DNA of 64,000 nt, from the NCBI RefSeq assembly GCF_002849715.1, contig NZ_CP018863.1:3224001-3288000 (forward strand), in the 5' to 3' direction. This DNA is from Arthrobacter crystallopoietes. GTDB lineage: Bacteria; Actinomycetota; Actinomycetes; Actinomycetales; Micrococcaceae. The number at the start of each line of letters is the position of its first letter. Position 1 is the first letter of the stretch. Positions 1-64,000 of the stretch are shown one piece after another. The notes beneath the pieces were generated by a model that searched no databases, was not told where the DNA came from, and was given only the letters and a program-made list of their open reading frames with translations. Made by a program: the position numbers and the translations under genes.

Positions 1-26
1 CTGGTTCCACTCACACGCTAGGCCTT

Positions 27-46
27 CGCTCCGATGGGAGCGTTTT
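27..46 (+). terminator. Rho-independent terminator for an off-window gene
   Basis: A 6-bp stem (cgctcc with ggagcg, loop gatg) is followed directly by TTTT. It would end a plus-strand transcript entering from the left edge. Confidence 0.45.
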
Positions 47-586
47 GGCGACCGGTAACAGCGATGACGGCCAATGCGACACTGCGAGCTGGCACCTCTC
101 CTCAACCGACTAACGAGCCGCTTACGCGCGGCGCGGGGCGCCATTTAACGCAGCAGATAAGCCGCCATTTAGCGCTGCGATTCACAGGCAACGGTTATCA
201 AACGTACATTTCGACGGTTGTTGCTACCGCTAGCGGGCCCATAGGCATGCTGTCGATTAACACACCCGAGCCTGGCTCCTTGAGCAACGCTGACTAACCT
301 TATGCCACCTTAGCTGCGGGGTTGTTGGCGGTCGCGTTCAGTCCGCTCTTTCCCGGAGCTTAACGACAATCCCTGATCTGAACGATGAACTACCTATCGA
401 CGCTTGCGTGCCGAAGCAGAGGAAGAACTACGTGAGGCCCGGCGGAATGCTCAAAAACGCGCCTTCCGGTCCCTTCTCCGTCTCGGCTGGCTTATGAGGT
501 TTAAGGTCGGCTGAGGCCAGGGGGGGAATTTCTTGGACTCAGTATGAACGTGAAGTATCACCGCAGACCGGTTACCGGCAGGGGTT

Positions 587-627
587 GTGTGGAGCCTGTT
601 GTTTCCCAACACGCCCAGGCTCCACAC
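587..627. other. 12-bp stem-loop with 17-nt loop
   Basis: Positions 587-598 (gtgtggagcctg) pair perfectly with 616-627. The loop carries tcccaac, and the same C-rich word recurs just downstream. It could be a terminator, a leader element of the gene at 850, or a binding site; there is no U-tract. Confidence 0.4.
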
Positions 628-654
628 GGATTCCCCCAACCTCCATCGACAATT

Positions 655-680
655 CCGCGGCCTCCCCAACGAAGCCGCGG
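655..680. other. 7-bp GC stem-loop
   Basis: ccgcggc (655-661) pairs with gccgcgg (674-680) around a 12-nt loop containing ccccaac. It lies 28 bp after the larger hairpin at 587-627 and shares its loop word, which suggests a paired structure. Confidence 0.35.
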
Positions 681-849
681 TTGTTGATGCGTCACGTTCA
701 GGGTAACGAATCGGCCCGACGGATCGCTAGGGACTTTAGGCCCTATCGGGATGCCGGCCGGCCGGGAGCGAGGTCCGGCGGAAAACCTATTGTCACGGCG
801 CCGGAGCAGGGCCACCATTGGTTCATTCCAACAGTTGAAGGAGGCACCC

Positions 850-1146
850 ATGGAAACGTCGGCCTACGCAATCGTGCATTTCTTTCCCGGCGGCACCAAG
901 GACCAGTACGAGGCATCGGTGGCCGCGGCCCATCCGGGCGAGGGCCAGCGGCCGCCGGGGCAAATCTTCCACGCCGCAGGTCCGTCCGACGGCGGTTGGA
1001 GGGTCATTGCAATCCACGAGTCGAAGGAAAGCTGGGAGTCTTTCCGCGACAGCACCCTCATGCCCCTGCTGCAGAAGGGCGTGGAGGGCGGTTTTACAAC
1101 TATGCCGGAGGCCACGGAGATCCCGTTGCACAACCTGCTGATGTAG
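850..1146 (+). CDS. Small ABM-like (dimeric alpha/beta barrel) protein
   Basis: A 98-residue soluble protein with no signal peptide. The ATG at 850 is preceded by gaaggaggcaccc, a strong ribosome site, so the longer in-frame reading from 751 is not used. The pattern of an opening strand (AYAIVHFFPGGT), an IFHAAG..DGGWRVIAIHES segment and a closing helix resembles antibiotic-biosynthesis-monooxygenase-like or stress-responsive barrel proteins of about 95-100 residues. No catalytic residue can be assigned. It stands alone with a structured leader upstream. Its last 41 bp are almost exactly repeated at 12915-12955. The fold call is by resemblance only. Confidence 0.75.
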   Translation: METSAYAIVHFFPGGTKDQYEASVAAAHPGEGQRPPGQIFHAAGPSDGGWRVIAIHESKESWESFRDSTLMPLLQKGVEGGFTTMPEATEIPLHNLLM

Positions 1147-1305
1147 GTGGGCACCGCCGTCGTTATTGTGTGCCGACAGTCCGGGTTAGTGTAAGGGTGC
1201 TGCCGACCGCGATTACCGGGTTCTGCCGGAGGATCGCGCTGGGGGAAGCGCGCTTGGCGGCCTGTTCAACGGTCACGTCAGTGCTCCTAATTGCCATGGC
1301 ACACT

Positions 1306-2061
1306 CTAACTTGCCGGCCGAAGCCTCAACGCCTGCATGCCGCCGTCTACCGCCAAGGCCGTTCCCGTCGTGGACCCGGCCGCGGGGGAAGCGAGATATG
1401 CCACGGCCGCCGCGACTTCATTGGGCTGCACAAGCCTGCCATGTGGCTGCCGGGCTTCGAGCGCGGATCGTTCGGCTCCCGGATCTTCGGCCTTCTCCAG
1501 CAGGCGTCCGACCCACGGTGTGTCGGCGGTACCGGGGTTGACGCAGTTGACCCGGATGCCTTCGCGCAGGTGGTCCGCCGCCATCGCCATGGTCATTGAC
1601 AGCACTGCTCCCTTCGAAGCGCCGTACAGTACGCGGGCAGGCAGTCCGGCCGTGGCCGCGATAGAACAGGTGTTGACGATGGCCGCCGTGGGCGACTTCC
1701 GCAAGTGGGGCAGCGCCGCACGGCTGACCCGCACCATGCCGACGACGTTGATGTCGAAGACGCGGTGCCACTCGTCGTCGTCGTTGTCCTCAACGGTTCC
1801 CTGCGCACCTATGCCAGCGTTGTTGACCACGACGTCCAGCCGACCGTACCGCTGGACGACGCTTTCGACGGCGGACTTCACCGATGCGTCGTCGGAAACG
1901 TCGCAACGCAGCGAGAAGTGCCTTCCGTTGGCGGATTCCGGCACCAGGTCCAGTACGGCGACCCGTGCGCCCAAATCCGCCAGCCGGTCCGCGGTGGCTG
2001 CTCCGATCCCCGAAGCGCCACCGGTCACGATGGCCACGAGTCCTTCCATCTCCTTGCTCAT
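1306..2061 (-). CDS. SDR-family dehydrogenase, probable 2-keto-3-deoxy-L-fuconate dehydrogenase
   Basis: A 251-residue classical short-chain dehydrogenase. It shows TGGASGIG (residues 13-20), NNAG (80-83), N105 and the S133/Y146/K150 catalytic set, plus a C-terminal AVDGG. The start at 2061 is chosen for the upstream GGAGGG; an in-frame extension to 2148 would run into the preceding gene. It is the last gene of the sugar-acid operon, 25 bp after a fumarylacetoacetate-hydrolase-fold gene. In the non-phosphorylating L-fucose route an SDR oxidises 2-keto-3-deoxy-L-fuconate to the 2,4-diketo acid, which an FAH-fold hydrolase then splits. That order matches this pair, but substrate is inferred from context. 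Confidence 0.82.
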   Translation of the reverse strand: MSKEMEGLVAIVTGGASGIGAATADRLADLGARVAVLDLVPESANGRHFSLRCDVSDDASVKSAVESVVQRYGRLDVVVNNAGIGAQGTVEDNDDDEWHRVFDINVVGMVRVSRAALPHLRKSPTAAIVNTCSIAATAGLPARVLYGASKGAVLSMTMAMAADHLREGIRVNCVNPGTADTPWVGRLLEKAEDPGAERSALEARQPHGRLVQPNEVAAAVAYLASPAAGSTTGTALAVDGGMQALRLRPAS

Positions 2062-2086
2062 TACCCTCCGTCCTTCTTGCTGTTGC

Positions 2087-2947
2087 TCATGCCTGGGCAA
2101 AGGTCTGCCGCTGGCGGCCGAGTCCTTCGACTTCGATCTCGACGACATCGCCGGCCTTCAGGTACGGGTACTTCCCGGAAAGCGCCACCCCTTGCGGCGT
2201 GCCCGTCAGGATGACGTCGCCGGGTTCCATGGTCAGGTACTGGCTGAGGTGGTGCACCAGGAAGTCGACCGGGAAAATCATGTCGGCAGTGGTCGAATCC
2301 TGGCGCGGTTCGCCGTTCACCCAGCTGCGCAGGCGCAGGTTGTTGGCGTCCACGTCTGTGGCGGGGACCAGCCAGGGGCCGAGGGGAGAGAAACCGGGAG
2401 CACACTTGCCTTTGGACCATTGTCCGCCGGAATCCTCGATCTGGAAGGTGCGTTCCGACAGATCGTTGGCGGTGAGGTATCCGGCGATATGTTCCGCAGC
2501 CTGGGCAGGGGAGTCCAGGTAGCTGGCGCGCTTGCCGATGACCACGCCGAGCTCGACTTCCCAGTCTGTCTTGGTGCTGTTGCGCGGAATGTAGGCTTCA
2601 TCATCCGGTCCGGCCACCGTGTTGGGGGTCTTGAAGAAGATGATGGGCACGGTGGGAGGCGCCGAACCCGATTCGGCGGCATGTTCGGCGTAGTTCATGC
2701 CGACGCAGATGATGGCGGACGGACGGGCGATGGGAGCCCCCAGCCGCTGGCCGTCGAGCTCTACGGCGGGCAGATCGCCGGCTGCCAGCGCTTTCCGTAC
2801 GGAGGTGAGCCCGTCGGCCGCGAGGAATTCTCCAGTGATGTCGGCCGTCAGGGATGACACATCGTAGGCGTGCTCACTGCCGTCTCCGTTCAATGTAAGT
2901 ACAGCGGGTTTTTCTGTTCCCGGAGAGCCGTATCGTACGAGTTTCAT
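2087..2947 (-). CDS. FAH-fold hydrolase, probable 2,4-diketo-3-deoxy-L-fuconate hydrolase
   Basis: A 286-residue fumarylacetoacetate-hydrolase-family protein of the short type. The metal-binding pattern is visible: FFKTPNT near 104-110, DWEVELG with E130 and E132, and D162 in TANDLSER. Members cleave C-C bonds of diketo acids. In the L-fucose oxidative route the product pair would be pyruvate and lactate; with pentonate-derived substrate it would be pyruvate and glycolate. The start ATG overlaps the stop of the upstream gene by 4 bp (ATGA at 2944-2947), indicating translational coupling. The substrate is inferred from the SDR downstream and the dehydratase upstream. Confidence 0.82.
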   Translation of the reverse strand: MKLVRYGSPGTEKPAVLTLNGDGSEHAYDVSSLTADITGEFLAADGLTSVRKALAAGDLPAVELDGQRLGAPIARPSAIICVGMNYAEHAAESGSAPPTVPIIFFKTPNTVAGPDDEAYIPRNSTKTDWEVELGVVIGKRASYLDSPAQAAEHIAGYLTANDLSERTFQIEDSGGQWSKGKCAPGFSPLGPWLVPATDVDANNLRLRSWVNGEPRQDSTTADMIFPVDFLVHHLSQYLTMEPGDVILTGTPQGVALSGKYPYLKAGDVVEIEVEGLGRQRQTFAQA

Positions 2948-4140
2948 GCGTTCCTTCCAACGTGTTGCGGCGTGCCGACGACGGCCGGACTCTGGAGATA
3001 GGCGAACAGCTGCCTGATACCGAAGGTCCAGGGCGGGAGCTCTTCCGTGATGCCCGTCCGGTTGGCCAAAGTGCCAAGGTGCTTGCTGCGGATGGTGACG
3101 GTGTCGCCGGGCTTGTGGGTGAACCCCTGGCCCGGGGTGTCCCTGTCCTGGGTGGGCGCAAACAGTGTTCCCGTGAACAGGACAAAGCCGTCCGGGTATT
3201 GGTGGTGACTGCCGTGGGCGGCCCGCACCAGCTCTTCGAAGGGCCGGCTGATCTTGGCGACGTTATTGCGCCCTTCCAATGCATAGCCGTCCTGGCCTTG
3301 CACCTTAAGCGTTATCTCCTCTTCACGGAGCGTATCCAGTGTGAAGTCGCCATCGAAGAGCCTGATGAAGGGCCCCAGAGCCGTGGATGCGTTGTTGTCC
3401 TTCGCTTTGCCCAGGAGCAGGGCGCTGCGCCCTTCGACGTCCCGGAGATTGACGTCGTTTCCGAGTGTGGCACCGCGGACGGTGCCGGAGGAATCCGCGA
3501 CGAGGACCAGTTCCGGTTCCGGATTGTTCCAGGAGGAGAAGGTGGGAATGCCGACGTCGGCACCGAAGCCGACGGCCGAGAGGACCGGGGCCTTGGTGAA
3601 AACCTCGGGGTCCGGCCCGATGCCTACTTCAAGGTACTGGGACCACATACCTTCGGCGATGAGCACCCGTTTGGCCTGCATGGCTGCTTCGGAGCCCGGC
3701 CGGAGCGACGAAATGCTTCCGCCGAGTGCCTTGCCCACAAGCTCCCGGACCTCCGCGGCCTTATTGAAGTCACCACCGCAACGTTCTTCGATGACGCGTT
3801 CGACCATGCTTTCCACGAACGTCACGCCGCAGGCCTTGACGACCTGCAGGTCGATGGGTGCCAGGAGGTGGGCGCTGCCGGCGTCCGCGTTCCATGAGGC
3901 GTCGACGAGCTCGGCCAGCGTCCAGCGGGGGCGGTCCAAGGCGGCAGCCGCATGCTGGGCGGGGTCATCCTGTTCCAAGAGGTCGGCGACAGTGCGGGCC
4001 ACGGCGGTAATGTCGTAGACGTCTTCGCCCTTGGCCACTACTACCCGCGGGCCGCCGGACTCGGGGTCCCAGACCCGGCCGATCAGCAGCGCTTCGTCGG
4101 CGTCGGAGGGCAGGATCTCCCGTGCGGGAAACGCGGTCAT
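2944..4140 (-). CDS. FAH-fold protein of the COG3970/AraD1-like type
   Basis: A 398-residue protein, longer than the other FAH-fold enzyme in this operon. It carries the family core from about residue 85 (KACGVTFVESMVERV...) through GADVGIPTFSSWNNPEPELVL and TLGNDVNLRD. Proteins of this type next to a ketoglutarate-semialdehyde dehydrogenase have been proposed to act as 2-keto-3-deoxy-pentonate dehydratases (AraD1). The start at 4140 follows GGGAGGG and lies one base after the stop of the aldehyde dehydrogenase; the in-frame extension to 4353 would overlap that gene. Its stop overlaps the next start by 4 bp. Together with the neighbours it suggests an alternative dehydratase branch of the same pathway. 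Function is inferred. Confidence 0.78.
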   Translation of the reverse strand: MTAFPAREILPSDADEALLIGRVWDPESGGPRVVVAKGEDVYDITAVARTVADLLEQDDPAQHAAAALDRPRWTLAELVDASWNADAGSAHLLAPIDLQVVKACGVTFVESMVERVIEERCGGDFNKAAEVRELVGKALGGSISSLRPGSEAAMQAKRVLIAEGMWSQYLEVGIGPDPEVFTKAPVLSAVGFGADVGIPTFSSWNNPEPELVLVADSSGTVRGATLGNDVNLRDVEGRSALLLGKAKDNNASTALGPFIRLFDGDFTLDTLREEEITLKVQGQDGYALEGRNNVAKISRPFEELVRAAHGSHHQYPDGFVLFTGTLFAPTQDRDTPGQGFTHKPGDTVTIRSKHLGTLANRTGITEELPPWTFGIRQLFAYLQSPAVVGTPQHVGRNA

Positions 4141-4141
4141 G

Positions 4142-5611
4142 CTAGTTCCCTCCCTTGGCCGGTCGTTCCCACTGTCCGTCAACGCGGCGCGCGATGCCCC
4201 AGGGGTTGTCCTCCTGCAACGGCGGCGGAAGCTGCGTCGCGGGGAAGGAATCGTACGCGACCGGGCGCATGAAGCGACGGATGGCCGCGGTCCCCACGGA
4301 CGTCGTGCCGGGCGCGGTGGTTGCCGGGTAGGGGCCGCCATGCTGCTGGGCATAGCTCACCGTCACGCCGGTGGGCCAGGAGTTCCACAGCACGCGGCCG
4401 CTCTTCTCCCGCAGCACGGTCAGCAGGTCGCCGAGCTCCTCTTCCGGCTCAGCCTGGACCGTGGCCGTAAGCTGTCCCTGAAGGAGCGCAGCCAGCTCGG
4501 CCAGATCGCTGCCCGGCTTGTACCCGATCAGCAAGGTGGCCGGTCCGAACATCTCCTGCTCCAGGAGTTCGGGCCGCTCGCGTACGGCATCCGCAGACGT
4601 GGACAACACGGTAGGCGACGGAGCGTCGTCGTCGTTCCCCTGGATGAGGACCTGTACCCCCTCGGTGTCCCGGACACCGGCCAAAGCCGAATCGTAGCCT
4701 TCACGCAGGCGCGGACTCAGCAGCGGGGCAACGGGCTTGCCTTCGAGCTCGCGCTCCAGCAGCCGGGTGACGTCCTCGGTGTCTTCCACGGGTGCGAACA
4801 GCAGTCCGGGCTTGGTGCAGAACTGGCCCATGCCCATGGTGAACGATCCCGCGTAGCCGGACAGGATCTCATCCTTGCGCCGGCTCCAGGCCTCCTCCGT
4901 GACGAAGACCGGGTTGATGCTGCCCAGCTCGCCGTAGAAGGGGATCGGCACCGGGCGGCGCGATGCCCTGTCGAAGAGCGCCCGCCCGCCCGCCGTCGAA
5001 CCGGTGAAGCCGATGGCCATAACGAGCGGGTGGTCCACCAAGGCCTCCGCAGCGGCTCGGCCCGTGACGGTAGCAAAGAGCCCGGCGGGAGCGCCGGCCG
5101 CGGCGAGCGCCTCGACGACGATTTCTCCGGTTCGGAGGCCCAGTTCCAGGTGGCCGTCATGGATTTTGTGTACGACGGCGCAACCCGCAGCCAGGGCCGA
5201 GGCACTGTCCCCGCCCATGACGCTGAAGGCGAACGGGAAGTTGGAGGCGCCGAAGACGCCGACGACGCCGAGGGGAACGTTGACCTTCCGGATGTCCGGC
5301 CTCGGGCCCATGCCCCACTCCGGGTCGGCGTGGTCGATGGTGGCATCCAGGTTCTCGCCGCGGAGGATCTCGTCGCGGAAGAGGCGCAGTTGGAAGACCG
5401 AACGCTTGAGCTCGAAGCGGAGCCTAGCCTCGGCCAGATGCGTTTCCCGGCCGGCAATCCCGACCAAATCGTCCGCATGCTGTTCAAGACCGGCGGCGAT
5501 CGCTTCCAGCCAGCTGCCCCGGGTTTCCGGTGTTACGTTGCGGACCTGCTCGTAAGCCGAATGGGCCGTCTGGATTAGGGATGCGGCTTGCTCGGCCGAG
5601 GTAGCGGTCAT
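4142..5611 (-). CDS. Aldehyde dehydrogenase, alpha-ketoglutarate semialdehyde type
   Basis: A 489-residue NAD(P)-dependent aldehyde dehydrogenase. It has GASNFPF with N124, GFTGSTAGG (201-209), general base E228 in YGELGS and nucleophile C265 in GQFCTKPG. The ELGSINP and MGQFCT context is that of alpha-ketoglutarate-semialdehyde dehydrogenases rather than betaine-aldehyde types. It would convert the semialdehyde made by the adjacent AraD1-like dehydratase to 2-oxoglutarate for the TCA cycle. Its start overlaps the stop of the dehydratase upstream by 4 bp. Family assignment is firm; the substrate is inferred from neighbours. Confidence 0.87.
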   Translation of the reverse strand: MTATSAEQAASLIQTAHSAYEQVRNVTPETRGSWLEAIAAGLEQHADDLVGIAGRETHLAEARLRFELKRSVFQLRLFRDEILRGENLDATIDHADPEWGMGPRPDIRKVNVPLGVVGVFGASNFPFAFSVMGGDSASALAAGCAVVHKIHDGHLELGLRTGEIVVEALAAAGAPAGLFATVTGRAAAEALVDHPLVMAIGFTGSTAGGRALFDRASRRPVPIPFYGELGSINPVFVTEEAWSRRKDEILSGYAGSFTMGMGQFCTKPGLLFAPVEDTEDVTRLLERELEGKPVAPLLSPRLREGYDSALAGVRDTEGVQVLIQGNDDDAPSPTVLSTSADAVRERPELLEQEMFGPATLLIGYKPGSDLAELAALLQGQLTATVQAEPEEELGDLLTVLREKSGRVLWNSWPTGVTVSYAQQHGGPYPATTAPGTTSVGTAAIRRFMRPVAYDSFPATQLPPPLQEDNPWGIARRVDGQWERPAKGGN

Positions 5612-6936
5612 CGGTTGCCACCGCCCGTCACAGCGGCGCGGTTGCCGACCTGCTGCCAGCCGGCTCCAGCTGGGAAACTCCAGCGGTCCCGCGATTCCTG
5701 CAGCATTTCGGCTCCGTTACCCGGCTTCTGTGGCGCCAGATAACGGCCGTTTTCTACTCGAACAGGCTCAATGAAGTGCTCGTGCAGATGGTCGACGAAC
5801 TCAATCATGCGGTTATCCATGCTGCCGCTGACGGCAGCGTAGTCGAAGAAGGAGAAGTGCTGCACCAATTCGCACAACCCTACGCCGCCTGCGTGCGGGC
5901 AGACGGGGGTCTCGAAACGTGCGGCCAGCAACAGATTCGCGATGTTCTCGTTGACGCCTGCGACCCTGGTGGAATCAATCTGCATGACGTCGATGGCACC
6001 GGCCTGGAGCAGCTGTTTGAAGATGATGCGGCTGGCTACGGCCTCGCCGGTGGCCACCTTGATGGGAGAAACCCCCTTGCGGATCGCTGCGTGGCCGAGA
6101 ATCTCGTCCGTGCTGGTGGGCTCCTCGATCCACCAGGGGTTGAACTCAGCAAGCTCGTTGACCCAATCGATAGCTTCCTGGACTTCCCAGCGCTGGTTGG
6201 CATCGATGGAGATTTTGATGTTCTCGCCTACGGCCTCGCGGGCCAGCTTCATCCGGCGCCGGTCCTCGTTCAGGTCACCGCCCACTTTGAGCTTGATCAT
6301 GCCAAAGCCATCTGCAACGGCTTCCTTGCTGAGCCGGACCAGCTTCTCGTCACTGTAGCCAAGCCAACCCGGCGTGGTGGTGTAGGCGGGGTAGCCGGAG
6401 CGCTGGAGCTCGGTGATGCGTTCTGCCTTGCCGGGTTCGCCGCGCCGCAGGATCTCCAGGGCGTCGTCAGGGGTAAGTGCGTTGCGGATGTGGGTGAAGT
6501 CCACCGCGTTGACGATCTCCTCCGCGGGCATCTCACTAAGAAGCAGCCACAGCGGCTTCTGTTCGCGCTTGGCCCGGATGTCCCAGAGCGCATTGACCAA
6601 GGCGCCTGCGGCCATATGGGATACGCCCTTTTCGGGGCCGAGCCAGCGGAGTTGGGAGTCGTGGATGAGCCGACGGGAGGCATCGCCCAGATCGTTGACC
6701 AGGTCGTCGGTATCCAGGCCGACAAGTAACTGGCCGTAGGACTCGATGGCTGCAGTGACGATCTCATTGCCGCGGCCGCAGGTAAATACGAACCCGTGGC
6801 CGGCTTCGTCATCGGTATTGATGCTGACGTAGGCGGCCGAGTAGTCAGGGTCCACATTGACAGCGTCGGAACCGTCCAGATCCAGCGAGGTTGGGAAGCG
6901 GATGTCTTCGGTGCGGACAGAGGTGATTTTTGACAT
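5608..6936 (-). CDS. L-fuconate dehydratase (enolase superfamily)
   Basis: A 442-residue member of the mandelate racemase/enolase superfamily, the usual length for L-fuconate dehydratases. The N-terminus with VRFPTSLDLDGSDA-like sequence is characteristic of that subgroup. Expected residues are visible: K215 and K217 (IKLKVGG), D245 and N247 (SIDANQ), the Glu pair at 271-272 (IEEP), E298 (ATGEAV), and a late His in CPHAGG. It removes water from L-fuconate, or the stereochemically related D-arabinonate, to give the 2-keto-3-deoxy acid. It is the first enzyme gene after the TRAP transporter and supplies both branches encoded downstream. Confidence 0.9.
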   Translation of the reverse strand: MSKITSVRTEDIRFPTSLDLDGSDAVNVDPDYSAAYVSINTDDEAGHGFVFTCGRGNEIVTAAIESYGQLLVGLDTDDLVNDLGDASRRLIHDSQLRWLGPEKGVSHMAAGALVNALWDIRAKREQKPLWLLLSEMPAEEIVNAVDFTHIRNALTPDDALEILRRGEPGKAERITELQRSGYPAYTTTPGWLGYSDEKLVRLSKEAVADGFGMIKLKVGGDLNEDRRRMKLAREAVGENIKISIDANQRWEVQEAIDWVNELAEFNPWWIEEPTSTDEILGHAAIRKGVSPIKVATGEAVASRIIFKQLLQAGAIDVMQIDSTRVAGVNENIANLLLAARFETPVCPHAGGVGLCELVQHFSFFDYAAVSGSMDNRMIEFVDHLHEHFIEPVRVENGRYLAPQKPGNGAEMLQESRDRWSFPAGAGWQQVGNRAAVTGGGNR

Positions 6937-6956
6937 TGATGGAGCCTTTCAGGCGT

Positions 6957-8237
6957 TTAGATAAAGCCGAGCAGTGACGGAAGCCAAAGGCTCAGCGCCG
7001 GAACAAAGGTGATGACAAAGAGGGTGATCAACATGGGCACGAAGAACGGCAACACACCCTTAATGACCTTGGGCACCGGGATATTGGTGACGCTGGACAA
7101 GACGAACAGCACCAGTCCGACGGGTGGCGTCAACAGGCCGATCAGCAGGTTGAAGATGACGACGACGCCGAAGTGGATGGGACTGAGGCCGAAGGTCTCC
7201 GCGACCGGCCCCAGCACTGGAACCAGGATCAGGATGGCGGCCGTCGGCTCCAGGACACAGCCGATTACCAGCAGCAGGAGGTTGACGAGGATGAGGAAGA
7301 CGATCGGATGGTTGGTGAAGTTCAGGATGAAGTCCGCAGCGAGCTGGGGTGCCTGTTCACGGGCCAGCACCCACCCGAACAGCGCTGCCGCAGCGACAAT
7401 AAGCAGGACCGAGCCCGATGTTTCGACGGAGCCGAGGAGGATCCGGTAGGTTTTCCGCCACGTCAAGGATCCGTAGATGAGGGCGAGGACGAAGATGTAA
7501 AGCACTCCGATACCCGAGGCCTCGGTGGGCGTGAAGATTCCGCTCAGGATGCCGCCGAGGATGACTACGCCGGCGCCAAAGGCTGGAAGGGCCGCCAGCA
7601 GGGACCGTCCGCGTTCGCTCCACGAGGCTTTGGACAGAGTGAGATGATGCTCCGTCCGGGTTAGCCACCAAACCATGAATGTCAGGCAGAGGATCAGTAC
7701 CAGAGCAGGAATGATGCCTGCCATGAATAATGCGCCGACAGACACACCGGCCGTGACTGCATAGATGATGGCGGGAATGCTCGGTGGAATCATCGGCGCG
7801 ATCAAGGAGGATGCGCCCGTGATGCCGAGGCTGAATTCCTCCTTGTATCCGCGCTGCTTCATGGCGGGAACCTGGATCTTGCCCATGGCAGCGGCGTCGG
7901 CAATAGCGGCGCCGCTCATCCAGGAGAAGCCGAAACTGGTGGCGATGTTGACGTATCCGAGGCTGCCGCGGATATGGCCGAGGTAGGCCACGGCGGTGGT
8001 GTAGAGCCGGTCCGAGACACCGGAAACGTTTGCGACGTTTCCGAGGAGGATGAACAGGGGCACGGCAAGGATGGCGAAGCTGTTGACACCGGACGTGGTC
8101 TGCTGCACAGCAATGCCCAAGGACGCGGTGGGGTCCATTGTGACGTAGATCAGCGACGGCACCAGCAGGGCTATCGCTACGGGAACTCGGAGGGCCAGGA
8201 GAACCAGAAGGCCCACGAGCATGAGGGTCAATGTCAT
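6957..8237 (-). CDS. TRAP transporter large permease subunit (DctM-like)
   Basis: A 426-residue polytopic membrane protein with about 12 hydrophobic segments and the DctM pattern, including GNVANVSGVSDR, GAAIADAAAMGKI and PMIPPSIPAI. It is the ion-coupled translocation subunit of a tripartite ATP-independent periplasmic-type transporter. It follows the small subunit by 10 bp and precedes the dehydratase by 20 bp. TRAP systems commonly carry carboxylates, so uptake of an aldonate such as fuconate or arabinonate is the natural reading. Confidence 0.92.
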   Translation of the reverse strand: MTLTLMLVGLLVLLALRVPVAIALLVPSLIYVTMDPTASLGIAVQQTTSGVNSFAILAVPLFILLGNVANVSGVSDRLYTTAVAYLGHIRGSLGYVNIATSFGFSWMSGAAIADAAAMGKIQVPAMKQRGYKEEFSLGITGASSLIAPMIPPSIPAIIYAVTAGVSVGALFMAGIIPALVLILCLTFMVWWLTRTEHHLTLSKASWSERGRSLLAALPAFGAGVVILGGILSGIFTPTEASGIGVLYIFVLALIYGSLTWRKTYRILLGSVETSGSVLLIVAAAALFGWVLAREQAPQLAADFILNFTNHPIVFLILVNLLLLVIGCVLEPTAAILILVPVLGPVAETFGLSPIHFGVVVIFNLLIGLLTPPVGLVLFVLSSVTNIPVPKVIKGVLPFFVPMLITLFVITFVPALSLWLPSLLGFI

Positions 8238-8247
8238 ATGCGTTTCC

Positions 8248-8799
8248 TCAGAAGGATTCTTTTTCGAGATTGTCCATGGCTTCCGGCACTTCCTCCGGGT
8301 GGCGCAGGTTGACCAGGGTGTTCAGCAGGCCGTGCACGAAGATGAGTGCAAATCCCAGCACAGCTGCCGTGTAGACCACGCTCATGGGAATGTCCGTTGC
8401 CGGGGCGTTCAGCTTTGCGGCGGAGATGGCGAACTGGGTTCCGGCGATGGTCATGGCCGCCGATACAACCAGGACCACCAGCATGGCGAACGAGTCCATC
8501 AGCACTGCCGCCCGCTTGTTAAGCTTGGCCGCCAGAAGGTCCACGGTGACATGCAGCCGTCTCGCCATGACGAATCCGGCCGAGATGAACGTCAGCCACA
8601 CGAGCGCGAACCGCGCCAGTTCCTCGGTCCAGGACAACGGGCTTGAGAAGACATACCGACTGACCACTTGGACAAGTACCAGGACGAGCGTGAGGCTCAG
8701 CAGGCCGGCCGCCGCCATTCGTTCGACGTTGACGAGGGCTCGCAGTGCGGGGCTCTTGGACTCGAGGAAGTCCGGTTCATCGGGGTGTTCGGGAATCAT
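8248..8799 (-). CDS. TRAP transporter small permease subunit (DctQ-like)
   Basis: A 183-residue protein with four hydrophobic segments and the short charged ends usual for DctQ. The central WTEELARFALVWLTF stretch is the most conserved part of the family. The start at 8799 overlaps the stop of the binding-protein gene by 4 bp. It pairs with the large permease downstream. Confidence 0.9.
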   Translation of the reverse strand: MIPEHPDEPDFLESKSPALRALVNVERMAAAGLLSLTLVLVLVQVVSRYVFSSPLSWTEELARFALVWLTFISAGFVMARRLHVTVDLLAAKLNKRAAVLMDSFAMLVVLVVSAAMTIAGTQFAISAAKLNAPATDIPMSVVYTAAVLGFALIFVHGLLNTLVNLRHPEEVPEAMDNLEKESF

Positions 8800-9848
8800 T
8801 TGGCGTCCTGGATCTGCTTGTAGAGTTCGCCCCAGGAAACCTCGCTCGGCAGCATCTGGCGGGAGCGTTCGGCAAAGACTTCGCGGTCGACGTCCTCATT
8901 GACCTTGATACCGTCGCCCTTCTTCCACTTTTCGAGAGTTTCCTTCTCTTCTGTCTCGACACACTCGCGGACCTTGTCGGAGGCGACATCCATAGCGGAA
9001 TCGAGGGCTGCCCTTTGGTCCTCAGGCAGAGAGTCGTAGAGGGCAGAACCGGTCACGATGTTGATGCCCTGAATCATGTGGCCGGTCAGGTTGATGTAGT
9101 CCTGGACCTCGTTGAGCTTTGCGGAGGCGATCGTGGGGATCGGGTTTTCCTGCGCGTCGATGACTCCCTGCTGCAGGGCGAGGTAAACCTCATCAAGGGC
9201 CATCGGGGTGGCTGTTCCGCCCATGATCTTGGTATTGGTTAGATAGAGCGGGGCATCAGGCGTGCGGATCTTGACGCCCTGCATATCTTCGGGCCCGTGG
9301 ATTTCCTTGTTCGAGGTCACGTGCCGGGTGCCGTAGTACCAGCCCGAGAGAACCTTGATCCCCGTTTCTTCCTTCATGTCGTTGTAGACCTGTTCCATGA
9401 CCGGCCCTTCAATGGTTTCCACGAAATGGTCCACGTCATCGAAGAGGTAGGCTCCGTCCAGGACGGCGGCGGGCTCATGCCAGACGCCGAGGAAGGACGG
9501 CCCGGCGATGGCCATGTCCAGGCCACCGGTGGCGACCTGTTCCAATGATTCGGCTTCACTGCCGAGCTGGGCTGCCGGGTAGCTTTCGACGGTGATACCG
9601 CTGCCTTCCAGCTCCTCCTTAAGCGTGGCGATGCCACATTTTTCAACAGGATGCCCAGCCTCATATACATGGGCAAGCCGCAGCGCCCTGTCGCTGTTTC
9701 CTCCCGCACCGCCGGTGCCGTCTGCCTGTACGGGACCGCCCACGCCGCAACCGGCGAGCATGGTTGTTGCAGCGGCTGCGACGGATAGGGTCAGGACCTT
9801 GGCCATGCGGCGGCCGCGGCGGGAAACGCTCTGCTTTGAATCCAACAT
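8796..9848 (-). CDS. TRAP transporter substrate-binding lipoprotein (DctP-like)
   Basis: A 350-residue extracytoplasmic solute receptor. It opens with basic residues, a hydrophobic stretch and a lipobox (MLAGC), so it is probably anchored to the membrane as a lipoprotein. The body has DctP features: LRLAHVYEAGHPV, the GIKVLSGWYYGTRHVTS core, and the KIRTPDAPLY segment that contains the carboxylate-binding Arg of the family. The start at 9848 follows aaggagaaccaacg; the in-frame ATG 36 bp upstream has no such site. It is the first gene of the TRAP and sugar-acid operon. Confidence 0.9.
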   Translation of the reverse strand: MLDSKQSVSRRGRRMAKVLTLSVAAAATTMLAGCGVGGPVQADGTGGAGGNSDRALRLAHVYEAGHPVEKCGIATLKEELEGSGITVESYPAAQLGSEAESLEQVATGGLDMAIAGPSFLGVWHEPAAVLDGAYLFDDVDHFVETIEGPVMEQVYNDMKEETGIKVLSGWYYGTRHVTSNKEIHGPEDMQGVKIRTPDAPLYLTNTKIMGGTATPMALDEVYLALQQGVIDAQENPIPTIASAKLNEVQDYINLTGHMIQGINIVTGSALYDSLPEDQRAALDSAMDVASDKVRECVETEEKETLEKWKKGDGIKVNEDVDREVFAERSRQMLPSEVSWGELYKQIQDAK

Positions 9849-9910
9849 CGTTGGTTCTCCTTGAACTGGTTGTGACCTTTGCATTCGGTCTTGTGCGGTA
9901 ATAGGGGTAT

Positions 9911-10984
9911 TCAGGCGGGCTGCTCGGCCGGAACGATTGCCAGGCGCTCAGCGAGCTGATTGAGGAGGAGGGTAGTGGAAGCGGCCAAGGTCACCGTCTC
10001 CTGGTTCTGGTGCCCCTTGGCATATTCGATGTCTCCTGGTGCATGAACCACGGCTTCATTGACGCCCGATTCCCGGATCCGGCTTTGGAGCCGGGACACG
10101 CGCTCTTCGGTGTGCTGCCGGCCGGTGAAGGCTTCTGTATCCAGAGCAATCAGCAGGTGCCCAGTGTTCATGCGGGAGCCGGGGTTGGACCAGATATCCT
10201 CGGTCTCGTGCGCGAACGTGCCCGTGCCAAGAGACGCAGCAATGGCCTCGAGCAGGGCTGAGATACCCGAACCCTTGTGGCCGCCGAAAGGTATGAGCGC
10301 CCCAGCCATGGCCTGCAAAGGATCCGTGGTGGGATTGCCCTGCGCGTCCACTGCCCAGCCCCGAGGGATGGAAGTTCCCTCGTTCTTAGCTGCAATGACC
10401 TTTCCGTAGGCGCCCGTGCTGGTCGCCATATCCGCGGTCAGGGGATGTCCGTCGGCGCTGGGGGCCGCGATGGTGAGCGGGTTGGTTCCAAACACTTTGG
10501 CGACGCCGCCATACGGCGCCACTGTTGGGCCGGTTGTGGAGGTCAGAATGGCGATGAACCCCTGGGCGGCCATTAGATCGGACCAGAAGATGCCGGCACC
10601 GTAGTGACTGCTGTTCTGGACCGCGACGGCGGCCACGCCCCGATCAGGAGCATGCTCCCGTGCGTAGTCTGTTGCCGCCCGCATTGACACTTGTCCCAGT
10701 GCGCCATCGGCGTCCAGCAGTGCAGCGGAGCCTGAGTCTTTCAGCCAGTGCATGTTCGGGCGCGGGTTGATGCCACCCTGCTCGATGGCGGAAATGTACA
10801 ACGGCAGTCGCAGAAGGCCATGGGAGTTGATTCCCCGAACATCCGCTTCAACAAGCGACTCAGCCGTAAGATCGGCGTCGGCGGTAGGCACCCCGACGCT
10901 CTGGAGTGCCTTCGAAGAAAAGCGAACAAGGTCGTGTGTGGAGTAAGTCTGCAGTTCCAAAATGTGTTCCCCGTTACTGTTCAT
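9911..10984 (-). CDS. Malate/L-lactate dehydrogenase family (LDH2/COG2055) oxidoreductase
   Basis: A 357-residue NAD(P)-dependent dehydrogenase of the malate/L-sulfolactate/ureidoglycolate type. Visible markers are EADVRGINSHG with the family His, VAVQNSSHYGAG, TTGPTVAPYGG, GTNPLTIAAP and FGGHKGSG. Members oxidise or reduce 2-hydroxy/2-keto acids, so it may handle the lactate or glycolate released by the aldolytic branch, or a keto sugar acid. The start codon lies inside the inverted repeat at 10981-11010, and no clear ribosome site precedes it. It lies 62 bp upstream of the TRAP operon on the same strand and may be its first gene. Confidence 0.82.
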   Translation of the reverse strand: MNSNGEHILELQTYSTHDLVRFSSKALQSVGVPTADADLTAESLVEADVRGINSHGLLRLPLYISAIEQGGINPRPNMHWLKDSGSAALLDADGALGQVSMRAATDYAREHAPDRGVAAVAVQNSSHYGAGIFWSDLMAAQGFIAILTSTTGPTVAPYGGVAKVFGTNPLTIAAPSADGHPLTADMATSTGAYGKVIAAKNEGTSIPRGWAVDAQGNPTTDPLQAMAGALIPFGGHKGSGISALLEAIAASLGTGTFAHETEDIWSNPGSRMNTGHLLIALDTEAFTGRQHTEERVSRLQSRIRESGVNEAVVHAPGDIEYAKGHQNQETVTLAASTTLLLNQLAERLAIVPAEQPA

Positions 10985-11010
10985 ATAGGATTGATGAAAA
11001 CCCTATATGA
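10981..11010. promoter_or_regulatory. Candidate operator for the divergent GntR regulator
   Basis: A perfect 9-bp inverted repeat, TCATATAGG (10981-10989) and CCTATATGA (11002-11010), has a 12-bp spacer. It lies between the divergent dehydrogenase and GntR genes and covers the start codon of the former. GntR/FadR-type proteins bind such palindromes, so the regulator at 11109 is the likely partner. Confidence 0.6.
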
Positions 11011-11108
11011 TTAATCGCACATTGCAAATGGTTTCTTCTGATGGGTTTGAACCGACCGCTCGCACCCAATGGGCGGCCAGAGACTACCCTTCTAGGGGGA
11101 CGAAAGGT

Positions 11109-11849
11109 GTGGAAGTGGCAGAGTCGCCGGAACAGAGCAAGACAAAGTTGTCGACGGGTGAGGTGTACGAAGAACTGCGCGCCCAAATCCTGGAGAACAG
11201 AATTCCACCCGGGACACGGGTCAACATCGAGGCGGTCTCTCGGCAACTGGGTGTCTCGCCGACTCCGGTGCGAGAAGCCTTGCATCGCTTGCAGGGCGAT
11301 AACCTGGTTGTGGCTACGTCCGGCCGGGGATACAGCACGACAACACTGCTGGACCTGTCCGCGCTGCGTGACTTGTTCGAGTTTCGGCTGCTTGTGGAGC
11401 CATGGGCTGCTCGTTCAGCCGCCGTGGACCGCTTGGAAAATCCAGCCCGGCGTCTGGAGAAAGAACTGGACTCATTCCGCCAGCAAACGGAGTCAAATGA
11501 CGACATCCGGCAGGATCTCGTCAGTCACGACACTCGTTTTCACGACCTCATCCTGTCGGCAACCGGCAACGATGTGGTTCTCAACGCTTACACCCAAACT
11601 CACTGCCATTTGCATATTTTCCGGCTCTATCCGGCAGATATCGGCGGTGCAATTACTTTGGAAGAGCACCGGCAGGTGTGGCGCGCCATTCGCGACTGCG
11701 ATCCCGAGCGGGCGGAGGAAGCAATGCAAGAGCATCTCACCGGCGCCTATATGCGCTTCGCCCAAGCTTTCGAGGACAGCGACGCAGCCCCGGCGCTCAG
11801 GCCGGCAGGCTCTGCCCTGACACACGTCCCTGCTCAGCAGCAAGCGTGA
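11109..11849 (+). CDS. GntR-family (FadR/FCD) transcriptional regulator
   Basis: A 246-residue regulator. An N-terminal winged helix-turn-helix (about residues 17-75, with VSRQLGVSPTPVREALHRL) precedes an all-helical FCD ligand domain with its metal-type His pattern (HDTRFHDLIL, later EEHRQVWRAI and MQEHL). A GTG at 11109 follows agggggacgaaag with good spacing. An ATG at 11007 is in frame but overlaps the candidate operator and lacks a site. FCD regulators of sugar-acid operons usually respond to an acid intermediate. It is divergent from the dehydrogenase and TRAP operon and is probably its regulator. Confidence 0.85.
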   Translation: MEVAESPEQSKTKLSTGEVYEELRAQILENRIPPGTRVNIEAVSRQLGVSPTPVREALHRLQGDNLVVATSGRGYSTTTLLDLSALRDLFEFRLLVEPWAARSAAVDRLENPARRLEKELDSFRQQTESNDDIRQDLVSHDTRFHDLILSATGNDVVLNAYTQTHCHLHIFRLYPADIGGAITLEEHRQVWRAIRDCDPERAEEAMQEHLTGAYMRFAQAFEDSDAAPALRPAGSALTHVPAQQQA

Positions 11850-11931
11850 AGATGAAAATCTCTACACCGGTTCGTGCCGGAACTTCAGCACGACTATCTA
11901 CAGAAAACGATCACCTGCGGGAGGACGCTTC

Positions 11932-12891
11932 ATGAGCTCAACAGCTGGCCCTATCAAGACCATCACATTCCCTGACCGGGAACTGCTCGAAGCTGTCCAG
12001 CCCCTGCCTGACGGGATTCGTGCAACGGTTTGGGACTTTCGAGACGATCCTGTTGACGTGGACCTCGCCGAGGTCGACGCCGTTGTGCTGCCGTACTTGA
12101 ACGCGCAGACAGTGCTGGGCTCACTGAGTAGGGCTGGAAATCTAAAGTTTGTCCAGGCACAGACCACCGGAATCGACGGCGTCCGTGAGGCGGTGGGTGC
12201 GAACGTAACCGTGGCCAGCGCGGCTGGGGTGCATGCCGCCTCCACCGCAGAACTCGCAGTCGGTCTAGTGCTGGCGTCGCTGCGTGGCATCGACAAGGCA
12301 GCGCAGGACCAGCTTGAGGGCAGATGGCGTCACGAACGGCGTCTGTCTCTGGCCGATCGGCGGGTTCTCCTCGTGGGGGTTGGCGGGATCGGTGCGGAGA
12401 TCTCGAAGCGCCTGATCCCTTTCGATGTCGAGCTCACCCGTGTCGGCTCCCAGGCCCGCGACGACAACGAAGGCCACGTACACAGCAAGGACGAACTGAT
12501 CCAGCTGGCCGCAAATACCGACGTTTTGATCGTCATCACGCCCCTCACCGAAGGGACCCGTGGGCTAATCGGACGAGAAGTGCTGGCCGCGCTCCCGGAT
12601 GGAGCGCTGTTGGTCAACGTGGCGCGTGGCGGTGTCGTCGATTCCGAGGCCCTGACCGCAGAGGTGGTTTCCGGGCGGATCAGCTGCGCCATAGACGTCT
12701 TCGATCCAGAACCGATTCCTGCGACCCACCCGCTATGGCAGGCAGAAAATGCCCTCATCACCCCGCACGTCGGCGGCGACACATCCGCATTCTTTCCGCG
12801 GATCGTGCATCTGCTCAAGCGCCAACTGGACGCGCTCGGCACTGGCTCCGAACCGGAGAACCTCGTCCAGCAGGGGACAGACCTGTCCTGA
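11932..12891 (+). CDS. D-isomer-specific 2-hydroxyacid dehydrogenase
   Basis: A 319-residue NAD(P)-dependent dehydrogenase with the D-2-hydroxyacid dehydrogenase fold. GVGGIG (149-154) is the dinucleotide loop; R232 in NVARGG, E260 in DPEP and H279 in TPHVGG form the catalytic set. A gggaggacgcttc site precedes the ATG. It lies 82 bp after the GntR gene on the same strand and may be cotranscribed. A role in reducing or oxidising a 2-keto/2-hydroxy acid from the sugar-acid pathway is likely, but the substrate cannot be read from sequence. Confidence 0.87.
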   Translation: MSSTAGPIKTITFPDRELLEAVQPLPDGIRATVWDFRDDPVDVDLAEVDAVVLPYLNAQTVLGSLSRAGNLKFVQAQTTGIDGVREAVGANVTVASAAGVHAASTAELAVGLVLASLRGIDKAAQDQLEGRWRHERRLSLADRRVLLVGVGGIGAEISKRLIPFDVELTRVGSQARDDNEGHVHSKDELIQLAANTDVLIVITPLTEGTRGLIGREVLAALPDGALLVNVARGGVVDSEALTAEVVSGRISCAIDVFDPEPIPATHPLWQAENALITPHVGGDTSAFFPRIVHLLKRQLDALGTGSEPENLVQQGTDLS

Positions 12892-12914
12892 CGCCGCTGT
12901 TGCAGCGGGCAGTC

Positions 12915-12955
12915 GGAGGCCACGGAGATCCCGCTGCACAACCTGCTGATGTAGC
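12915..12955 (+). pseudogene. 3' remnant of an ABM-like gene (copy of 1106-1146)
   Basis: These 41 bp match the 3' end of the gene at 850-1146 at 40 of 41 positions, through the TAG stop. No upstream part of that gene is present; the preceding sequence is the end of the hydroxyacid dehydrogenase gene. It is best read as the stump of a second copy left by recombination, insertion or deletion. Confidence 0.7.
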
Positions 12956-12970
12956 CGGGCCAGAACCCAA

Positions 12971-13002
12971 GGCGGCGCCCGGCATCAAAGCCGAGCGCCG
13001 CC
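12971..13002. terminator. Hairpin terminator between convergent genes
   Basis: ggcggcgcccggc (12971-12983) pairs with gccgagcgccgcc (12990-13002), with one G-U pair and a 6-nt loop. On the plus strand the tail is gtcgtaattt. It serves the end of the plus-strand dehydrogenase unit and the minus-strand ABC gene. Confidence 0.6.
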
Positions 13003-13022
13003 GTCGTAATTTCCCTTTGCAC

Positions 13023-14576
13023 TTACCCGATGACTGGAGTCTGTGCAGTGACGGGAACATCCGATACGGACTGGACGAATCGCTTGATCCGAGGCTCTGC
13101 GTCCGGACCGAAAAGCGACTCCGGCGGACCCTGCTTCACCACGTTCCCGTCCTCCATGAAAACCACCCAGTCCGCAACGTCGCGGGCTAGCTTCATCTCG
13201 TGTGTCACGATCACCATGGTCATGCCGTCCCGGGCTAGTTCGGCGATGACCGCAAGGACTTCTGCCACTAGTTCAGGGTCCAACGCCGAAGTTGGCTCGT
13301 CGAACAACATGACCGATGGCTTCATGGCCAGAGCGCGGGCGATAGCAATTCTCTGCTGCTGGCCACCCGAGAGCTGGTGCGGGTACTTCTTGGCATGTGC
13401 TGCCATGCCAACCTTGCGGAGAAGCTCCATGCCGAATGTTTCGGCTTCGGCTGCCGTCATGAGGTGCAGTTGGACGGGTGCCAGGGTGACGTTCTCCAGC
13501 ACTGTCTTGTGGGGGAAGAGGTTGAATCTCTGGAACACCATTCCGATGTTGCGGCGCTGCAAAGAAATGTCACGGTCGGAGAGGGCAACAACGCGTCCTT
13601 GGGGACCGGCTTTGCAGCCGACAGTCTGGCCGTTGATTTCGATGCTTCCGCCGTCGGCCGGTTCCAGATGGTTCAAGGTACGTACCAAGGTGGTTTTGCC
13701 GGAACCTGACGGGCCGATAACCACAACCACCTCGCCTGCGTGGACGTCCATGTCCACACCCTTCAAGACCTGGTTCCCGTGGAAAGACTTGGTGACGCCC
13801 TGAGCCTTGACCAGCTTCTCGCCCTCGTGTGGACGGCGCTCGCGACCGCGGACCACCGTTCCCTGGATAGCCACATCGCCATCTCCATGCAGAGCGGGAC
13901 GGCGGCGGTTCACGTCAAGCCTGCGCTCGAGTAGATCCCGCAACCGGTCGAAAATAGTGACCAGCAGGACGTAGAAGATAGCGACGGCGAACAGCGTTTC
14001 CAAGACCATGAAGTTCTGCGTATACAGCCGCTGACCGACAAGAAGGATCTCCTCAAGCGAGATGACACTTGCCAATGAAGTCAGTTTCAGAATTGAGACG
14101 AACTCATTACCCAGGGCAGGCAGCGCGATACGGAATGCCTGCGGGATAACCACCTGGCGCTGCACCCGTCCGTACGGCAGTCCCAGCGCCCGCGCCGCTT
14201 CCCGTTGGTCAGTGGAAACGGACAGCAGGCCACCTCGGTGAATTTCGGCCATGTAGGCCGCTTCGCTGAGGACCAGGGCGATCAACGCGGCATTGAATGA
14301 TGAACCGAGGACCACCTGCGTTGCGGGAAAGACCTGCGGGATGTTGTAGGCGAACACCAACAGGACCAGCAGCGGCAGGCTACGGAACAGCCAGACATAG
14401 GCACCGGCTGCGGTGGAAAGGACCCTGGACCGGGATTCTTTCATTAGCGCCAGGCCGATGCCGGCGATGTTGGCGATGACCCAAGACAGCAGGCTGAGTG
14501 CGACGACGAGGCCGGCTGCCCGCCACAGGTCAGGGTTTGCAAAGAGCGAGAATGTGTATGCCCAGTCGAACGTCAT
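13023..14576 (-). CDS. Polar amino-acid ABC transporter, fused permease-ATPase
   Basis: A 517-residue single-chain fusion. Residues 1-220 form a HisM/GlnP-type permease with five hydrophobic segments and an EAA loop at about 126-147 (EAARALGLPYGR). Residues 255-517 form an ABC ATPase with Walker A GPSGSGKTT (288-296), signature LSGGQQQR, Walker B VMLFDEP and a switch His in VIVTHEM. Most amino-acid importers encode these separately. It starts 2 bp after the binding-protein stop and is the last gene of the M20, binding protein and transporter unit. The likely substrate is a polar nitrogenous acid related to the pathway next door. Confidence 0.88.
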   Translation of the reverse strand: MTFDWAYTFSLFANPDLWRAAGLVVALSLLSWVIANIAGIGLALMKESRSRVLSTAAGAYVWLFRSLPLLVLLVFAYNIPQVFPATQVVLGSSFNAALIALVLSEAAYMAEIHRGGLLSVSTDQREAARALGLPYGRVQRQVVIPQAFRIALPALGNEFVSILKLTSLASVISLEEILLVGQRLYTQNFMVLETLFAVAIFYVLLVTIFDRLRDLLERRLDVNRRRPALHGDGDVAIQGTVVRGRERRPHEGEKLVKAQGVTKSFHGNQVLKGVDMDVHAGEVVVVIGPSGSGKTTLVRTLNHLEPADGGSIEINGQTVGCKAGPQGRVVALSDRDISLQRRNIGMVFQRFNLFPHKTVLENVTLAPVQLHLMTAAEAETFGMELLRKVGMAAHAKKYPHQLSGGQQQRIAIARALAMKPSVMLFDEPTSALDPELVAEVLAVIAELARDGMTMVIVTHEMKLARDVADWVVFMEDGNVVKQGPPESLFGPDAEPRIKRFVQSVSDVPVTAQTPVIG

Positions 14577-14578
14577 GA

Positions 14579-15463
14579 TTATCCCTGCTTCAGCGAATCT
14601 TCGAGGACTTGCGGGTCGACGGGCTCAAGGTTGTATTCCTGGAGGAGCTCATCGTAGGTGCCGGACTCCTTCATGGCTTCGATGCCGGTCTCGAGTGCTT
14701 TCTGCATCTCGCTATTGCCCTTTTGCACGGCCAGCCCGACGGCGATCGGATAGATCAATTCAGTACTGGTGATCGTCGCCCGTTCGTTTGACTTTTCCAC
14801 CACGGTCTTCGCTACTGCGGCATCTGTCATCTGCGCATCCACCTGACCTGCGAGCAGTGCTTGGGTTGCTTCGGGATCCGTCGGGAATTCCTTCACGTTG
14901 ATGACGGGCTTCCCTGCTTCCTTGCACTTGTCACTTTCGGTGGAAGGAAGCAGTTTGGCGATCACTGTGGCCGTGATGACGCTGACCGTCTTGCCACAGA
15001 GATCTTGGGCCGTAACTAGTGGTTCCTCGCCTTGCGGCGCCAGGATGGAATTTCCTGTCTGGAAATACGGCACGAAGTCCACTTCCTTGTCCCGGCCGGC
15101 GGAGATGTACAAGGTGGAGGCGATCACGTCATAGCGATCTGCCTTGATGCCAGCGACGATCTGGGCAAAGCGGGTATCGGTGAATTTGGGCTCCAGCCCC
15201 AGTTCTGCGGACAGTGCGTTCATAAAGTCGACATCAAAGCCGGCCGGTTTGCCGTCTACGAGCATGTCGTAGGGCGGGTAAGTCAGATCGACCCCGACAT
15301 TGAGTTGGCCCGGCGTATTGGTTTCGACGCTGCTGGTGCCGGCCGCGGGCGCTGCACTGTTTTCACCTTCCGCGGCGGTGCTGCCACCACCGCAACCGGA
15401 GACGAGCAGAGCAAGGGTTGTTGCACCACCGAGGAGACCGGCGAGCTTAGCTGACTTTTTCAT
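14579..15463 (-). CDS. Amino-acid ABC transporter substrate-binding lipoprotein
   Basis: A 294-residue family-3 solute-binding protein. It begins with a signal peptide and lipobox (LLVSGC), then a Gly/Ser/Ala-rich linker to about residue 50, then the two-lobed receptor: VGVDLTYPPYDM, AGFDVDFMNAL and DRYDVIASTLYIS. It delivers substrate to the fused transporter encoded 2 bp downstream. Polar amino acids or N-substituted amino acids are typical ligands. It follows the M20 hydrolase by 81 bp, suggesting import and hydrolysis of the same class of compound. Confidence 0.88.
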   Translation of the reverse strand: MKKSAKLAGLLGGATTLALLVSGCGGGSTAAEGENSAAPAAGTSSVETNTPGQLNVGVDLTYPPYDMLVDGKPAGFDVDFMNALSAELGLEPKFTDTRFAQIVAGIKADRYDVIASTLYISAGRDKEVDFVPYFQTGNSILAPQGEEPLVTAQDLCGKTVSVITATVIAKLLPSTESDKCKEAGKPVINVKEFPTDPEATQALLAGQVDAQMTDAAVAKTVVEKSNERATITSTELIYPIAVGLAVQKGNSEMQKALETGIEAMKESGTYDELLQEYNLEPVDPQVLEDSLKQG

Positions 15464-15544
15464 GGAAGAACCTTTCTCGGAACTACTCGGAGATATGCGT
15501 TTCGGTGCTGTTGGTGCTGTTGTCGCCGCGGTGGAGATCTTGCC

Positions 15545-16690
15545 TCAGCGGCACCAGCTGTGGACTGCGTTGTCATAGATTTCTATAATTTGGCGGTACT
15601 TTGCGAGCTCAACCCACTCATCCGCCCAGCTGTAGGGGGGTGTCCCTGGTCCTACATTCACCGAGGGAATTCCGAATTGCTTCAGGGGCACCATGTCCGT
15701 CCAGAACTGGATACCTTGGTAGACCGGCGAGATTCCGGCCTCCTGCACTGCTTTCGCGACAGTCCTGGAGATAGGGGAGTTCTTGTCAATTTCGTAGGGT
15801 AACCGGGGTCCGCTGAGCCAATGGTCACTGAATTCTACGATGGCTTCGATACGAGGATCGGAAGCCTTGAGCTCGCTGACCATCTGCTCAACCTGGATCT
15901 TGACGTCGTATGGATCTTGGGAGGGCAGGAGCCTAATATCGCAGGTCATCTCGCAGCGGTCCGGCACCTGGTTGTGCTTTGTGCCGCCACGGATAGTGCC
16001 GATATTCAGGTTGGGCCCGCCGGGCAGATCCGGATGCGGTTCGTAAGGCATGACTCCTTCGAGCTTCCGCATGGCCGCCAGAATGGGCTCCATGGTTTCA
16101 ATGGCGTTCAGTCCTAGTTCCTTGGCCGAGGTGTGGGCCTGCTTGCCGAATGTCGTGATCTTCAAGTAGGCGGCGCCCCGATGAACCGTGCCAATTGTGT
16201 TGTCCGTCGGCTCACCGCAGATGGCTGCATCAGCGGTGAAGCCAGCCTCCAGTAGGGACCTTGTGCCGACCCCGCCTTCAAAATGGCAGGACACACCTTG
16301 GAATATGACGTCGCCCGCGGGGCGCTCGCCCGATGTAGCGATCCTGCGCATCACCGCCAGCGCTGCGGTCGTCGCTGCTTTCATGTCGGCGATGCCTCCG
16401 CCGTAGATGCGGCCCTCCTCGATACCGGGGTTGAACGGATCCCGCGTCCAATCGGGGGACATTTCATAAATGTCTAAATGGCCGTTGAGGATCAATGACC
16501 TTCCCTTGCCGGTTCCCCGGATGCGGCCGCCAACACTGGGACGCCCCGGCATGGAGTCGACCAGCTCTACGTCGTCGACTCCCCAGGACTCCATCTGGCT
16601 ACCCATGTACTGGGCCAGTTCCTTCTCCTTGCCCCATGTCGAGTCAATGGAGAGTGTGTCGAAAAGCAGCGCGAGCTCGGGATCATTCAT
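15545..16690 (-). CDS. M20 family (ArgE/DapE-type) hydrolase with altered active-site motifs
   Basis: A 381-residue M20-fold protein. Conserved are H71/D73 (GHLD), D102 (GIADMK), E160 (CGEPT) and the dimer-interface GKQAHTS. By eye, the usual catalytic and bridging Glu pair is replaced: the region reads CHFEGGVGT (135-143) where the family has DEE.GG.GT. The C-terminal metal His also appears to be Ser or Trp (GPGTPPYSWADE, about 345-357). It may therefore use different metal chemistry or a different reaction. It is the first gene of the minus-strand transport unit and is divergent from the LysR gene. An amide or amidine substrate is the inference. Confidence 0.78.
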   Translation of the reverse strand: MNDPELALLFDTLSIDSTWGKEKELAQYMGSQMESWGVDDVELVDSMPGRPSVGGRIRGTGKGRSLILNGHLDIYEMSPDWTRDPFNPGIEEGRIYGGGIADMKAATTAALAVMRRIATSGERPAGDVIFQGVSCHFEGGVGTRSLLEAGFTADAAICGEPTDNTIGTVHRGAAYLKITTFGKQAHTSAKELGLNAIETMEPILAAMRKLEGVMPYEPHPDLPGGPNLNIGTIRGGTKHNQVPDRCEMTCDIRLLPSQDPYDVKIQVEQMVSELKASDPRIEAIVEFSDHWLSGPRLPYEIDKNSPISRTVAKAVQEAGISPVYQGIQFWTDMVPLKQFGIPSVNVGPGTPPYSWADEWVELAKYRQIIEIYDNAVHSWCR

Positions 16691-16781
16691 CTTTGCTCCT
16701 TGGAGAATCTGTGAGGCGTTCAGTGATTACAACGACTATGCAGTGCGCAGTGCATCGTGTAAAACAGATGTATTCGAAGAA

Positions 16782-16805
16782 GGGTTTCGGTTTAATCGAT
16801 GTCTA
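16782..16805 (+). promoter_or_regulatory. Repeated element, copy 1 (LysR gene start)
   Basis: This 24-bp segment containing gtttcggttt..tcgatg matches 17747-17770 at about 20 of 24 positions. It spans the LysR start codon and lies between the divergent M20 and LysR genes, so it may be an autoregulatory LysR site. Confidence 0.4.
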
Positions 16806-17710
16806 ACGTGAGCTTGAGGCAGCTGGAGTATCTCGTAGCGGCCGCAGAAACCGGCAGCGTGACCGCGGCGGCAACCAAGTTGTATCTATCGCAATCTGCC
16901 GTTTCCACGGCTCTGACCGACCTCGAAGAATCCCTTGGGGTGCAGATATTTGTCCGTCATGCCCGCGGCATGTCGCTCACTAGTGTTGGTCAACAGGTCC
17001 TGGTGGACGCGCGTCGCTTGCTGGCCGGGGTCGAAGATTTGCGCAACTCAGCCAGGGAGACCAGTGAGTCTCTGTCGGGACGGCTTGTTGTCGGGTGTTA
17101 CTCCACTTTGGCACCCATCCTGCTGCCCCGCATCATCGCCGACTTTACTGATTCGCATCCGGGCGTAGATCTCAGCTTTATCGAGGGATCGCATTCGGAG
17201 CTGGAAGAGAAGTTGCGCAGCGGCTCCTTGGATCTCGCGATCCTGTACGACTATGGTTTCAGCGGTCGCCAGCGCCCACGAGACCTAACCAGCACTGTTA
17301 TTGAGTCAACGCCGCCCTACGTAATCTTGCCGGAGCACCATAGGCTGACGCAGCGTCCTAGCATAAGCCTGAGCCAGTTGGTGGAAGAGCCGCTGATCCT
17401 CTTCGATCTTCCTCCCGGCGGCGACTACTTCCTCTCCTTCTTCCAGGATGAAAACTTATCTCCCAACATCCGCTTCCGGACAACCAGTTTCGAAATGGTG
17501 AGGGCCTTGGTTGCCCGTGGTCTTGGTTATTCGATTCTCAGCCAACGCACCAACATCAACATGAGCTATGAAGGCTTGGGATTTGTTGCCCGGGAGCTCG
17601 ATGGCGGGCACGGAGGACTGAACGTCGGCACTGTCCATTTGACGGGCGTGCGGCTCACCCGGAGGGCCACGGCCTTCATCGACCAGTGCAGGCGTTCCCT
17701 TCTGAAATAG
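16799..17710 (+). CDS. LysR-family transcriptional regulator
   Basis: A 303-residue LysR protein. The N-terminal winged helix-turn-helix (about 5-64, with YLSQSAVSTALTDLEESLG) is followed by a periplasmic-binding-protein-like effector domain starting near 90 (GRLVVGCYSTLAP). The ATG sits within the repeated element shared with the next promoter. The gene is divergent from the M20/ABC unit and reads into the flavin reductase and monooxygenase operon 146 bp downstream. It is well placed to control both in response to a pathway intermediate. Confidence 0.88.
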   Translation: MSNVSLRQLEYLVAAAETGSVTAAATKLYLSQSAVSTALTDLEESLGVQIFVRHARGMSLTSVGQQVLVDARRLLAGVEDLRNSARETSESLSGRLVVGCYSTLAPILLPRIIADFTDSHPGVDLSFIEGSHSELEEKLRSGSLDLAILYDYGFSGRQRPRDLTSTVIESTPPYVILPEHHRLTQRPSISLSQLVEEPLILFDLPPGGDYFLSFFQDENLSPNIRFRTTSFEMVRALVARGLGYSILSQRTNINMSYEGLGFVARELDGGHGGLNVGTVHLTGVRLTRRATAFIDQCRRSLLK

Positions 17711-17720
17711 GACACCCACC

Positions 17721-17735
17721 GTTTCCTATGGAAAC
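17721..17735. promoter_or_regulatory. Palindrome upstream of the monooxygenase operon
   Basis: gtttcctatggaaac is a perfect inverted repeat with 6-bp arms and a 3-bp centre. It lies 11 bp after the LysR stop, 11 bp upstream of the second repeated element and about 120 bp before the flavin reductase start. It is a plausible LysR or activator site. Confidence 0.4.
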
Positions 17736-17746
17736 TTGGGGTTACT

Positions 17747-17770
17747 AGGTTTCGGTTTTTTCGATGCCTA
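17747..17770 (+). promoter_or_regulatory. Repeated element, copy 2 (monooxygenase operon promoter)
   Basis: About 20 of 24 bases match 16782-16805. It overlaps a short inverted repeat, cgat-gcct-atcg (17762-17773). Sharing the element with the LysR start region suggests both promoters are bound by the same regulator. Confidence 0.4.
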
Positions 17771-17856
17771 TCGTAGAAAACTTCTGTTGGACACATGGCT
17801 CGCAGCCGCCCAATACTGATTGCAGATCACCGCAGCAATCGGAAAAGGAGCATGCG

Positions 17857-18459
17857 ATGTCAACCGAAACCAGAGCAACTTCGGGCCAAACTGCGCCGGC
17901 GAGAGCGTATGATCCGTTCATCGCCGCCATGGGCAAGGTGGCTACGGGAGTCACTGTCGTAGCAACGGACGGGCCGGGTGGACGCTATGCGCAGACCGTG
18001 AGTGCGATGTGCTCGGTTTCCGCCGATCCGCGGCTTGTACTCGTCTGTATCAACACCCGGAGCCCGATCAATAACGCGATCGCCAAGAACCAGGCGTTCA
18101 CCGTAAACGTCCTCGGACGTCAGCACGACCATGTTGCCGATACTTTTGCCGGTCGTCCTTGGCCGGGCAAAGAGCCTTGGGACTTCAGCTGCGGGGAATG
18201 GACCAATGCTCCTTCAGGATCCCCGCGCATTGCCGATGCCGTGGCCAGCTTCGACTGTGAAATCCACGAATCGGTGGAGGCGGGGACCCACCTTGTGTAT
18301 ATCGGCCATGCCCTCGACATTGAATCCCACGGCGGCGATCCACTGATCTACAGCGCTCAGACATATGCGAAACCGCAGCCCGTGCCGCCCTCAATTTTCC
18401 CCGATTATCCAGGATCGGGACCCACCTACGGACCGTACAAGAAAGAGAGCTCCAAATGA
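17857..18459 (+). CDS. Flavin reductase, partner of the HpaB-type monooxygenase
   Basis: A 200-residue flavin-reductase-like split-barrel protein (HpaC/RutF type). The FMN-binding pattern ATGVTVVATDG, TVSAMCSVSADP and NTRSPINNAI is clear. It makes reduced flavin with NAD(P)H for the monooxygenase encoded next. The ATG at 17857 follows aaaaggag; an in-frame ATG at 17764 would add an unlikely extension and lies in the regulatory element. The stop overlaps the monooxygenase start by 4 bp (ATGA), as expected for a two-component system. Confidence 0.88.
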   Translation: MSTETRATSGQTAPARAYDPFIAAMGKVATGVTVVATDGPGGRYAQTVSAMCSVSADPRLVLVCINTRSPINNAIAKNQAFTVNVLGRQHDHVADTFAGRPWPGKEPWDFSCGEWTNAPSGSPRIADAVASFDCEIHESVEAGTHLVYIGHALDIESHGGDPLIYSAQTYAKPQPVPPSIFPDYPGSGPTYGPYKKESSK

Positions 18460-19913
18460 TCCGCACCGGAGATGAATACCGCGACTCCATCCGCGACGGA
18501 CGCCAAGTCTGGGTTGACGGTGAGAAAGTCAGCGATGTTACCTCCCACCCAATGTTCAAGCCGATCGTGGATGTCCGGGCGAGGATCTATGATCTGGCCC
18601 ATGAAGCCGAGACCCAGAAGGTCATGACCTACGCGGATGAGGAAACCGGCGAACTTAATGCGATTGCTAACCGGCTGCCCAAGACGCAGCAGGACTGGAT
18701 CGACAAGCGGGCCGCTGTGGATCTGGTCCAGCGCGAGGCGGGCGGAGTCGTCACGCGTGTCGGCGACGAGACCATTGGTGAAATGTGGTCGCTTTATGAC
18801 GGCCAGGATGTGCTGAACGAGGTGGATCCACGGTTCTCCGAGAACATTCGCCGGCATATCTCTCGCTCCATCAAAGCCGACCCATTCCATGTTTCAGCCA
18901 ACACTGATCCCAAGGGGGACCGTTCCAAGGCCCCGCAGGATCAGGATCCTGACATGCTCCTGCACGTGGTGCGGGAAACCGACAATGGCATCGTGGTTAG
19001 AGGCGCCAAGTACGAGACGGCAGCCGCGTACTCCAACCAGGCCTTCACGAAGCCCACAATTGCCAACTGGGGCAACAGCGAACTCTCCGACTATGCGGTC
19101 GGCTTCGTTATGGACATGGGATCGCCCGGGCTGAAGTTCATCTCCCGAAACGGATTCGCCAGCAAGAGTCCTTCGGCCGACTACCCATTGGCCAACCGCG
19201 TGGATGAGGTTGAATCTTTGGTGGTGTTCGACGACGTCGAAATCCCCTGGGAGGACGTTCTCTTCTACCGCCACACCAAGGCGGCCGGCTTCATCCGGTC
19301 CACCCTGCACCGCTACAGCGCATTCCCGTTCGTGCAGCGAACACTGCATCTGGCCGATTTGATGATCGGCTCGGCGCTGTGGAACGTAAAGCAGACCGGA
19401 TTGGAGAAGCAGCAGGCTGTGCAGGAAAAGCTGGCCCAGCTGGCCTGCTACAGGGAGACTATCAACGCCCACCTGACGGCGGCCATCGCACATGCCGAAC
19501 CGAGTCCGGGCGGACTCCTGATGCCCAACCAGTCGCTGCTCTATACCGGCCGCGTCACCGCGCTGACACAGCTCCCGGCCATGATGCACATTGCCCGTGA
19601 GCTTTGCGGCGGCCAGATCTGCATCACGCCCGACTCGGCAACCTTCAACGACCCGGAAGTCGGATCCTGGCTGGACAAGTTCTACTCAGTGAACGAAAAC
19701 TGGGTGGCTGAGGACCGCCGTCGCCTCCTCGCGTTTGCACGCGACTTGCTCAATAGCGACTACGCTGGCCATCGCCTGACGTTCCAGCTCTTCGCACAGT
19801 CGCCGCCTTTCGCCCAGCTCGGCGCCGTTTACCGTAACTTCGACTGGGATGGCCCGCTCGATCTGGTTAAGTCCGCGGCAGATCTCTCGGAGAAGGTGAA
19901 CGGGTCGCGATGA
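18456..19913 (+). CDS. HpaB-type FADH2-dependent monooxygenase; candidate imidazoleacetate monooxygenase
   Basis: A 485-residue member of the 4-hydroxyphenylacetate 3-hydroxylase large-subunit family, which share the acyl-CoA-dehydrogenase fold. Characteristic stretches include TYADEETGE, FSENIRRHI, the NGIVVRGAKYETAAAY core and FDDVEIPWEDV. Such enzymes take reduced flavin from a separate reductase, here the preceding gene. HpaB acts on phenols, but this operon contains RidA, amidohydrolase and aspartase genes and no aromatic ring-cleavage dioxygenase. An N-heterocycle such as imidazoleacetate is therefore the better guess. Alternatives are a phenol hydroxylase or a pyrrole-carboxylate-type monooxygenase. 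The family is secure; the substrate is inferred. Confidence 0.82.
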   Translation: MIRTGDEYRDSIRDGRQVWVDGEKVSDVTSHPMFKPIVDVRARIYDLAHEAETQKVMTYADEETGELNAIANRLPKTQQDWIDKRAAVDLVQREAGGVVTRVGDETIGEMWSLYDGQDVLNEVDPRFSENIRRHISRSIKADPFHVSANTDPKGDRSKAPQDQDPDMLLHVVRETDNGIVVRGAKYETAAAYSNQAFTKPTIANWGNSELSDYAVGFVMDMGSPGLKFISRNGFASKSPSADYPLANRVDEVESLVVFDDVEIPWEDVLFYRHTKAAGFIRSTLHRYSAFPFVQRTLHLADLMIGSALWNVKQTGLEKQQAVQEKLAQLACYRETINAHLTAAIAHAEPSPGGLLMPNQSLLYTGRVTALTQLPAMMHIARELCGGQICITPDSATFNDPEVGSWLDKFYSVNENWVAEDRRRLLAFARDLLNSDYAGHRLTFQLFAQSPPFAQLGAVYRNFDWDGPLDLVKSAADLSEKVNGSR

Positions 19914-20338
19914 CAGCAACAACTCACACACGGATCCGGCCATTCAACACCAGGGAAACGTACCCCGAGCAAAACCTCGACAATGATTTGTGCCAAGCGG
20001 TGGTCGCCAACGGCGTGGTCTACCTTCGCGGTCAGATCGGGCAGGACTTGGATACGCGCGAATCCGTCGGCGTCGGTGATGTAGAAGCACAGGCGGAGAA
20101 GGCAATGGCCAATATCAAGATGCTCTTGGAAGAGGCCGGCAGCTCCTTGGCGGACATCGTCAAGGTCACCGTCTACTTGACCGACCCCCGATTCAGGGAG
20201 CCTGTCTACCGAACAATGGGCAAATGGCTCCGGGGCGTCCATCCGGTATCTACCGGCCTCGTGGTCAGCGCCCTGGCCCGACCCGAGTGGCTGGTGGAGA
20301 TCGACGCCACCGCCGTTGTCAGCAACAGCCAACTTTAA
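19910..20338 (+). CDS. RidA-family (YjgF/RutC-like) protein
   Basis: A 142-residue RidA-fold protein. Family markers are NGVVYLRGQIGQD, a central helix with AMANIKMLLEEAG, the SLADIVKVTVYLTD strand and a C-terminal RPEWLVEIDATAV containing the position of the substrate-binding Glu. RidA proteins hydrolyse enamines or imines, and RutC serves in pyrimidine ring breakdown. Here it follows a flavin monooxygenase with a 4-bp overlap, which suits hydrolysis of a formimino or imine intermediate after ring oxidation. Confidence 0.87.
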   Translation: MTATTHTRIRPFNTRETYPEQNLDNDLCQAVVANGVVYLRGQIGQDLDTRESVGVGDVEAQAEKAMANIKMLLEEAGSSLADIVKVTVYLTDPRFREPVYRTMGKWLRGVHPVSTGLVVSALARPEWLVEIDATAVVSNSQL

Positions 20339-20357
20339 CTACTCCTGAGGAGCCATT

Positions 20358-21032
20358 ATGACGTTTTCCCTTGTGGCACGAGATCCCGAATCCGGTGCCT
20401 TCGGCATGGTTGTCACTTCATCAAGTCCTGCTGTGGCCGCGCGTTGCGTGCATCTGCGGGCCGGTATTGGCGGTGCAGCCTCTCAGAACATCACTAATCC
20501 GGAGCTAGGGTCCAAACTGCTGGAATCGCTTGAATCCGGCACAGCCGCCGGGGATGCGATGGCGAAACTGCTCGCAACGGAGCCGGACACCGAGTACCGC
20601 CAGCTGAGCCTGGTTGATAATCAGGGAGGGACGGCAGCCTTCAGCGGAACCAACACCCTTGGCACTCACCGAACTGTAGAAGGTCCGGGCGCGGTGGCTG
20701 CAGGCAACCTGCTCTCCGATGCCGCTGTCGTTGATGCAATCATGGACGCCTACGCCAGTGCCCCGGGTGAGTTTGAAGACCGGCTCCTGGCCGGCCTGCT
20801 CGCTGGTAGGGACGCGGGTGGTGAGGAAGGGCCGGAGCATTCGGCTGGCCTCGTCGTCGTCGATAAAGTTTCCTGGGCCGTCACCGACCTGCGGGTGGAT
20901 TGGGTCGAGGAAGATCCGATTGGCCAACTGGCTGACGTCTGGAAACTATGGCAGCCGCAGAAGCAGCAGTACCTTACACGTGCAGTGCAGCCGAACGCGG
21001 CGCCGAGCTACGGCGTTCCGGGGGACCTGTGA
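20358..21032 (+). CDS. DUF1028 (Ntn-hydrolase-like) protein
   Basis: A 224-residue protein with the DUF1028 opening (MTFSLVARDPESGAFGMVV), an AGIGGAASQN segment and a C-terminal VDWVEEDPIGQLADVW. The family is thought to have an N-terminal-nucleophile-hydrolase-like fold, but no reaction is established. A good site (cctgaggagcc) precedes the ATG. Its place between RidA and an M20 amidohydrolase suggests a hydrolytic step on a cyclic or open-chain amide intermediate, perhaps opening of the oxidised ring. That is inference only. Confidence 0.82.
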   Translation: MTFSLVARDPESGAFGMVVTSSSPAVAARCVHLRAGIGGAASQNITNPELGSKLLESLESGTAAGDAMAKLLATEPDTEYRQLSLVDNQGGTAAFSGTNTLGTHRTVEGPGAVAAGNLLSDAAVVDAIMDAYASAPGEFEDRLLAGLLAGRDAGGEEGPEHSAGLVVVDKVSWAVTDLRVDWVEEDPIGQLADVWKLWQPQKQQYLTRAVQPNAAPSYGVPGDL

Positions 21033-22228
21033 AAGACCTGAAAGACGTTGCGGCCGCGCGGATCGACGGACTTTCCGCGCGGCTGCTCGGCCTCTCGCAC
21101 CGACTGCACGCGAACCCAGAAACTGCATGGCAGGAGAAGCAAGCCGCTGCTTGGATCTCAGCAGAACTCACCGGCGTTGGATATAAGGTGACGCGGGAAC
21201 TGTGCGGCTTCCCGACGGCGTTTGCCGCCACCCTCGGCCGCGGACCCCTGCAACTGGCTATTTGTGCCGAGTACGATGCGTTGCCTGGCCTCGGGCACGC
21301 TTGCGGACACAACATCATCGCCGCTGCTGCCGTTGGTGCCGCGGCGGCGCTGGCCCCCGTGGTAGATGCCCTCGGCGTGACGATCACGGTCATCGGTACA
21401 CCAGCTGAAGAGGGCGGCGGCGGCAAAATCGAGTTGATGGATCGCGGCGCCTTCGACGGACTGCACGCGGCTATGATGGTCCATCCCGGCCCGCTCGATG
21501 TGGCGCGGGCGGAGCCCTTCGCCGTATCGCACAGTAAGATTCGATACCGGGGGAAGGCAACTCATGCGGCGGCCTATCCGGAGCGGGGAGTCAACGCAGC
21601 TGATGCTTTCACCGTGGCACAGGTCGCTATAGGTCTGTTGCGGCAGCAGCTCCAATCCGGCGTACGCGTCCACGGAGTGGTGACGAACGGGGGAGAAGCT
21701 CCGAATGCAATCCCCGAGGTGACTGAGGGCCGCTGGTACGTCCGTGCGGGCACTCTGGCCGACCTGGCGGTGCTGGAAGAACGGGTCCGGAAATGCTTCG
21801 AAGCAGGTGCCCTGTCCACCGGTTGCGACCTGGAGATTGAGGCCGAAAGTCAGCCCTATGCGGAGTTTGCCAATGATGAGGCAATCCTAGACCTCTACGT
21901 AGCCAATGCAACGGCGCTGGGACGTCAGTTCGTCTCCTCCGGTCCGGACATGAGGATGAATAGAGCCTCCACAGATATGGGTAATGTGTCCCAGCGGGTT
22001 CCAGCCATCCACCCCTATATAGGTATTGATTCTCTTCCTGCTGTGAACCATCAAAAGGAGTTCGCCGCGCATTGCATTACCGCGGCAGCGGACAAGGCTG
22101 TCATGGACGCGGCGAAGGCCATGGCCTTCACCTGTATTGACATCGCCCGGAGCAGTCCGCTGCGCTCGCGTTTGATCGGGAATACGGAACAGGTAGATCC
22201 TCTAAAGGAGACCGTCGATGTCCACTAA
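21029..22228 (+). CDS. M20 amidohydrolase (aminobenzoyl-glutamate/IAA-amide hydrolase type)
   Basis: A 399-residue M20D-type amidohydrolase with an intact metal site. Visible motifs are AEYDALPGLGHACGHN (CGHN at 92-95), PAEEGGGGK (125-133), the GKATHAA dimer-domain motif and a late His in HQKEFAAHC. The GTG start at 21029 overlaps the previous stop (GTGA) after gggga; an ATG 81 bp upstream would overlap far into that gene. The enzyme should cleave an N-acyl amino acid. With aspartase encoded next, N-formyl- or N-carbamoyl-aspartate is the attractive substrate. Confidence 0.85.
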   Translation: MKDLKDVAAARIDGLSARLLGLSHRLHANPETAWQEKQAAAWISAELTGVGYKVTRELCGFPTAFAATLGRGPLQLAICAEYDALPGLGHACGHNIIAAAAVGAAAALAPVVDALGVTITVIGTPAEEGGGGKIELMDRGAFDGLHAAMMVHPGPLDVARAEPFAVSHSKIRYRGKATHAAAYPERGVNAADAFTVAQVAIGLLRQQLQSGVRVHGVVTNGGEAPNAIPEVTEGRWYVRAGTLADLAVLEERVRKCFEAGALSTGCDLEIEAESQPYAEFANDEAILDLYVANATALGRQFVSSGPDMRMNRASTDMGNVSQRVPAIHPYIGIDSLPAVNHQKEFAAHCITAAADKAVMDAAKAMAFTCIDIARSSPLRSRLIGNTEQVDPLKETVDVH

Positions 22229-23654
22229 TATGCGCCGCGAGCACGACCTGATCGGCTGGCTGGACGTCCCAGTCGACGCGTATTACGGCGTACATACGGC
22301 CCGCGCTCTGATGAACTTTCCTATGACCGGTGTACCTATCGGCATCCACGGCCACTTTGTGAACGCTTTGGCTGCGGTCAAGGAAGCTGCAGCGGCCACT
22401 AACAAGGATCTCGGCCTGCTGGACGCGGTCCGCGCGGATGCCATCATCGCGGCATGCCGGTTGATTCAGACGGGGAAGCTGCACGATCAGTTTGTGGTGG
22501 ATTCGCTCCAGGGCGGCGCCGGTACCTCCACGAACATGAACGCCAACGAAGTCATAGCAAACCTCGCATTGGAAATACTTGGCAGCCAGCGGGGCGACTA
22601 CAGCATCCTGCACCCGCTGGACCATGTGAACCTGGGGCAGAGTACCAACGATGTTTATCCCACAGCACTGCGGATTGGTCTTCACGGGGCGGCCGCGGAT
22701 TTACTCACGGCAATGGGCGGTCTTCGCGATTCCTTCGATCGAAAGGCGGCGGAGTTCAAGGAAAACCTCAAGATGGGCCGGACCCAGCTCCAAGACGCAG
22801 TGCCGATGACGCTGGGGCAGGAATTCAAGACGTTCTCAGTCATGCTCTCCGAAGATGAACTCCGCTTAGGAGAGGTGATGGCGCTGATCCGGGAAGTGAA
22901 TCTGGGCGGCACCGCTATCGGAACGGGCCTGAACTCCCACGGCGAATATACTCAGCGGGCCTGCACCCATCTGGCCCATATCAGCGGAGTCCCGGTAACA
23001 CCGGCCGGTGACCTGATCGAAGCGACCCAGGACGTCGGAGCATTGGTCCAGCTTTCGAGCGTACTGAAGAGAATCGCCGTCAAAATCTCCAAGGTCGCCC
23101 ACGATCTGCGCCTGCTCTCGTCCGGACCACGGGCTGGCCTGGGGGAAATAAATCTGCCCGCAGTTCAGGCAGGCTCAAGCATAATGCCGGGGAAAGTTAA
23201 TCCGGTCATTCCGGAAGTTGTGAACCAGGTTGCGTACTCCGCGATCGGCAATGATCTCGTTGTCACAATGGCAGCCGAAGCCGGCCAGCTGCAGCTAAAT
23301 GCGTTCGAACCTGTCATGGCCCGCGCACTCTTCGAGAGCCTGGGCGAGCTCAGGGCAGCCTGCACCGTACTGGCTGAGCGTTGCGTCGATGGCATTACTG
23401 CGGATCCCGCCAAACTGCTCGCCACCGTTGAACAATCCATCGGTCTAGTGACTGCTCTGGTTCCCTACATCGGGTACTTGAGCGCCACTGAAGTCGCCCA
23501 AGAAGCAATGGCTTCCGGTGGCAGTGTAGTGGAAGTTGTCCGGGCTCGAGGACTGATGTCAGATGAGGCTTTGGACAGCGTGCTCGGTTCCCCGCACCTG
23601 CTCACAGCGCCGGGGCTTCGGACTCTCGGCGCACCGCTGGCCAGTATAGTGTGA
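22218..23654 (+). CDS. aspA: Aspartate ammonia-lyase
   Basis: A 478-residue fumarase/aspartase-superfamily enzyme. It has GTSTNMNANEV (102-112), QSTNDVYPTA (141-150), GTAIGTGLN and the signature GSSIMPGKVNP (319-329). The early NFPMTG and DAYYGVHT segments are typical of aspartases rather than class II fumarases. It converts L-aspartate to fumarate and ammonia. The start overlaps the amidohydrolase gene by 11 bp, so it is the last step of the operon and channels the pathway product into the TCA cycle. Confidence 0.87.
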   Translation: MSTNMRREHDLIGWLDVPVDAYYGVHTARALMNFPMTGVPIGIHGHFVNALAAVKEAAAATNKDLGLLDAVRADAIIAACRLIQTGKLHDQFVVDSLQGGAGTSTNMNANEVIANLALEILGSQRGDYSILHPLDHVNLGQSTNDVYPTALRIGLHGAAADLLTAMGGLRDSFDRKAAEFKENLKMGRTQLQDAVPMTLGQEFKTFSVMLSEDELRLGEVMALIREVNLGGTAIGTGLNSHGEYTQRACTHLAHISGVPVTPAGDLIEATQDVGALVQLSSVLKRIAVKISKVAHDLRLLSSGPRAGLGEINLPAVQAGSSIMPGKVNPVIPEVVNQVAYSAIGNDLVVTMAAEAGQLQLNAFEPVMARALFESLGELRAACTVLAERCVDGITADPAKLLATVEQSIGLVTALVPYIGYLSATEVAQEAMASGGSVVEVVRARGLMSDEALDSVLGSPHLLTAPGLRTLGAPLASIV

Positions 23655-23683
23655 CGGTGCGGCTGATGCCGTGAGTCCAGCCT

Positions 23684-23740
23684 CTGCTCCCGACACAGCG
23701 GGGACGCCTGAACCGGCGTCCCCCGCTGTGTCGGGAGCAG
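23684..23740. terminator. Strong bidirectional hairpin terminator
   Basis: A 25-bp left arm (23684-23708) pairs with 23715-23740, with a single bulged C and a 6-nt loop (tgaacc). It lies between the convergent aspartase and TetR genes and can stop transcription from both sides. Confidence 0.75.
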
Positions 23741-23759
23741 CTGTCTTGTCTGTCCCCTT

Positions 23760-24353
23760 CTACAGCGCCGCGCCCGTGACCGCCCTTGCATAGGAAAGCA
23801 GTATTGTCTTAGCGTGTTCTGCGGTGAGACTGTCAGTGCCGGCCAGCACTTGCAACCCCAGGCCGTCCTCGAGGGCGACAAAGGATCTTGCCAGTTCGTT
23901 AGTGGGACCGGACAAGTTGAACGCCTGTGTCTTGCTGCCGTGTTCCAGTACTTGCTCGTACAGAGAGACTTCGTCCCTGTACAGGTTGCTCATCAGCTGT
24001 TCGTGCTGGAGCTGTCTCGTGGCGCTGATGCTTAGCTCGTACAGCACGCTGGAAAGCACATCCCCGCGGCCTTGGGGCAGGCCGCTGGCGATGAGCTCCG
24101 TCAGTGCAGCTTCGGGTGCGCGATGGCGCTGGATCGTGCGAAGTCTATTCCAATAGTACTTTTCCGACGCTTTGCGGTGGGTCGCAGCAACCAAGCCGTC
24201 CAGATCCGGGTAGTAATAACTGACTAGCCGCTCGGACACACCCGCCTCTGCCGCGATGTCCTTAATTCTCAGATTCGTTAGGCCATTGCGGGCGATTGTA
24301 GCCACCGAGGCGTCAACGAGCGCATCCATGCGTTTCTCCCTGTCGCGCGCCAC
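23760..24353 (-). CDS. TetR-family regulator of the amine oxidation genes
   Basis: A 197-residue TetR protein. The helix-turn-helix (about 17-60) reads IKDIAAEAGVSERLVSYYYPDLDGL, and the rest is a helical effector domain. The GTG at 24353 after ggaggagtgcaaa is preferred to an ATG 57 bp upstream. It is divergent from the aldehyde dehydrogenase gene. Two TTGCG-N6-CGCAA palindromes, one in this intergenic gap and one before the copper amine oxidase, are its likely operators. The amine or its aldehyde is the probable inducer. Confidence 0.85.
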   Translation of the reverse strand: MARDREKRMDALVDASVATIARNGLTNLRIKDIAAEAGVSERLVSYYYPDLDGLVAATHRKASEKYYWNRLRTIQRHRAPEAALTELIASGLPQGRGDVLSSVLYELSISATRQLQHEQLMSNLYRDEVSLYEQVLEHGSKTQAFNLSGPTNELARSFVALEDGLGLQVLAGTDSLTAEHAKTILLSYARAVTGAAL

Positions 24354-24483
24354 TTTGCACTCCTCCCGGCCGGTATTCAGAAGCCTATGCCCTGTCCAGG
24401 CGGACCCCACGGTTATTTCAATATATAGCTTCGGTTAATCAGTGCTGACAACTCTCGCCCTAGTGACTCAGTTCACAGTATTC

Positions 24484-24499
24484 TTGCGGTGAAGCGCAA
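24484..24499. promoter_or_regulatory. Candidate TetR operator 1 (before aldehyde dehydrogenase)
   Basis: TTGCG-N6-CGCAA lies in the divergent gap 19 bp before the aldehyde dehydrogenase start. The surrounding 22 bp (24479-24500) match 27730-27751 at 20 positions. Confidence 0.65.
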
Positions 24500-24517
24500 A
24501 GTATAGGAGTAGTTATT

Positions 24518-26008
24518 ATGTCGCAAAATACCCATCAAGAGTGGTTGGACCTGGCTCAAACCCTGCCGGTTCCGCAATATGCATTCATTGACGGCCAACA
24601 GGCCAAGGCTGAATCAGGTGCCACCTTTACATCCATAAACCCTGCTACGGGCAAGCCCTTGGCGGATGTGGTCTCCTGCGATGCCGCAGACGTGAATCGC
24701 GCGACTGCTGCTGCCAGGAGGTCTTTTGAAGATCGCCGCTGGACAGGCCAGCCGATCGCGGTCCGCAAGCGCGTCATGCAGAACATCGCCGAAGGACTGC
24801 GGACGCATGCAGCCGAACTGGCCTTGTTGGACTCGCTGGATATGGGGAAGCGGGTCGTTGACGCCTACGAACTCGACGTGCCGTTCTCGGCATCGCTGTT
24901 CGATTTCTACGGCGAGGCCCTAGACAAGCTCAACGGAGAGGCCGTGGCAACGGACGACGGCGTTCACGCCACCATCACAAAAGAACCGTTGGGTGTAGTG
25001 GGCGCCGTCGTGCCATGGAACTACCCAGTGGATATGGCGGCCTGGAAGCTCGCGCCGGCCATCGCCGCGGGCAACAGCGTAGTCCTCAAGCCGGCCGAAC
25101 AGTCACCTCTGTCAGCTATCCGTTTGGCTGAAATCTTTGCCGAAGCGGGCCTTCCGGACGGCGTCGTCAACGTGGTGCCCGGATTTGGCGAGACCGCGGG
25201 GCAAGCCATCGGCCGGCACATGGACATCGACACACTCGTGTTTACCGGTTCAACCGGGGTCGGCAAACTGTTCCAGCGGTATGCGGGCGAATCGAACATG
25301 AAGCAGGTCTGGCTTGAGTGTGGCGGCAAGAGTGCCAACATCGTCTTTGCCGACACCGAAGACTTGCAGAAGGCAGCCGAATCGGCCGCGTTTGACGTGT
25401 TCTTTAATCAAGGGGAGGTGTGTTCCTCGCATTCACGGGTTCTGGTGCAGCGCGGAATCCACCAGGAGTTCGTCGCGCTCTTGCGCGATATCTCTGAGCG
25501 GTACCAGCCCGGGGATCCGCTCGACCCGGCATCGGGCATGGGTGCCATGGTAAGTGCGGAGCACGCGGACATGGTGGAGGGTTTTATCGCCCGCGCGCGG
25601 CAGGAAGCCGACCTCGCAGCCGGCGGGCGCAGGCTAAGACTAGGCGACAGCGATTGCTTCATTCAGCCCACTGTGGTGGACAACGTGCACCCGGACTCCG
25701 AACTCGGCCAGAACGAAGTGTTTGGTCCGGTTCTGGCGGTCATTCCGTTCGACACCGAAGAGGACGCGGTCAGAATTGCCAACTCGACGCAGTTTGGCCT
25801 GGCCGCATCAGTCTGGACTTCAAACATCTCACGCGCACACAGGGTGGCCAGCCGATTGGTTGCAGGCACGGTATCGGTCAATGCCACGGACGCGTTCGGA
25901 GCCCAAACTCCCTTTGGCGGCTTCAAATCCTCTGGCTACGGCCGTGACCTCTCGCTGCATGCCCTGGACAAGTACCAGGGATTCAAGACGACGTGGATTT
26001 CTTACTGA
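24518..26008 (+). CDS. Aldehyde dehydrogenase (PuuC/betaine-aldehyde type)
   Basis: A 496-residue NAD(P)-dependent aldehyde dehydrogenase with N168 (PWNYP), GSTGVGK (245-250 region), general base E267 (LECGGKS) and nucleophile C302 (GEVCSSHSR). It would oxidise the aldehyde produced by the copper amine oxidase at 27802 to a carboxylic acid, for example imidazoleacetaldehyde to imidazoleacetate. The shared operator-like sequence supports that link. The ribosome site is tataggag. The permease gene 96 bp downstream is probably cotranscribed. The exact aldehyde is inferred. Confidence 0.88.
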   Translation: MSQNTHQEWLDLAQTLPVPQYAFIDGQQAKAESGATFTSINPATGKPLADVVSCDAADVNRATAAARRSFEDRRWTGQPIAVRKRVMQNIAEGLRTHAAELALLDSLDMGKRVVDAYELDVPFSASLFDFYGEALDKLNGEAVATDDGVHATITKEPLGVVGAVVPWNYPVDMAAWKLAPAIAAGNSVVLKPAEQSPLSAIRLAEIFAEAGLPDGVVNVVPGFGETAGQAIGRHMDIDTLVFTGSTGVGKLFQRYAGESNMKQVWLECGGKSANIVFADTEDLQKAAESAAFDVFFNQGEVCSSHSRVLVQRGIHQEFVALLRDISERYQPGDPLDPASGMGAMVSAEHADMVEGFIARARQEADLAAGGRRLRLGDSDCFIQPTVVDNVHPDSELGQNEVFGPVLAVIPFDTEEDAVRIANSTQFGLAASVWTSNISRAHRVASRLVAGTVSVNATDAFGAQTPFGGFKSSGYGRDLSLHALDKYQGFKTTWISY

Positions 26009-26104
26009 TAAAACGACCGTTTGCCGAGCCGCTTCAATGCGGCCTGTGGCAGGACCAAGCAAAGAGGCCTGGCCCTTCATCCACGCTTTTCGAAAGGTTC
26101 AGCA

Positions 26105-27637
26105 ATGTCATCGATAAACACCAAATATATGGACGAGCAGCAAGGGAAGCTTCACCGTACGCTTGGCCGCTTGGACATCGTTCTGTTGACGATCGCGGCG
26201 GTTATTTCGATCGAGATTCTCGGTCAACTGTCTTCGTACGGAGGGGAGACCTTTACATGGCTGGTCATTCTGGTCATCACTTTCCTGATTCCCTACGCAC
26301 TCTTGTTCTCCGAGACCGGCAGTGCATTCACAGAAGAGGGCGGTTGCTACAACTGGGTCAAGCGCGCTTTCGGCCGCAGAGTCGCATCAATCTCTACGGT
26401 CTTCTATTGGGTTACGACGCCCGTCTGGATCGGCGGTTCAATGGCGTTCCTGGCAGGGGAGACGTTCCACCAGTTCTTGCTGCCCCTCGATCTGGCTGGT
26501 CCGTCCGGCTACCTGTTTTATCTGGCCTTCATCTGGACCACGGTGATTTCGGCCATTGCAAGCCTCCGTTGGGCTAAGTGGCTACCGAACTCCGGGGCTG
26601 TGGCCAAGGTGGGGCTGTTGTTCCTGTTCGTGGTAACCACGATTATCTACGGGTTCCAGCACGGTTTCAGCGGTATATCCGCTGCCGACCTCAGCCCGAC
26701 ACTGCTCGGTCTCTTCGGCGTAGCACCGCTACTGCTGTTCGGATTTCTCGGCTTTGAAGCGGCCAACGGCGCCGCCGGCGAAATGAAGAACCCGCAAAAA
26801 GACGTACCCAAGGGACTGACACAATCCACGTTTATCGCGGCCTGCTGCTACCTGCTACCCATCTTGGCCATCCTGCTGGTGATTCCCAAGGACGAGATCA
26901 CGGGTGTTTCGGGCTTGATGGAAGCAGTCGGCGAAGTCTTTGTTGTTTACGGACCGGCCGCGCCGGTCATGATGACCGTAGCGGCAGCGCTTTTCGTTCA
27001 TGTACTGGTCACCCAAGGCGCCGCGTGGATGATCGTCAGTGACCGCGTCCAAGGTATCGCGGCGGCAGACGGTTCATTCTTCGGCGGCTTCTTCGGCAAA
27101 TTTCATCGGATTCTCGGCACTCCGATCCGTATCAACCTTCTTTCCGGCGTTCTCGCCAGCGTTTTCTTGATCGCGTCCCTGACCCTGATCGAGGGTTCTT
27201 CCGCAGCGGTGTTCGGGGTAGTGCTGACGATCTCCATCAGTACGTACCTGATCTCGTACCTTGCCATCATTCCTGCGGCCATAAAGCTGCGCCTATCGGA
27301 CACCCGGACCCACCGGCCGTTCCGCTTACCAGGTGGAAACCGCGTTTTCGTTATCCTCGGTGTGATCTGTACGGCTTGGGTGGCTCTGGGATCGTGGGTT
27401 GCTGTCTTCCCCGGCACCCTCGAAGCCGTCTTTGGGCTGGACTACCCGTTCGTCGAGATCTGGGGCGTGGAGCAGCAGGTCTACACAACGTTTACGCTTG
27501 GCACTCTCGGATTCCTGGCAGCGCTGGGCTTGGCCGGTTACATATTTGGCGCCAAATTGCGAGTGCCGTCGGCTCCGGAGGATCGCGAGGAACCCGATGG
27601 CGAATCTGTTCAAGACCGCACCTCGGTTCTGGACTAA
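26105..27637 (+). CDS. APC-family amino acid/amine permease
   Basis: A 510-residue membrane protein with about 12-13 hydrophobic segments and the amino acid-polyamine-organocation pattern (RTLGRLDIVLLTIAAV, ALLFSETGSAFTEEGG, FLGFEAANGAAGEMKNPQKDVPKGL). The start at 26105 follows cgaaaggttcagca; an in-frame ATG at 26021 lacks such a site. The C-terminal 30 residues are charged and cytoplasmic. It sits between the aldehyde dehydrogenase and the amine oxidase and most likely imports the primary amine that feeds them. Confidence 0.88.
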   Translation: MSSINTKYMDEQQGKLHRTLGRLDIVLLTIAAVISIEILGQLSSYGGETFTWLVILVITFLIPYALLFSETGSAFTEEGGCYNWVKRAFGRRVASISTVFYWVTTPVWIGGSMAFLAGETFHQFLLPLDLAGPSGYLFYLAFIWTTVISAIASLRWAKWLPNSGAVAKVGLLFLFVVTTIIYGFQHGFSGISAADLSPTLLGLFGVAPLLLFGFLGFEAANGAAGEMKNPQKDVPKGLTQSTFIAACCYLLPILAILLVIPKDEITGVSGLMEAVGEVFVVYGPAAPVMMTVAAALFVHVLVTQGAAWMIVSDRVQGIAAADGSFFGGFFGKFHRILGTPIRINLLSGVLASVFLIASLTLIEGSSAAVFGVVLTISISTYLISYLAIIPAAIKLRLSDTRTHRPFRLPGGNRVFVILGVICTAWVALGSWVAVFPGTLEAVFGLDYPFVEIWGVEQQVYTTFTLGTLGFLAALGLAGYIFGAKLRVPSAPEDREEPDGESVQDRTSVLD

Positions 27638-27734
27638 CACCCGCCATTAATGGAGGCGTCCAGTTATCCGAACGACTCCATCGCATGTTTCCACAGCACC
27701 AGCCATCGCTATTTATAGTCCCCTTCGTTTATTC

Positions 27735-27750
27735 TTGCGGTTGAGCGCAA
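27735..27750. promoter_or_regulatory. Candidate TetR operator 2 (before copper amine oxidase)
   Basis: A second TTGCG-N6-CGCAA palindrome, 51 bp upstream of the amine oxidase start. With its flanks (27730-27751) it matches 20 of 22 bases of the copy at 24479-24500, indicating common control. Confidence 0.65.
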
Positions 27751-27801
27751 AAATTTATTCTGATTCGGCCGCGCCGGCCGGTTCTATTTGAAAGGCAAAC
27801 C

Positions 27802-29802
27802 ATGCAGACTACCCAAACTGCTCCCTCAAGCCTGGGCGTCACCCATCCTCTGGACATGCTGACTCCGCAGGAGATCAGCGCTGCTCGCCAGGTTCTGGTG
27901 GATGCAGGAATGGTCAGCGAGAACACCCGCTTTCCTCGAGTTCTTCCTGTGGAGGCCGACAAGCAACTGCTGGAAACCTATGTGGATGGCGACGACGACT
28001 ACGACCGGTCGGTCCTCGTTACGCTGATGGATATCACGACGGCGGAGGCCGCGGAAGCCACCGTCTCGGTTACAAAGGGCGAAGTTACTGCCTTCAGGAC
28101 AATGCCGAATACCGAGCATCCTTATGGTCAGCCGCAATACCTCTTCGAGGAGTATGAGCGGGCGCAGGAAATCGCGAAGTCGGATCCGCGCTGGCAGGCA
28201 GCCATGCTCCGTCGTGGGATCACAGACACCACCAACACTTACCTATCCCCGCTGGCACCTGGATTCTTCCCGCGGGAAGGCGAGACCGGAAAAAGAATGA
28301 TTCGGTCTTTGACCTTCCACCGGAACTTTGAGGGAGACAACGCTTGGGCGCACCCGGTCGAGGGCCTCATTTGCCACATTGACCTGACTGCCGGTGTCGT
28401 TGCCCGGGTCGAGGACGACTATGCCGAAACGGAACCGGTACCGATCCCGATGGAAACTCGGCACTACACACCAGAGCATGTTGGTCCCGCCCGGACCACT
28501 CTTAAGCCTTTGGAGATTACCCAGCCTGAAGGCCCGTCCTTTAAGGTCAACGGAAATCACGTGGAGTGGGAGAACTGGAAACTCCGCGTGGGGTTCAACG
28601 CTCAGGACGGCCTCGTGTTGAATCAGGTCAGCTTCCGGGACGGCGACGAGGACCGCATGGTGCTGCACCGGGCATCTGTACCGGAGATGGTGGTCCCGTA
28701 TGGCGATACATCCAACACCCGATTCTGGATCAGCTATTTCGACGCGGGGGAGTACCTCCTCGGCAAGAACGCGAACTCGCTCAAGCTAGGGTGTGACTGC
28801 CTGGGCGTGATCGAGTATTTCGATGCCTTCGTCGCAGGGGACGACGGACGACCTGTCCAGATTCCAAACGCCGTCTGCATGCACGAGGAGGACTACGGCG
28901 TTCTCTGGAAGCACACCGAATTCGGCGAAGCCCCGCAGGTGCGCCGGTCACGCCGGTTGGTCCTCTCCTACTTCGCAACTATCGGGAACTACGACTACGG
29001 CTTCTTCTGGTACTTCTACCTTGACGGCTCCATCCAGATGGAGGCCAAAGCCACGGGAATCGTCTACACCGGAGCCACTTTTCCCGGCCAGCCGAACCGG
29101 TACGCCCCCGAAATCGCCCCCGGGGTCATTGCGCCTGTCCACCAGCACATTTTCTGCGCGCGGCTTGACGTAGCGATCGATGGCAACGCCAATTCGGTCG
29201 AGGAGCAAAACATACTGGGTATCCCGATGGGGGAGGAAAATCCGCACGGAAACGCATTCACCTGGGAACGCACACCGTTGAACCGCGAACTGGATGCTGT
29301 CCGTGATGCCAACGCTGAGACGGGCAGGAGTTGGTTCATTACTAACCCGAACCGGAGGAACTACGTTGGCCAACCCACCGGCTACCAACTGATTCCGATG
29401 GCCGGTCCGCGGCTTATGGCGCAAGAAGGTTCCTCCGCGTGGAAGCGTGCCCAGTTCGCAACTCACCATTTCTGGGCCACAAAGTACGACCCGGCAGAGC
29501 GCTTTCCGGCCGGCGATTACCCCAATCAGCACGCCGGAGACGGCATCGGGGAATGGGTGAAGGCCAACCGAGCCATCGAAAACGAAGATATTGTCGTCTG
29601 GCATTCCTTCGGCCCCACCCACATCCCGAGGACCGAGGATTGGCCGATTATGCCCGTCGACTACAGCGGTTTCTGGTTCAAGCCACACGGTTTCCTAGAC
29701 CAGAACCCCGCTATGGACTTGCCGGACTGGAGTTCCTACAAGGCGGCCGCTGAAGCGCAGGCACACCAGGACGATGCTGCCGGCAATTGCTGCCGGAACT
29801 GA
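27802..29802 (+). CDS. Copper-containing primary amine oxidase; candidate histamine oxidase
   Basis: A 666-residue quinoprotein amine oxidase of the Arthrobacter type without a signal peptide. The topaquinone precursor is Y397 in GNYDYG. The catalytic base is D314 (SYFDAGEY), and the copper ligands are H447 and H449 (VHQHIF) with H607 (GPTHIPR). It oxidises a primary amine to the aldehyde with release of ammonia and hydrogen peroxide. Arthrobacter species have histamine, phenylethylamine and tyramine oxidases of this family. Histamine is favoured here by the downstream-type enzymes at 17.8-23.7 kb. The C-terminus (GNCCRN) has an unusual Cys pair. The class is certain; the substrate is inferred. 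Confidence 0.9.
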   Translation: MQTTQTAPSSLGVTHPLDMLTPQEISAARQVLVDAGMVSENTRFPRVLPVEADKQLLETYVDGDDDYDRSVLVTLMDITTAEAAEATVSVTKGEVTAFRTMPNTEHPYGQPQYLFEEYERAQEIAKSDPRWQAAMLRRGITDTTNTYLSPLAPGFFPREGETGKRMIRSLTFHRNFEGDNAWAHPVEGLICHIDLTAGVVARVEDDYAETEPVPIPMETRHYTPEHVGPARTTLKPLEITQPEGPSFKVNGNHVEWENWKLRVGFNAQDGLVLNQVSFRDGDEDRMVLHRASVPEMVVPYGDTSNTRFWISYFDAGEYLLGKNANSLKLGCDCLGVIEYFDAFVAGDDGRPVQIPNAVCMHEEDYGVLWKHTEFGEAPQVRRSRRLVLSYFATIGNYDYGFFWYFYLDGSIQMEAKATGIVYTGATFPGQPNRYAPEIAPGVIAPVHQHIFCARLDVAIDGNANSVEEQNILGIPMGEENPHGNAFTWERTPLNRELDAVRDANAETGRSWFITNPNRRNYVGQPTGYQLIPMAGPRLMAQEGSSAWKRAQFATHHFWATKYDPAERFPAGDYPNQHAGDGIGEWVKANRAIENEDIVVWHSFGPTHIPRTEDWPIMPVDYSGFWFKPHGFLDQNPAMDLPDWSSYKAAAEAQAHQDDAAGNCCRN

Positions 29803-29885
29803 CCTAAACCCTGAAGACCGGTTGCCTGGACTTGTGCCTACCCCCGTGTACAGGCAGCAGCGCATATTGAAAGGGCGTTTCTAAC

Positions 29886-30500
29886 ATGGCGGGTTCTCTG
29901 CACCTAGCTCTCACAACGGGAATGCTCGTCTTTACCGGGACTGGAGTTTGCTGTGCGGTAGCCGGCAACCGCCGGCAACCCGGTCAGCGTTCGCGGATCC
30001 AACTCTCGCTGACCGGGCGCGCCAATGATGTTATGGGCGTCTTTTGGATGTTGATCATGCTGACAGCCATGGCGGATATTGCCCTGTCCTCGGTCGCCTT
30101 GCAGCCGGATATTGGATGGGCCCTGTCCCTGATATTGGCCTGCCCGTTTTCGATGGCGTTGGCTGCGCGCGCAGGAGGCCGATTCTCTGGCGCTGCACAA
30201 CGTGCCCAGGTGGACCTGCACCGAGGTCTGTCCATGCTGGCAATGGGTGCATTGATTCCGTTCGTTCATTCAGGAGGTGAAACAACAAACATCGCTATGG
30301 GGCACGCGCACGGTTCCCTGAGCGGAACGAGCCAAATTTACGTGATAGTTGCAGGTACCGCCGTCTACATCACGTTCACTCTCTGGGTGGCGTCCCGCCT
30401 TGGGGGTAGCCCGGATCTACGGCACCGACGTCGTTCGCATTTTCTTGAGGCTGTTTCATCGGCGGCGGCGGTCGTTTGTATGGCCGCCATGGCGGCCTAG
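29886..30500 (+). CDS. Six-segment membrane protein of unknown function
   Basis: A 204-residue hydrophobic protein. Segments are seen at about 4-26, 47-69, 76-98, 110-130, 148-168 and 185-202, with a His/Gly-rich loop (MGHAHG) between the fourth and fifth. The layout resembles small DUF5134-like actinobacterial membrane proteins, but no function is recognised. It follows the amine oxidase by 83 bp with a gaaaggg site and ends before a terminator, so it is probably the last gene of that unit. The His-containing loop could bind copper, which is speculation. Confidence 0.72.
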   Translation: MAGSLHLALTTGMLVFTGTGVCCAVAGNRRQPGQRSRIQLSLTGRANDVMGVFWMLIMLTAMADIALSSVALQPDIGWALSLILACPFSMALAARAGGRFSGAAQRAQVDLHRGLSMLAMGALIPFVHSGGETTNIAMGHAHGSLSGTSQIYVIVAGTAVYITFTLWVASRLGGSPDLRHRRRSHFLEAVSSAAAVVCMAAMAA

Positions 30501-30519
30501 ATGAGATTCCAACACGAAT

Positions 30520-30552
30520 CGCCGGGTGGCTGCGCAACGCAACCACCCGGCG
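30520..30552. terminator. Hairpin terminator between convergent genes
   Basis: cgccgggtgg (30520-30529) pairs perfectly with ccacccggcg (30543-30552). The plus-strand tail is tcgtactt. It separates the amine-oxidase unit from the minus-strand DUF3237 gene. Confidence 0.65.
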
Positions 30553-30574
30553 TCGTACTTCTGCCGCCGATGCC

Positions 30575-31159
30575 CTAGGTGAGGACGAAGACGCGAATCA
30601 GCACGGCATCCCTGGAGGGGCGCAGTGAGTTGAGCGTTCCGATCAGGATGCGCCGGTTCAGCCAGTCGTGCGGGCCCGTCGGGGCGGTCACGGTCAGGAA
30701 CGATCGGGCGTACCGCTGTTCCGGCGTGGGCTGGTCGATGAGCACGTTGTTGACCACTGACAGAACGGCGCCGTCATCCGTGCGCAGTTCGTAGGTGGCC
30801 TCCAGCATGCGGACGCCGTCGCCACGGATGAGCTGCCTGTCGGCGCCGCCGCTCTCAACGGTGCCGCTGATCCGCGGACCTTTGAACCTGCCGCCGGTGA
30901 TGGGCACAATCCGTCGTCCGCCAAGTGGGCCATCGCCCAGGTCCTCGGCGGGCGCAATGTCCACGACTGCTTCGAAGGCGAGCTCGGCGCCCACTCGGTC
31001 CATGGGGACGCCGGCGAGGAGTTCCTCGAATTTCTTATCGGGCAGCGGGGGAGTAGGTTTCGCTTTGTCGGCGGCTGCGGCTGAGCCGGCTGTGGCAAGA
31101 CCGGCAACAGACGCCAATCCTGCACCGAGCATGACGCGACGTTGGATGTTCTGGCTCAT
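30575..31159 (-). CDS. Tat-exported DUF3237 protein
   Basis: A 194-residue protein with a twin-arginine signal (NIQRRVMLGAG followed by an Ala-rich hydrophobic stretch and AAAADKA). The mature part, from about residue 32, has the DUF3237 pattern: ELAFEAVVDI, GPLGGRRIVPITGGRFKGPRISG, DGVRMLEATYELRTDDGA, and LNRRILIGTL near the end. DUF3237 is a small beta-barrel family of unknown function, often near aromatic catabolism genes. An aaaggaggaatgtc site precedes the ATG. It lies 30 bp after the secreted esterase gene and is probably cotranscribed. Confidence 0.82.
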   Translation of the reverse strand: MSQNIQRRVMLGAGLASVAGLATAGSAAAADKAKPTPPLPDKKFEELLAGVPMDRVGAELAFEAVVDIAPAEDLGDGPLGGRRIVPITGGRFKGPRISGTVESGGADRQLIRGDGVRMLEATYELRTDDGAVLSVVNNVLIDQPTPEQRYARSFLTVTAPTGPHDWLNRRILIGTLNSLRPSRDAVLIRVFVLT

Positions 31160-31189
31160 GACATTCCTCCTTTGTGCATGAAGCTCGGC

Positions 31190-32611
31190 TTAGAATTTGA
31201 CGTTCCAGTCGCGGTCATTGATGAACTCGCCCGGCCGGAAGTCGACGAAGGCGGCGCCGTCCAGCCCTAGGGATTCGGCGTTCTTCTGCAGCACGGAGGT
31301 CTTGGCTACGTTCGCCCAGTAGCCGGTCTCCAGCCGCTGGTCCATGGCTTCGATCGAGGCGACGTTCTCGGCGACGGTGAAGCTGCAATGGCCCTCGCGG
31401 TCGATGAAGGCCTGACGGAACAAGGAACGCTCGCCGGCCTGGCGGACGGTTTCGGCGTACTCCTCCTGGTATTCCACGGGCGCCAGCAGGTCTACGAGGG
31501 TGTGCGTTGCCAGCAGCGGCACCTGCAGCTCACCGGTGGGAGTGGAGGTGCGCAGCATCCATCCAAGGGCGTTTTCATCGGGCTCGATGTCGGCGTTGGC
31601 GGTGATGGTGGCGAGGTCGTCCGACAGGCCGAGGCCGGCCAGGCCGTACATGTGCTCCACCTGCTTGCGCCGGTCCGAGGAATGCAGGAGTTTGGCGTAG
31701 TCGACGCCGGCGGTCCAGCCGCTGTCGCCGCCCGCCGCGTTGACGATGGTGTGCCGGCGCTCGATGACGGTCGGTAGAGTGCCGAGAACCAGTTTCGCCT
31801 GGGCGGCCGCCAGCGCTTCCGGGTCCGTGACGTCGACGCCGTCGAGCTCGGTGGGAGTGTTCAGCAGCGTGGCCACCAGCGCGATCCGCGCCCTTCCCTC
31901 GGCTGATTCCGTGGCTTCCTGCAGCGCCGCCTTCAGGCTGGCGATGGTCGCATCCGACTGCTCCGGCGTGGTGAAGCCGGTCAGCCGGATGTCCTGCCCG
32001 GGGAGGATGAGTGCGGCCGCCGCGTGGGCTGCATCGAGCTGGTAGTTGTTCAGCGCGACGCCGCCGCCCACCAGACCGCAAGTGCTCACGGCGCCGTCGA
32101 TGCCGGCTCCCGGAATCTCGGCCATCATGCTGGTCACGAGGCCGCCCATGGACCGGCCCATGGCAATGACGCGGTCCGCTTCGCCGAACTGTTTCTCGAA
32201 CGCGGCCATGGTGTCGAGCTGGTCCTGCGCGGCCGTCTCCAGCGCCCAACCCGTTTCGGCGTACGACGACGACGCCACGGCGTACCCGCGCTTGATCAGT
32301 TCTTCGGCGGTGGGGGCGAACCCTCTGTCCCAGGCAGGGTTGTCGGTACCGCCACGGAAGCCGTGCGCAAACAGCACCAGCTTGCCGTTCCAGTCCGCGG
32401 GCACTTCTGCGCGCCAGGTGGCTCCGTTGTCGAGGGTTCCGTTGGCGACCGTGGGCGGTGCTTGCTGCGCTGCGGTGTTGACTGCGCTGCCGGCGTCGGA
32501 TGCCGGTGGTGCAGCTACGGCGGCGGGGGAGATGGCCGCGGCGGCGAGGAGGGCAGTAAGGGCGGATGTTGAAACAATCGTGCGGCAGCGTTGACGCATG
32601 GTGCGGGTCAT
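31190..32611 (-). CDS. Secreted alpha/beta hydrolase (esterase-like)
   Basis: A 473-residue exported protein with a Sec signal (about 1-33, ending AVAAPP). The hydrolase fold is visible: LVLFAHGFRGG oxyanion strand, nucleophile elbow GRSMGG, and a late His in DREGHCSFTVAE. The insert between core strands is long. It is likely an extracellular esterase of the DUF6351/tannase-like group. The start at 32611 follows gaggtttcccca; ATG at 32599 is an alternative. It is the first gene of a two-gene unit with the Tat-exported DUF3237 protein. Confidence 0.8.
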   Translation of the reverse strand: MTRTMRQRCRTIVSTSALTALLAAAAISPAAVAAPPASDAGSAVNTAAQQAPPTVANGTLDNGATWRAEVPADWNGKLVLFAHGFRGGTDNPAWDRGFAPTAEELIKRGYAVASSSYAETGWALETAAQDQLDTMAAFEKQFGEADRVIAMGRSMGGLVTSMMAEIPGAGIDGAVSTCGLVGGGVALNNYQLDAAHAAAALILPGQDIRLTGFTTPEQSDATIASLKAALQEATESAEGRARIALVATLLNTPTELDGVDVTDPEALAAAQAKLVLGTLPTVIERRHTIVNAAGGDSGWTAGVDYAKLLHSSDRRKQVEHMYGLAGLGLSDDLATITANADIEPDENALGWMLRTSTPTGELQVPLLATHTLVDLLAPVEYQEEYAETVRQAGERSLFRQAFIDREGHCSFTVAENVASIEAMDQRLETGYWANVAKTSVLQKNAESLGLDGAAFVDFRPGEFINDRDWNVKF

Positions 32612-32650
32612 TGGGGAAACCTCACTGTGGATCGTTTAATCGGACAACTA

Positions 32651-32920
32651 ATGCTTATCAAAACAGTTGAAGGTGTCAATGGATTGGCGCCCCTTGTCTG
32701 GGACTTGCAGAAGGATGGACGAGAAGTCGTGCCGCGTTCAGTCAGCAGGTCCAACTCGATTCTCAAGTTGGACCGCGAACGGATTCCGGCACGGGTGGGA
32801 CTGTCCCTAGAGGAGTTCAGATTCGCCGTCGAATCACGACCTCTGACCCCTGATGAGTGGCGAGCGAGGGAAGAACTTGAGGAGATCCAATTCCTCATAG
32901 GGGGATGCCGGCTTTGCTGA
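32651..32920 (+). CDS. Doubtful small hypothetical protein
   Basis: A possible 89-residue protein, highly charged, with a plausible C-terminal helix (SLEEFRFAVE, PDEWRAREELEEIQFL). Codon third positions are less GC-rich than in neighbouring genes, and no ribosome site is obvious. It could be a real small gene, a decayed one, or chance. A competing frame on the opposite strand looks less protein-like. Confidence 0.25.
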   Translation: MLIKTVEGVNGLAPLVWDLQKDGREVVPRSVSRSNSILKLDRERIPARVGLSLEEFRFAVESRPLTPDEWRAREELEEIQFLIGGCRLC

Positions 32921-33042
32921 CTGAGCAATGTGTGTCGAAGGAGTAAAGACTGGGGTTTAACTGGGGTATGAAAGCTTTAAGTGAAACGTTACGCTTCTCC
33001 CGGGGGAATGGTCGCGGCTTGCCGGGCACCTACCTGTAGCTC

Positions 33043-33062
33043 GGAGCCGGTCTCACGGCTCC
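33043..33062 (+). other. Hairpin in the leader of the propeller-esterase gene
   Basis: ggagccg and cggctcc form a 7-bp stem with loop gtctca, followed 8 nt later by ttttt. It ends 24 bp before the GTG start. It may be a terminator for the weak upstream frame or an attenuator. Confidence 0.35.
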
Positions 33063-33086
33063 GCTGATCGTTTTTGAGGGGCGAAT

Positions 33087-35921
33087 GTGAAAGAACGACT
33101 TGCTGCGCTGGCGGCTGCCGGAATGCTGACTGCCGGGTTCATCATCCCGGGCGCGACGCCGGCCTACGCGGGTGAGCAGGTTACCGGCCTGTCTACAACC
33201 GACACGACCTCGGTGGCCACGGACAATGCGCCCGGCGGCTCCGCTCCGGCATCCGTCCTTGCGACGCCTGATCCTGCGCCGTCCGGCGCTGCGGACGCTG
33301 CTGCCGAACCGGTTGTGAAGCTGGAAATCCTGACGCGTGAGCCTGGCGACCCGGAGCTCAAGTTCGAGGGCCAGGCCACCAACGCTGCCGGTAAGGCCAT
33401 TGAGCTCCAGGTGCTCTGGGACGGCGAGTGGGCGAAGCTGTGGACGTCGGAGGCTCTGAAAACGGGCGATGAGGCGTTCCAGCGTACGTTCAAGTTCACC
33501 GAGGCCGCCGAACTCCGGTTCCGCGCTGCTGTTGAAGGCGGCACGGCCGTATCCGAGATCGTGGAGGCGGAGTGGGCCGATGAGGCGGCGTCGACGAAGC
33601 CTGCCCCCGAGGCAACCGGCTCCGCTACGGGCCAGCCTGCCAAGGAGGCACCGCTGACGGAAGTTCCGGAAGCGGACGAATCAGCGCCGGCCACCGATGC
33701 CGCGACGCCAGCACCGGCTACGGACGTTCCGGAAGCAGAAACGCCGGCGCCGGCTCCGACCACGGAAGCTCCAGCCACGGAATCGCCAGAGAAGGAAGCT
33801 CCCGCCGAGGAAGCGCCGAAGTCAACACCGACGACCGATGCTCCTGCGCCGGCCCCTTCGCCGACCACTACTACCGAAGCTCCGGTCACCGTCAAGGCCA
33901 CTCCGCAGCCCGTCGTGAACAGCGTCCTCCCCACCATTTCCGGCAGCGCTGTCCTGGGCCAGACCCTGACCGCCACGCCCGGGACCTGGACCACCGGCGC
34001 CACCTTCGCTTACCAGTGGCTGCGCGAGGGCCAGCCGATCACGGGCGCCACCGCTGCCACCTATAAGGTGACCACGGCTGATGCGGGCAAGCGCCTTAGC
34101 GTCCGCGTAACCGGAACCAAGTCCGGCATGACCGCCACCTCCGCCACCTCGGCGCTCACGGCCAAGGTCATCCTGGGCACGGTGGCCAACAGCGTGGCCG
34201 CGACGATCAGCGGCAGCGCACTCGTGGGCAGCACCCTCACCGCGAAGGGTACCTGGACCACCGGCGCCACCCTGACCTACCAGTGGCTGCGCGACGGCAG
34301 GAACATCACCGGCGCCACCGCCGCAACCTACAAAGTGACCACCACCGACGCCGGGACGAAGCTTTCGGTCCGGATCACCGGCTCGAAGACCAACTACAAG
34401 TCCCGGACCGTCACCACGGCACAGACCGCGATCGTGGCCTACGCGCCCGCTCCTGGCACCCTGACCTACCGGAACTACACCGCGCCCAATGGCCTGACCA
34501 GCCAGTACCACGTGCTCGGCAACAACGTGGACACCTCCCAGCCGGTGGGCATCGTGTTCGTCTTCCACGGCGACTACAGCTACCCGGCGCAGTCCTACGT
34601 CCACCAGCCCACGGGCTCGATCATGAAGGGCATGGCAGCCGAGGCGGCCAAGAAGAACATGATCATGGTCCCGGTCATCACCCCGGACAAGGTCGGCGGC
34701 ATCACCTGGTGGGAAGACATCGACCGCAACGGCGATTACTTCCGATCGCTCGCGACCATGCTGATTGCAAAGTACGATGTCGACCCGAGCCGGGTCTGGT
34801 TCCACGGCTACTCCGGCGGCGCAGAGTTCACCAGCATGGAGGTGCTCTCCGACCGGCAGAACTGGATCAAGGGCGGCGGCGCCACCATCGTCGGCGGCGG
34901 CGGATACCGGAGCATGCCGACGGCCCCGTCCACCGAGGTCAAGAACATGAACCTCAACTGGATCGCCGGCAGCCTGGACGGCATGGGCGGCACCACGTTG
35001 GCCACCTGGTCCGCGCTTGGCACCGCCCAGCGTGCCGAACAGATCTACTCCGACAAGGGCTTCACCAAGACCACCATGACGGTCCTGCCCGGCGTCAACC
35101 ACTGGTCCTACGACATGCCGGCCCTGCTGGCCCGTGACCTGCGGGTGCTGCCGGACCGACTCCCGGCGGCCAACAAGACCGCGAAGATCCTGCCCGGCGA
35201 CATTGCCGCGGTGGCGGGCGACGGCTCCCTCTACTCGTACCCCTCGGCCAAGGGCGGCGACCTGGCCACACGGACCTTCGTGTCCGCGGGCTGGCAGAAC
35301 GCGCTCAACGTGGATGTGGCCGACTGGAACAACGACGGCGTCCAGGACCTCGTGGCGAACTGGAAGAACGGCCAGCTGACCGTCGACTATGGCCGGGCAA
35401 CCGGCGGCTTCCAGCGCGCAGTCATCGGCAGCGGCGGCTGGCAGGGCTACGACGTGCTGGTGACGAAGTGGCGCAACGCCGACAAGTTCCCCGGCGTCAT
35501 CGCCAAGAACCTGCGTGACGGCAAGCTCTACGCCTACACCAACCCGACAGGCGAGAACCACGGTCCCCGCACTCTGATCGGCTCCTCTGGCTGGCGCAAC
35601 CTGGGCCTGATGGCCATGGACTACGACCAGGACGCCAAGATGGACCTGGTGGTCAAGATGACCACTGGGAAGCTGAAGCTGTACCGTTCCAACGGCGCCG
35701 GCCGGTTCATCTCCGAAGAACGCCGCGTCGTCGGCCGGTCCGGCTGGAACGCGATGGGCCACCTCTCCGCGATTCCGAACCATGTGGCCGACGGCGGGAT
35801 GGGTATCCTCGCCCGGGACATGAACGGCACGCTGTACCACTACGCGGTGACCAAGAACCGGATCAACAAGCGGATCATCATCGGCCAAGGCGGCTGGGCG
35901 ACCCTGCGCCTCGGTTCCTGA
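33087..35921 (+). CDS. Secreted esterase with Ig-like repeats and C-terminal FG-GAP-like module
   Basis: A 944-residue exported protein starting at GTG after gaggggcgaat. A signal peptide runs to about residue 28. A beta domain lies near 70-165, and a Pro/Ala/Thr/Glu linker near 168-275. Two near-identical Ig-like repeats follow at about 282-341 and 372-431. An esterase-like domain spans about 455-690 (VFHGDYSYP oxyanion region, nucleophile S576 in GYSGG, H672 in GVNHW). The last 240 residues form blades of the type GSSGW-D.D.DG..DLV-GKLKLYRSNGAGRF. The same C-terminal module occurs in the proteases at 45408 and the CAP protein at 49741. The enzyme's substrate is unknown. Confidence 0.85.
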   Translation: MKERLAALAAAGMLTAGFIIPGATPAYAGEQVTGLSTTDTTSVATDNAPGGSAPASVLATPDPAPSGAADAAAEPVVKLEILTREPGDPELKFEGQATNAAGKAIELQVLWDGEWAKLWTSEALKTGDEAFQRTFKFTEAAELRFRAAVEGGTAVSEIVEAEWADEAASTKPAPEATGSATGQPAKEAPLTEVPEADESAPATDAATPAPATDVPEAETPAPAPTTEAPATESPEKEAPAEEAPKSTPTTDAPAPAPSPTTTTEAPVTVKATPQPVVNSVLPTISGSAVLGQTLTATPGTWTTGATFAYQWLREGQPITGATAATYKVTTADAGKRLSVRVTGTKSGMTATSATSALTAKVILGTVANSVAATISGSALVGSTLTAKGTWTTGATLTYQWLRDGRNITGATAATYKVTTTDAGTKLSVRITGSKTNYKSRTVTTAQTAIVAYAPAPGTLTYRNYTAPNGLTSQYHVLGNNVDTSQPVGIVFVFHGDYSYPAQSYVHQPTGSIMKGMAAEAAKKNMIMVPVITPDKVGGITWWEDIDRNGDYFRSLATMLIAKYDVDPSRVWFHGYSGGAEFTSMEVLSDRQNWIKGGGATIVGGGGYRSMPTAPSTEVKNMNLNWIAGSLDGMGGTTLATWSALGTAQRAEQIYSDKGFTKTTMTVLPGVNHWSYDMPALLARDLRVLPDRLPAANKTAKILPGDIAAVAGDGSLYSYPSAKGGDLATRTFVSAGWQNALNVDVADWNNDGVQDLVANWKNGQLTVDYGRATGGFQRAVIGSGGWQGYDVLVTKWRNADKFPGVIAKNLRDGKLYAYTNPTGENHGPRTLIGSSGWRNLGLMAMDYDQDAKMDLVVKMTTGKLKLYRSNGAGRFISEERRVVGRSGWNAMGHLSAIPNHVADGGMGILARDMNGTLYHYAVTKNRINKRIIIGQGGWATLRLGS
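33930..34109 (+). repeat. Ig-like coding repeat, copy 1
   Basis: Encodes about 60 residues (YQWLREGQPITGATAATYKV as core), nearly repeated at 34200-34379, with high DNA similarity. It is an in-gene duplication. Confidence 0.65.
34200..34379 (+). repeat. Ig-like coding repeat, copy 2
   Basis: Second copy of the Ig-like unit (core YQWLRDGRNITGATAATYKV). Expansion or loss by recombination between copies is possible. Confidence 0.65.
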
Positions 35922-35988
35922 GGCCTCGGTACAACTCCTCCGTGGATGACCAGCGGTTGCCGTAGAGCAACCAGCGCAAACGCCAAGC

Positions 35989-36015
35989 GGGCGGTCGGCA
36001 ACTAGCCGGCCGCCC
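35989..36015. terminator. Hairpin terminator between convergent genes
   Basis: gggcggtcggc (35989-35999) pairs with gccggccgccc (36005-36015), with one G-U pair. The plus-strand tail is gtcgtcgtacgtt. It ends the propeller-esterase gene and faces the nitrilase gene. Confidence 0.6.
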
Positions 36016-36053
36016 GTCGTCGTACGTTGAACTGCCTGGGCGGGCTGCGAAAC

Positions 36054-37076
36054 CTAAGCGAAGACCGAGGCCGTCTCGATTCCGTCATCCTCGTTGCGGA
36101 GGTCTTCAAACTCCTGAAGGTCGAATTCCTCAGGTTTGATAACCGGCTTTTGTGGACGGTCGTCGAAGATCAGGCGCGTGACATCTGCCCGCGCGTAATG
36201 GCCAGCGGGGTCAACCGTGTTCTTCGCCAGAGCGATCTGGGAGAGGTCAAGGTCTGCATAGACGAGGCCTTCCTCTGTCGGCTCCATCGGCTGGCTGATC
36301 AGGCCTGAATGCGGACCAAAGATCCGGGCGAACCCGCCGCCACCGGTGTAGATGGGAGTGGGGCCGCCATCGGCATCCGGGAACTTTAGGGCGCCGTCGT
36401 CGGACATGATCTGGGTGGCCATGAGGACGAAGGCGCTGCCCTCCAGAGCATAGGTCTGGGACGCAGCGATAATCGATTCCGGACTGAGCGCCGGCACGTT
36501 GCCCATGATGCCAAGGCAAGGCCAGCCTGCAACGTGAATTTGCTCGTTCTGTGCGTACATGGCGTACTTGGTCAACGGCTGAACGTGCTCAAAGCAGTTC
36601 AAAGCACCGACGCGGCCAATGGCAGTTTCAACGACCTTGATTCCGCTGCCGTCGCTTTCGCCGAAGAGGGTGCGTTCAGCGTGCGTGGGCTTGAGTTTGC
36701 GGCGGTGCAGGACGATCTCACCGTCAGCCCCGATGATGGCCTGCGCCATGTACAGGGAGCCGCCGTCCTTCTCGCTGAAGCCAAGAACCACACTGATCTG
36801 GTTCTCACGGGCGGCTTCGCGGATACGGCGCAGCTGGTCGCCGTCCACCGTGATCGAGTTGGCATGGTAGCGCGCCACAAACTCCATCTGTTGATAGACA
36901 GGGTAGGACCAGAGGAAGACCGGGTAGCCCGGTATCCAGGTCTCGGGAAACGCCACGAGTTCGGCGCCTTCTGCTGCGGCCTGGCCGATCAGATCGATGG
37001 TCTTTTTGGTCGTGCCTTCTGCGTCGAGCCAGACGGGCTCGGCTTGGACTGCTGCTACACGGATGGTCTTTTCCAC
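36054..37076 (-). CDS. Nitrilase
   Basis: A 340-residue carbon-nitrogen hydrolase with the E45-K127-C161 triad in FPETWIPGYP, HRRKLKPTHAE and LNCFEHVQPL. The length and WIPGYP/HVQPL context are those of true nitrilases, which convert nitriles to acids and ammonia in the cytoplasm. The GTG at 37076 follows aaggag; the in-frame ATG at 37166 would overlap the divergent regulator region. The AraC-type regulator next door resembles the NitR arrangement. Aliphatic or arylacetonitrile substrates cannot be separated from sequence alone. Confidence 0.88.
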   Translation of the reverse strand: MEKTIRVAAVQAEPVWLDAEGTTKKTIDLIGQAAAEGAELVAFPETWIPGYPVFLWSYPVYQQMEFVARYHANSITVDGDQLRRIREAARENQISVVLGFSEKDGGSLYMAQAIIGADGEIVLHRRKLKPTHAERTLFGESDGSGIKVVETAIGRVGALNCFEHVQPLTKYAMYAQNEQIHVAGWPCLGIMGNVPALSPESIIAASQTYALEGSAFVLMATQIMSDDGALKFPDADGGPTPIYTGGGGFARIFGPHSGLISQPMEPTEEGLVYADLDLSQIALAKNTVDPAGHYARADVTRLIFDDRPQKPVIKPEEFDLQEFEDLRNEDDGIETASVFA

Positions 37077-37250
37077 GATTACTCCTTGTTTTATCCCTGA
37101 CGGATGGGATATTCCGAGACTATGACGCAGCACACTGTCGTGTCCTTGGCGTTTTCTGCACGGCATGGTGCATTTCCTGCAGGCGTTGGTACCCTCTTAG
37201 GCATGGAACGTCCGCAGCGACGGGCGCTTGGGGAAGCAAGAGGGATGAAG

Positions 37251-38177
37251 ATGGCAGCCGTGTATGCCTCCGACATTGCCGGATGGCAGGATATTTCCAG
37301 TAAGCATTTCGTGCCGCTTCGCTGTGCCTCTCCCGAGGCGACTTTCAGGGGTAGCTTGGTTCCGCTGCGGTTGGCGGACGACGTCTCCCTCTGCAGGGTC
37401 AGTACGGGGCCGGTGCGGGTGGAACGGACAGACCGTTTGGCGCAGAGTTCAGAGAACGACGACGTTCTTCTCTCGCTCCAGTTGGCGTCCTCCGGAACCG
37501 TCAGGCAGCACGGCAGGGCGGCGCAGATCAATCCGGGTTGTGCCATTCTCTACGAGACCAACCGGCCATATGTCTTGGACCACCTGCAGACCGGTCAGGA
37601 ATTGCTGGTCCTGCGCGTCGGCAGAGGCCGCCTGGGGATCCGGGATCGTCTGATCTCCGAGTTGTGCGGTCGCACGCTCGACCGCAAGGTACCGGGTATG
37701 GCAGCTTTCAGCGGTTATCTGCGTGGTTTGGCTGACGATGCGGGGGCCGATGACTTCGCACGGCAGGACATGGCACGGGCTGGTGCCGAACTGCTGGCAA
37801 TGGTCTTGCGCTCATTCGCGGGCTTGGAGAGCAACGGCTGGGACAGCGATGCAGCTCTGCTGGCCGCCTTGCGATCCTATATAAATGACCACTTGGCTAA
37901 CCCGGCGCTGACTGTGGAAATGCTCGCCCGGGAACACCACGTATCGGTGCGCAAGGTCCATTCAGTCTTTTCCGACATCGGGCAAACTCCCGCTGTTGTT
38001 GTCCGGGGCTTGCGCCTGAACCGGGCGGCCTCCATGTTGGCTTCCCGTGCTCCTGGGCAAACCGTTGCTTCCATCGGTGCCGCCTGTGGCATTGCGGACC
38101 CTACGACGTTCAATCGCGCGTTCCTGCGTGAGTTCGGCTGCTCGCCTTCGAAGTGGCAACCTTCCCTGCAAACTTAG
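37251..38177 (+). CDS. AraC-family regulator, probably of the nitrilase
   Basis: About 308 residues: an N-terminal AraC-binding-like domain (HFVPLRC, FRGSLVPLRLADDVSLCRVS) and a C-terminal double helix-turn-helix (from about 200, VEMLAREHHVSVRKVHSVF, then IGAACGIADPTTFNRAFLREFGCSP). The start is uncertain. ATG 37251 has agaggg six bases upstream; ATG 37203 and 37104 are in frame but lack sites. It is divergent from the nitrilase, as in known nitrilase-regulator pairs, and is likely an activator responding to nitrile. Confidence 0.83.
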   Translation: MAAVYASDIAGWQDISSKHFVPLRCASPEATFRGSLVPLRLADDVSLCRVSTGPVRVERTDRLAQSSENDDVLLSLQLASSGTVRQHGRAAQINPGCAILYETNRPYVLDHLQTGQELLVLRVGRGRLGIRDRLISELCGRTLDRKVPGMAAFSGYLRGLADDAGADDFARQDMARAGAELLAMVLRSFAGLESNGWDSDAALLAALRSYINDHLANPALTVEMLAREHHVSVRKVHSVFSDIGQTPAVVVRGLRLNRAASMLASRAPGQTVASIGAACGIADPTTFNRAFLREFGCSPSKWQPSLQT

Positions 38178-38301
38178 GCACGGGATTCAAAGCAGCGCTG
38201 CTGGGAGGCGCTGAAGCCTGGTTCCTGCGTGTCTTTCCTCCTTCTGGATTCCCTGTCATTCTGTAGTTGAGGGGCGGATTCCTAGACGAAGGAGAGCGGC
38301 G

Positions 38302-38775
38302 ATGGCATCGACAAGCGGCAAAATTGTTGTCGGTGTGGATGGTTCCGAGGGCTCGGTGGAGGCACTGCGCATGGCTGCACGGCTGGCGCCGGCCCTTGAC
38401 GCGTCTATTCACGCGATTTCCTGCTGGCATTTTCCCCCAATCTACGAGGGCTATGTTCCGCCGGATTTTGAGGCGTTCGAGGCCTCGACGAAGAAGGAAC
38501 TCGAGGCCGCCTTGGATCAGGCCTTCGGTGAGAATAGGCCTGCAGACCTGACCTCCGAGCTCTTGCGCGGTCCGGCGCCCGAGCTGCTGGTCGAGGCAGG
38601 AAAGGAAGCCGCCATGCTGGTGGTCGGGCGGCGTGGCCACGGCGGCTTCCTCGGCATGCACCTCGGCTCGGTGAGCTCGGCCTGCGTATCCCATGCCGCG
38701 TGTCCGGTCCTGGTTCTGCACGAGGACGGAAAGGTTCACGGCCGTTCCCATCACCGGGGACGTCGGGAGCACTAG
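38302..38775 (+). CDS. Universal stress protein (UspA family)
   Basis: A 157-residue single-domain Usp. It opens with IVVGVDGSEGS and has the ATP-binding signature G-x2-G-x9-G-S in GRRGHGGFLGMHLGS, then CPVLVL. The His/Arg-rich tail (VHGRSHHRGRREH) extends beyond the domain. A gaaggagagcgg site precedes the ATG. It stands alone between the AraC gene and a convergent lipoprotein gene. ATP binding is expected; the specific role is not known. Confidence 0.88.
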   Translation: MASTSGKIVVGVDGSEGSVEALRMAARLAPALDASIHAISCWHFPPIYEGYVPPDFEAFEASTKKELEAALDQAFGENRPADLTSELLRGPAPELLVEAGKEAAMLVVGRRGHGGFLGMHLGSVSSACVSHAACPVLVLHEDGKVHGRSHHRGRREH

Positions 38776-38790
38776 CGGTTGGCTCGACGC

Positions 38791-40152
38791 TCAGGGTCCG
38801 GCGCCGGCCTTCACGATGTAGGCCATCCCGTTCCCGCCGAGGCCGGGGAAGGCTCCGATCCCGTCGCCGGAGACGGCGGCGGGCAGCACTGTCTCATCGC
38901 CCTCATGCCAGGGGCGCGGTTCGGTTCCCAGCGCAGGGTCATAGCTGGCCGCCTGCCCCTCACCGGTGTCCGGGGCAGCGTACTTGCCGTACACGATGCG
39001 GTCCGCGCCGACAAAGTAGGGGCGGAAGTCCTCCGACTCGGTGTCGCGCGGATCGGCGTTTTCCACCCATTGCCGCCCGGTCTCCGGGTCGAACATGGAA
39101 ACCAGGACGGTGCCCTCCTCAAACGATGCGAAACCGCGGCCCCGATGCCCCACGAACAGGAGCCCGTTGAAGCCATGGATGTGGTTGGAGCCCGTCCGCA
39201 AGCACCCGTTGTTCAGCTGCTCCGAAGCGCCGATGCTTTCGCCGGTATGCACGTCGACAATAAGGCACTTGTCCGTGGCGACGCCACCGTTGCCGATGGC
39301 CAGACTGATATACGGGCCTACCGCGTTCGGGATGGCAATGAACCCCTCATGACGCCAATCCCCGGTGAACGCCTCATAGCCCAGCCGGCGGCGCTCATCC
39401 AGACCCATTGTCGGCAGGTCATCGACCCGGTTAAACACGTCCACCCCGTCCACCCGCAGGATCCATTCATCGCCGTCAGGAACCTCAACGGTTTCGAACT
39501 CGCCGCTGACCGGGTCCAAGACCATCGGGGCCTCGGCGACGGGCAAATGCAGGGAGCCGCTGTGGCCGAGCAACCCGGTGTCATTGTCGCCGCGGGACGG
39601 GAAGGTATGGACCGTCCGGTGCAGCAACTCGCCGTTTGTGCCGTCGAACACGGTGATCACGGCTGTGAGGCCGCCGGGGGAGGGACTTGTGCCTTCTGCC
39701 TGCGGTGGAGTTCCTTGGCTGAAGACGGCGAGGAACTTCTTCCCGCCCTCATAGAGTTGTGCCACCTCGGTCCCTCTGGTCTGCTCGGGCCTGAGCTCCC
39801 TGGGTTCCTCCGACTGCGAGACAACGCCGCCGCGCTTGTCGTAGACGGTCATGATGCCGTCCTCGGACAGTGCGGCAATGCCGGTGTCCAAGCCATAGGT
39901 GCCGATCACTCCGCCCTCGGTGACCCATGAGGCTCCGCCCGTCCACGGAGCCGGCAGCTGGGCCTTAAAGGAATTCGTGGATCGGTAGGACTCGTGGGGC
40001 TCCCGCGAGGACTCGGTGGTCCCCGGAGCGCCGCTGGAAGTGGAGGGGACGGTGTCAGGCGGTTCCGGTCCGCCGGGGGTGCAGGATGAGAGTGCAGTCA
40101 CCACCGCGGCTGTCGCAAGTACGACGGCCGTGGACGCACGCATACTCCTCAT
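38791..40152 (-). CDS. Secreted lipoprotein, probable beta-propeller
   Basis: A 453-residue lipoprotein with signal and lipobox (ALSSC), then a Ser/Thr/Pro linker to about residue 55. The remainder is a series of beta-strand units with phrases such as AVITVFDGTNGELLHRT, GPYISLAIGNGG and VLVSMFDPETGRQWVE, typical of PQQ-like or WD-type propellers. The start at 40152 follows ggaaggacgcgtc; the in-frame extension to 40212 is discarded. It is monocistronic. The function is unknown; binding of an extracellular ligand or complex assembly is possible. Confidence 0.75.
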   Translation of the reverse strand: MRSMRASTAVVLATAAVVTALSSCTPGGPEPPDTVPSTSSGAPGTTESSREPHESYRSTNSFKAQLPAPWTGGASWVTEGGVIGTYGLDTGIAALSEDGIMTVYDKRGGVVSQSEEPRELRPEQTRGTEVAQLYEGGKKFLAVFSQGTPPQAEGTSPSPGGLTAVITVFDGTNGELLHRTVHTFPSRGDNDTGLLGHSGSLHLPVAEAPMVLDPVSGEFETVEVPDGDEWILRVDGVDVFNRVDDLPTMGLDERRRLGYEAFTGDWRHEGFIAIPNAVGPYISLAIGNGGVATDKCLIVDVHTGESIGASEQLNNGCLRTGSNHIHGFNGLLFVGHRGRGFASFEEGTVLVSMFDPETGRQWVENADPRDTESEDFRPYFVGADRIVYGKYAAPDTGEGQAASYDPALGTEPRPWHEGDETVLPAAVSGDGIGAFPGLGGNGMAYIVKAGAGP

Positions 40153-40274
40153 GACGCGTCCTTCCCCACTGCGGCGCTCGTCGCGCCGCGTGCGTTCAGA
40201 CTCACTCAGCATCGCCCGCGCGTCAATCCACCAAACAGGGGGTAACGACGACGACGAAGCCGACGACGACGAAA

Positions 40275-40308
40275 CCGTCCGCCCAGCCGGGTTTGGCTGG
40301 GCGGACGG
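40275..40308 (-). terminator. Hairpin terminator of phosphoesterase gene A
   Basis: ccgtccgcccagcc (40275-40288) pairs perfectly with ggctgggcggacgg (40295-40308). On the minus strand the tail is tttcgtcgtcgtcgg. It lies 16 bp past the stop at 40324. Confidence 0.75.
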
Positions 40309-40323
40309 CTTCGTGGGGTTGGA

Positions 40324-42150
40324 CTACTCGGTTACCTCGAAGGTCAGTGTTTCGGTGAACTCGCGGCCGTGGACGTCGGTCGCGGTGACTTCGGCGGTGT
40401 GCTCTCCGACAGCGAGGTCGGTGGGCAGTTCCAGCCGCCACAGGTGCATCGACCGGTCGGCGAGACCGCCGCCGTGGACGAACTGCTCCTGGATGGCGAC
40501 CGGGTCGGACCATTCGGCGCCGACGCGGACGGTCTCGCCCTGCAGCTGCTGGGTGCGGGTAGCCGGAACGGTTTCGCCGCCGTCGAGCTTTGCTTCAACG
40601 GTGGAGCCCGTGCTGCCCATGTAGAAGTTGGTGGTCAGCCAGGTCTGGTTGGCCACCTCCTCCTGCGAGACGGTCAGCGGGTTCCCGAACTCCGGTGCCG
40701 AGCCGCGGGGCTTGCCGACGTTCTCTGCGTACCAGGTCCGGTAGCGCGGGCTGTTCAGGCCGACGGCCAGCTGCTGCGACTCATCGCCGCCCCGGACGGT
40801 GAAGCGCTCGGTGACGTCCGTGTTCATGATGTCCAACGTCACGACGCCGGGCGGGGTGCCGTCACGCTGGATGGACGTGGGATAGCCCTCCTCGACCACA
40901 CGTCCGCCGTACCAGTGGCCGGAAACCGCGGGGACGGTCAGGTGCGTGAACGGCAGGCCCTGCTCGCCAACCTCGTCCATCCAGCCGGCCATCAGATCGC
41001 CCTTGCGCAGGTTCTCCGACATGTGGGTGTGGCCGCCCAGCGCGATGACCTCGCGGCCCTCGAGGATTCCGTAGATCTCCTTGAGCTGCTTGGTGGTGTG
41101 CGAGTTGCTGTAGAAGAACTCGAGCAGCGGGCTGTGCGAAGCCAGCACGATCACCTTGTTTTGCGGTACCTGTGCGATGTCGTTGCGCAGCCATTCGAGC
41201 TGGCGCTCGCCGAGGCCGTACGTGTAGTTGCTCTTCTTGGCCGGCACCTTCGTGGGGTACTCGATGGTGCTCAGCGCGACGACGTGGGCCTTGCCGGCGT
41301 CGTATGAGTAGTACTCCGGGCCCAGCTTGGCGCGGAAGGTGTCGAACTCGTGCTCCCCGTCCAGGGCGTCGAAGTCGAGGTCGTGGTTGCCGGGCAGGAA
41401 GCGGGCGGGACCGTTCAGCATCCCCGTCAGTTCGCGGGTCTGGCTGAACAGGGACAGATCGTCGCCCACCACGTCGCCGATGAAGAGGGCGCCGCAGCCG
41501 GCATAGTCATCGCGGGCGGCCAGATCGGCGAAGACGCCCGCCTTGGCGAACTCCACCTCTTCCTGGTCATAGGTCTGGACGTCGGCGCCGATCACGCAGT
41601 GCTGCTCGGGCGACTGCGTGAGCTTGCTCTGGGCCAGCGGGAAGTTCACGGCGTCCGGCAGCGCACCGGTAGGCGCGATGCCGCCGTACTTCAGCTCCGG
41701 CGAGCCCTCGGGCAGGTGGTTGTAGGAGAACTGGGCAACGTTGTCGCCGTCCACCGGAACCTGGTAGCCGCGGGGCTGGGTGACGAAGACGGTCATGTTG
41801 TTGAACGCCGGCAGCTCGTAGCGGCCCTGCTCGTCGGTGCTTACGACGTCGCGGCCGTTGGACACGGTCACACCGGCGACGCCCGGCTCGTTGGTGTCCT
41901 GCTTGGAGTTGCGGTTCTTGTCGTTGAACACGGTGCCATCGAGGACATTCTGGTTCTCGTCGGCTCCAATAACGACGTCGACGGCACCCTGGTACGCGGC
42001 GGTTCCGCCGGCGTCTACGGGAGCGCTGTCAGACGTGGCGGTGGCGGCGGGGGAGAGCAGGACGCCGCCGACAATGAGTGCCAGCGTGCTGGCGGTCAGG
42101 CGGGCAGGCCGGCTGGAGAGCGGTTTTCTCAGAGGGACATTCGGATGCAA
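40324..42150 (-). CDS. Secreted calcineurin-like phosphoesterase A (MetallophosN/C type)
   Basis: A 608-residue exported protein. A signal peptide (about 1-39) precedes an SdrD-B-like carbohydrate-binding-type domain (FNDKNRNSKQDTNEPG, about 75-125). The metallophosphoesterase core follows with GADVQ (188-192), IGDVVGD (224-230), GNHD (254-257), a His in ASHSPL and GGHTH. A C-terminal beta domain (HLWRLELPTDLAVGEH) ends the chain. It starts at TTG 42150, supported by ggagaatcca; no in-frame ATG exists before residue 119. It is a tandem paralogue of the next gene, and each copy has its own terminator. The substrate is an extracellular phosphoester, unknown. Confidence 0.85.
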   Translation of the reverse strand: MHPNVPLRKPLSSRPARLTASTLALIVGGVLLSPAATATSDSAPVDAGGTAAYQGAVDVVIGADENQNVLDGTVFNDKNRNSKQDTNEPGVAGVTVSNGRDVVSTDEQGRYELPAFNNMTVFVTQPRGYQVPVDGDNVAQFSYNHLPEGSPELKYGGIAPTGALPDAVNFPLAQSKLTQSPEQHCVIGADVQTYDQEEVEFAKAGVFADLAARDDYAGCGALFIGDVVGDDLSLFSQTRELTGMLNGPARFLPGNHDLDFDALDGEHEFDTFRAKLGPEYYSYDAGKAHVVALSTIEYPTKVPAKKSNYTYGLGERQLEWLRNDIAQVPQNKVIVLASHSPLLEFFYSNSHTTKQLKEIYGILEGREVIALGGHTHMSENLRKGDLMAGWMDEVGEQGLPFTHLTVPAVSGHWYGGRVVEEGYPTSIQRDGTPPGVVTLDIMNTDVTERFTVRGGDESQQLAVGLNSPRYRTWYAENVGKPRGSAPEFGNPLTVSQEEVANQTWLTTNFYMGSTGSTVEAKLDGGETVPATRTQQLQGETVRVGAEWSDPVAIQEQFVHGGGLADRSMHLWRLELPTDLAVGEHTAEVTATDVHGREFTETLTFEVTE

Positions 42151-42185
42151 TGGATTCTCCGGTCGAAAGGTGTGGCTCGTGGCAG

Positions 42186-42223
42186 CAGCTGTCCGCCCAG
42201 CGGATTGGCTGGGCGGACAGCTG
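42186..42223 (-). terminator. Hairpin terminator of phosphoesterase gene B
   Basis: Perfect 16-bp arms (42186-42201 and 42208-42223) with a 6-nt loop lie 15 bp past the stop at 42238. The stem closely resembles the terminator of gene A at 40275-40308, so gene and terminator were duplicated together. Confidence 0.75.
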
Positions 42224-42237
42224 CGGTGCGGGCAGTA

Positions 42238-44058
42238 CTACTTGGTGACTTGGAAGGTCAGAGTTTCGGTGAACTCGCGGCCGTGGACGTCGGTCGCGGT
42301 GACCTCGGCGGTGTGCTCGCCGACGGCGAGGTCGGCGGGCAGCTCCAGCCGCCAGAGGTGCATCATGCGGTCGGCCAGGCTGCCGCCATGGACAAGCTGT
42401 TCCTGGACGGCGGTCGGGTCGGACCACTCGGCGCCGACCAGCTGGCCTTCGCCCTGCATCTGCTGGGTGCGGACGGCCTCGGCGGTGTCGCCGCCGTCGA
42501 TCTTCACGTCAACGGTGGAGCCGGTGCTGCCCATCCAGAAGTTGGTGGTCAGCCAGGTTTGGTTGGCCAGGTCTTCCTGCGAGACGGTCAGCGGGTCGGC
42601 GAACTCCGGAGCGGAGCCCTTGTTATCCACGTTCTCGGCGTACCAGCCGCGGTAACGCGGGGTGTTCAGGCCCAGCGCCATCTGCAGTGAATCGTCTTCG
42701 CCGCGGACGGTGAAGCGCTCCTTGACCTCGGTGTTTTTGATGTCCAAAGTGAGCACGCCCGGCAGGCCGCCGTCGCGCTGGACGGCGAGGGGGTAGCCCT
42801 CGGGTAGCATGCGGCCGGAGTACCAGTCGCCGGAGATGGCACCCGCGGTGATGTGGGTGAACGGCAGTCCGTCGACGCCGAAGATGTCGGACCAGCCGGC
42901 CATCGAGTCGCCTTCGCGCAGGTTCTCGATGCTGTGCGTGTGTCCGCCCAGGGCAACCACTTCGCGGCCTTCGAGGATCTGGTAGATCTCCTTGACCTGG
43001 TCGACCTGGTGCTTGGAGCTGCCCTGGTCGGCGTAGTCCAGCAGCGGGATGTGCGCGGCGAGGACGATCAGCTTGTTTTCCGGCACCTGGGCGATGTCGT
43101 TGCGCAGCCACTCGAGCTGGCGCTCGTCCAGCGCACCGTTGTACGGCGTGCCCGACTTGTACTCCACAGTGTTCAGCGCCACGACGTGGGTTTTGCCGGC
43201 GTCGTACGAGTAGTACTCCGGCCCGAGGTTGGCGCGGAACGAATCGAACGAGTGCTCGCTGCTGGCGGCGTCGAAGTCCAGATCATGGTTGCCGGGCAGG
43301 AAGCGGGCCGGGCCGTTGAGCATGCTCGTCAGCTCGCGGGTCTGCGGGTAGAGCCCGGGGTCGTCGCCCACCACATCGCCGATGAACAGGGCGCCGCAGC
43401 CGGCGTAGTCGGTGCGCTCGGCCAGATCGGCGAAGGCGCCTGCGCGTGCGAACGGCACCTCTTCCGGCGTGTACGTCTGGATGTCGCCACCGATGAGGCA
43501 GTGCTGCTCGGGCGACTGGGTCAGCGAGCTCTTGGCCAGCGGGAAGTTGACCGCGTCCGGCAGGGCGCCGGTGGGGGCGATGCCGCCATGTTCCAGCTCC
43601 GGCGAACCCTCGGGCAGGTGATGGTAGTAGAACTGCGCCACGTTGTTCTCGTCCACCGGCACCTGGTAGCCGCGCGGCTGGGTGGCGAAGACGGTCATGT
43701 TCTCGAACGCCGGCAGCTCGTAGCGTCCCTGGCTGTCCGTGGTGACAACATCGCGGCCGTTGGAGACGGTCACGCCGCCGAGTCCGCGTTCGCCGTCGTC
43801 CTGCACGGAGTTCTTGTTCTGATCGTCGAAGACGCTGCCATCGAGCGTCTCCTGGTCGGCGTCCGGTCCTTCGACCACCTCAACGCCGCCGCGGTAGGCA
43901 CTCGCGGCCCAGCCGGTATCGGTAGGTGCGTTTTCGGGTGCTGCGGTCGCCGCGGGGGAGAGCACGACACCGCCGAAAATCAGCGCCAGCGTGCCGGCGG
44001 TCAGGGCGAGGGGCCTGGCAGAAGGTGACTTGGACGGGGTGGTAATGGGGTTCACCAT
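42238..44058 (-). CDS. Secreted calcineurin-like phosphoesterase B (MetallophosN/C type)
   Basis: A 606-residue paralogue of the downstream gene with the same order of parts: signal peptide, SdrD-B-like domain (FDDQNKNSVQDDGERG), metal motifs (IGGDIQ, IGDVVGD, GNHD, AAHIPL, GGHTH) and the same C-terminal domain. Most of the chain aligns without gaps. The two differ mainly near the GGHTH region and the segment after it, which may set specificity. The ATG at 44058 follows gaaggaac; the extension to 44115 is not supported. It has its own terminator. Confidence 0.86.
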   Translation of the reverse strand: MVNPITTPSKSPSARPLALTAGTLALIFGGVVLSPAATAAPENAPTDTGWAASAYRGGVEVVEGPDADQETLDGSVFDDQNKNSVQDDGERGLGGVTVSNGRDVVTTDSQGRYELPAFENMTVFATQPRGYQVPVDENNVAQFYYHHLPEGSPELEHGGIAPTGALPDAVNFPLAKSSLTQSPEQHCLIGGDIQTYTPEEVPFARAGAFADLAERTDYAGCGALFIGDVVGDDPGLYPQTRELTSMLNGPARFLPGNHDLDFDAASSEHSFDSFRANLGPEYYSYDAGKTHVVALNTVEYKSGTPYNGALDERQLEWLRNDIAQVPENKLIVLAAHIPLLDYADQGSSKHQVDQVKEIYQILEGREVVALGGHTHSIENLREGDSMAGWSDIFGVDGLPFTHITAGAISGDWYSGRMLPEGYPLAVQRDGGLPGVLTLDIKNTEVKERFTVRGEDDSLQMALGLNTPRYRGWYAENVDNKGSAPEFADPLTVSQEDLANQTWLTTNFWMGSTGSTVDVKIDGGDTAEAVRTQQMQGEGQLVGAEWSDPTAVQEQLVHGGSLADRMMHLWRLELPADLAVGEHTAEVTATDVHGREFTETLTFQVTK

Positions 44059-44237
44059 GTTCCTTCGGTCGAGTGATTTGGCTAGCGGTTCTCGCTGCCA
44101 AAGGCACTGTTCCAAGGTTGGGTGAACGTTTCACTACCGGCAGACCACAAGGACGGGAAGTGGACGTAGCGACTCGCCCAACCCCCGGTGAAGTCTCACC
44201 CGTTCCCGGAACCAGGTGCCTGTGGAAAGCTGGTGGC

Positions 44238-44834
44238 ATGAAGCCGCAGAAGAAGTCCAGGCGTAAGGTCCTTGCCGCCCTCCAGAGCGCTATGGATAAG
44301 AAGGCGTACGTAGATGTCCGCCGGAAGATCAAAGACGCGGACGTCATCCACGGCTACGTCGTGCAGCTCTCCGACGCCTGGATCCTCGTTGCCGACGCCC
44401 GTGACGGAGGCTACCTCGACGGCTTCACTGCCCTGCGCACCAAGGACATCGCGAAGGTCAAGAAGGTCGACGGGTTCGAACGAGAGCTGCTGAAGAAGCT
44501 CGAGCAATGGCCGCCGGCCGCACCGGGCCAGCCCATCAGCCTCTCCAGCGCTGAGGCCATCATCCGCACTGTGGGCGAGGGCAGGGAGGCCCTCACGATT
44601 CACCAGGAGAAGGACAAGCCCAATGCCTGCTTTATCGGTGCCCCGGTCGACTGGGGCAGGAAAAGCGTCTGGCTGCTCGAAATCGACAGGCACGCCCGCT
44701 GGGATACAGAGATGACCAAATACCGGCTCAAGGACATCACCCGCATCGGCTTCGGCGGCGGCTACGAGGAGGCCCTGCTGACCGTTTCAGGAGCCAAGCC
44801 CGATCGTAATTCCGGTGGGCACGAAGGAAAGTGA
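44238..44834 (+). CDS. Hypothetical protein, cytoplasmic
   Basis: A 198-residue soluble protein with a basic start (MKPQKKSRRKV). The repeated theme VIHGYVVQLSDAWILVADARDGGYLDGFTALRTKDIAKV and later CFIGAPVDWGRKSVWLLEIDRHARWDTEMTKYRL looks like two small SH3/Sm-like beta units. No function is recognised. The in-frame extension to 44073 has no site and would overlap the phosphoesterase promoter, so the ATG at 44238 is preferred. It is monocistronic or followed by the small membrane protein 80 bp on. Confidence 0.65.
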   Translation: MKPQKKSRRKVLAALQSAMDKKAYVDVRRKIKDADVIHGYVVQLSDAWILVADARDGGYLDGFTALRTKDIAKVKKVDGFERELLKKLEQWPPAAPGQPISLSSAEAIIRTVGEGREALTIHQEKDKPNACFIGAPVDWGRKSVWLLEIDRHARWDTEMTKYRLKDITRIGFGGGYEEALLTVSGAKPDRNSGGHEGK

Positions 44835-44914
44835 GCCCGTCACCGGCCCGCTCCGCAGCCCGTTGTATACCGGCCAATTGGCGCTTAACCTGATTCTAAG
44901 GGCAGGAGCACGTC

Positions 44915-45097
44915 ATGGAATTTATCCTCTTCGTTATCGTCCTCGTACTCGCCTTCGCGCCTTTTGCGGTGCTGTTGTTCGGGCCCGATCTACGGCAAGA
45001 CAAAACCGTTGAGCCGGTGCGGCTGCGGCCAGCCCGGCGGTCCAAACGACCCAGATTCCACCGAGGTCCAGGAGGCCACGCCCCCGTACCGGGATGA
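44915..45097 (+). CDS. Small membrane protein
   Basis: A 60-residue protein with one N-terminal hydrophobic helix (about 2-22) and a basic Arg/Pro-rich cytoplasmic tail. A ggcaggagcacgtc site precedes the ATG. No family is recognised. A competing frame from 44815 has no membrane segment and no site. Confidence 0.55.
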   Translation: MEFILFVIVLVLAFAPFAVLLFGPDLRQDKTVEPVRLRPARRSKRPRFHRGPGGHAPVPG

Positions 45098-45159
45098 CCG
45101 GAAGCCTGGATTACGGGAACTCATCGTCCAGCATCTGGTCGCGAGGGCCGCGCGGGGCC

Positions 45160-45320
45160 CTCGCGTTCGACCCCAACCAAGTCAGCGCGCTCTACTTCGG
45201 CATCCCGTTTGTCGGCGCCTGCTATGGTGCCCGGCTTGCTGAAGCCGGGCACCCGACGTCGTTGTTCGATCGAAGCGGAACTGGGAACCACCGGGTGCAA
45301 ATCCGCGGATTAAACGTACA
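45160..45320 (+). pseudogene. Fragment resembling 2-dehydropantoate 2-reductase N-terminus
   Basis: The frame reads FVGACYGARLAEAGHPTSLF and continues through DRSG, a His, and IRGLNVQS. This aligns residue for residue with the Rossmann start of PanE-type reductases, in which GAGAVGGYYGARLAEAGH is followed by a basic residue, a His and a GL.V motif. The first Gly motif is degraded (GIPFVG), nothing of the remaining two-thirds of the enzyme is present, and no start is clear. It is best read as a decayed fragment. Confidence 0.5.
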
Positions 45321-45328
45321 ATCAACTG

Positions 45329-45356
45329 CGGAAGTGTTTGCGGCGCTTCCGTTTTT
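45329..45356 (+). terminator. Rho-independent terminator with T-tract
   Basis: cggaagtg (45329-45336) pairs with cgcttccg (45344-45351), with one G-U pair, and is followed by TTTTT. It lies just downstream of the reductase fragment and would end its former transcript before the subtilisin gene. Confidence 0.6.
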
Positions 45357-45407
45357 GAAGTGCTATTTGCACCGTCTCCCCAGCGGTGCACCATTGACAG
45401 GATGCCT

Positions 45408-48254
45408 ATGTCTCAGCTCCGTCCCCGCCGGCTCTCTTCTGGAATTGCCTCGTTCTGCGCCGCTGCCCTGCTGGGTGGCCTGCTGTTCCCCACCGCGGCA
45501 GCCGCCGCCGAAAAGCCGACCTCCGCCGCCAAAGAACCCCGCCCCGCGGCCACCGAAGAACCCCTTCCGGTAGCGCCGGAAGCCGGCCTCGATCGGGAAG
45601 ATGTGCCGGCGTCCGGCCGGTTCGTCGTCAAGTTCAAGGAGAAGGCCGGGCGCAGTTCCGCCGGCCGCAGCCATGCCTACGGGAAGACGGCGAAGGATCT
45701 GGGCATCTCCGTCAAGGAGGTCCGGACCACAGCCACCGGAGCGCAGGTGATCGAAACCGCCGCGACGCTGGACTCCACCTCGTCACAGGACTTCGTGGCC
45801 GGGCTGGAGGCCAACCCGGCTGTTGCCTACGTCGAGCCGGACCCGCTTCTGCAGCCGGCCGCGGTGGCGCCGAATGACGAGCTGTACAAATTGCAGTGGA
45901 ACTTCTGGGAAGAACAGGCAGGCCTGCGCGTGCCCGGCGCCTGGGACGCCAGCCGCGGCGCTGGTGCGGTGGTCGCCGTCGTCGACACCGGCATCACCAA
46001 CCACAGCGACCTCAACGCGAACGTGCTGCCGGGCTACGACATGATCTCCGATCCCGCGATGTCCCGTGACGGCAATGGCCGCGACGCCGACGCGCATGAC
46101 GCGGGGGACTGGTACGGCGCCTATGAATGCGGCGGGAACACCGGCGGCGCGGGCTCGTCCTGGCACGGTACCCATGTAGCCGGGATCGTGGCCGCGGTGA
46201 CCGGCAACGGCAAGGGCGTGGCCGGCGTTGCGCCCGGAGCGAAGGTCCTCCCGGTCCGCGCGCTCGGTTCCTGCGGCGGCTACATGTCAGACATCGCCGA
46301 CGGCATCATCTGGGCAGCCGGCGGCGCCGTGCCCGGTGTGCCGGCGAACCCGAACCCGGCCGATGTGGTCAACATGTCCCTAGGTGGCAGCGGAACCTGC
46401 TCCCAGACCTCGCAGGCCGCGATCGACTACGCCTACAATGCCGGAGCAGCCGTGGTGGTCGCTGCCGGGAACGAGAACCGGGACGCGCTGAACTCCAACC
46501 CGGCGAACTGCGAACACGTGATCACCGTGGGCGCCAGCGGCCGCGAGGGCAACCGTGCCGCGTACTCGAACTACGGCCCGGTGGTGGACGTGACCGCTCC
46601 GGGCGGCGACATGAGTACGGATGTCAGCAGCGGGATCGCCTCCACACTGAACGACGGCGCCACCACGCCCGGTGCCGAATCGTACTTCTACTCGCAGGGC
46701 ACCTCGATGGCGGCGCCGCATGTCGCCGGGGTTGCTGCGCTGATGATGGCCGGCTCCGGCGGAACCATGACGCCGGCCGCGGTGGAGCAGCGGCTCAAGG
46801 CAACCGCCCGGCCGCTGCCGGGCTCCTGTACGCAGGGCTGCGGCGCGGGACTGGTGGACGCTGCCGCCGCGGTCGGGTCCGCGCCGTCGCCGACCCCGGA
46901 ACCGCCCGTGGTCGAGGTGGTGCCGAAAAACGTGGTCTTCACCGACAAGGACGGGACCGCCGCCGATACCTACACGGTTCCATCGGTCGAGGGGGTCCGC
47001 TACCAGGCCAATGGCGAGCCGGTAGCTGCCGGCACGCACCCGGGATCAGGCACCGTGGTGGTCACCGCGGCGGCGCAGCCGGGCTACGGGCTGCAGCAAG
47101 GCTCCACCAAGGAATGGTCCCACGCCTTCAGCGCGGCCGCGATCAAAGTTGATACCGCCGCACCGGCACTGGCAAGCTCCACCGTGACGCCGGAATCGCT
47201 GGACCTCGCGGACGGCACGGACAGCGTCACCGTGAAGGTGCAGGTGACCGACGCAACCGGAGCCGTGGCGCCGTCGGTCTCGCTGGACCATACGGGGACG
47301 GATGAAACGGTGGGCTTCGGTGAGATGAAGCTCGTCTCCGGCGACGTCAAGAACGGCACCTGGGAACGGGTCATGGCCCTGCCCGAGGGAGCATCCGCCG
47401 GTACCTGGGACGTCACGCTGTTTCCGTTGCGGGACAGCCTGGGCAACTCGTCCGGGGAGTTCCAGAAGGTCGGCAGCATAGAGGTCGCGGCGGGCACTTC
47501 CGCCCCGGCCAGCCCCTCGATCGCTTCCCAGGGCGAGATTGTGGCCTTCGACTCTTCCGGCAGGCTCTGGAACTACGGGCACAGCGGAAACGGAGCTACC
47601 CGGGTCCTGATCGGCGCCTCCGGCTGGACCGCCATGGACGAGATCCACACGGTGGACTGGAACGCCGATGGCTTCATCGACATCATCGCCCAGGCCAAGT
47701 CCGGCAAGCTCTACTACTACCAGGCCAAGCGCGACGGGGACTTCATCCGCCACACCATCGGCAGCAGCGGCTGGGCGCCCTATGACCTGACCGTTACCAA
47801 ATGGCGCACCGGCGACAAGTACCCCGTGGTGATCGCCAAGAACAGCTCCACCGGAAGGCTCTACGTGTACCCCAACGATTCCGGCACCTGGCTTTCCCCG
47901 CGCTATCTGCTGGGCAGCAGCGGCTGGAGCGACTACACGCTGACGGCGATGGACTGGGACCGCGACGGGCAGAAGGACGTCGTGGCCAAGACCCCGGCAG
48001 GGCAGCTGAAGCTCTACCGCGGCAACGGCGCCGGGACGTTCATCAGCGAAACCCGCACGGTGGTCGGCAGGTCAGGCTGGAATTCGATGAGCAACATTGT
48101 CACGTCCAACGGCTACGCGGGGGAGGGGACCGCCGGGCTGATCGCCAGGGACAGCGGCGGCAGGCTCTGGTACTACCAGGCCAACAAGAGCAGCTGGGCT
48201 CCGCGCGAGCTCGTCGGTACGGGCTGGTGGAGCTATACCGTGGCGGCCCAATAG
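45408..48254 (+). CDS. Secreted subtilisin-family (S8) protease with C-terminal FG-GAP-like module
   Basis: A 948-residue exported protease. It has a signal peptide (about 1-34), an inhibitor-I9-like propeptide (about 70-145, FVVKFKEKAG to VAYVEPDP), and the S8 domain with D193 (VVDTG), H253 (HGTHVAG) and S433 (GTSMAAPH). Two beta domains follow (about 505-705). The last 240 residues form the blade-repeat module shared with the proteins at 33087 and 49741 (GSSGW, DWDRDGQKDVV, GQLKLYRGNGAGTF). ATG 45408 has aggatgcct upstream; ATG 45402 is also possible. It probably degrades proteins outside the cell while held by its C-terminal module. Confidence 0.9.
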   Translation: MSQLRPRRLSSGIASFCAAALLGGLLFPTAAAAAEKPTSAAKEPRPAATEEPLPVAPEAGLDREDVPASGRFVVKFKEKAGRSSAGRSHAYGKTAKDLGISVKEVRTTATGAQVIETAATLDSTSSQDFVAGLEANPAVAYVEPDPLLQPAAVAPNDELYKLQWNFWEEQAGLRVPGAWDASRGAGAVVAVVDTGITNHSDLNANVLPGYDMISDPAMSRDGNGRDADAHDAGDWYGAYECGGNTGGAGSSWHGTHVAGIVAAVTGNGKGVAGVAPGAKVLPVRALGSCGGYMSDIADGIIWAAGGAVPGVPANPNPADVVNMSLGGSGTCSQTSQAAIDYAYNAGAAVVVAAGNENRDALNSNPANCEHVITVGASGREGNRAAYSNYGPVVDVTAPGGDMSTDVSSGIASTLNDGATTPGAESYFYSQGTSMAAPHVAGVAALMMAGSGGTMTPAAVEQRLKATARPLPGSCTQGCGAGLVDAAAAVGSAPSPTPEPPVVEVVPKNVVFTDKDGTAADTYTVPSVEGVRYQANGEPVAAGTHPGSGTVVVTAAAQPGYGLQQGSTKEWSHAFSAAAIKVDTAAPALASSTVTPESLDLADGTDSVTVKVQVTDATGAVAPSVSLDHTGTDETVGFGEMKLVSGDVKNGTWERVMALPEGASAGTWDVTLFPLRDSLGNSSGEFQKVGSIEVAAGTSAPASPSIASQGEIVAFDSSGRLWNYGHSGNGATRVLIGASGWTAMDEIHTVDWNADGFIDIIAQAKSGKLYYYQAKRDGDFIRHTIGSSGWAPYDLTVTKWRTGDKYPVVIAKNSSTGRLYVYPNDSGTWLSPRYLLGSSGWSDYTLTAMDWDRDGQKDVVAKTPAGQLKLYRGNGAGTFISETRTVVGRSGWNSMSNIVTSNGYAGEGTAGLIARDSGGRLWYYQANKSSWAPRELVGTGWWSYTVAAQ

Positions 48255-48393
48255 AACGACGGCGGCACTCCACGACACGGAACCCTAACGTTTAATCCCG
48301 CATCTTTTGCGCGGGTATGAGGATGCTGTAGTTTATTGTCAGCAGCGAAGGAAAATGTTGGTGCAGTTTCCTTCACTGCCGCGCAGTTGGGGC

Positions 48394-48435
48394 GTTGGGG
48401 AACGATACTTCCTTGTTGGGGATAGATATTTCCTG
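48394..48435. repeat. Two adjacent 21-bp repeats (GTTGGGGA...TTTCC type)
   Basis: Two abutting 21-bp units, 48394-48414 and 48415-48435, agree at about 17 positions. Each starts gttgggga and ends with ttcct. A third GTTGGGG precedes at 48386 and a fourth lies at 48580 near the next start codon. A period of two helical turns suggests a cooperative protein-binding site. Confidence 0.6.
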
Positions 48436-48483
48436 CCGTGCCCTAGTGCGTTTAAGTACTGGGAGGCTCTCAGTTCTGTTACT

Positions 48484-48536
48484 GCCGGGCACGTGCTTCA
48501 CTTGATCCCCCGAAATCGGGTCAGCGCGTGCCCGGC
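48484..48536 (+). other. Long hairpin in a leader or small RNA
   Basis: gccgggcacgtgc (48484-48496) pairs with gcgcgtgcccggc (48524-48536) with one G-U pair. A second inner pairing (tgatccc with gggtca) stacks within. There is no T-tract. It lies 56 bp before the start of the 43-residue membrane protein. Confidence 0.45.
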
Positions 48537-48592
48537 TCAGCAGACTGTTGTGCTTCCCGTTTGGGAAAAGCGATAGACAGTTGGGGAACTGC

Positions 48593-48724
48593 ATGAATCT
48601 ACGACGCATGCGGCGCAAATGGCGCCGGATGAAACCCGAAGCGCAGCGCGGCATTGCGAACGCAACAGTAGCGGTCCTGGGCGTGATGGTCCTGGCCGCC
48701 GGAGTTTACTCCATAACCCTTTAG
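48593..48724 (+). CDS. 43-residue single-span membrane protein
   Basis: A short frame begins at ATG 48593 after ttggggaactgc. The first 20 residues are very basic (MNLRRMRRKWRRMKPEAQRG) and the remainder is one hydrophobic helix (about 21-40). It ends at TAG 48722-48724. The charge and helix layout suit a small membrane-inserted regulator or a hydrophobic peptide. No family is recognised. The elaborate leader upstream makes it more credible. Confidence 0.45.
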   Translation: MNLRRMRRKWRRMKPEAQRGIANATVAVLGVMVLAAGVYSITL

Positions 48725-49027
48725 CCCCGGCCGGCGGTTTCGTCCGCCACGGTCGGATCACCGCTCGCGCTGTCAGGCGGGGAGGTGCTGTCCGACAGCG
48801 CCTGCGCCGCGACGGTCAGTATGGTGTGATGAGCCTCTTGCTCCTCAGGCGCCTGCGCCCCGGCGAGTGATTGCGCACTATACGTAAGCCGGCCGCCCGC
48901 CGTCGTGCTTTGACTGTTTTTCCTGCTCAGGGGCACGGTCCAGTGTGGGATAGGTTCTGGCGGGAGGCCGGGAAGCATGCCTAGGATGTGAAGAACAGCC
49001 CGACGTCGGGCAGGTGAGGTGGTTCCT
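48725..49027. other. Intergenic stretch, about 300 bp
   Basis: No convincing gene. A minus-strand frame (48721-48978) is low-complexity in its second half and lacks a site. A GCCGTCGT word at about 48897, like those after hairpins elsewhere in the window, follows a GC-rich segment and may mark a transcript end. Confidence 0.4.
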
Positions 49028-49678
49028 TTGGCACTGAATCATGGGTACGGGGTGGTCGCGGGGGTCAAGGAGGACTACTTCCGGGATCCGCCGAACGACT
49101 ACGGGCAATACTTCCACGGGAACCTGCGGCTGCGCACGCCCGCCGGCGTGTACCACTGTGCGATCGACGTCGACAGCAAGGCCGTTCGGAACGGCGTGCA
49201 GTGGCGGGTCATTGAGCTGCGGCCGTCGATGCTCAAGGGCGTGGACAGGCTCGGCGACGGCTGGCATCCGCTTGAGTCCACGCCGGATTCCGGTGCGCTG
49301 GACTTCATCCGCAACCGGGACCTGAGCTGGCGGCACCATCTGGGGTGCATTCCGGGCCTGCTGGCCGCGGTGTTCCGGGTGCATTTCCCCGTGCGGTGGA
49401 AGTCCGGCGTGAGTACCCAGGCGCTCGCCGACCTTGAGCCACTGCTTGAAGTGTCACAACGGATCTGGGTGTTCGGCGAACCGTTCGAGGACGGGCTGGG
49501 CGTTCACAACATCCACCAGAACCAGGGCGACCCGCTGGATTCGCAATGGTCGGCGGAAAACGGCCTCTGGCAGGACGGCGCCACCATGGTGCAGCGGCAG
49601 GACGGCTCGTTTGCGATGTTCTGCAACAAGTTCGTCACCCAGTCGGTCCAGACCAACGAGCAGGGGAGGCCGCGGTAG
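49028..49678 (+). CDS. DUF2278 family protein
   Basis: A 216-residue soluble protein matching the DUF2278 (YukJ-like) layout. It opens with LNHGYGVVAGV, has HGNLRLRTPAGVYHCAIDVDSK, a mid-chain PDSGALDFIRNRDL, then IWVFGEPFEDGLGVHNIHQNQGDP and a C-terminal ENGLWQDGATMV. No enzymatic activity is established. The start is TTG 49028, with gaggtgg upstream, or GTG 49019. It is monocistronic and ends before a terminator facing the CAP gene. Confidence 0.8.
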   Translation: MALNHGYGVVAGVKEDYFRDPPNDYGQYFHGNLRLRTPAGVYHCAIDVDSKAVRNGVQWRVIELRPSMLKGVDRLGDGWHPLESTPDSGALDFIRNRDLSWRHHLGCIPGLLAAVFRVHFPVRWKSGVSTQALADLEPLLEVSQRIWVFGEPFEDGLGVHNIHQNQGDPLDSQWSAENGLWQDGATMVQRQDGSFAMFCNKFVTQSVQTNEQGRPR

Positions 49679-49693
49679 GGCATGGACCGGCAG

Positions 49694-49722
49694 GGGTGGC
49701 CGCGAAAGCGAGCCGGCCACCC
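49694..49722. terminator. Hairpin terminator between convergent genes
   Basis: gggtggcc (49694-49701) pairs with ggccaccc (49715-49722). The plus-strand tail is gccgtcgttcct. It separates the DUF2278 and CAP-domain genes. Confidence 0.6.
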
Positions 49723-49740
49723 GCCGTCGTTCCTGCGGTG

Positions 49741-51183
49741 CTAGGAGAATGAGTTGTACTTGCCGAAGCCGTAACCGATCTGCTTCGTCGACGCGATCCC
49801 GTTCTTGGGCAGTTCGTAGTAGCGGACGACGCCGTTGCGGAACTTCACGATCATGCCCTGCGCGCTGCCGCTGCCGAAGCCGACGGTGTCGGTGAAGGTC
49901 GCAGCGGTTCCCCAGCCGGAGGGTCCGACGACTTTGCGGGCTTCACTGATGAACGTGCCCCGGCCGTTTGTCCGGTAGAGCTTCAGCTGGCCGGTGTATT
50001 TCTGGGCGCCGAGGATGTCCTTCTTGCCGTCCTTGTCGAAGTCGACGATGGCGAGGTTGTAGTTGCTCCAGCCGGTATTGAACTTGTTCGGGGTGGGGTG
50101 GAACGCGTCACCCTTGGTGTTCGGGTAAAGGTTCAGGACACCGGCGGAGGTCTTCTCCACGATGCTCGGGAACGGGTTGTTGTTGCAGAAGCGGTCGGCA
50201 ACGATGGTCGAAGACTTGGCGATGGAACCGGCATTCAGGTAGCCGTAGAAACCGCCGGTGGCCTTGCCCTTGTAGACGCGGACCTTTCCGTCGCTCCAGT
50301 GCGCCACGATGTCGAGGTAGCCGTCGTTGTTCCAGTCGGTGACGGACGTGGTCCTGGCATGCTGCCACCCGCTGTTGCCGATCAGGGCCCGCTTGCCCAG
50401 CGTCTTGTTGGACTGCTCCGGGTAGCGCCATAGCCGGCCGCTGGTATCAACGGAAATATAGTCGCCGGTGCTCTTGATCGATGCCCGGGAGAGGTCCTTG
50501 CCGGAGGCTATGGTGCCGGCGACCGTCGCGCACTTGGCCAAGGCCGGCTTCGGCGCCGTGAGGGTCGAGTAGTAGGCGTTGGGCGAACTGTAGACGCCGG
50601 ACGGGGTGGTGCTGTAGCCGTAAAGGTTCACGGTGCCGTACATGCTGTAGCGGTCCGGGTGGGTGCGGTAGTCGCCGTCGGTGAAGGCGACACCGACGCC
50701 GATGACATTGAAGGCGGGGTTGGACATGGCCGCGTTGTGGGGCGGGGACTTGATCCACTGGTCGACGAGGCCCTGGCCGTTCCGGTCCCAGCGGGCGGCG
50801 ATGATTTCACCGGCGGCGTTCCAGCCCGGGGTGCGCTTGTCGAGGCTGTACTGGGGGTTATGGTCGAACCAATCGTTCGCGGCCATGTGCGTGGACCAGT
50901 CCTGCGATACCTTGCTGCCGCTGACGTAGAACTTGACGGGCTTCAGGCCCTTGGAAGCGCGGAACTTGTTGATGCCATCGAACACCTGCTGCACCTGAGT
51001 ACGGTTGCTGTCATTGACCACGTTGGACGCCGCAGCTGCTGGCTGGACGGCGGGAGCGGCGTACGCTGGAGCGCTGATCGCGGCGGTGCCGGCCACGATA
51101 GTCAGCATGACTGAAACGGCGCAGGCGCGGATGGCAAGTTTCTTCGTTGCGCGTGCCAAAGGGACACTCTTGATTGACTTCAC
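49741..51183 (-). CDS. Secreted CAP-domain protein with C-terminal FG-GAP-like module
   Basis: A 480-residue exported protein starting at GTG 51183 after gggggaataaga. The signal peptide covers about 1-43. A CAP (SCP/PR-1) domain spans about 60-200, with the bacterial pattern (INKFRASKGLKPV, STHMAANDWFDHNP, AGEIIA, HNAAMSNPAFNVIGVGVA). The remaining 245 residues are the blade-repeat module (GNSGWQHA, DWNNDGYLDIV, GQLKLYRTNGRGTFI) also found in the secreted esterase and the subtilisin. CAP proteins act at the cell surface or bind lipids; the exact role is unknown. Confidence 0.87.
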   Translation of the reverse strand: MKSIKSVPLARATKKLAIRACAVSVMLTIVAGTAAISAPAYAAPAVQPAAAASNVVNDSNRTQVQQVFDGINKFRASKGLKPVKFYVSGSKVSQDWSTHMAANDWFDHNPQYSLDKRTPGWNAAGEIIAARWDRNGQGLVDQWIKSPPHNAAMSNPAFNVIGVGVAFTDGDYRTHPDRYSMYGTVNLYGYSTTPSGVYSSPNAYYSTLTAPKPALAKCATVAGTIASGKDLSRASIKSTGDYISVDTSGRLWRYPEQSNKTLGKRALIGNSGWQHARTTSVTDWNNDGYLDIVAHWSDGKVRVYKGKATGGFYGYLNAGSIAKSSTIVADRFCNNNPFPSIVEKTSAGVLNLYPNTKGDAFHPTPNKFNTGWSNYNLAIVDFDKDGKKDILGAQKYTGQLKLYRTNGRGTFISEARKVVGPSGWGTAATFTDTVGFGSGSAQGMIVKFRNGVVRYYELPKNGIASTKQIGYGFGKYNSFS

Positions 51184-51476
51184 TCTTATTCCCCCGAATA
51201 GTGCGCAGAGAGCGCTGACTTATGCCTGATAGGCAGTACCAAAAGGATAATGCATTCACCCGGCAGTTGAACCCCCGCCGTCGTCCTTTTGCTACTTCCC
51301 GATCTTGACCGTGGAATCAGCGCATCCCATTGTCCGGTCCTTGCAGCGGGGTTAGTGTCGGGGAAAGAGGATCCGTTCCACCGGATCGCATTTCAACAGC
51401 GGGCGGGGCGCAGCTGCGCTGCTGTCCGAGGCAAGGAGGCTGGCATGGCTGAACGCCGGACACAGAGGAGTCTGCC
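51184..51476. other. Divergent promoter region, 293 bp
   Basis: Between the divergent CAP and PfkB genes. An 8-bp inverted repeat, caaaagga (51240-51247) and tccttttg (51284-51291), brackets a GC-rich segment ending in gccgtcgt. No open frame is convincing. Confidence 0.4.
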
Positions 51477-52462
51477 ATGGGCTCCGTAGTGATATTTGCG
51501 CCGTCGCCGGTGCTGACCGTGACCGTGGAGGATGTGGAAGGGACCGCGGACATCCACCTCCACGCCGGGGGCCAGGGCGTGTGGCAGGCACGGATGCTCA
51601 CCGCCCTGGGCGCTTCGGTCACGATGTGCGGGGTGTTCTCCGGGAGACCGGCCGGATGGTGCGTCATCTGATCGCCGATGAAGGTGTCCATGTTCTTTCG
51701 GTAGAGGGCCAGGGCAACGGGGGCGCGTACATCCACGACCGGCGGGACGGCGGCCGGAAGGTTGTCGCCGAATCGCCGGGCGACAAGCTTTCCCGGCACG
51801 AGCTCGACGAGCTGTACGGCCTGACGATCAAGGCGGGGATGGACGCCGGAACGGTGATCCTCAGCGGCGCCGCCCGGGAAGACGCGGTGCCGGCCGACGT
51901 GTACCGCCGCTTGGCGGCGGATCTTCGTACCGCCGGGTGCCGGGTCATTACCGATCTGACGGGGGAGCGGCTGACCGCTTCTCTGGCTGGCGGCCTGGCC
52001 GTGGCCAAGATCGCCGACGACGAACTCGTGGAGTCCGGCCGCGCCGCCAGTTCCAGCCCCGCCGACATTGTCGAGGCGATGCGCAAGCTGAATGAAGAAG
52101 GCGCGGAATCGGTGATTGTCACCCGCGCCCACCTGCCGTCCCTGCTGCTGGAGGAGGGCGAGGTCAGCGAGATACACATGCCGGAGATGCAGAGCGTGGA
52201 CACCAGCGGAGCCGGCGATTCGCTCACCGCCGGCGTCGCCGCGACGCTCTCCGACGGCGGCTCCATGCACGAAGCCGTGGTGCTGGGAACCGCAGCAGGC
52301 GCGCTGAACGTGACCCGGCACGGCCTGGGCACCGGCGAGGCCGCCGCGATCCACAAGCTGAGCAGCCTGGTGAAGGTGGCTCCCTTCGAGGGCGAGGCCG
52401 AGGCAGACCAGTCGCAGCAAATTAGTCCGGACGAGCTCGCGCAGAAGATACGGAAACAATGA
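51477..52462 (+). pseudogene. PfkB-family sugar kinase gene with apparent -1 frameshift
   Basis: The N-terminus of a 1-phosphofructokinase-like PfkB kinase (GGQGVWQARMLTALGASVTM) is read from ATG 51477, with aggag upstream, to the ggg at 51642-51644. The chain continues only in another frame (ETGRMVRHLIADEGV...), through a normal catalytic end, DTSGAGDSLTAG, to the stop at 52462. One missing G near 51642-51644 would restore a single chain of about 329 residues. Without it the first frame stops at 51671. It could be a real mutation, programmed slippage or a sequence error. The stop overlaps the surE start by 4 bp. Confidence 0.75.
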
Positions 52463-53235
52463 ACAAGCCGAAAATGGTCCTGATCACGAACGACGACGGC
52501 ATCGACTCCCCGGGTCTGCATGCCTTGGCTGCCGGTGCCGTGGAGGCCGGGCTCAACGTCACGGTTGCCGCACCGGTGGTGGAAGCCAGCGGTAGCAGCG
52601 CTTCCATCACCGCACGCGAGGACGAGGGCCGTATCCGCATTGAGGAGCGGAAACTGGAAGGCCTCGACGGCGTTCCGGCGTTCGCGGTCCACGGTGCGCC
52701 GGGCTTTATCGCCATGATTGCTACCCATGGCGCCTTCGGCGACCCGCCCGACGTCGTACTCTCCGGGGTGAACCGCGGCGCGAACGTCGGACGCGTGATC
52801 CTGCACTCCGGCACGGTAGGCGCAGCGCTGACCGCGGGCATCAACGGCGGCCACGGGATGGCGGTGTCCCTCGACACCGGCATGCATCCATCCCACCTGA
52901 ACTGGGACAATGCCGCGCGGCTGGCCACCGGGCTGCTGCCGTTCCTGCTGGAGCAGGAGGCGGGCACGGTGCTGAATCTCAATGTGCCCAACATCGACTC
53001 GGCGGAGCTGCCCGAATACCGCACGGCCACACTGGCCGAATTCGGTATCGTGCAGACCACCATGGCCGAACGCGGGCAGCAGCACCTTCGTCTGGCCATT
53101 GCGGACAGCAAGGAGGAGGCACCGCCGGAGAGCGACTTCGCGCTGCTGGCAGCCGGCTTCGCCACGGTGACCAGCATCCAGCCGGTGACCGAAAGCAAAC
53201 TGCCGGACCTGGAGCGGAGCCTGCCGAACACGTAA
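52459..53235 (+). CDS. surE: 5'/3'-nucleotidase SurE
   Basis: A 258-residue SurE phosphatase. The metal motif NDDG is at 11-14, SGVNRGANVGR supplies the second ligand region, and SGTVGAAL follows. It removes phosphate from nucleoside monophosphates and short polyphosphates. The start overlaps the PfkB stop by 4 bp, so it depends on upstream translation. The pairing with a sugar kinase is unusual but may reflect nucleoside or sugar-phosphate salvage. Confidence 0.9.
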   Translation: MNKPKMVLITNDDGIDSPGLHALAAGAVEAGLNVTVAAPVVEASGSSASITAREDEGRIRIEERKLEGLDGVPAFAVHGAPGFIAMIATHGAFGDPPDVVLSGVNRGANVGRVILHSGTVGAALTAGINGGHGMAVSLDTGMHPSHLNWDNAARLATGLLPFLLEQEAGTVLNLNVPNIDSAELPEYRTATLAEFGIVQTTMAERGQQHLRLAIADSKEEAPPESDFALLAAGFATVTSIQPVTESKLPDLERSLPNT

Positions 53236-53556
53236 TCCTGGAGGAGTAAGCTCGCCGAACAGCGCGTTGGGGAACCGCTTCCCAAACGCCGGCTACCTAC
53301 GTGACTGCCCGCGGACGGCCATTGTTCCATCCTGATGGGCCGCAGCGAAGCTCGGCTGCTGTCAGTCTGCCACGTTTGCATTACCTGTGGTCAACGCCTA
53401 GGGTCTACAGCGTGGGACTTCGTTTCGGCTCAGTCCTATAGGCTGGCGCCGCATTCAGGGTTGGCCGTTGCTTCGAGTGCTTGGTGCACGGTGCCGGAGT
53501 AATTGGCTGCTGTAGCAAAACGGCGGCACCAAGGCACCCACAGGAAAAGAGCCGCC
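53236..53556. other. Intergenic stretch, 321 bp
   Basis: No coding frame is convincing. It holds the hairpin at 53264-53289, which starts with the GTTGGGGAA word also seen at 48394 and 48580. It also includes the leader of the 84-residue gene. Confidence 0.45.
53264..53289. terminator. Hairpin downstream of surE
   Basis: gcgttggggaa (53264-53274) pairs with ttcccaaacgc (53279-53289) with one mismatch and a 4-nt loop. It is placed 29 bp past the surE stop and probably ends that operon, though no T-tract follows. Confidence 0.45.
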
Positions 53557-53811
53557 ATGGCACATTCCCACTTCGACCGATTCCTGCAGGAAGCTACCGC
53601 TCTTGACCTTGAATCGGACTGCACACTTGCCCCCGATCCTCTGTACGGACTTTACGTCAGCTGGTGCGAAGTCACACGAAATGCGCGACGGGCGGAGAAA
53701 ACCTTCCGGGCCGCGATGAAGAGCCGAGTAGGCGCTGGGCCCAATGGTCTGTGCATGAAAGGCCCGGCCGCGGCTGATTACTTCCTGTCCAGTTATCCAA
53801 GACTGACCTGA
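53557..53811 (+). CDS. Small hypothetical protein with primase-C-terminal-like helix pattern
   Basis: An 84-residue soluble protein. The order FLQEATALD, LYGLYVSWCEVT, KTFRAAMKSR and a final YFLSSYP resembles the small winged-helix domain found at the C-terminus of phage/plasmid primases and in free-standing actinobacterial proteins. Nucleic acid binding is therefore possible. The ATG at 53557 follows aggaaaagagccgcc. There is no mobile element nearby. The resemblance is by pattern only. Confidence 0.6.
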   Translation: MAHSHFDRFLQEATALDLESDCTLAPDPLYGLYVSWCEVTRNARRAEKTFRAAMKSRVGAGPNGLCMKGPAAADYFLSSYPRLT

Positions 53812-53899
53812 CCCCAGTTCACGGCGCCGCGAGGCGAGGCTTCCGGCGCCGTATCCGGCTGGCACTGGGCGACTTCTTTTTCTACTTAGTGTCATCCCT

Positions 53900-53916
53900 A
53901 AATGCGTTACGCATTT
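53900..53916. promoter_or_regulatory. Palindrome before the kinase gene
   Basis: aaatgcg-tta-cgcattt is a perfect inverted repeat with 7-bp arms. It lies 36 bp before the preferred kinase start and covers an alternative ATG at 53902. A second palindrome, ccaatattgg, is at 53941-53950. Both could be operator sites. Confidence 0.4.
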
Positions 53917-53952
53917 GGGGCCATTCAACTTGAGGGATATCCAATATTGGGC

Positions 53953-55329
53953 ATGATCGAAAGCGGGCATCTGCTCGGCGGGCGGTACCGAATCGAGGAG
54001 CTCGTCGGCCGCGGAGGCCAATCAAGCGTATACCGTGCAGTCGATCAACTGCTGGAGCGGGACGTGGCGGTCAAGGTATTTCATGAAGGCAGGCACGGCG
54101 ACGCCGCGCAGGCCCGCCGGCAGGAATCCGAAGTGCGGATTCTGGCCGGGATGAGCCACCATGCGCTCGTCACGTTGTTCGATGTCGGCATGGATCCCAC
54201 GAACGCATCCGTTTCTTACCTGGTGATGGAGCTTGTCACTGGTCCTGATCTGCGTCGGCGCAGCGCGCAGTCGCCGCTTCCGTTGGCGCATGTGGCGCTG
54301 ATCGGTCATGACATAGCTGACGGTTTGGCCTATATCCACCATCACGGCATCGTCCACCGGGACGTCAAACCTGCCAACATCCTCCTGGTTGACTACAATC
54401 ACCAGGATCAAAGGCCGCGTGCAAAGCTGAGTGACTTCGGCGTCGCCATGATACTTGGAGACGACGGGCGCGACGACGGGATCGCCTCGGGGACACCGCA
54501 GTACCTGAGTCCGGAGCAGGCTGCCGGGGAACCCGTGGGTCCCTCCTCCGACGTCTATTCGCTCGGACTGGTCCTGCTCGAAGTATTGACGGGCGAGGTA
54601 GCCTTTCCTGGTGCCCCGATCCAGTCGGCGGTGGCCAGGCTCCTGCATCCGCCGCACGTCCCGGCCAGCCTTGCCCCCCGGTGGGCCGGACTGCTGACAT
54701 CGATGCTCTCCCGCGAACCCGCCTCCAGGCCATCAGCCCTGGAGGTCTCCTTGGCCCTGCGGCAGGAAATTGTCCAAGGCGCCGGGAGGCGCCGGGCAGC
54801 ATCCTTCCGCTCGGACAGCGAGGAGTCCAGGATGCAGGCCGTGCACCGGTACCGGATTCTGGACACACTTCCTGATGGCATGTTCGATCGGGTGGCTGCG
54901 ATCGCGGCGAGGGTATTCTCCGTTCCTGTCGCGATCGTGAGCATAGTGGACCATGACCGTATCTGGTTCAAAACTCATCACGGCACGGACGTTCAACAAA
55001 TCGGCAAAGATCCGGGCCTATGCGCCTCGGCTATCCTTCAGGACGGCCCGTGGATCATTCCGGATGCAACCACCGATCCCAGAAGCCTGGCCAATCCCCT
55101 GGTGGCAGGGGAGTTCGGGCTGCAGTTCTATGCCGGTGTCCCGTTGCGCACTCCCGACGGCTACAACCTCGGTACCCTCTGCGTGATCGACAGGGAACCG
55201 CGGGAATTTACGGAGGATGACGCCCGGACGCTGGAGGACCTGGCCGCGATCGTGATGAATGATCTGGAGCTTCGGCTACAGACAAGGCAGAGCATCGCCA
55301 CACGCAAACGGGCACCAGCTATGGCGTAG
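53953..55329 (+). CDS. Ser/Thr protein kinase fused to a C-terminal GAF domain
   Basis: A 458-residue cytoplasmic protein. The PknB-type kinase domain (about 12-265) has VGRGGQSSVY, K41, HRDVKPAN, SDFGVA and SGTPQYLSPEQAAG, so it should be active. Instead of a membrane helix and PASTA repeats it carries a GAF domain (about 290-440) that begins YRILDTLPDGMFDRVA and continues VPVAIVSIVDHDRIWFK, the type usual in histidine kinases and cyclases. ATG 53953 is preferred because ATG 53902 lies in a palindrome and adds no domain residues. A small ligand or redox state sensed by GAF may set kinase activity. A GAF-ANTAR gene is convergent next door. Confidence 0.85.
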   Translation: MIESGHLLGGRYRIEELVGRGGQSSVYRAVDQLLERDVAVKVFHEGRHGDAAQARRQESEVRILAGMSHHALVTLFDVGMDPTNASVSYLVMELVTGPDLRRRSAQSPLPLAHVALIGHDIADGLAYIHHHGIVHRDVKPANILLVDYNHQDQRPRAKLSDFGVAMILGDDGRDDGIASGTPQYLSPEQAAGEPVGPSSDVYSLGLVLLEVLTGEVAFPGAPIQSAVARLLHPPHVPASLAPRWAGLLTSMLSREPASRPSALEVSLALRQEIVQGAGRRRAASFRSDSEESRMQAVHRYRILDTLPDGMFDRVAAIAARVFSVPVAIVSIVDHDRIWFKTHHGTDVQQIGKDPGLCASAILQDGPWIIPDATTDPRSLANPLVAGEFGLQFYAGVPLRTPDGYNLGTLCVIDREPREFTEDDARTLEDLAAIVMNDLELRLQTRQSIATRKRAPAMA

Positions 55330-55391
55330 CAGGGTGTGAGCCGGTCGCGGAGAGCCGGGCGGACTGCTGCAGTGTTGAGGCGGCATCAGGC

Positions 55392-56123
55392 TCAGTCGTC
55401 GAAGACCGTTTGCGCCGGTCCTTGGCCGATGGAGGCCACGATTCCGGCTGCGATCTCGCGGAGCTTGACGTTCCGGCTGCTGGAGGCGTTCTTCAGGATA
55501 CCGAACGCCTCGTCCTGGCTGCAGCGGTTCTGGCCCATGACGATGCCGACGGCCAGATCGATGGTAGTCCGCGAGTCCATGGCCCGCTTCAGGTGGTCTG
55601 CAGTTTCCGACTTGTGGGCAAGACGCAGAGCCAGCTGCAGCGCCCGCGACGCCTGGGCGGCATAGCCTTCGGCAATCCCGACGGCGTCCGCTCTGAAGGT
55701 GTCCGGTTCCCGCGCGTAGAAGTTCAACGCTGCACCGCCGCTTTCGCCCAGGATCAGCGGCACTCCCATCATGGAGTAAAAGCCGAACTCGGCAACGGCA
55801 GTGAAATAGTCAGGCCACCGGTTATCGGTGCGCACATCGGCTACGACCGTTGTGTGCTCGGTTGCAATGGCATGCAGGCACGGCCCGTCGCCGAAACCGT
55901 ACTGGACCTCATCCAAGAGCTTGGCCTGCATGCTGCTGCTGGCCACTGTGAGCGCCCGTTTATTCCGCTTGAGGGTCACGCCGCAGTGGACCTCGACGCC
56001 CCCGCCAAGGATGTTGGAGGAATGGACAGCCAGGTCTTCCAGGAAGTCGTCAACATCCTCGTTGTTGAGGATCAGATCCTGGAGTTGTTCTGCGACGGGA
56101 GTCTCCGCGTAGTTCTCTTGCAT
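55392..56123 (-). CDS. GAF and ANTAR domain RNA-binding regulator
   Basis: A 243-residue protein: GAF domain (about 25-165, with DGPCLHAI and FYSMMGVPL) followed by an ANTAR domain (about 175-235, LKRAMDSRTTIDLAVGIVMGQNRCSQDEAF). ANTAR proteins act as antiterminators by binding paired hexaloop RNA hairpins in nascent leaders. The start at 56123 is the first residue of the domain-bearing part; the extension to 56216 would overlap the divergent gene's promoter. It is convergent with the kinase-GAF gene, so both may sense related signals. Confidence 0.87.
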   Translation of the reverse strand: MQENYAETPVAEQLQDLILNNEDVDDFLEDLAVHSSNILGGGVEVHCGVTLKRNKRALTVASSSMQAKLLDEVQYGFGDGPCLHAIATEHTTVVADVRTDNRWPDYFTAVAEFGFYSMMGVPLILGESGGAALNFYAREPDTFRADAVGIAEGYAAQASRALQLALRLAHKSETADHLKRAMDSRTTIDLAVGIVMGQNRCSQDEAFGILKNASSSRNVKLREIAAGIVASIGQGPAQTVFDD

Positions 56124-56266
56124 CCGACAAGTGTAAAGTGTGCGCGCGCGGAAAGAACGGGCCTTTGGTACCTGTTGTCGGCCCGGCGGCCACTTGGCGT
56201 TCTGCGCAGTCATCACCCTGCCGGGGCCATGGACGGGCGGTTTGGGATGCGCGTAGCGTTGTATCC

Positions 56267-57064
56267 ATGAGTGAGATCCGTGTGAACGGGGTGTCCCTCT
56301 ACTACGAGGAACACGGCGACGGCGTTCCGATCCTATGCATCCACGGCACCGGCAGCTCGGCGAAGGTCTGGGGCGAGGCGGTGGAGCAGCTGGCCCAACG
56401 TGGACGGACGATCATCTACGACCGGCGCGGCTGCACCCGCAGCGAGCGGCCGGAACCATACACGATGACCACGGTAGGCGAACATGCCGAAGACGCAGCG
56501 GCGCTGCTGCAGGCTCTCAAGGCGACCCCCGCCGTCGTTGTCGGACGCAGTTATGGCGGCGAGATCGCCGTTGACCTTGTGCAACGCTACCCGGGGCTGG
56601 TCCGGGCTCTTGTCTTGCTCGAGCCGGCCATCGTGACCATGACGGCGGAAGCCCACGCGTGGGAGGGCGCCTTGGAGGCAAACGTCGCCGCGGCTGCCGC
56701 CACCGGGGGACCGGAGGCCGGGGCGGACTGCTTCTACCGGGAGATCCTCGGCGATGAGGGCTGGACGCAGCTGCCCGGGACCTGGCGCCGTATGGTGCTC
56801 GATAACGCTCCCGCCATCTTGGCCGAGCTGAAAGGCGGCTCCTCCCGGCCGGACCAGGAGCAGTTGGCCCACGTGCGAAAGCCCGTGCTGATTGTTTCCG
56901 GTGCCGCGTCGCCGCCGGTCTTCCGCGCCGTTGACAACGTACTGGCGGACCTGATCCCCGGGTCGCGGCACGAAGTCGTAGAGGGCGGCCACCTCATCGA
57001 TCCGGCTTCTGCGGAGGTGCTGGCGTTTCTCGACGGGCAGTTGGCAGAAGGCGGAGGGCGCTAG
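56267..57064 (+). CDS. Alpha/beta hydrolase
   Basis: A 265-residue cytoplasmic alpha/beta hydrolase. The HGTGSSAKVW oxyanion loop, DRRGCTRSERP, nucleophile elbow VGRSYGGEIA and late His in VEGGHLIDPA form a complete triad framework. The substrate is unknown; this type includes esterases, haloperoxidase-like and ring-product hydrolases. ATG 56267 has no strong ribosome site. The longer reading from 56138 overlaps the ANTAR promoter and adds no fold elements. Confidence 0.82.
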   Translation: MSEIRVNGVSLYYEEHGDGVPILCIHGTGSSAKVWGEAVEQLAQRGRTIIYDRRGCTRSERPEPYTMTTVGEHAEDAAALLQALKATPAVVVGRSYGGEIAVDLVQRYPGLVRALVLLEPAIVTMTAEAHAWEGALEANVAAAAATGGPEAGADCFYREILGDEGWTQLPGTWRRMVLDNAPAILAELKGGSSRPDQEQLAHVRKPVLIVSGAASPPVFRAVDNVLADLIPGSRHEVVEGGHLIDPASAEVLAFLDGQLAEGGGR

Positions 57065-57093
57065 GTCAGTTTCGGGCAGGGGCGGGCGGTGGA

Positions 57094-57960
57094 TCAGTCC
57101 CGGTGGCCGTGGTCTGCCGCGAACGCGTGGAAAACCTCGCGGGTGGTTGTGCCTTCGAGCGTGAACTCGTCCCGCAGGTAATGGGCCAGCTCAGTCAGCG
57201 AGGTCTCCAGCACCTCGGCGGTGAGATTGACGTCCGTGCTGGAGGATTGCTGTCCTGCCGCGGAAAGGTCGAGCGCGTAGGAGAGGGAAACGGCAAGAGC
57301 AAGATCAGCGGACGTATCCCGAAAGTAGTAAGTCTCCGTGGTCTGGCTCAGGTCGATTCGGGCCTGGACAATGCTGTCTGCCACGGATTCCAGCGCGCTG
57401 CAGGCCACTGAAGGTTCGAGCTGCCGCAGCTTGTCCGCGTACCCGCTCTTGCTCATCGACGACAGTTTCAGCGCCAGCGTCCTGCGGCGGGAAAGGGCAG
57501 GGTAAATCTGCATGAACCAGGAAACGGCCGCGGTGAGCAGCCCGAAGCCGGTGACTGCCTGAAAGGTAGAGACCCAGCGGATCCAGTTGTCGATGGGAAC
57601 GACGTCGCCGTACCCGAGCGTGGACAGCGTCATGACCGAGACGTACAGTGCCTCGGCGGCATTCGAATACCTGGTTTCATCAAGTCCGGGTGAATAGGAG
57701 AACCCGTCGGGAAAATGCGGGTAGTAGATCAGCGCCCAGCCTATTGCCTGCAGCGCGGTCCAGGTGAGGATCACGGAGACGATGGCCAGCGGGCCGGCGT
57801 ACTTCCGGATCGCTTGGTTGCCCCTGAAGGCCTTCCACATGCCGTTGACCACGAAGTGGCTCAAATGGCCTCGCCCCGTTGGCCGGAGCAGGGTATGGAA
57901 AATGTCGTTCAGCCCGGCAACAATCAGAACGACGCCCAGCAGGGTGAAGAGCCACATCAT
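57094..57960 (-). CDS. Potassium-channel-like membrane protein
   Basis: A 288-residue protein with an N-terminal helix (1-21), a second (about 58-80), and a pore helix plus selectivity filter TLSTLGYGDVVP (about 112-123) followed by the inner helix (about 132-152). This is the two-helix K+ channel core. The C-terminal 130 residues are soluble and helical and may be a regulatory domain. Ion selectivity for K+ follows from GYGD. Gene neighbours give no further clue. Confidence 0.87.
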   Translation of the reverse strand: MMWLFTLLGVVLIVAGLNDIFHTLLRPTGRGHLSHFVVNGMWKAFRGNQAIRKYAGPLAIVSVILTWTALQAIGWALIYYPHFPDGFSYSPGLDETRYSNAAEALYVSVMTLSTLGYGDVVPIDNWIRWVSTFQAVTGFGLLTAAVSWFMQIYPALSRRRTLALKLSSMSKSGYADKLRQLEPSVACSALESVADSIVQARIDLSQTTETYYFRDTSADLALAVSLSYALDLSAAGQQSSSTDVNLTAEVLETSLTELAHYLRDEFTLEGTTTREVFHAFAADHGHRD

Positions 57961-58095
57961 CCTTACTGTCTAGCACGCCGGCTCTGCGGGTAGGGAAGAT
58001 TGGCGAAGCAAGCGTGCCTTCCAAGGACCACGCGTCCTTCCCCAACATCCCTCACGCTCACCCGTTCCCGGCTCGGCAGACTTCAGTCCTTGCCC

Positions 58096-58152
58096 ACTGT
58101 CTTCCTTTCCGACATCACGCGTGAACATGCGTGGGTAGGAAAGGAGGACAGT
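58096..58152 (-). terminator. Long hairpin after the dioxygenase operon
   Basis: actgtcttcctttcc (58096-58110) pairs with ggaaaggaggacagt (58138-58152) with one G-U pair; the loop holds further partial symmetry (cacgcgtg, catgcgtg). It lies just past the operon's final stop at 58160 and probably ends the transcript. Confidence 0.5.
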
Positions 58153-58159
58153 GATTTGT

Positions 58160-59065
58160 TTAGGAACCTGTAGGCGCAAGGACAATATCAAAGTGGGCTT
58201 TTGCCCAGGTGGTCTCGCCTAGCTCACGTCCATCCGGTGTGGGAGCGCCAGCAGGCTGCTGGATAAAGTCTTTGACCAGTGACTGCTTTACCCCGAATAC
58301 GGTGTCGTGTTTTAACAGCTCGTCACCGTTCACGAAGATGTGCGTGACGAGGGTGCGCATCTGAGGGGCCGTGACCATGAAGTGTAAGTGGCTGGCTCGC
58401 ATCGGTGAGCGTCCTGTGGCCTGCAGCATCCGGCCCACTGGTCCATCATGTGGGATCGGGTACGGTGTGGGGGTTAGTCCCCAGAACCGGTAGTGGCCTT
58501 TGTCGTCGCTGAAGAGGTGTGCTCGCCCGTAGACGCGTCCGTCGGCGTGCTGTACATCGTAGAAGCCCTCGTCATCGGCCTCCCATACTTCGATCCGTGC
58601 GCCCGGGATGGGGTTGCCGTCGAGATCACGGACAGTTCCCTCTACCCAGCAGGGTTCTCCGGCAGCGCCCCCGGCGATATCCCCGCCATTTTCAATCAGC
58701 GGGGCGTCCTCGACGAAGAACGGGCCGAACACGGTTGCCTCGGTGGCATTGCCGCGCGCCTCGTTGTTCACGTTGATGGTCTGCATCGACGCGCCGAGCA
58801 CGTCCGAGAGCAGGATGAATTCCTGCCGCTTGTCATCGGTGATGTGCCCGACCTCGGTCAAAAATTCGATGGCCTGGTTCCATTCCGTCTCGCTCAGGCG
58901 CACGTCTCGAATGAATGCATGCAGGTGGCGTACCAGGGCTTGCATGATCTGCTTCAAGCGGTCATCGGTGCATCCCTCGAACGAGGTCAGGACGTTGGCG
59001 ATGAGCTTTTCCTCGACAGCCTGCTGAGCGTCGGAAACGGTTGTGTACTCCTGCTGACGAGTCAT
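58160..59065 (-). CDS. Intradiol ring-cleavage dioxygenase, probable hydroxyquinol 1,2-dioxygenase
   Basis: A 301-residue non-heme Fe(III) dioxygenase. The N-terminal helical dimer domain spans about 1-100. The catalytic beta domain carries the Tyr/Tyr/His/His ligands in [19 protein letters not shown] and [10 protein letters not shown]. Length and the following maleylacetate reductase point to hydroxyquinol (1,2,4-trihydroxybenzene) cleavage to maleylacetate rather than catechol cleavage. The start overlaps the aldo/keto reductase stop by 4 bp. It is the last gene of the operon. Confidence 0.87.
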
Positions 59066-60015
59066 GATTCGGTTCCTTGGTTCTGCGAGGCAGCGGTCAG
59101 TAGTGATAGTTCGTCGTCGTTGAGCACCAGATCGATGGTTTCCAGCAGCGGTTCAAGCTGTTCGACGGTACGCCCGCTGGCGATCGGTGCGGTAATGCCT
59201 GGCTGGGACCGTAGCCACGCCAGTGCGATCGGCGCGTAGGGCAGGCGGCGGTCGGCGGCGATTGAGCCCAGCGCTTCCAGCACCCGTTCGCCGCGCCCGT
59301 CGAGATAACGTGTGGCGTCGTCGGCCCGGGCGCTGTCCACGGAAACACCTGGACGGTATTTGCCGGTCAGGAATCCGTGAGCGAGCGAGTAGTAGGGGAA
59401 TACCTCAAGACGGTGCTCCCTGGCCAGCGGAAGCAGACGCTCCTCTATGCCGCGCTCCATCAGGTTGTACTGGGGTTCCAGCGCTACTGGAACGTGGTAT
59501 CCGCCCGACTCGGTGATTTCCATCCATTCGGCCAACCGCTCGGCGCTATAGTTCGAGACCCCGATCGCGCGGATCTTGCCTTCATCCACCAGTTCGGAGA
59601 ATGTCGCAATGGTCTGTTCCAACGGCGTTTCAGGGTCATCGAAGTGGGCATAATAAACGTCCACATAATCCAGTTCCAGGCGCCGGAGTGTATCGTCGAT
59701 TCCCTCGCGGATCGTGGCAGGTGCCAGTCCGAACAGCTCCGGGTGGTAGCTGACTTTCGAAGCGATCAGAATCTCTTCACGTACGCTTCGCTTGGCCAGC
59801 CAGGTACCAATGATCGTTTCGGATTCACCGCCGGTATTTCCCTCAACCCAGAAAGAATATGAATCAGCAGTGTCGATGAAGTTACCGCCCGCGGCGACGA
59901 AAGCGTCCAGGATCCGGTGTGACTGGGCCTCGTCGGCGGTCCAACCGAAAACATTTGTCCCCAGCACCAGCGGCGCCACTTGCAACCCGGTGGCTTCGGC
60001 AGTGGTTAATGACAT
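59062..60015 (-). CDS. Aldo/keto reductase
   Basis: A 317-residue NAD(P)H-dependent reductase of the YajO/Gre3-like group. The tetrad is visible: D and Y in [11 protein letters not shown] in [10 protein letters not shown] and H in [10 protein letters not shown]. The C-terminal NAD(P)-binding part has APIASGRT. Its role between maleylacetate reductase and the dioxygenase is unclear. It could act on a sugar-like or carbonyl precursor imported by the ABC transporter before aromatisation or hydroxylation steps. Start and stop both overlap or abut its neighbours. Confidence 0.87.
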
Positions 60016-60016
60016 T

Positions 60017-61138
60017 TCAGTCCTCCTGCTGTCCCGGGTTCTCGCGGGGAGCGCCGCCGTGCAATGCGTCCGTCAGCAGAGCGCGTACGGTGGCTGCATC
60101 AATGGGACGCGGGTTTCCATAGGAGTAGCCGGTGACCTCTTCGACGATGCGTTCCACATCGGATTCCTTCATGCCCAATTCAGCGAGGGAACGTGGAGCG
60201 CCGAGTTCTCCTGTGAGGTTCCACAGGGCCAACGCCGGATCTTCCACCCCGCCCAAGGCTCGGGACAGTGCAGCCTTGGCAGCCGGTGCGGCGGGCTGGT
60301 TGAAAGCCAGTGCGTAGGGAAGAACTACGGTGTGGGTCTGGGCGTGGGGAAGGTTCAACGTGCCGCCCAGGGCGTGGCATAGCTTATGGTGCAGCGACAT
60401 CGTCGTGGCCCCGAGGCACGCCCCGCACAACCAGGACCCATAGAGTGCGTCGCTACGGGCATCCAGATCGGCTGAATCTTTGACAATTTTCGGCAAGGCA
60501 CCGGTCAGGGCACGGACCCCTTCTTCAGCCATCAGGGAGATGATGGGCGTGGCGTCCGGGGCGTACAGTGCTTCGACAGCGTGCGCGATGGCGTTCACGC
60601 CGCTGGTGACGGACATTCCTACCGGCAAGGTGGCAGACAGGGTGGGGTCATAGACGACGCTTCGCGGCAGCACCCGGGCGTCCCGGCCGGTCTCCTTGCG
60701 GCCATCGGTGGTGAGCCCCCACACGGGGGTCATTTCCGACCCCGCATAGGTTGTTGGGACCGCGATGATCGGCAGTGAGTGGTTCAATGCGATCGCCTTG
60801 CCCAAGCCGATCGCCGAGCCGCCGCCTACTGTCACGCATCCATCGGCGCCGACCCGCTTGGCTTCGTCGCTGGCTTTTTGTGCGGCTTCGGCGGGCACAT
60901 GCATCACGGCTTCGGGCAGGACGCCTACGGCCCGGGAGCCCAGGGCCTGGGCGACCTCTCGCCCGGTTGCTGCCTGTTCAGGGGAGCAGAGTACCAGCAC
61001 GCGCTTGAGCCCGATCGCGTCGAGTTCGGCCGGAAGATCGGCCAGCGAGCCGATTCCGAACCGCACCCGCATGGGCAGCGCCTGGTAGGTGAATTCGCGG
61101 TCCCTGGTTTTCTGTGTGTCCATTGTCTTTGCCGTCAT
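60017..61138 (-). CDS. Maleylacetate reductase
   Basis: A 373-residue iron-containing alcohol dehydrogenase-type protein of the maleylacetate reductase subgroup. It has GGGSAIGLGKAIAL, VPTTYAGSEMTPVWG and the metal-region HHKLCHALGG with a late NLPHAQTHTVVLP. It reduces maleylacetate to 3-oxoadipate with NAD(P)H. The start at 61138 follows gaaggagttcgacg. It lies 1 bp upstream of the aldo/keto reductase and 55 bp after the permease gene. With the dioxygenase it makes up the lower hydroxyquinol pathway. Confidence 0.9.
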   Translation of the reverse strand: MTAKTMDTQKTRDREFTYQALPMRVRFGIGSLADLPAELDAIGLKRVLVLCSPEQAATGREVAQALGSRAVGVLPEAVMHVPAEAAQKASDEAKRVGADGCVTVGGGSAIGLGKAIALNHSLPIIAVPTTYAGSEMTPVWGLTTDGRKETGRDARVLPRSVVYDPTLSATLPVGMSVTSGVNAIAHAVEALYAPDATPIISLMAEEGVRALTGALPKIVKDSADLDARSDALYGSWLCGACLGATTMSLHHKLCHALGGTLNLPHAQTHTVVLPYALAFNQPAAPAAKAALSRALGGVEDPALALWNLTGELGAPRSLAELGMKESDVERIVEEVTGYSYGNPRPIDAATVRALLTDALHGGAPRENPGQQED

Positions 61139-61193
61139 CGTCGAACTCCTTCGCATGTGGTTGTTGTTCTTTGCTTGCTGCTGTTCGGGTGTT

Positions 61194-62429
61194 TTACTGA
61201 GCGCCGGCGCGGCGCTTGTTCCAGATGTCGAAGGCCACGGCGAGCAGCAGTACCAGGCCCTTGACCACGGACTGCACCGACTGGTCGATACCCATCAATT
61301 GCATGCCATTGCTCATCACCGCCATGATCAAGGCACCGGCCACCGCCCCGACAACCTTGCCCACGCCGCCGGTGACTGCTGCACCGCCGATAAACGCCGC
61401 AGCGATCGCATCCAGCTCGAACATGTTGCCGGCGCCGGGCTGGGCCCCGTTGGTGCGCGAGGAAAAGACGATGCCGGCTACGGCTGAGAGCAGGCCCATA
61501 TTCACGAAGATCCAGAAGTTCACTGCCTTGACCTTCACGCCCGACAATGCGGCGGCGGAGAGGTTGCCGCCGATCGCGTAGATCTGCCGGCCGAATACTG
61601 TGTGCTGCATGATCAGCGAGTAGGCCATGATGAGGATTGCCAGCATGATCAGCACCACAGGCAAACCGCGGGCGGTGGCCAGCTGCCAGGCAAAGGCCAT
61701 GACGACCACGCCGACGGCCGCGATTTTCGCTGCGAAGAGCCACAACGGGGGGACCGGCTGCCGGTAGGACCGGCGTGTCTTGCGCGTACGGTATTCGTTT
61801 ACCGCGAAACCGATGACTCCGATCGCGAACACGAGCAAGGTGAAGGTGTCATACCCGTACCCGCCCAGTAGCCCGTTGACGAATCCGGACGCAATGACTC
61901 CATACTCGGAAGGGAAGGGCGAGAGCGAAATATTGTCCAGCACCCAGAGGGTCATGCCGCGGAAGAGCAGCATGCCGGCCAGCGTCACGATGAAGGCAGG
62001 GATTCCGACATAGGCGACCCAGAAGCCGTGCCATGCGCCGATCGCCAGCCCTGCCGCCAGGGCAGCGAGAACGCCAGCCCACCAGGGCATCCCGTATTTG
62101 ATCACCGTGATCGCCGAAATGGCGCTGGTCAGCGCCACCACCGACCCGACCGATAGATCAATATGGCCGGCGATGATCACAATGACCATGCCTATGGCGA
62201 GGACCAAGATGTAGGAGTACTGCAGCACGATGTTCGTGATATTTCCCGGGGAGAGCGATGCACCTCCGGTGAACACAGCGAACAGCACTACCAGGGCCAC
62301 CAGAGCCATGTAGATCCCGCTGGTGCGCAGGTTGCGGGTCAGCGCCAGCCGCAGCTCGGTCAGCGTCGAGGAGCCGGTGCCGCCGGGGTCTTGTAACGGT
62401 TTGTTTGTGCGTTGGGCCATCGTAGTCAT
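61194..62429 (-). CDS. Monosaccharide-type ABC transporter permease (XylH/MmsB-like)
   Basis: A 411-residue membrane protein with about 10-12 hydrophobic segments. Family markers are [58 protein letters not shown] and NGMQLMGID. Two long polar stretches break the segments, as in XylH-like permeases. The start ATG overlaps the ATPase stop by 4 bp. Position in a hydroxyquinol operon suggests uptake of a polyhydroxylated ring compound or glycoside rather than a plain sugar. Confidence 0.9.
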
Positions 62430-63964
62430 CGCACTGCTTCCTTCTCTTTGGTCATCAATGTCATCAGGTTTTCCTCGGTCGCCTGGCCGACCGGAACTTC
62501 ACCGGTAATCCGCCCCTGGGACAGGGTATAGATCCGGTCGCAGGTGCCCAGGATCTCCAGGAGGTCCGAGGAGATCACCACTACTGCCTTGCCCGCCGCC
62601 ACAAATTCGTTGATCAATTGGTAAATCTCGTATTTGGCACCGACATCAATGCCGCGTGTCGGCTCGTCAATGATCAACAAATCGGGTCCGGTCAAAAGCC
62701 ACTTGGAAAGCACCACTTTTTGCTGGTTTCCCCCCGAGAGCTGACCGACAACGGACTGTACACTCGGTGCCTTGATCCGCATCTTCTCCATTGCCTGTTC
62801 GGCCAGCTTGTTCTCCCTGTGCTGGTTAACCCAGCCGAACCGCGCCAGCTTGGGTAAAGCAGCGCCGGAAATATTCCGGGCAATGGTGTCCAGCAGGTTC
62901 AAGCCGTACTGCTTGCGGTCCTCGCTGACGTAAGCCATGCCGTAATCGATCGCCTCGGCGACACTGCGGGGCTTGACTTCCCGGCCCCGCATCGATGCAC
63001 GTCCCGAAATGAACCGGCCATAGGACTTCCCGAACAAGCTCATGGCCAGCTCTGTGCGCCCGGCTCCCATCAAGCCGGCGATTCCCACGACTTCACCGGC
63101 CCGCACAGTGAAGGAAGCCCCTTCGACCACCAGCCGATCCTGCACCGGGTGGCGCACTGTCCAGTCCTGGACTTCCAGGACAACCTCGCCTGGATCCGAG
63201 ACCCGATCGGGATAGAACGATTCCAGGTCCCGGCCAACCATTGAACGGATGATGCGGTCAATGCTCGCTGAGTCATCGGCCATGTCCATGGACTCCACCG
63301 TCTGCCCGTCCCGGATCACTGTGGTGGTGTTCGCCGACGCCTCGATTTCGTTGAGCTTGTGGGAAATGATGATCGAGGTAATCCCTTGATCCTGCAGCTG
63401 ACGCACCAGACCCAGCAGGTGTGCCGAGTCCGTATCGTTCAAGGCGGCAGTGGGTTCATCCAGGATCAGTAACTTCACGTCCTTTGACAACGCCTTCGCG
63501 ATCTCGACAAGCTGCTGCTTGCCCACGCCCAGCTGCCCCACAGGTGTCGTGGATTTCTCGCGAAGGCCAACCCTGTCCAGCAGCTCACTCGCTTCGGCAT
63601 GGGCGCGATGCCAGTCAATGAGACCACCTGGGCCGCGCCGCTCGTTTCCAAGGAAAATGTTCTCCGCGATCGATAGGTGCGGCACCAGCGCCAGTTCCTG
63701 GTGAATGATGACGATTCCGGCCCGTTCCGAATCACGAATGGATGCGAATCGGCACTCGGTTCCCTCAAAGATGATCTGGCCGCCGTAGCTGCCATGGGGA
63801 TATACGCCCGAGAGTACCTTCATCAAGGTGGATTTTCCCGCACCGTTCTCACCGCAGATCGCGTGGACTTCACCGCGCCGGGCAGACAGGGTTACCCCCG
63901 AGAGTGCCTTAACCCCGGGAAAGCTCTTTTCAATTGAACGCATTTCAAGGATGTAGTCGTCCAT
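62426..63964 (-). CDS. Monosaccharide-type ABC transporter ATPase (two nucleotide-binding domains)
   Basis: A 512-residue MglA/XylG-type ATPase. The first domain has Walker [10 protein letters not shown], a Q-loop and [11 protein letters not shown]. The second has the degenerate Walker [10 protein letters not shown], the signature LSGGNQQKV and [17 protein letters not shown] 63964 starts the domain-bearing part; ATG 63988 upstream is possible, but its leader is cut by the window edge region. The binding-protein gene expected upstream lies beyond the right edge. Confidence 0.9.
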
Positions 63965-64000
63965 GGCGCCCATTCCTTCCAGCTTCATTGATTCCGTTGC

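Follow-up and report, generated by a model that had tools for sequence, protein, structure and literature searches.

Gene content of the locus

The window analysed here (the whole stretch of 64,000 nucleotides of Arthrobacter crystallopoietes DNA) carries two neighbouring gene modules, which we named by reference to the hin histamine catabolic genes described in Pseudomonas putida U and PAO1 (hinABCD, hinFLHG, hinIJ and hinK). On the forward strand, a LysR-type regulator (16799..17710, Pfam), HinK-type by its position, precedes a flavin reductase (FlR; 17764..18459, Pfam Flavin_Reduct) and its partner, an HpaB-fold oxygenase (18456..19913, Pfam HpaB_N and HpaB), which we propose to be an imidazoleacetate monooxygenase replacing HinF. 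These are followed, on the same strand, by RidA of the HinL type (19910..20338, Pfam Ribonuc_L-PSP), a DUF1028 protein placed in the HinH position by Pfam match and operon order (20358..21032), an M20 amidohydrolase in the HinG position (M20b; 21029..22228, Pfam Peptidase_M20) and a HinI-type aspartate ammonia-lyase (AspA; 22218..23654), which scored 693 bits against NCBIfam PRK12273 (cut-off 510). Sequence inspection indicated the GTG at 21029, overlapping the DUF1028 stop, as the most likely M20b start and disfavoured 20948.

From FlR through AspA, the genes overlap by 4-11 bases or are separated by gaps of 19, which suggests a single operon. FlR, HpaB, RidA, DUF1028, M20 and aspartase thus form a tight operon, and the genes for an aldehyde dehydrogenase (ALDH, HinD type; 24518..26008, Pfam Aldedh), an APC-type permease (26021..27637, Pfam AA_permease_2; the TTG start of the listed frame is uncertain) and a putative copper amine oxidase (CuAO; 27802..29802, Pfam Cu_amine_oxid) lie downstream on the same strand. 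The two modules are separated by a TetR-type regulator on the reverse strand (23760..24410, Pfam TetR_N), whose cluster was found in 12 compared neighbourhoods, counting the window. All genes named in the preliminary description proved to be open frames matching the expected Pfam or NCBIfam families.

The reverse-strand segment 13023-16690 was not used in the pathway first proposed for this DNA. It contains a polar amino acid-type ABC transporter with permease and ATPase fused in one protein (13023..14576, Pfam BPD_transp_1 and ABC_tran), a family 3 solute-binding protein (14579..15463, Pfam SBP_bac_3) and a second, ArgE/DapE-like M20 hydrolase (M20a; 15545..16690, Pfam Peptidase_M20 and NCBIfam). 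All three are peripheral to the locus.

The oxygenase and its phenol site

Against the curated NCBIfam model for 4-hydroxyphenylacetate hydroxylases (TIGR02309), the HpaB of the window scored 222 bits, below the cut-off of 480, and the control HpaB from locus L105 reached 584.8 bits. PMC10537072 gives the phenol site of HpaB as Arg100-Tyr104-His142. In our alignment, Arg100 is kept and the sites of Tyr104 and His142 are occupied by E105 and S147 in all 83 HpaB sequences, so that two of the three phenol-site residues are replaced throughout this group. We therefore rejected a phenol-type HpaBC identity, as both the curated cut-off and the active-site residues speak against it. No open-licence PMC paper on an HpaB-type or two-component imidazoleacetate oxygenase was recognizable by title or start of abstract among the matches listed.

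Conservation of the operon

Of 447 candidates, 80 contigs with an HpaB of 74-92% identity were kept, which together with two further Pseudomonas loci gave 82 HpaB loci. RidA of at least 50% identity was found in 70 of them (12 were without it), DUF1028 of at least 40% identity likewise in 70, and FlR in 65. This recurrence of RidA and DUF1028 indicates that the core grouping is not due to chance. Relatives of the ABC transporter at 13023..14576 (at least 50% identical) occurred in 8/82 HpaB loci. The Burkholderiaceae HpaB loci have different neighbours, including a Rieske oxygenase and polyamine-type ABC genes.

Counts beside HinF rest on 27 HinF loci in which a cluster was apparent. L116, L118, L119, L129 and L130 were omitted as coming from the same genomes as loci already used; L121, L125 and L128 (genomes G227 and G486) because the stretch ends before any HinF; and L132 and L137-L140 because their HinF homologue is not accompanied by a RidA reaching 50% identity (the L139 contig measures 4.4 kb, and HinF of L140 is fragmented). 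Once these last five are counted, a RidA of 50% accompanies HinF in 26/32 loci, and it is present in all three HinF loci added later (L198-L200).

The RidA of the window is 79-88% identical to HinF-adjacent RidA in Micrococcales genomes, except for G248 (70%), and its AspA is 55% identical to the HinF-adjacent AspA of L123, L124, L126 and L127. The order in genome G013 is CuAO-permease-LysR-HinF-RidA-DUF1028-M20b-AspA. A search based on RidA gave five relatives with a RidA of at least 80% identity, all adjoining HpaB (two) or HinF (three) together with DUF1028 and M20b.

Exchange of HinF and HpaB

In two Pseudomonas loci (L034 and L047), RidA, DUF1028, M20, LysR, ALDH and the aminotransferase are 70-89% identical to those of the hinF operons L175 and L179 (LysR 87-89%). 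HpaB stands there at the place of hinF, with FlR divergent beside it, and no HinF was found in either the locus or the genome. Read from these sequences, the two genomes present an in-place exchange of hinF for HpaB.

We built trees from rows with at least 80% coverage and at least 50% (RidA, ALDH) or 40% (DUF1028, M20c6) identity. At least four, four and two changes of oxygenase type were needed on the RidA, DUF1028 and ALDH trees, respectively. The oxygenase labels were strongly clustered, with 7 changes for RidA vs 23 in shuffles, and the DUF1028 of the window sits in a set of nine rows, all with HpaB only. Apparently, one step of the pathway underwent repeated non-homologous replacement. 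Strict mutual exclusion of the two oxygenases was ruled out by genomes holding both.

Histamine dehydrogenase homologues beside HpaB

In 9/80 genomes, homologues of histamine dehydrogenase were located no more than about 10 kb from HpaB. The one that was scored, from L008, gave 1034 and 874 bits against the solved histamine dehydrogenases and 539 against trimethylamine dehydrogenase. At two positions, which we take to be functional sites of histamine dehydrogenase, Gln and Asp were present in 10/10 homologues neighbouring HpaB. Homologues located elsewhere had Asp in 9/9 and Gln in 5/9 cases, so the two sites discriminate histamine dehydrogenase only partly.

Proposed pathway and alternative readings

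The in-place exchange of hinF, the neighbouring histamine dehydrogenase homologues and the lost phenol-site residues all favour imidazoleacetate as the substrate of HpaB. With good though not complete confidence, we interpret the operon and the amine module as a hin-type histamine/imidazoleacetate cluster in which the single-component HinF is replaced, without homology, by FlR and an HpaB-fold oxygenase. The permease would take up histamine, and CuAO and ALDH would convert it to imidazole-4-acetate. FlR would then supply reduced flavin to HpaB for hydroxylation of the imidazole at C5, and the imidazolone would open to N-formimino-aspartate. RidA might remove the imine nitrogen, DUF1028 and M20b might carry out the amide hydrolyses, and aspartase would yield fumarate. 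The sequences show the gene content, its correspondence to hinFLHG with hinI and hinD, the hinF/HpaB exchange and the altered HpaB site; the individual reactions, the sequence in which RidA, DUF1028 and M20 act, and the identity of the amine as histamine are inferred. The route from imidazoleacetate to fumarate via a two-component HpaB-type oxygenase, as first suggested for this DNA, is well supported at the level of sequence.

A phenol hydroxylase, acting on 4-hydroxyphenylacetate or another phenol amid unrelated neighbours, is what the Pfam HpaB match and the database name would imply; given the model score, the Glu and Ser in all 83 sequences and the absence of any ring-cleavage dioxygenase among the neighbouring genes examined, we consider it extremely improbable. 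The two modules might also be separate, with the HpaB operon serving imidazoleacetate and CuAO, ALDH and permease serving a different amine, e.g. tyramine or phenylethylamine. In five Arthrobacter-type loci (L002, L004-L006 and L017), the operon and the ABC transporter are present, with no CuAO match within the stretch compared. The CuAO of the window is 46% identical to the phenylethylamine oxidase AGAO and, in a tree with AGAO and the hinF-cluster CuAOs, stood apart from both; its 67% identical relative in L105 adjoins a genuine phenol-type HpaB. Against such a division, relatives of the ALDH (at least 50% identical) recur in 17/82 HpaB loci and 9/27 HinF loci, the permease type recurs in 12/82 HpaB loci, and a CuAO is present in the hinF clusters of eight Micrococcales genomes. 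We consider separate modules rather unlikely.

HinF was also present in 10 of the 81 distinct HpaB genomes and in two of the four HpaB-bearing Pseudomonas, and in Arthrobacter SDTb3-6 both operons lie on one contig. This co-occurrence makes a related substrate possible for HpaB: the operon might act in parallel to HinF on a close relative of imidazoleacetate (e.g. N-methylated, or another imidazole acid) with the same downstream chemistry, and the Rieske oxygenase and polyamine-type ABC genes of the Burkholderiaceae loci would fit such a role. L034 and L047, with HpaB in an otherwise ordinary hin operon and a genome devoid of HinF, together with the nine genomes in which histamine dehydrogenase homologues adjoin HpaB, make this quite unlikely. 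Pyrrole, pyridine and homarine routes were also considered; among the matches listed from the homarine literature, no paper described such a cluster. More speculatively, and with only a small chance of being right, HpaB might accept other imidazole acids or a broader range of them, or oxygenate the ring in such a way that it opens directly to an N-formyl or N-formimino amino acid. If true, this would account for some genomes keeping both oxygenases, and would establish, within the HpaB family of Actinobacteria and Proteobacteria, a branch that attacks imidazoles.

On the preferred reading, imidazoleacetate oxidation in a hin-type cluster, a group of proteins now annotated as 4-hydroxyphenylacetate hydroxylase is instead likely to oxidise imidazoles, and so gains a concrete, different and readily testable candidate function. 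DUF1028, on which we found no paper in the open-licence PMC literature, gains a pathway, as it is found in the hinH position, together with RidA and M20, next to either oxygenase. The removal of histamine is also relevant to food and gut work.

Comparison with known systems

In 11 of the 16 Pseudomonas regions compared, hinFLHG takes the form FMO-type monooxygenase-RidA-DUF1028-M20, and this order identifies the counterparts of hinL, hinH, hinG and hinI in the window, with FlR and HpaB replacing hinF. RidA, DUF1028, M20, aspartase and ALDH all occur together in the window, the first three in the hinL, hinH and hinG positions, with aspartase matching hinI and ALDH matching hinD, and a LysR regulator and an APC-type permease are shared as well. 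The preliminary description had suggested that RidA/DUF1028 would be part of a different solution; this does not hold, since the described pathway already includes RidA as HinL, and DUF1028 takes the HinH position. Unlike the Pseudomonas genes, the window has FlR and HpaB for hinF, CuAO for the hinC aminotransferase, and an M20b of another M20 type. The FMO-type monooxygenase HinF had no match in the genome of the window at E 1e-40 and HpaB with FlR is present, which makes the cluster a variant of the hin cluster rather than an identical one.

The putative Brevibacterium hin cluster (PMC6467879) includes a histamine oxidase homologue. It shares the following proteins with the window: permease 54-55% (six hinF-type clusters), ALDH 50-52%, RidA 83-85%, DUF1028 49-51%, M20b 57-59% (61% over a partial match) and AspA 55% identical. 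It differs in having HinF where the window has HpaB, and its CuAO, about 49-50% identical, belongs to another branch. In Rhodococcus and Proteobacteria, homologues of histamine dehydrogenase (3k30, 6de6) adjoin the HpaB operons, where the window has CuAO. Finally, the oxygenase of the window shares the fold family, the two-component design and Arg100 with 4-hydroxyphenylacetate 3-monooxygenase (HpaB/HpaC), from which it differs in falling under the curated cut-off and in carrying Glu and Ser for Tyr104 and His142.

Results

Organization of the gene set

On the forward strand of the window, a LysR gene (16799-17710) is followed by genes for a flavin reductase (17764-18459), the HpaB-type oxygenase (18456-19913), RidA (19910-20338), a DUF1028 protein (20358-21032; the only DUF1028 match in the genome), an M20 hydrolase of type M20b (21029-22228, its start being most likely but not certain) and aspartase (22218-23654). 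From reductase to aspartase, the six genes either overlap their neighbours or are separated from them by 19 bases. A divergent TetR gene separates aspartase from an aldehyde dehydrogenase (ALDH), an APC permease and a copper amine oxidase (CuAO), which follow in that order on the forward strand. Divergent from the operon, an ABC transporter, a binding protein and a second, ArgE-like M20 (13023-16690) are retained in Arthrobacter-type HpaB loci even without a visible CuAO, and perhaps serve to import imidazoleacetate or an acylated imidazole. A separate catabolic-looking pair, a TRAP-type (DctP) binding protein and an Ldh_2-family dehydrogenase, occupies 8796-10984 on the minus strand. After the CuAO, at 29886-31159, come a 204-residue ORF that matches no Pfam family and, on the opposite strand, a DUF3237 gene.

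Exchange of the oxygenase

We compared these loci with those of the hin histamine pathway, in which the FMO-type monooxygenase HinF is found. In Pseudomonas loci L034 and L047, HpaB occupies the place that HinF has in L175 and L179, with a divergent reductase alongside, and the remaining proteins are closely similar between the two pairs (RidA 87-88%, DUF1028 78-81%, M20 70-72%, LysR 87-89%, ALDH 76-84% and aminotransferase 78-87% identity). No HinF was found in the L034 and L047 loci or in their genomes. On quick trees labelled by oxygenase, the label changed seven times for RidA, a tree built on few columns (at least four changes forced by strong branches), five for DUF1028 (four forced), four for ALDH (two) and two for the ArgE-like M20 type, c6 (one). 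The labels were strongly clustered, with the window's DUF1028 inside an HpaB-only set. Starting from RidA, five of 59 relatives carried it at 80% identity or more, and all five had either HpaB (the window's own genome and G009) or HinF (G006, G013 and G046) beside it, together with DUF1028 and M20b.

Both oxygenases also co-occur. HinF homologues of 63-74% identity are present in nine of 81 distinct HpaB genomes and fragments (56-66%) in a tenth; remoter relatives (37-47%) occur in many. Four of 398 Pseudomonas genomes searched carry HpaB, two of them also HinF, and in Arthrobacter SDTb3-6 the two operons share a contig.

Distribution and neighbours of HpaB

Of 447 candidate stretches from a scan of genome contigs, the best 80 (74-92% identity) come from Actinobacteria, Proteobacteria and one Thermomicrobiales MAG. 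Among the window's relatives HpaB is rare (2/59 genomes, its own included); the window's organism is Arthrobacter-like, and its HpaB is 96% identical to an Arthrobacter sulfonylureivorans protein. Neighbours were counted over 82 loci, i.e. the best 80 plus two Pseudomonas loci added later (RidA at 50% identity or more, DUF1028 at 40% or more), and the counts are possibly too low because several contigs are short: RidA and DUF1028 70 each, flavin reductase 65, LysR 63, M20b 30, the ArgE-like M20 type c6 20, window-type ALDH and class III aminotransferase 17 each, NCS1 permease 13, window-type permease 12, aspartase 11, histamine dehydrogenase homologue nine and CuAO two. RidA had no match beside HpaB in L005, L006, L007, L012 and L017, among others; in these five named loci the position between HpaB and DUF1028 lacks it and the remaining operon is present.

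Ten Burkholderiaceae loci (L032, L035-L038, L041, L043-L045 and L049) have different neighbours: upstream lie genes for a polyamine-type ABC transporter, a PhyH protein and a Rieske protein resembling glycine betaine monooxygenase; no known amine-deaminating gene was assigned in these ten. Their neighbours may point to a different imidazole substrate.

Substrate of the oxygenase and the first amine

A phenol substrate would be the reading closest to the HpaB name. The review PMC10537072 gives Arg100, Tyr104 and His142 as the catalytic residues conserved in FAD-dependent HpaB. Tyr and His are retained in the control HpaB of locus L105, which scores 584.8 against a family cut-off of 480.2. In the window protein the equivalents are R101, E105 and S147, invariant in 83/83 sequences, and the score is 222. 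With two of the three phenol-site residues replaced and the score below the cut-off, a phenol is therefore an unlikely substrate.

Histamine is a likely but unproven substrate of the pathway. Ten proteins of the histamine dehydrogenase family lie close to HpaB, spread over nine loci, four of them in Rhodococcus and five in Proteobacteria; that of L008 scores 1034 bits against the solved histamine dehydrogenase 3k30 and 539 bits against trimethylamine dehydrogenase. These ten are among 36 homologues in 21 of 80 HpaB genomes and fall within about 10 kb of HpaB (P about 1e-16 under even random placement; 2e-9 with Rhodococcus matches excluded). Each of the ten has Gln and Asp at two compared sites, which we take to be functional, but the sites are only partly telling because nine control homologues located elsewhere often carry the same residues (Asp 9/9, Gln 5/9). 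In L140 (G122:C2), a homologue adjoins a two-fragment HinF and remnants of RidA and DUF1028, which looks like a decayed hinF cluster; that genome contains an HpaB operon with histamine dehydrogenase as well.

The window CuAO shares 46% identity with phenylethylamine oxidase (AGAO) and 49-51% with hinF-cluster CuAOs; in the tree it sits on a separate, starred branch. Its specificity is not readable from the tree, because AGAO groups with the hinF-cluster CuAO of L133. A CuAO 67% identical to that of the window adjoins the phenol-type HpaB of L105. We hold the CuAO as first step with less confidence than the role of the oxygenase.

Discussion

The preliminary description had proposed an imidazoleacetate-to-fumarate gene set with an HpaB-type monooxygenase, and at sequence level the comparison supports this: its parts are matched, with HpaB and the flavin reductase standing in for HinF. 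As the comparison shows, the operon contains the components of the known imidazoleacetate-to-fumarate route, one enzyme having been swapped, and HpaB with its reductase quite probably takes over the reaction of HinF on imidazoleacetate. Against this reading stand the genomes that hold both oxygenases, the differing neighbours in Burkholderiaceae, the HpaB loci without RidA and the separate branch of the CuAO. Known chemistry suggests that C5 hydroxylation of imidazoleacetate would give an imidazolone, whose opening would yield N-formimino-aspartate; RidA would hydrolyse the imine, the amide hydrolyses would fall to DUF1028 and M20b, either of which may do either step, and aspartase would perform the last step.

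According to PMC8231116, the operon hinFLHG of PAO1 (PA5393-PA5390) is strongly induced by histamine, and HinK is a LysR regulator responsive to imidazoleacetate. PMC6467879 describes HinF as an FAD monooxygenase and HinL as an enamine deaminase, with HinH and HinG as amidases and HinI as an aspartase. Homologues (59-73%) of the HinF-like protein of Micrococcales occurred in 39 of 59 Pseudomonas genomes, with the order HinF-RidA-DUF1028-M20 in 11 of 16 fetched regions and a rearranged or partial one in the other five; this order suggests that DUF1028 corresponds to HinH and M20 to HinG.

PMC6467879 also reports hin homologues for Brevibacterium, and PMC8231116 repeats a 2018 statement that sequenced Gram-positives lack hin genes. 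In Micrococcales, reached through CuAO (matches at E 1e-200 in 20 of 396 genomes), CuAO clustered with RidA, DUF1028, M20b and ALDH in eight of the 20, with the permease in six of these. Six of the eight also held an FMO-like protein, termed HinF here, and the stretches of G227 and G486 ended too early; window-type HpaB had no match at E 1e-30 in any of the eight genomes. The order in G013 is CuAO-permease-LysR-HinF-RidA-DUF1028-M20b-AspA. Two hinF clusters have an Amidohydro_3 protein close by (L117:1179-2813 and L198:15198-16718), which could add a ring-opening or amidohydrolase step.

The HpaB enzyme group is probably misnamed, and now receives a testable reassignment. Set beside the hin systems, the HpaB operon is a new variant of the known pathway, spread over two phyla and more.
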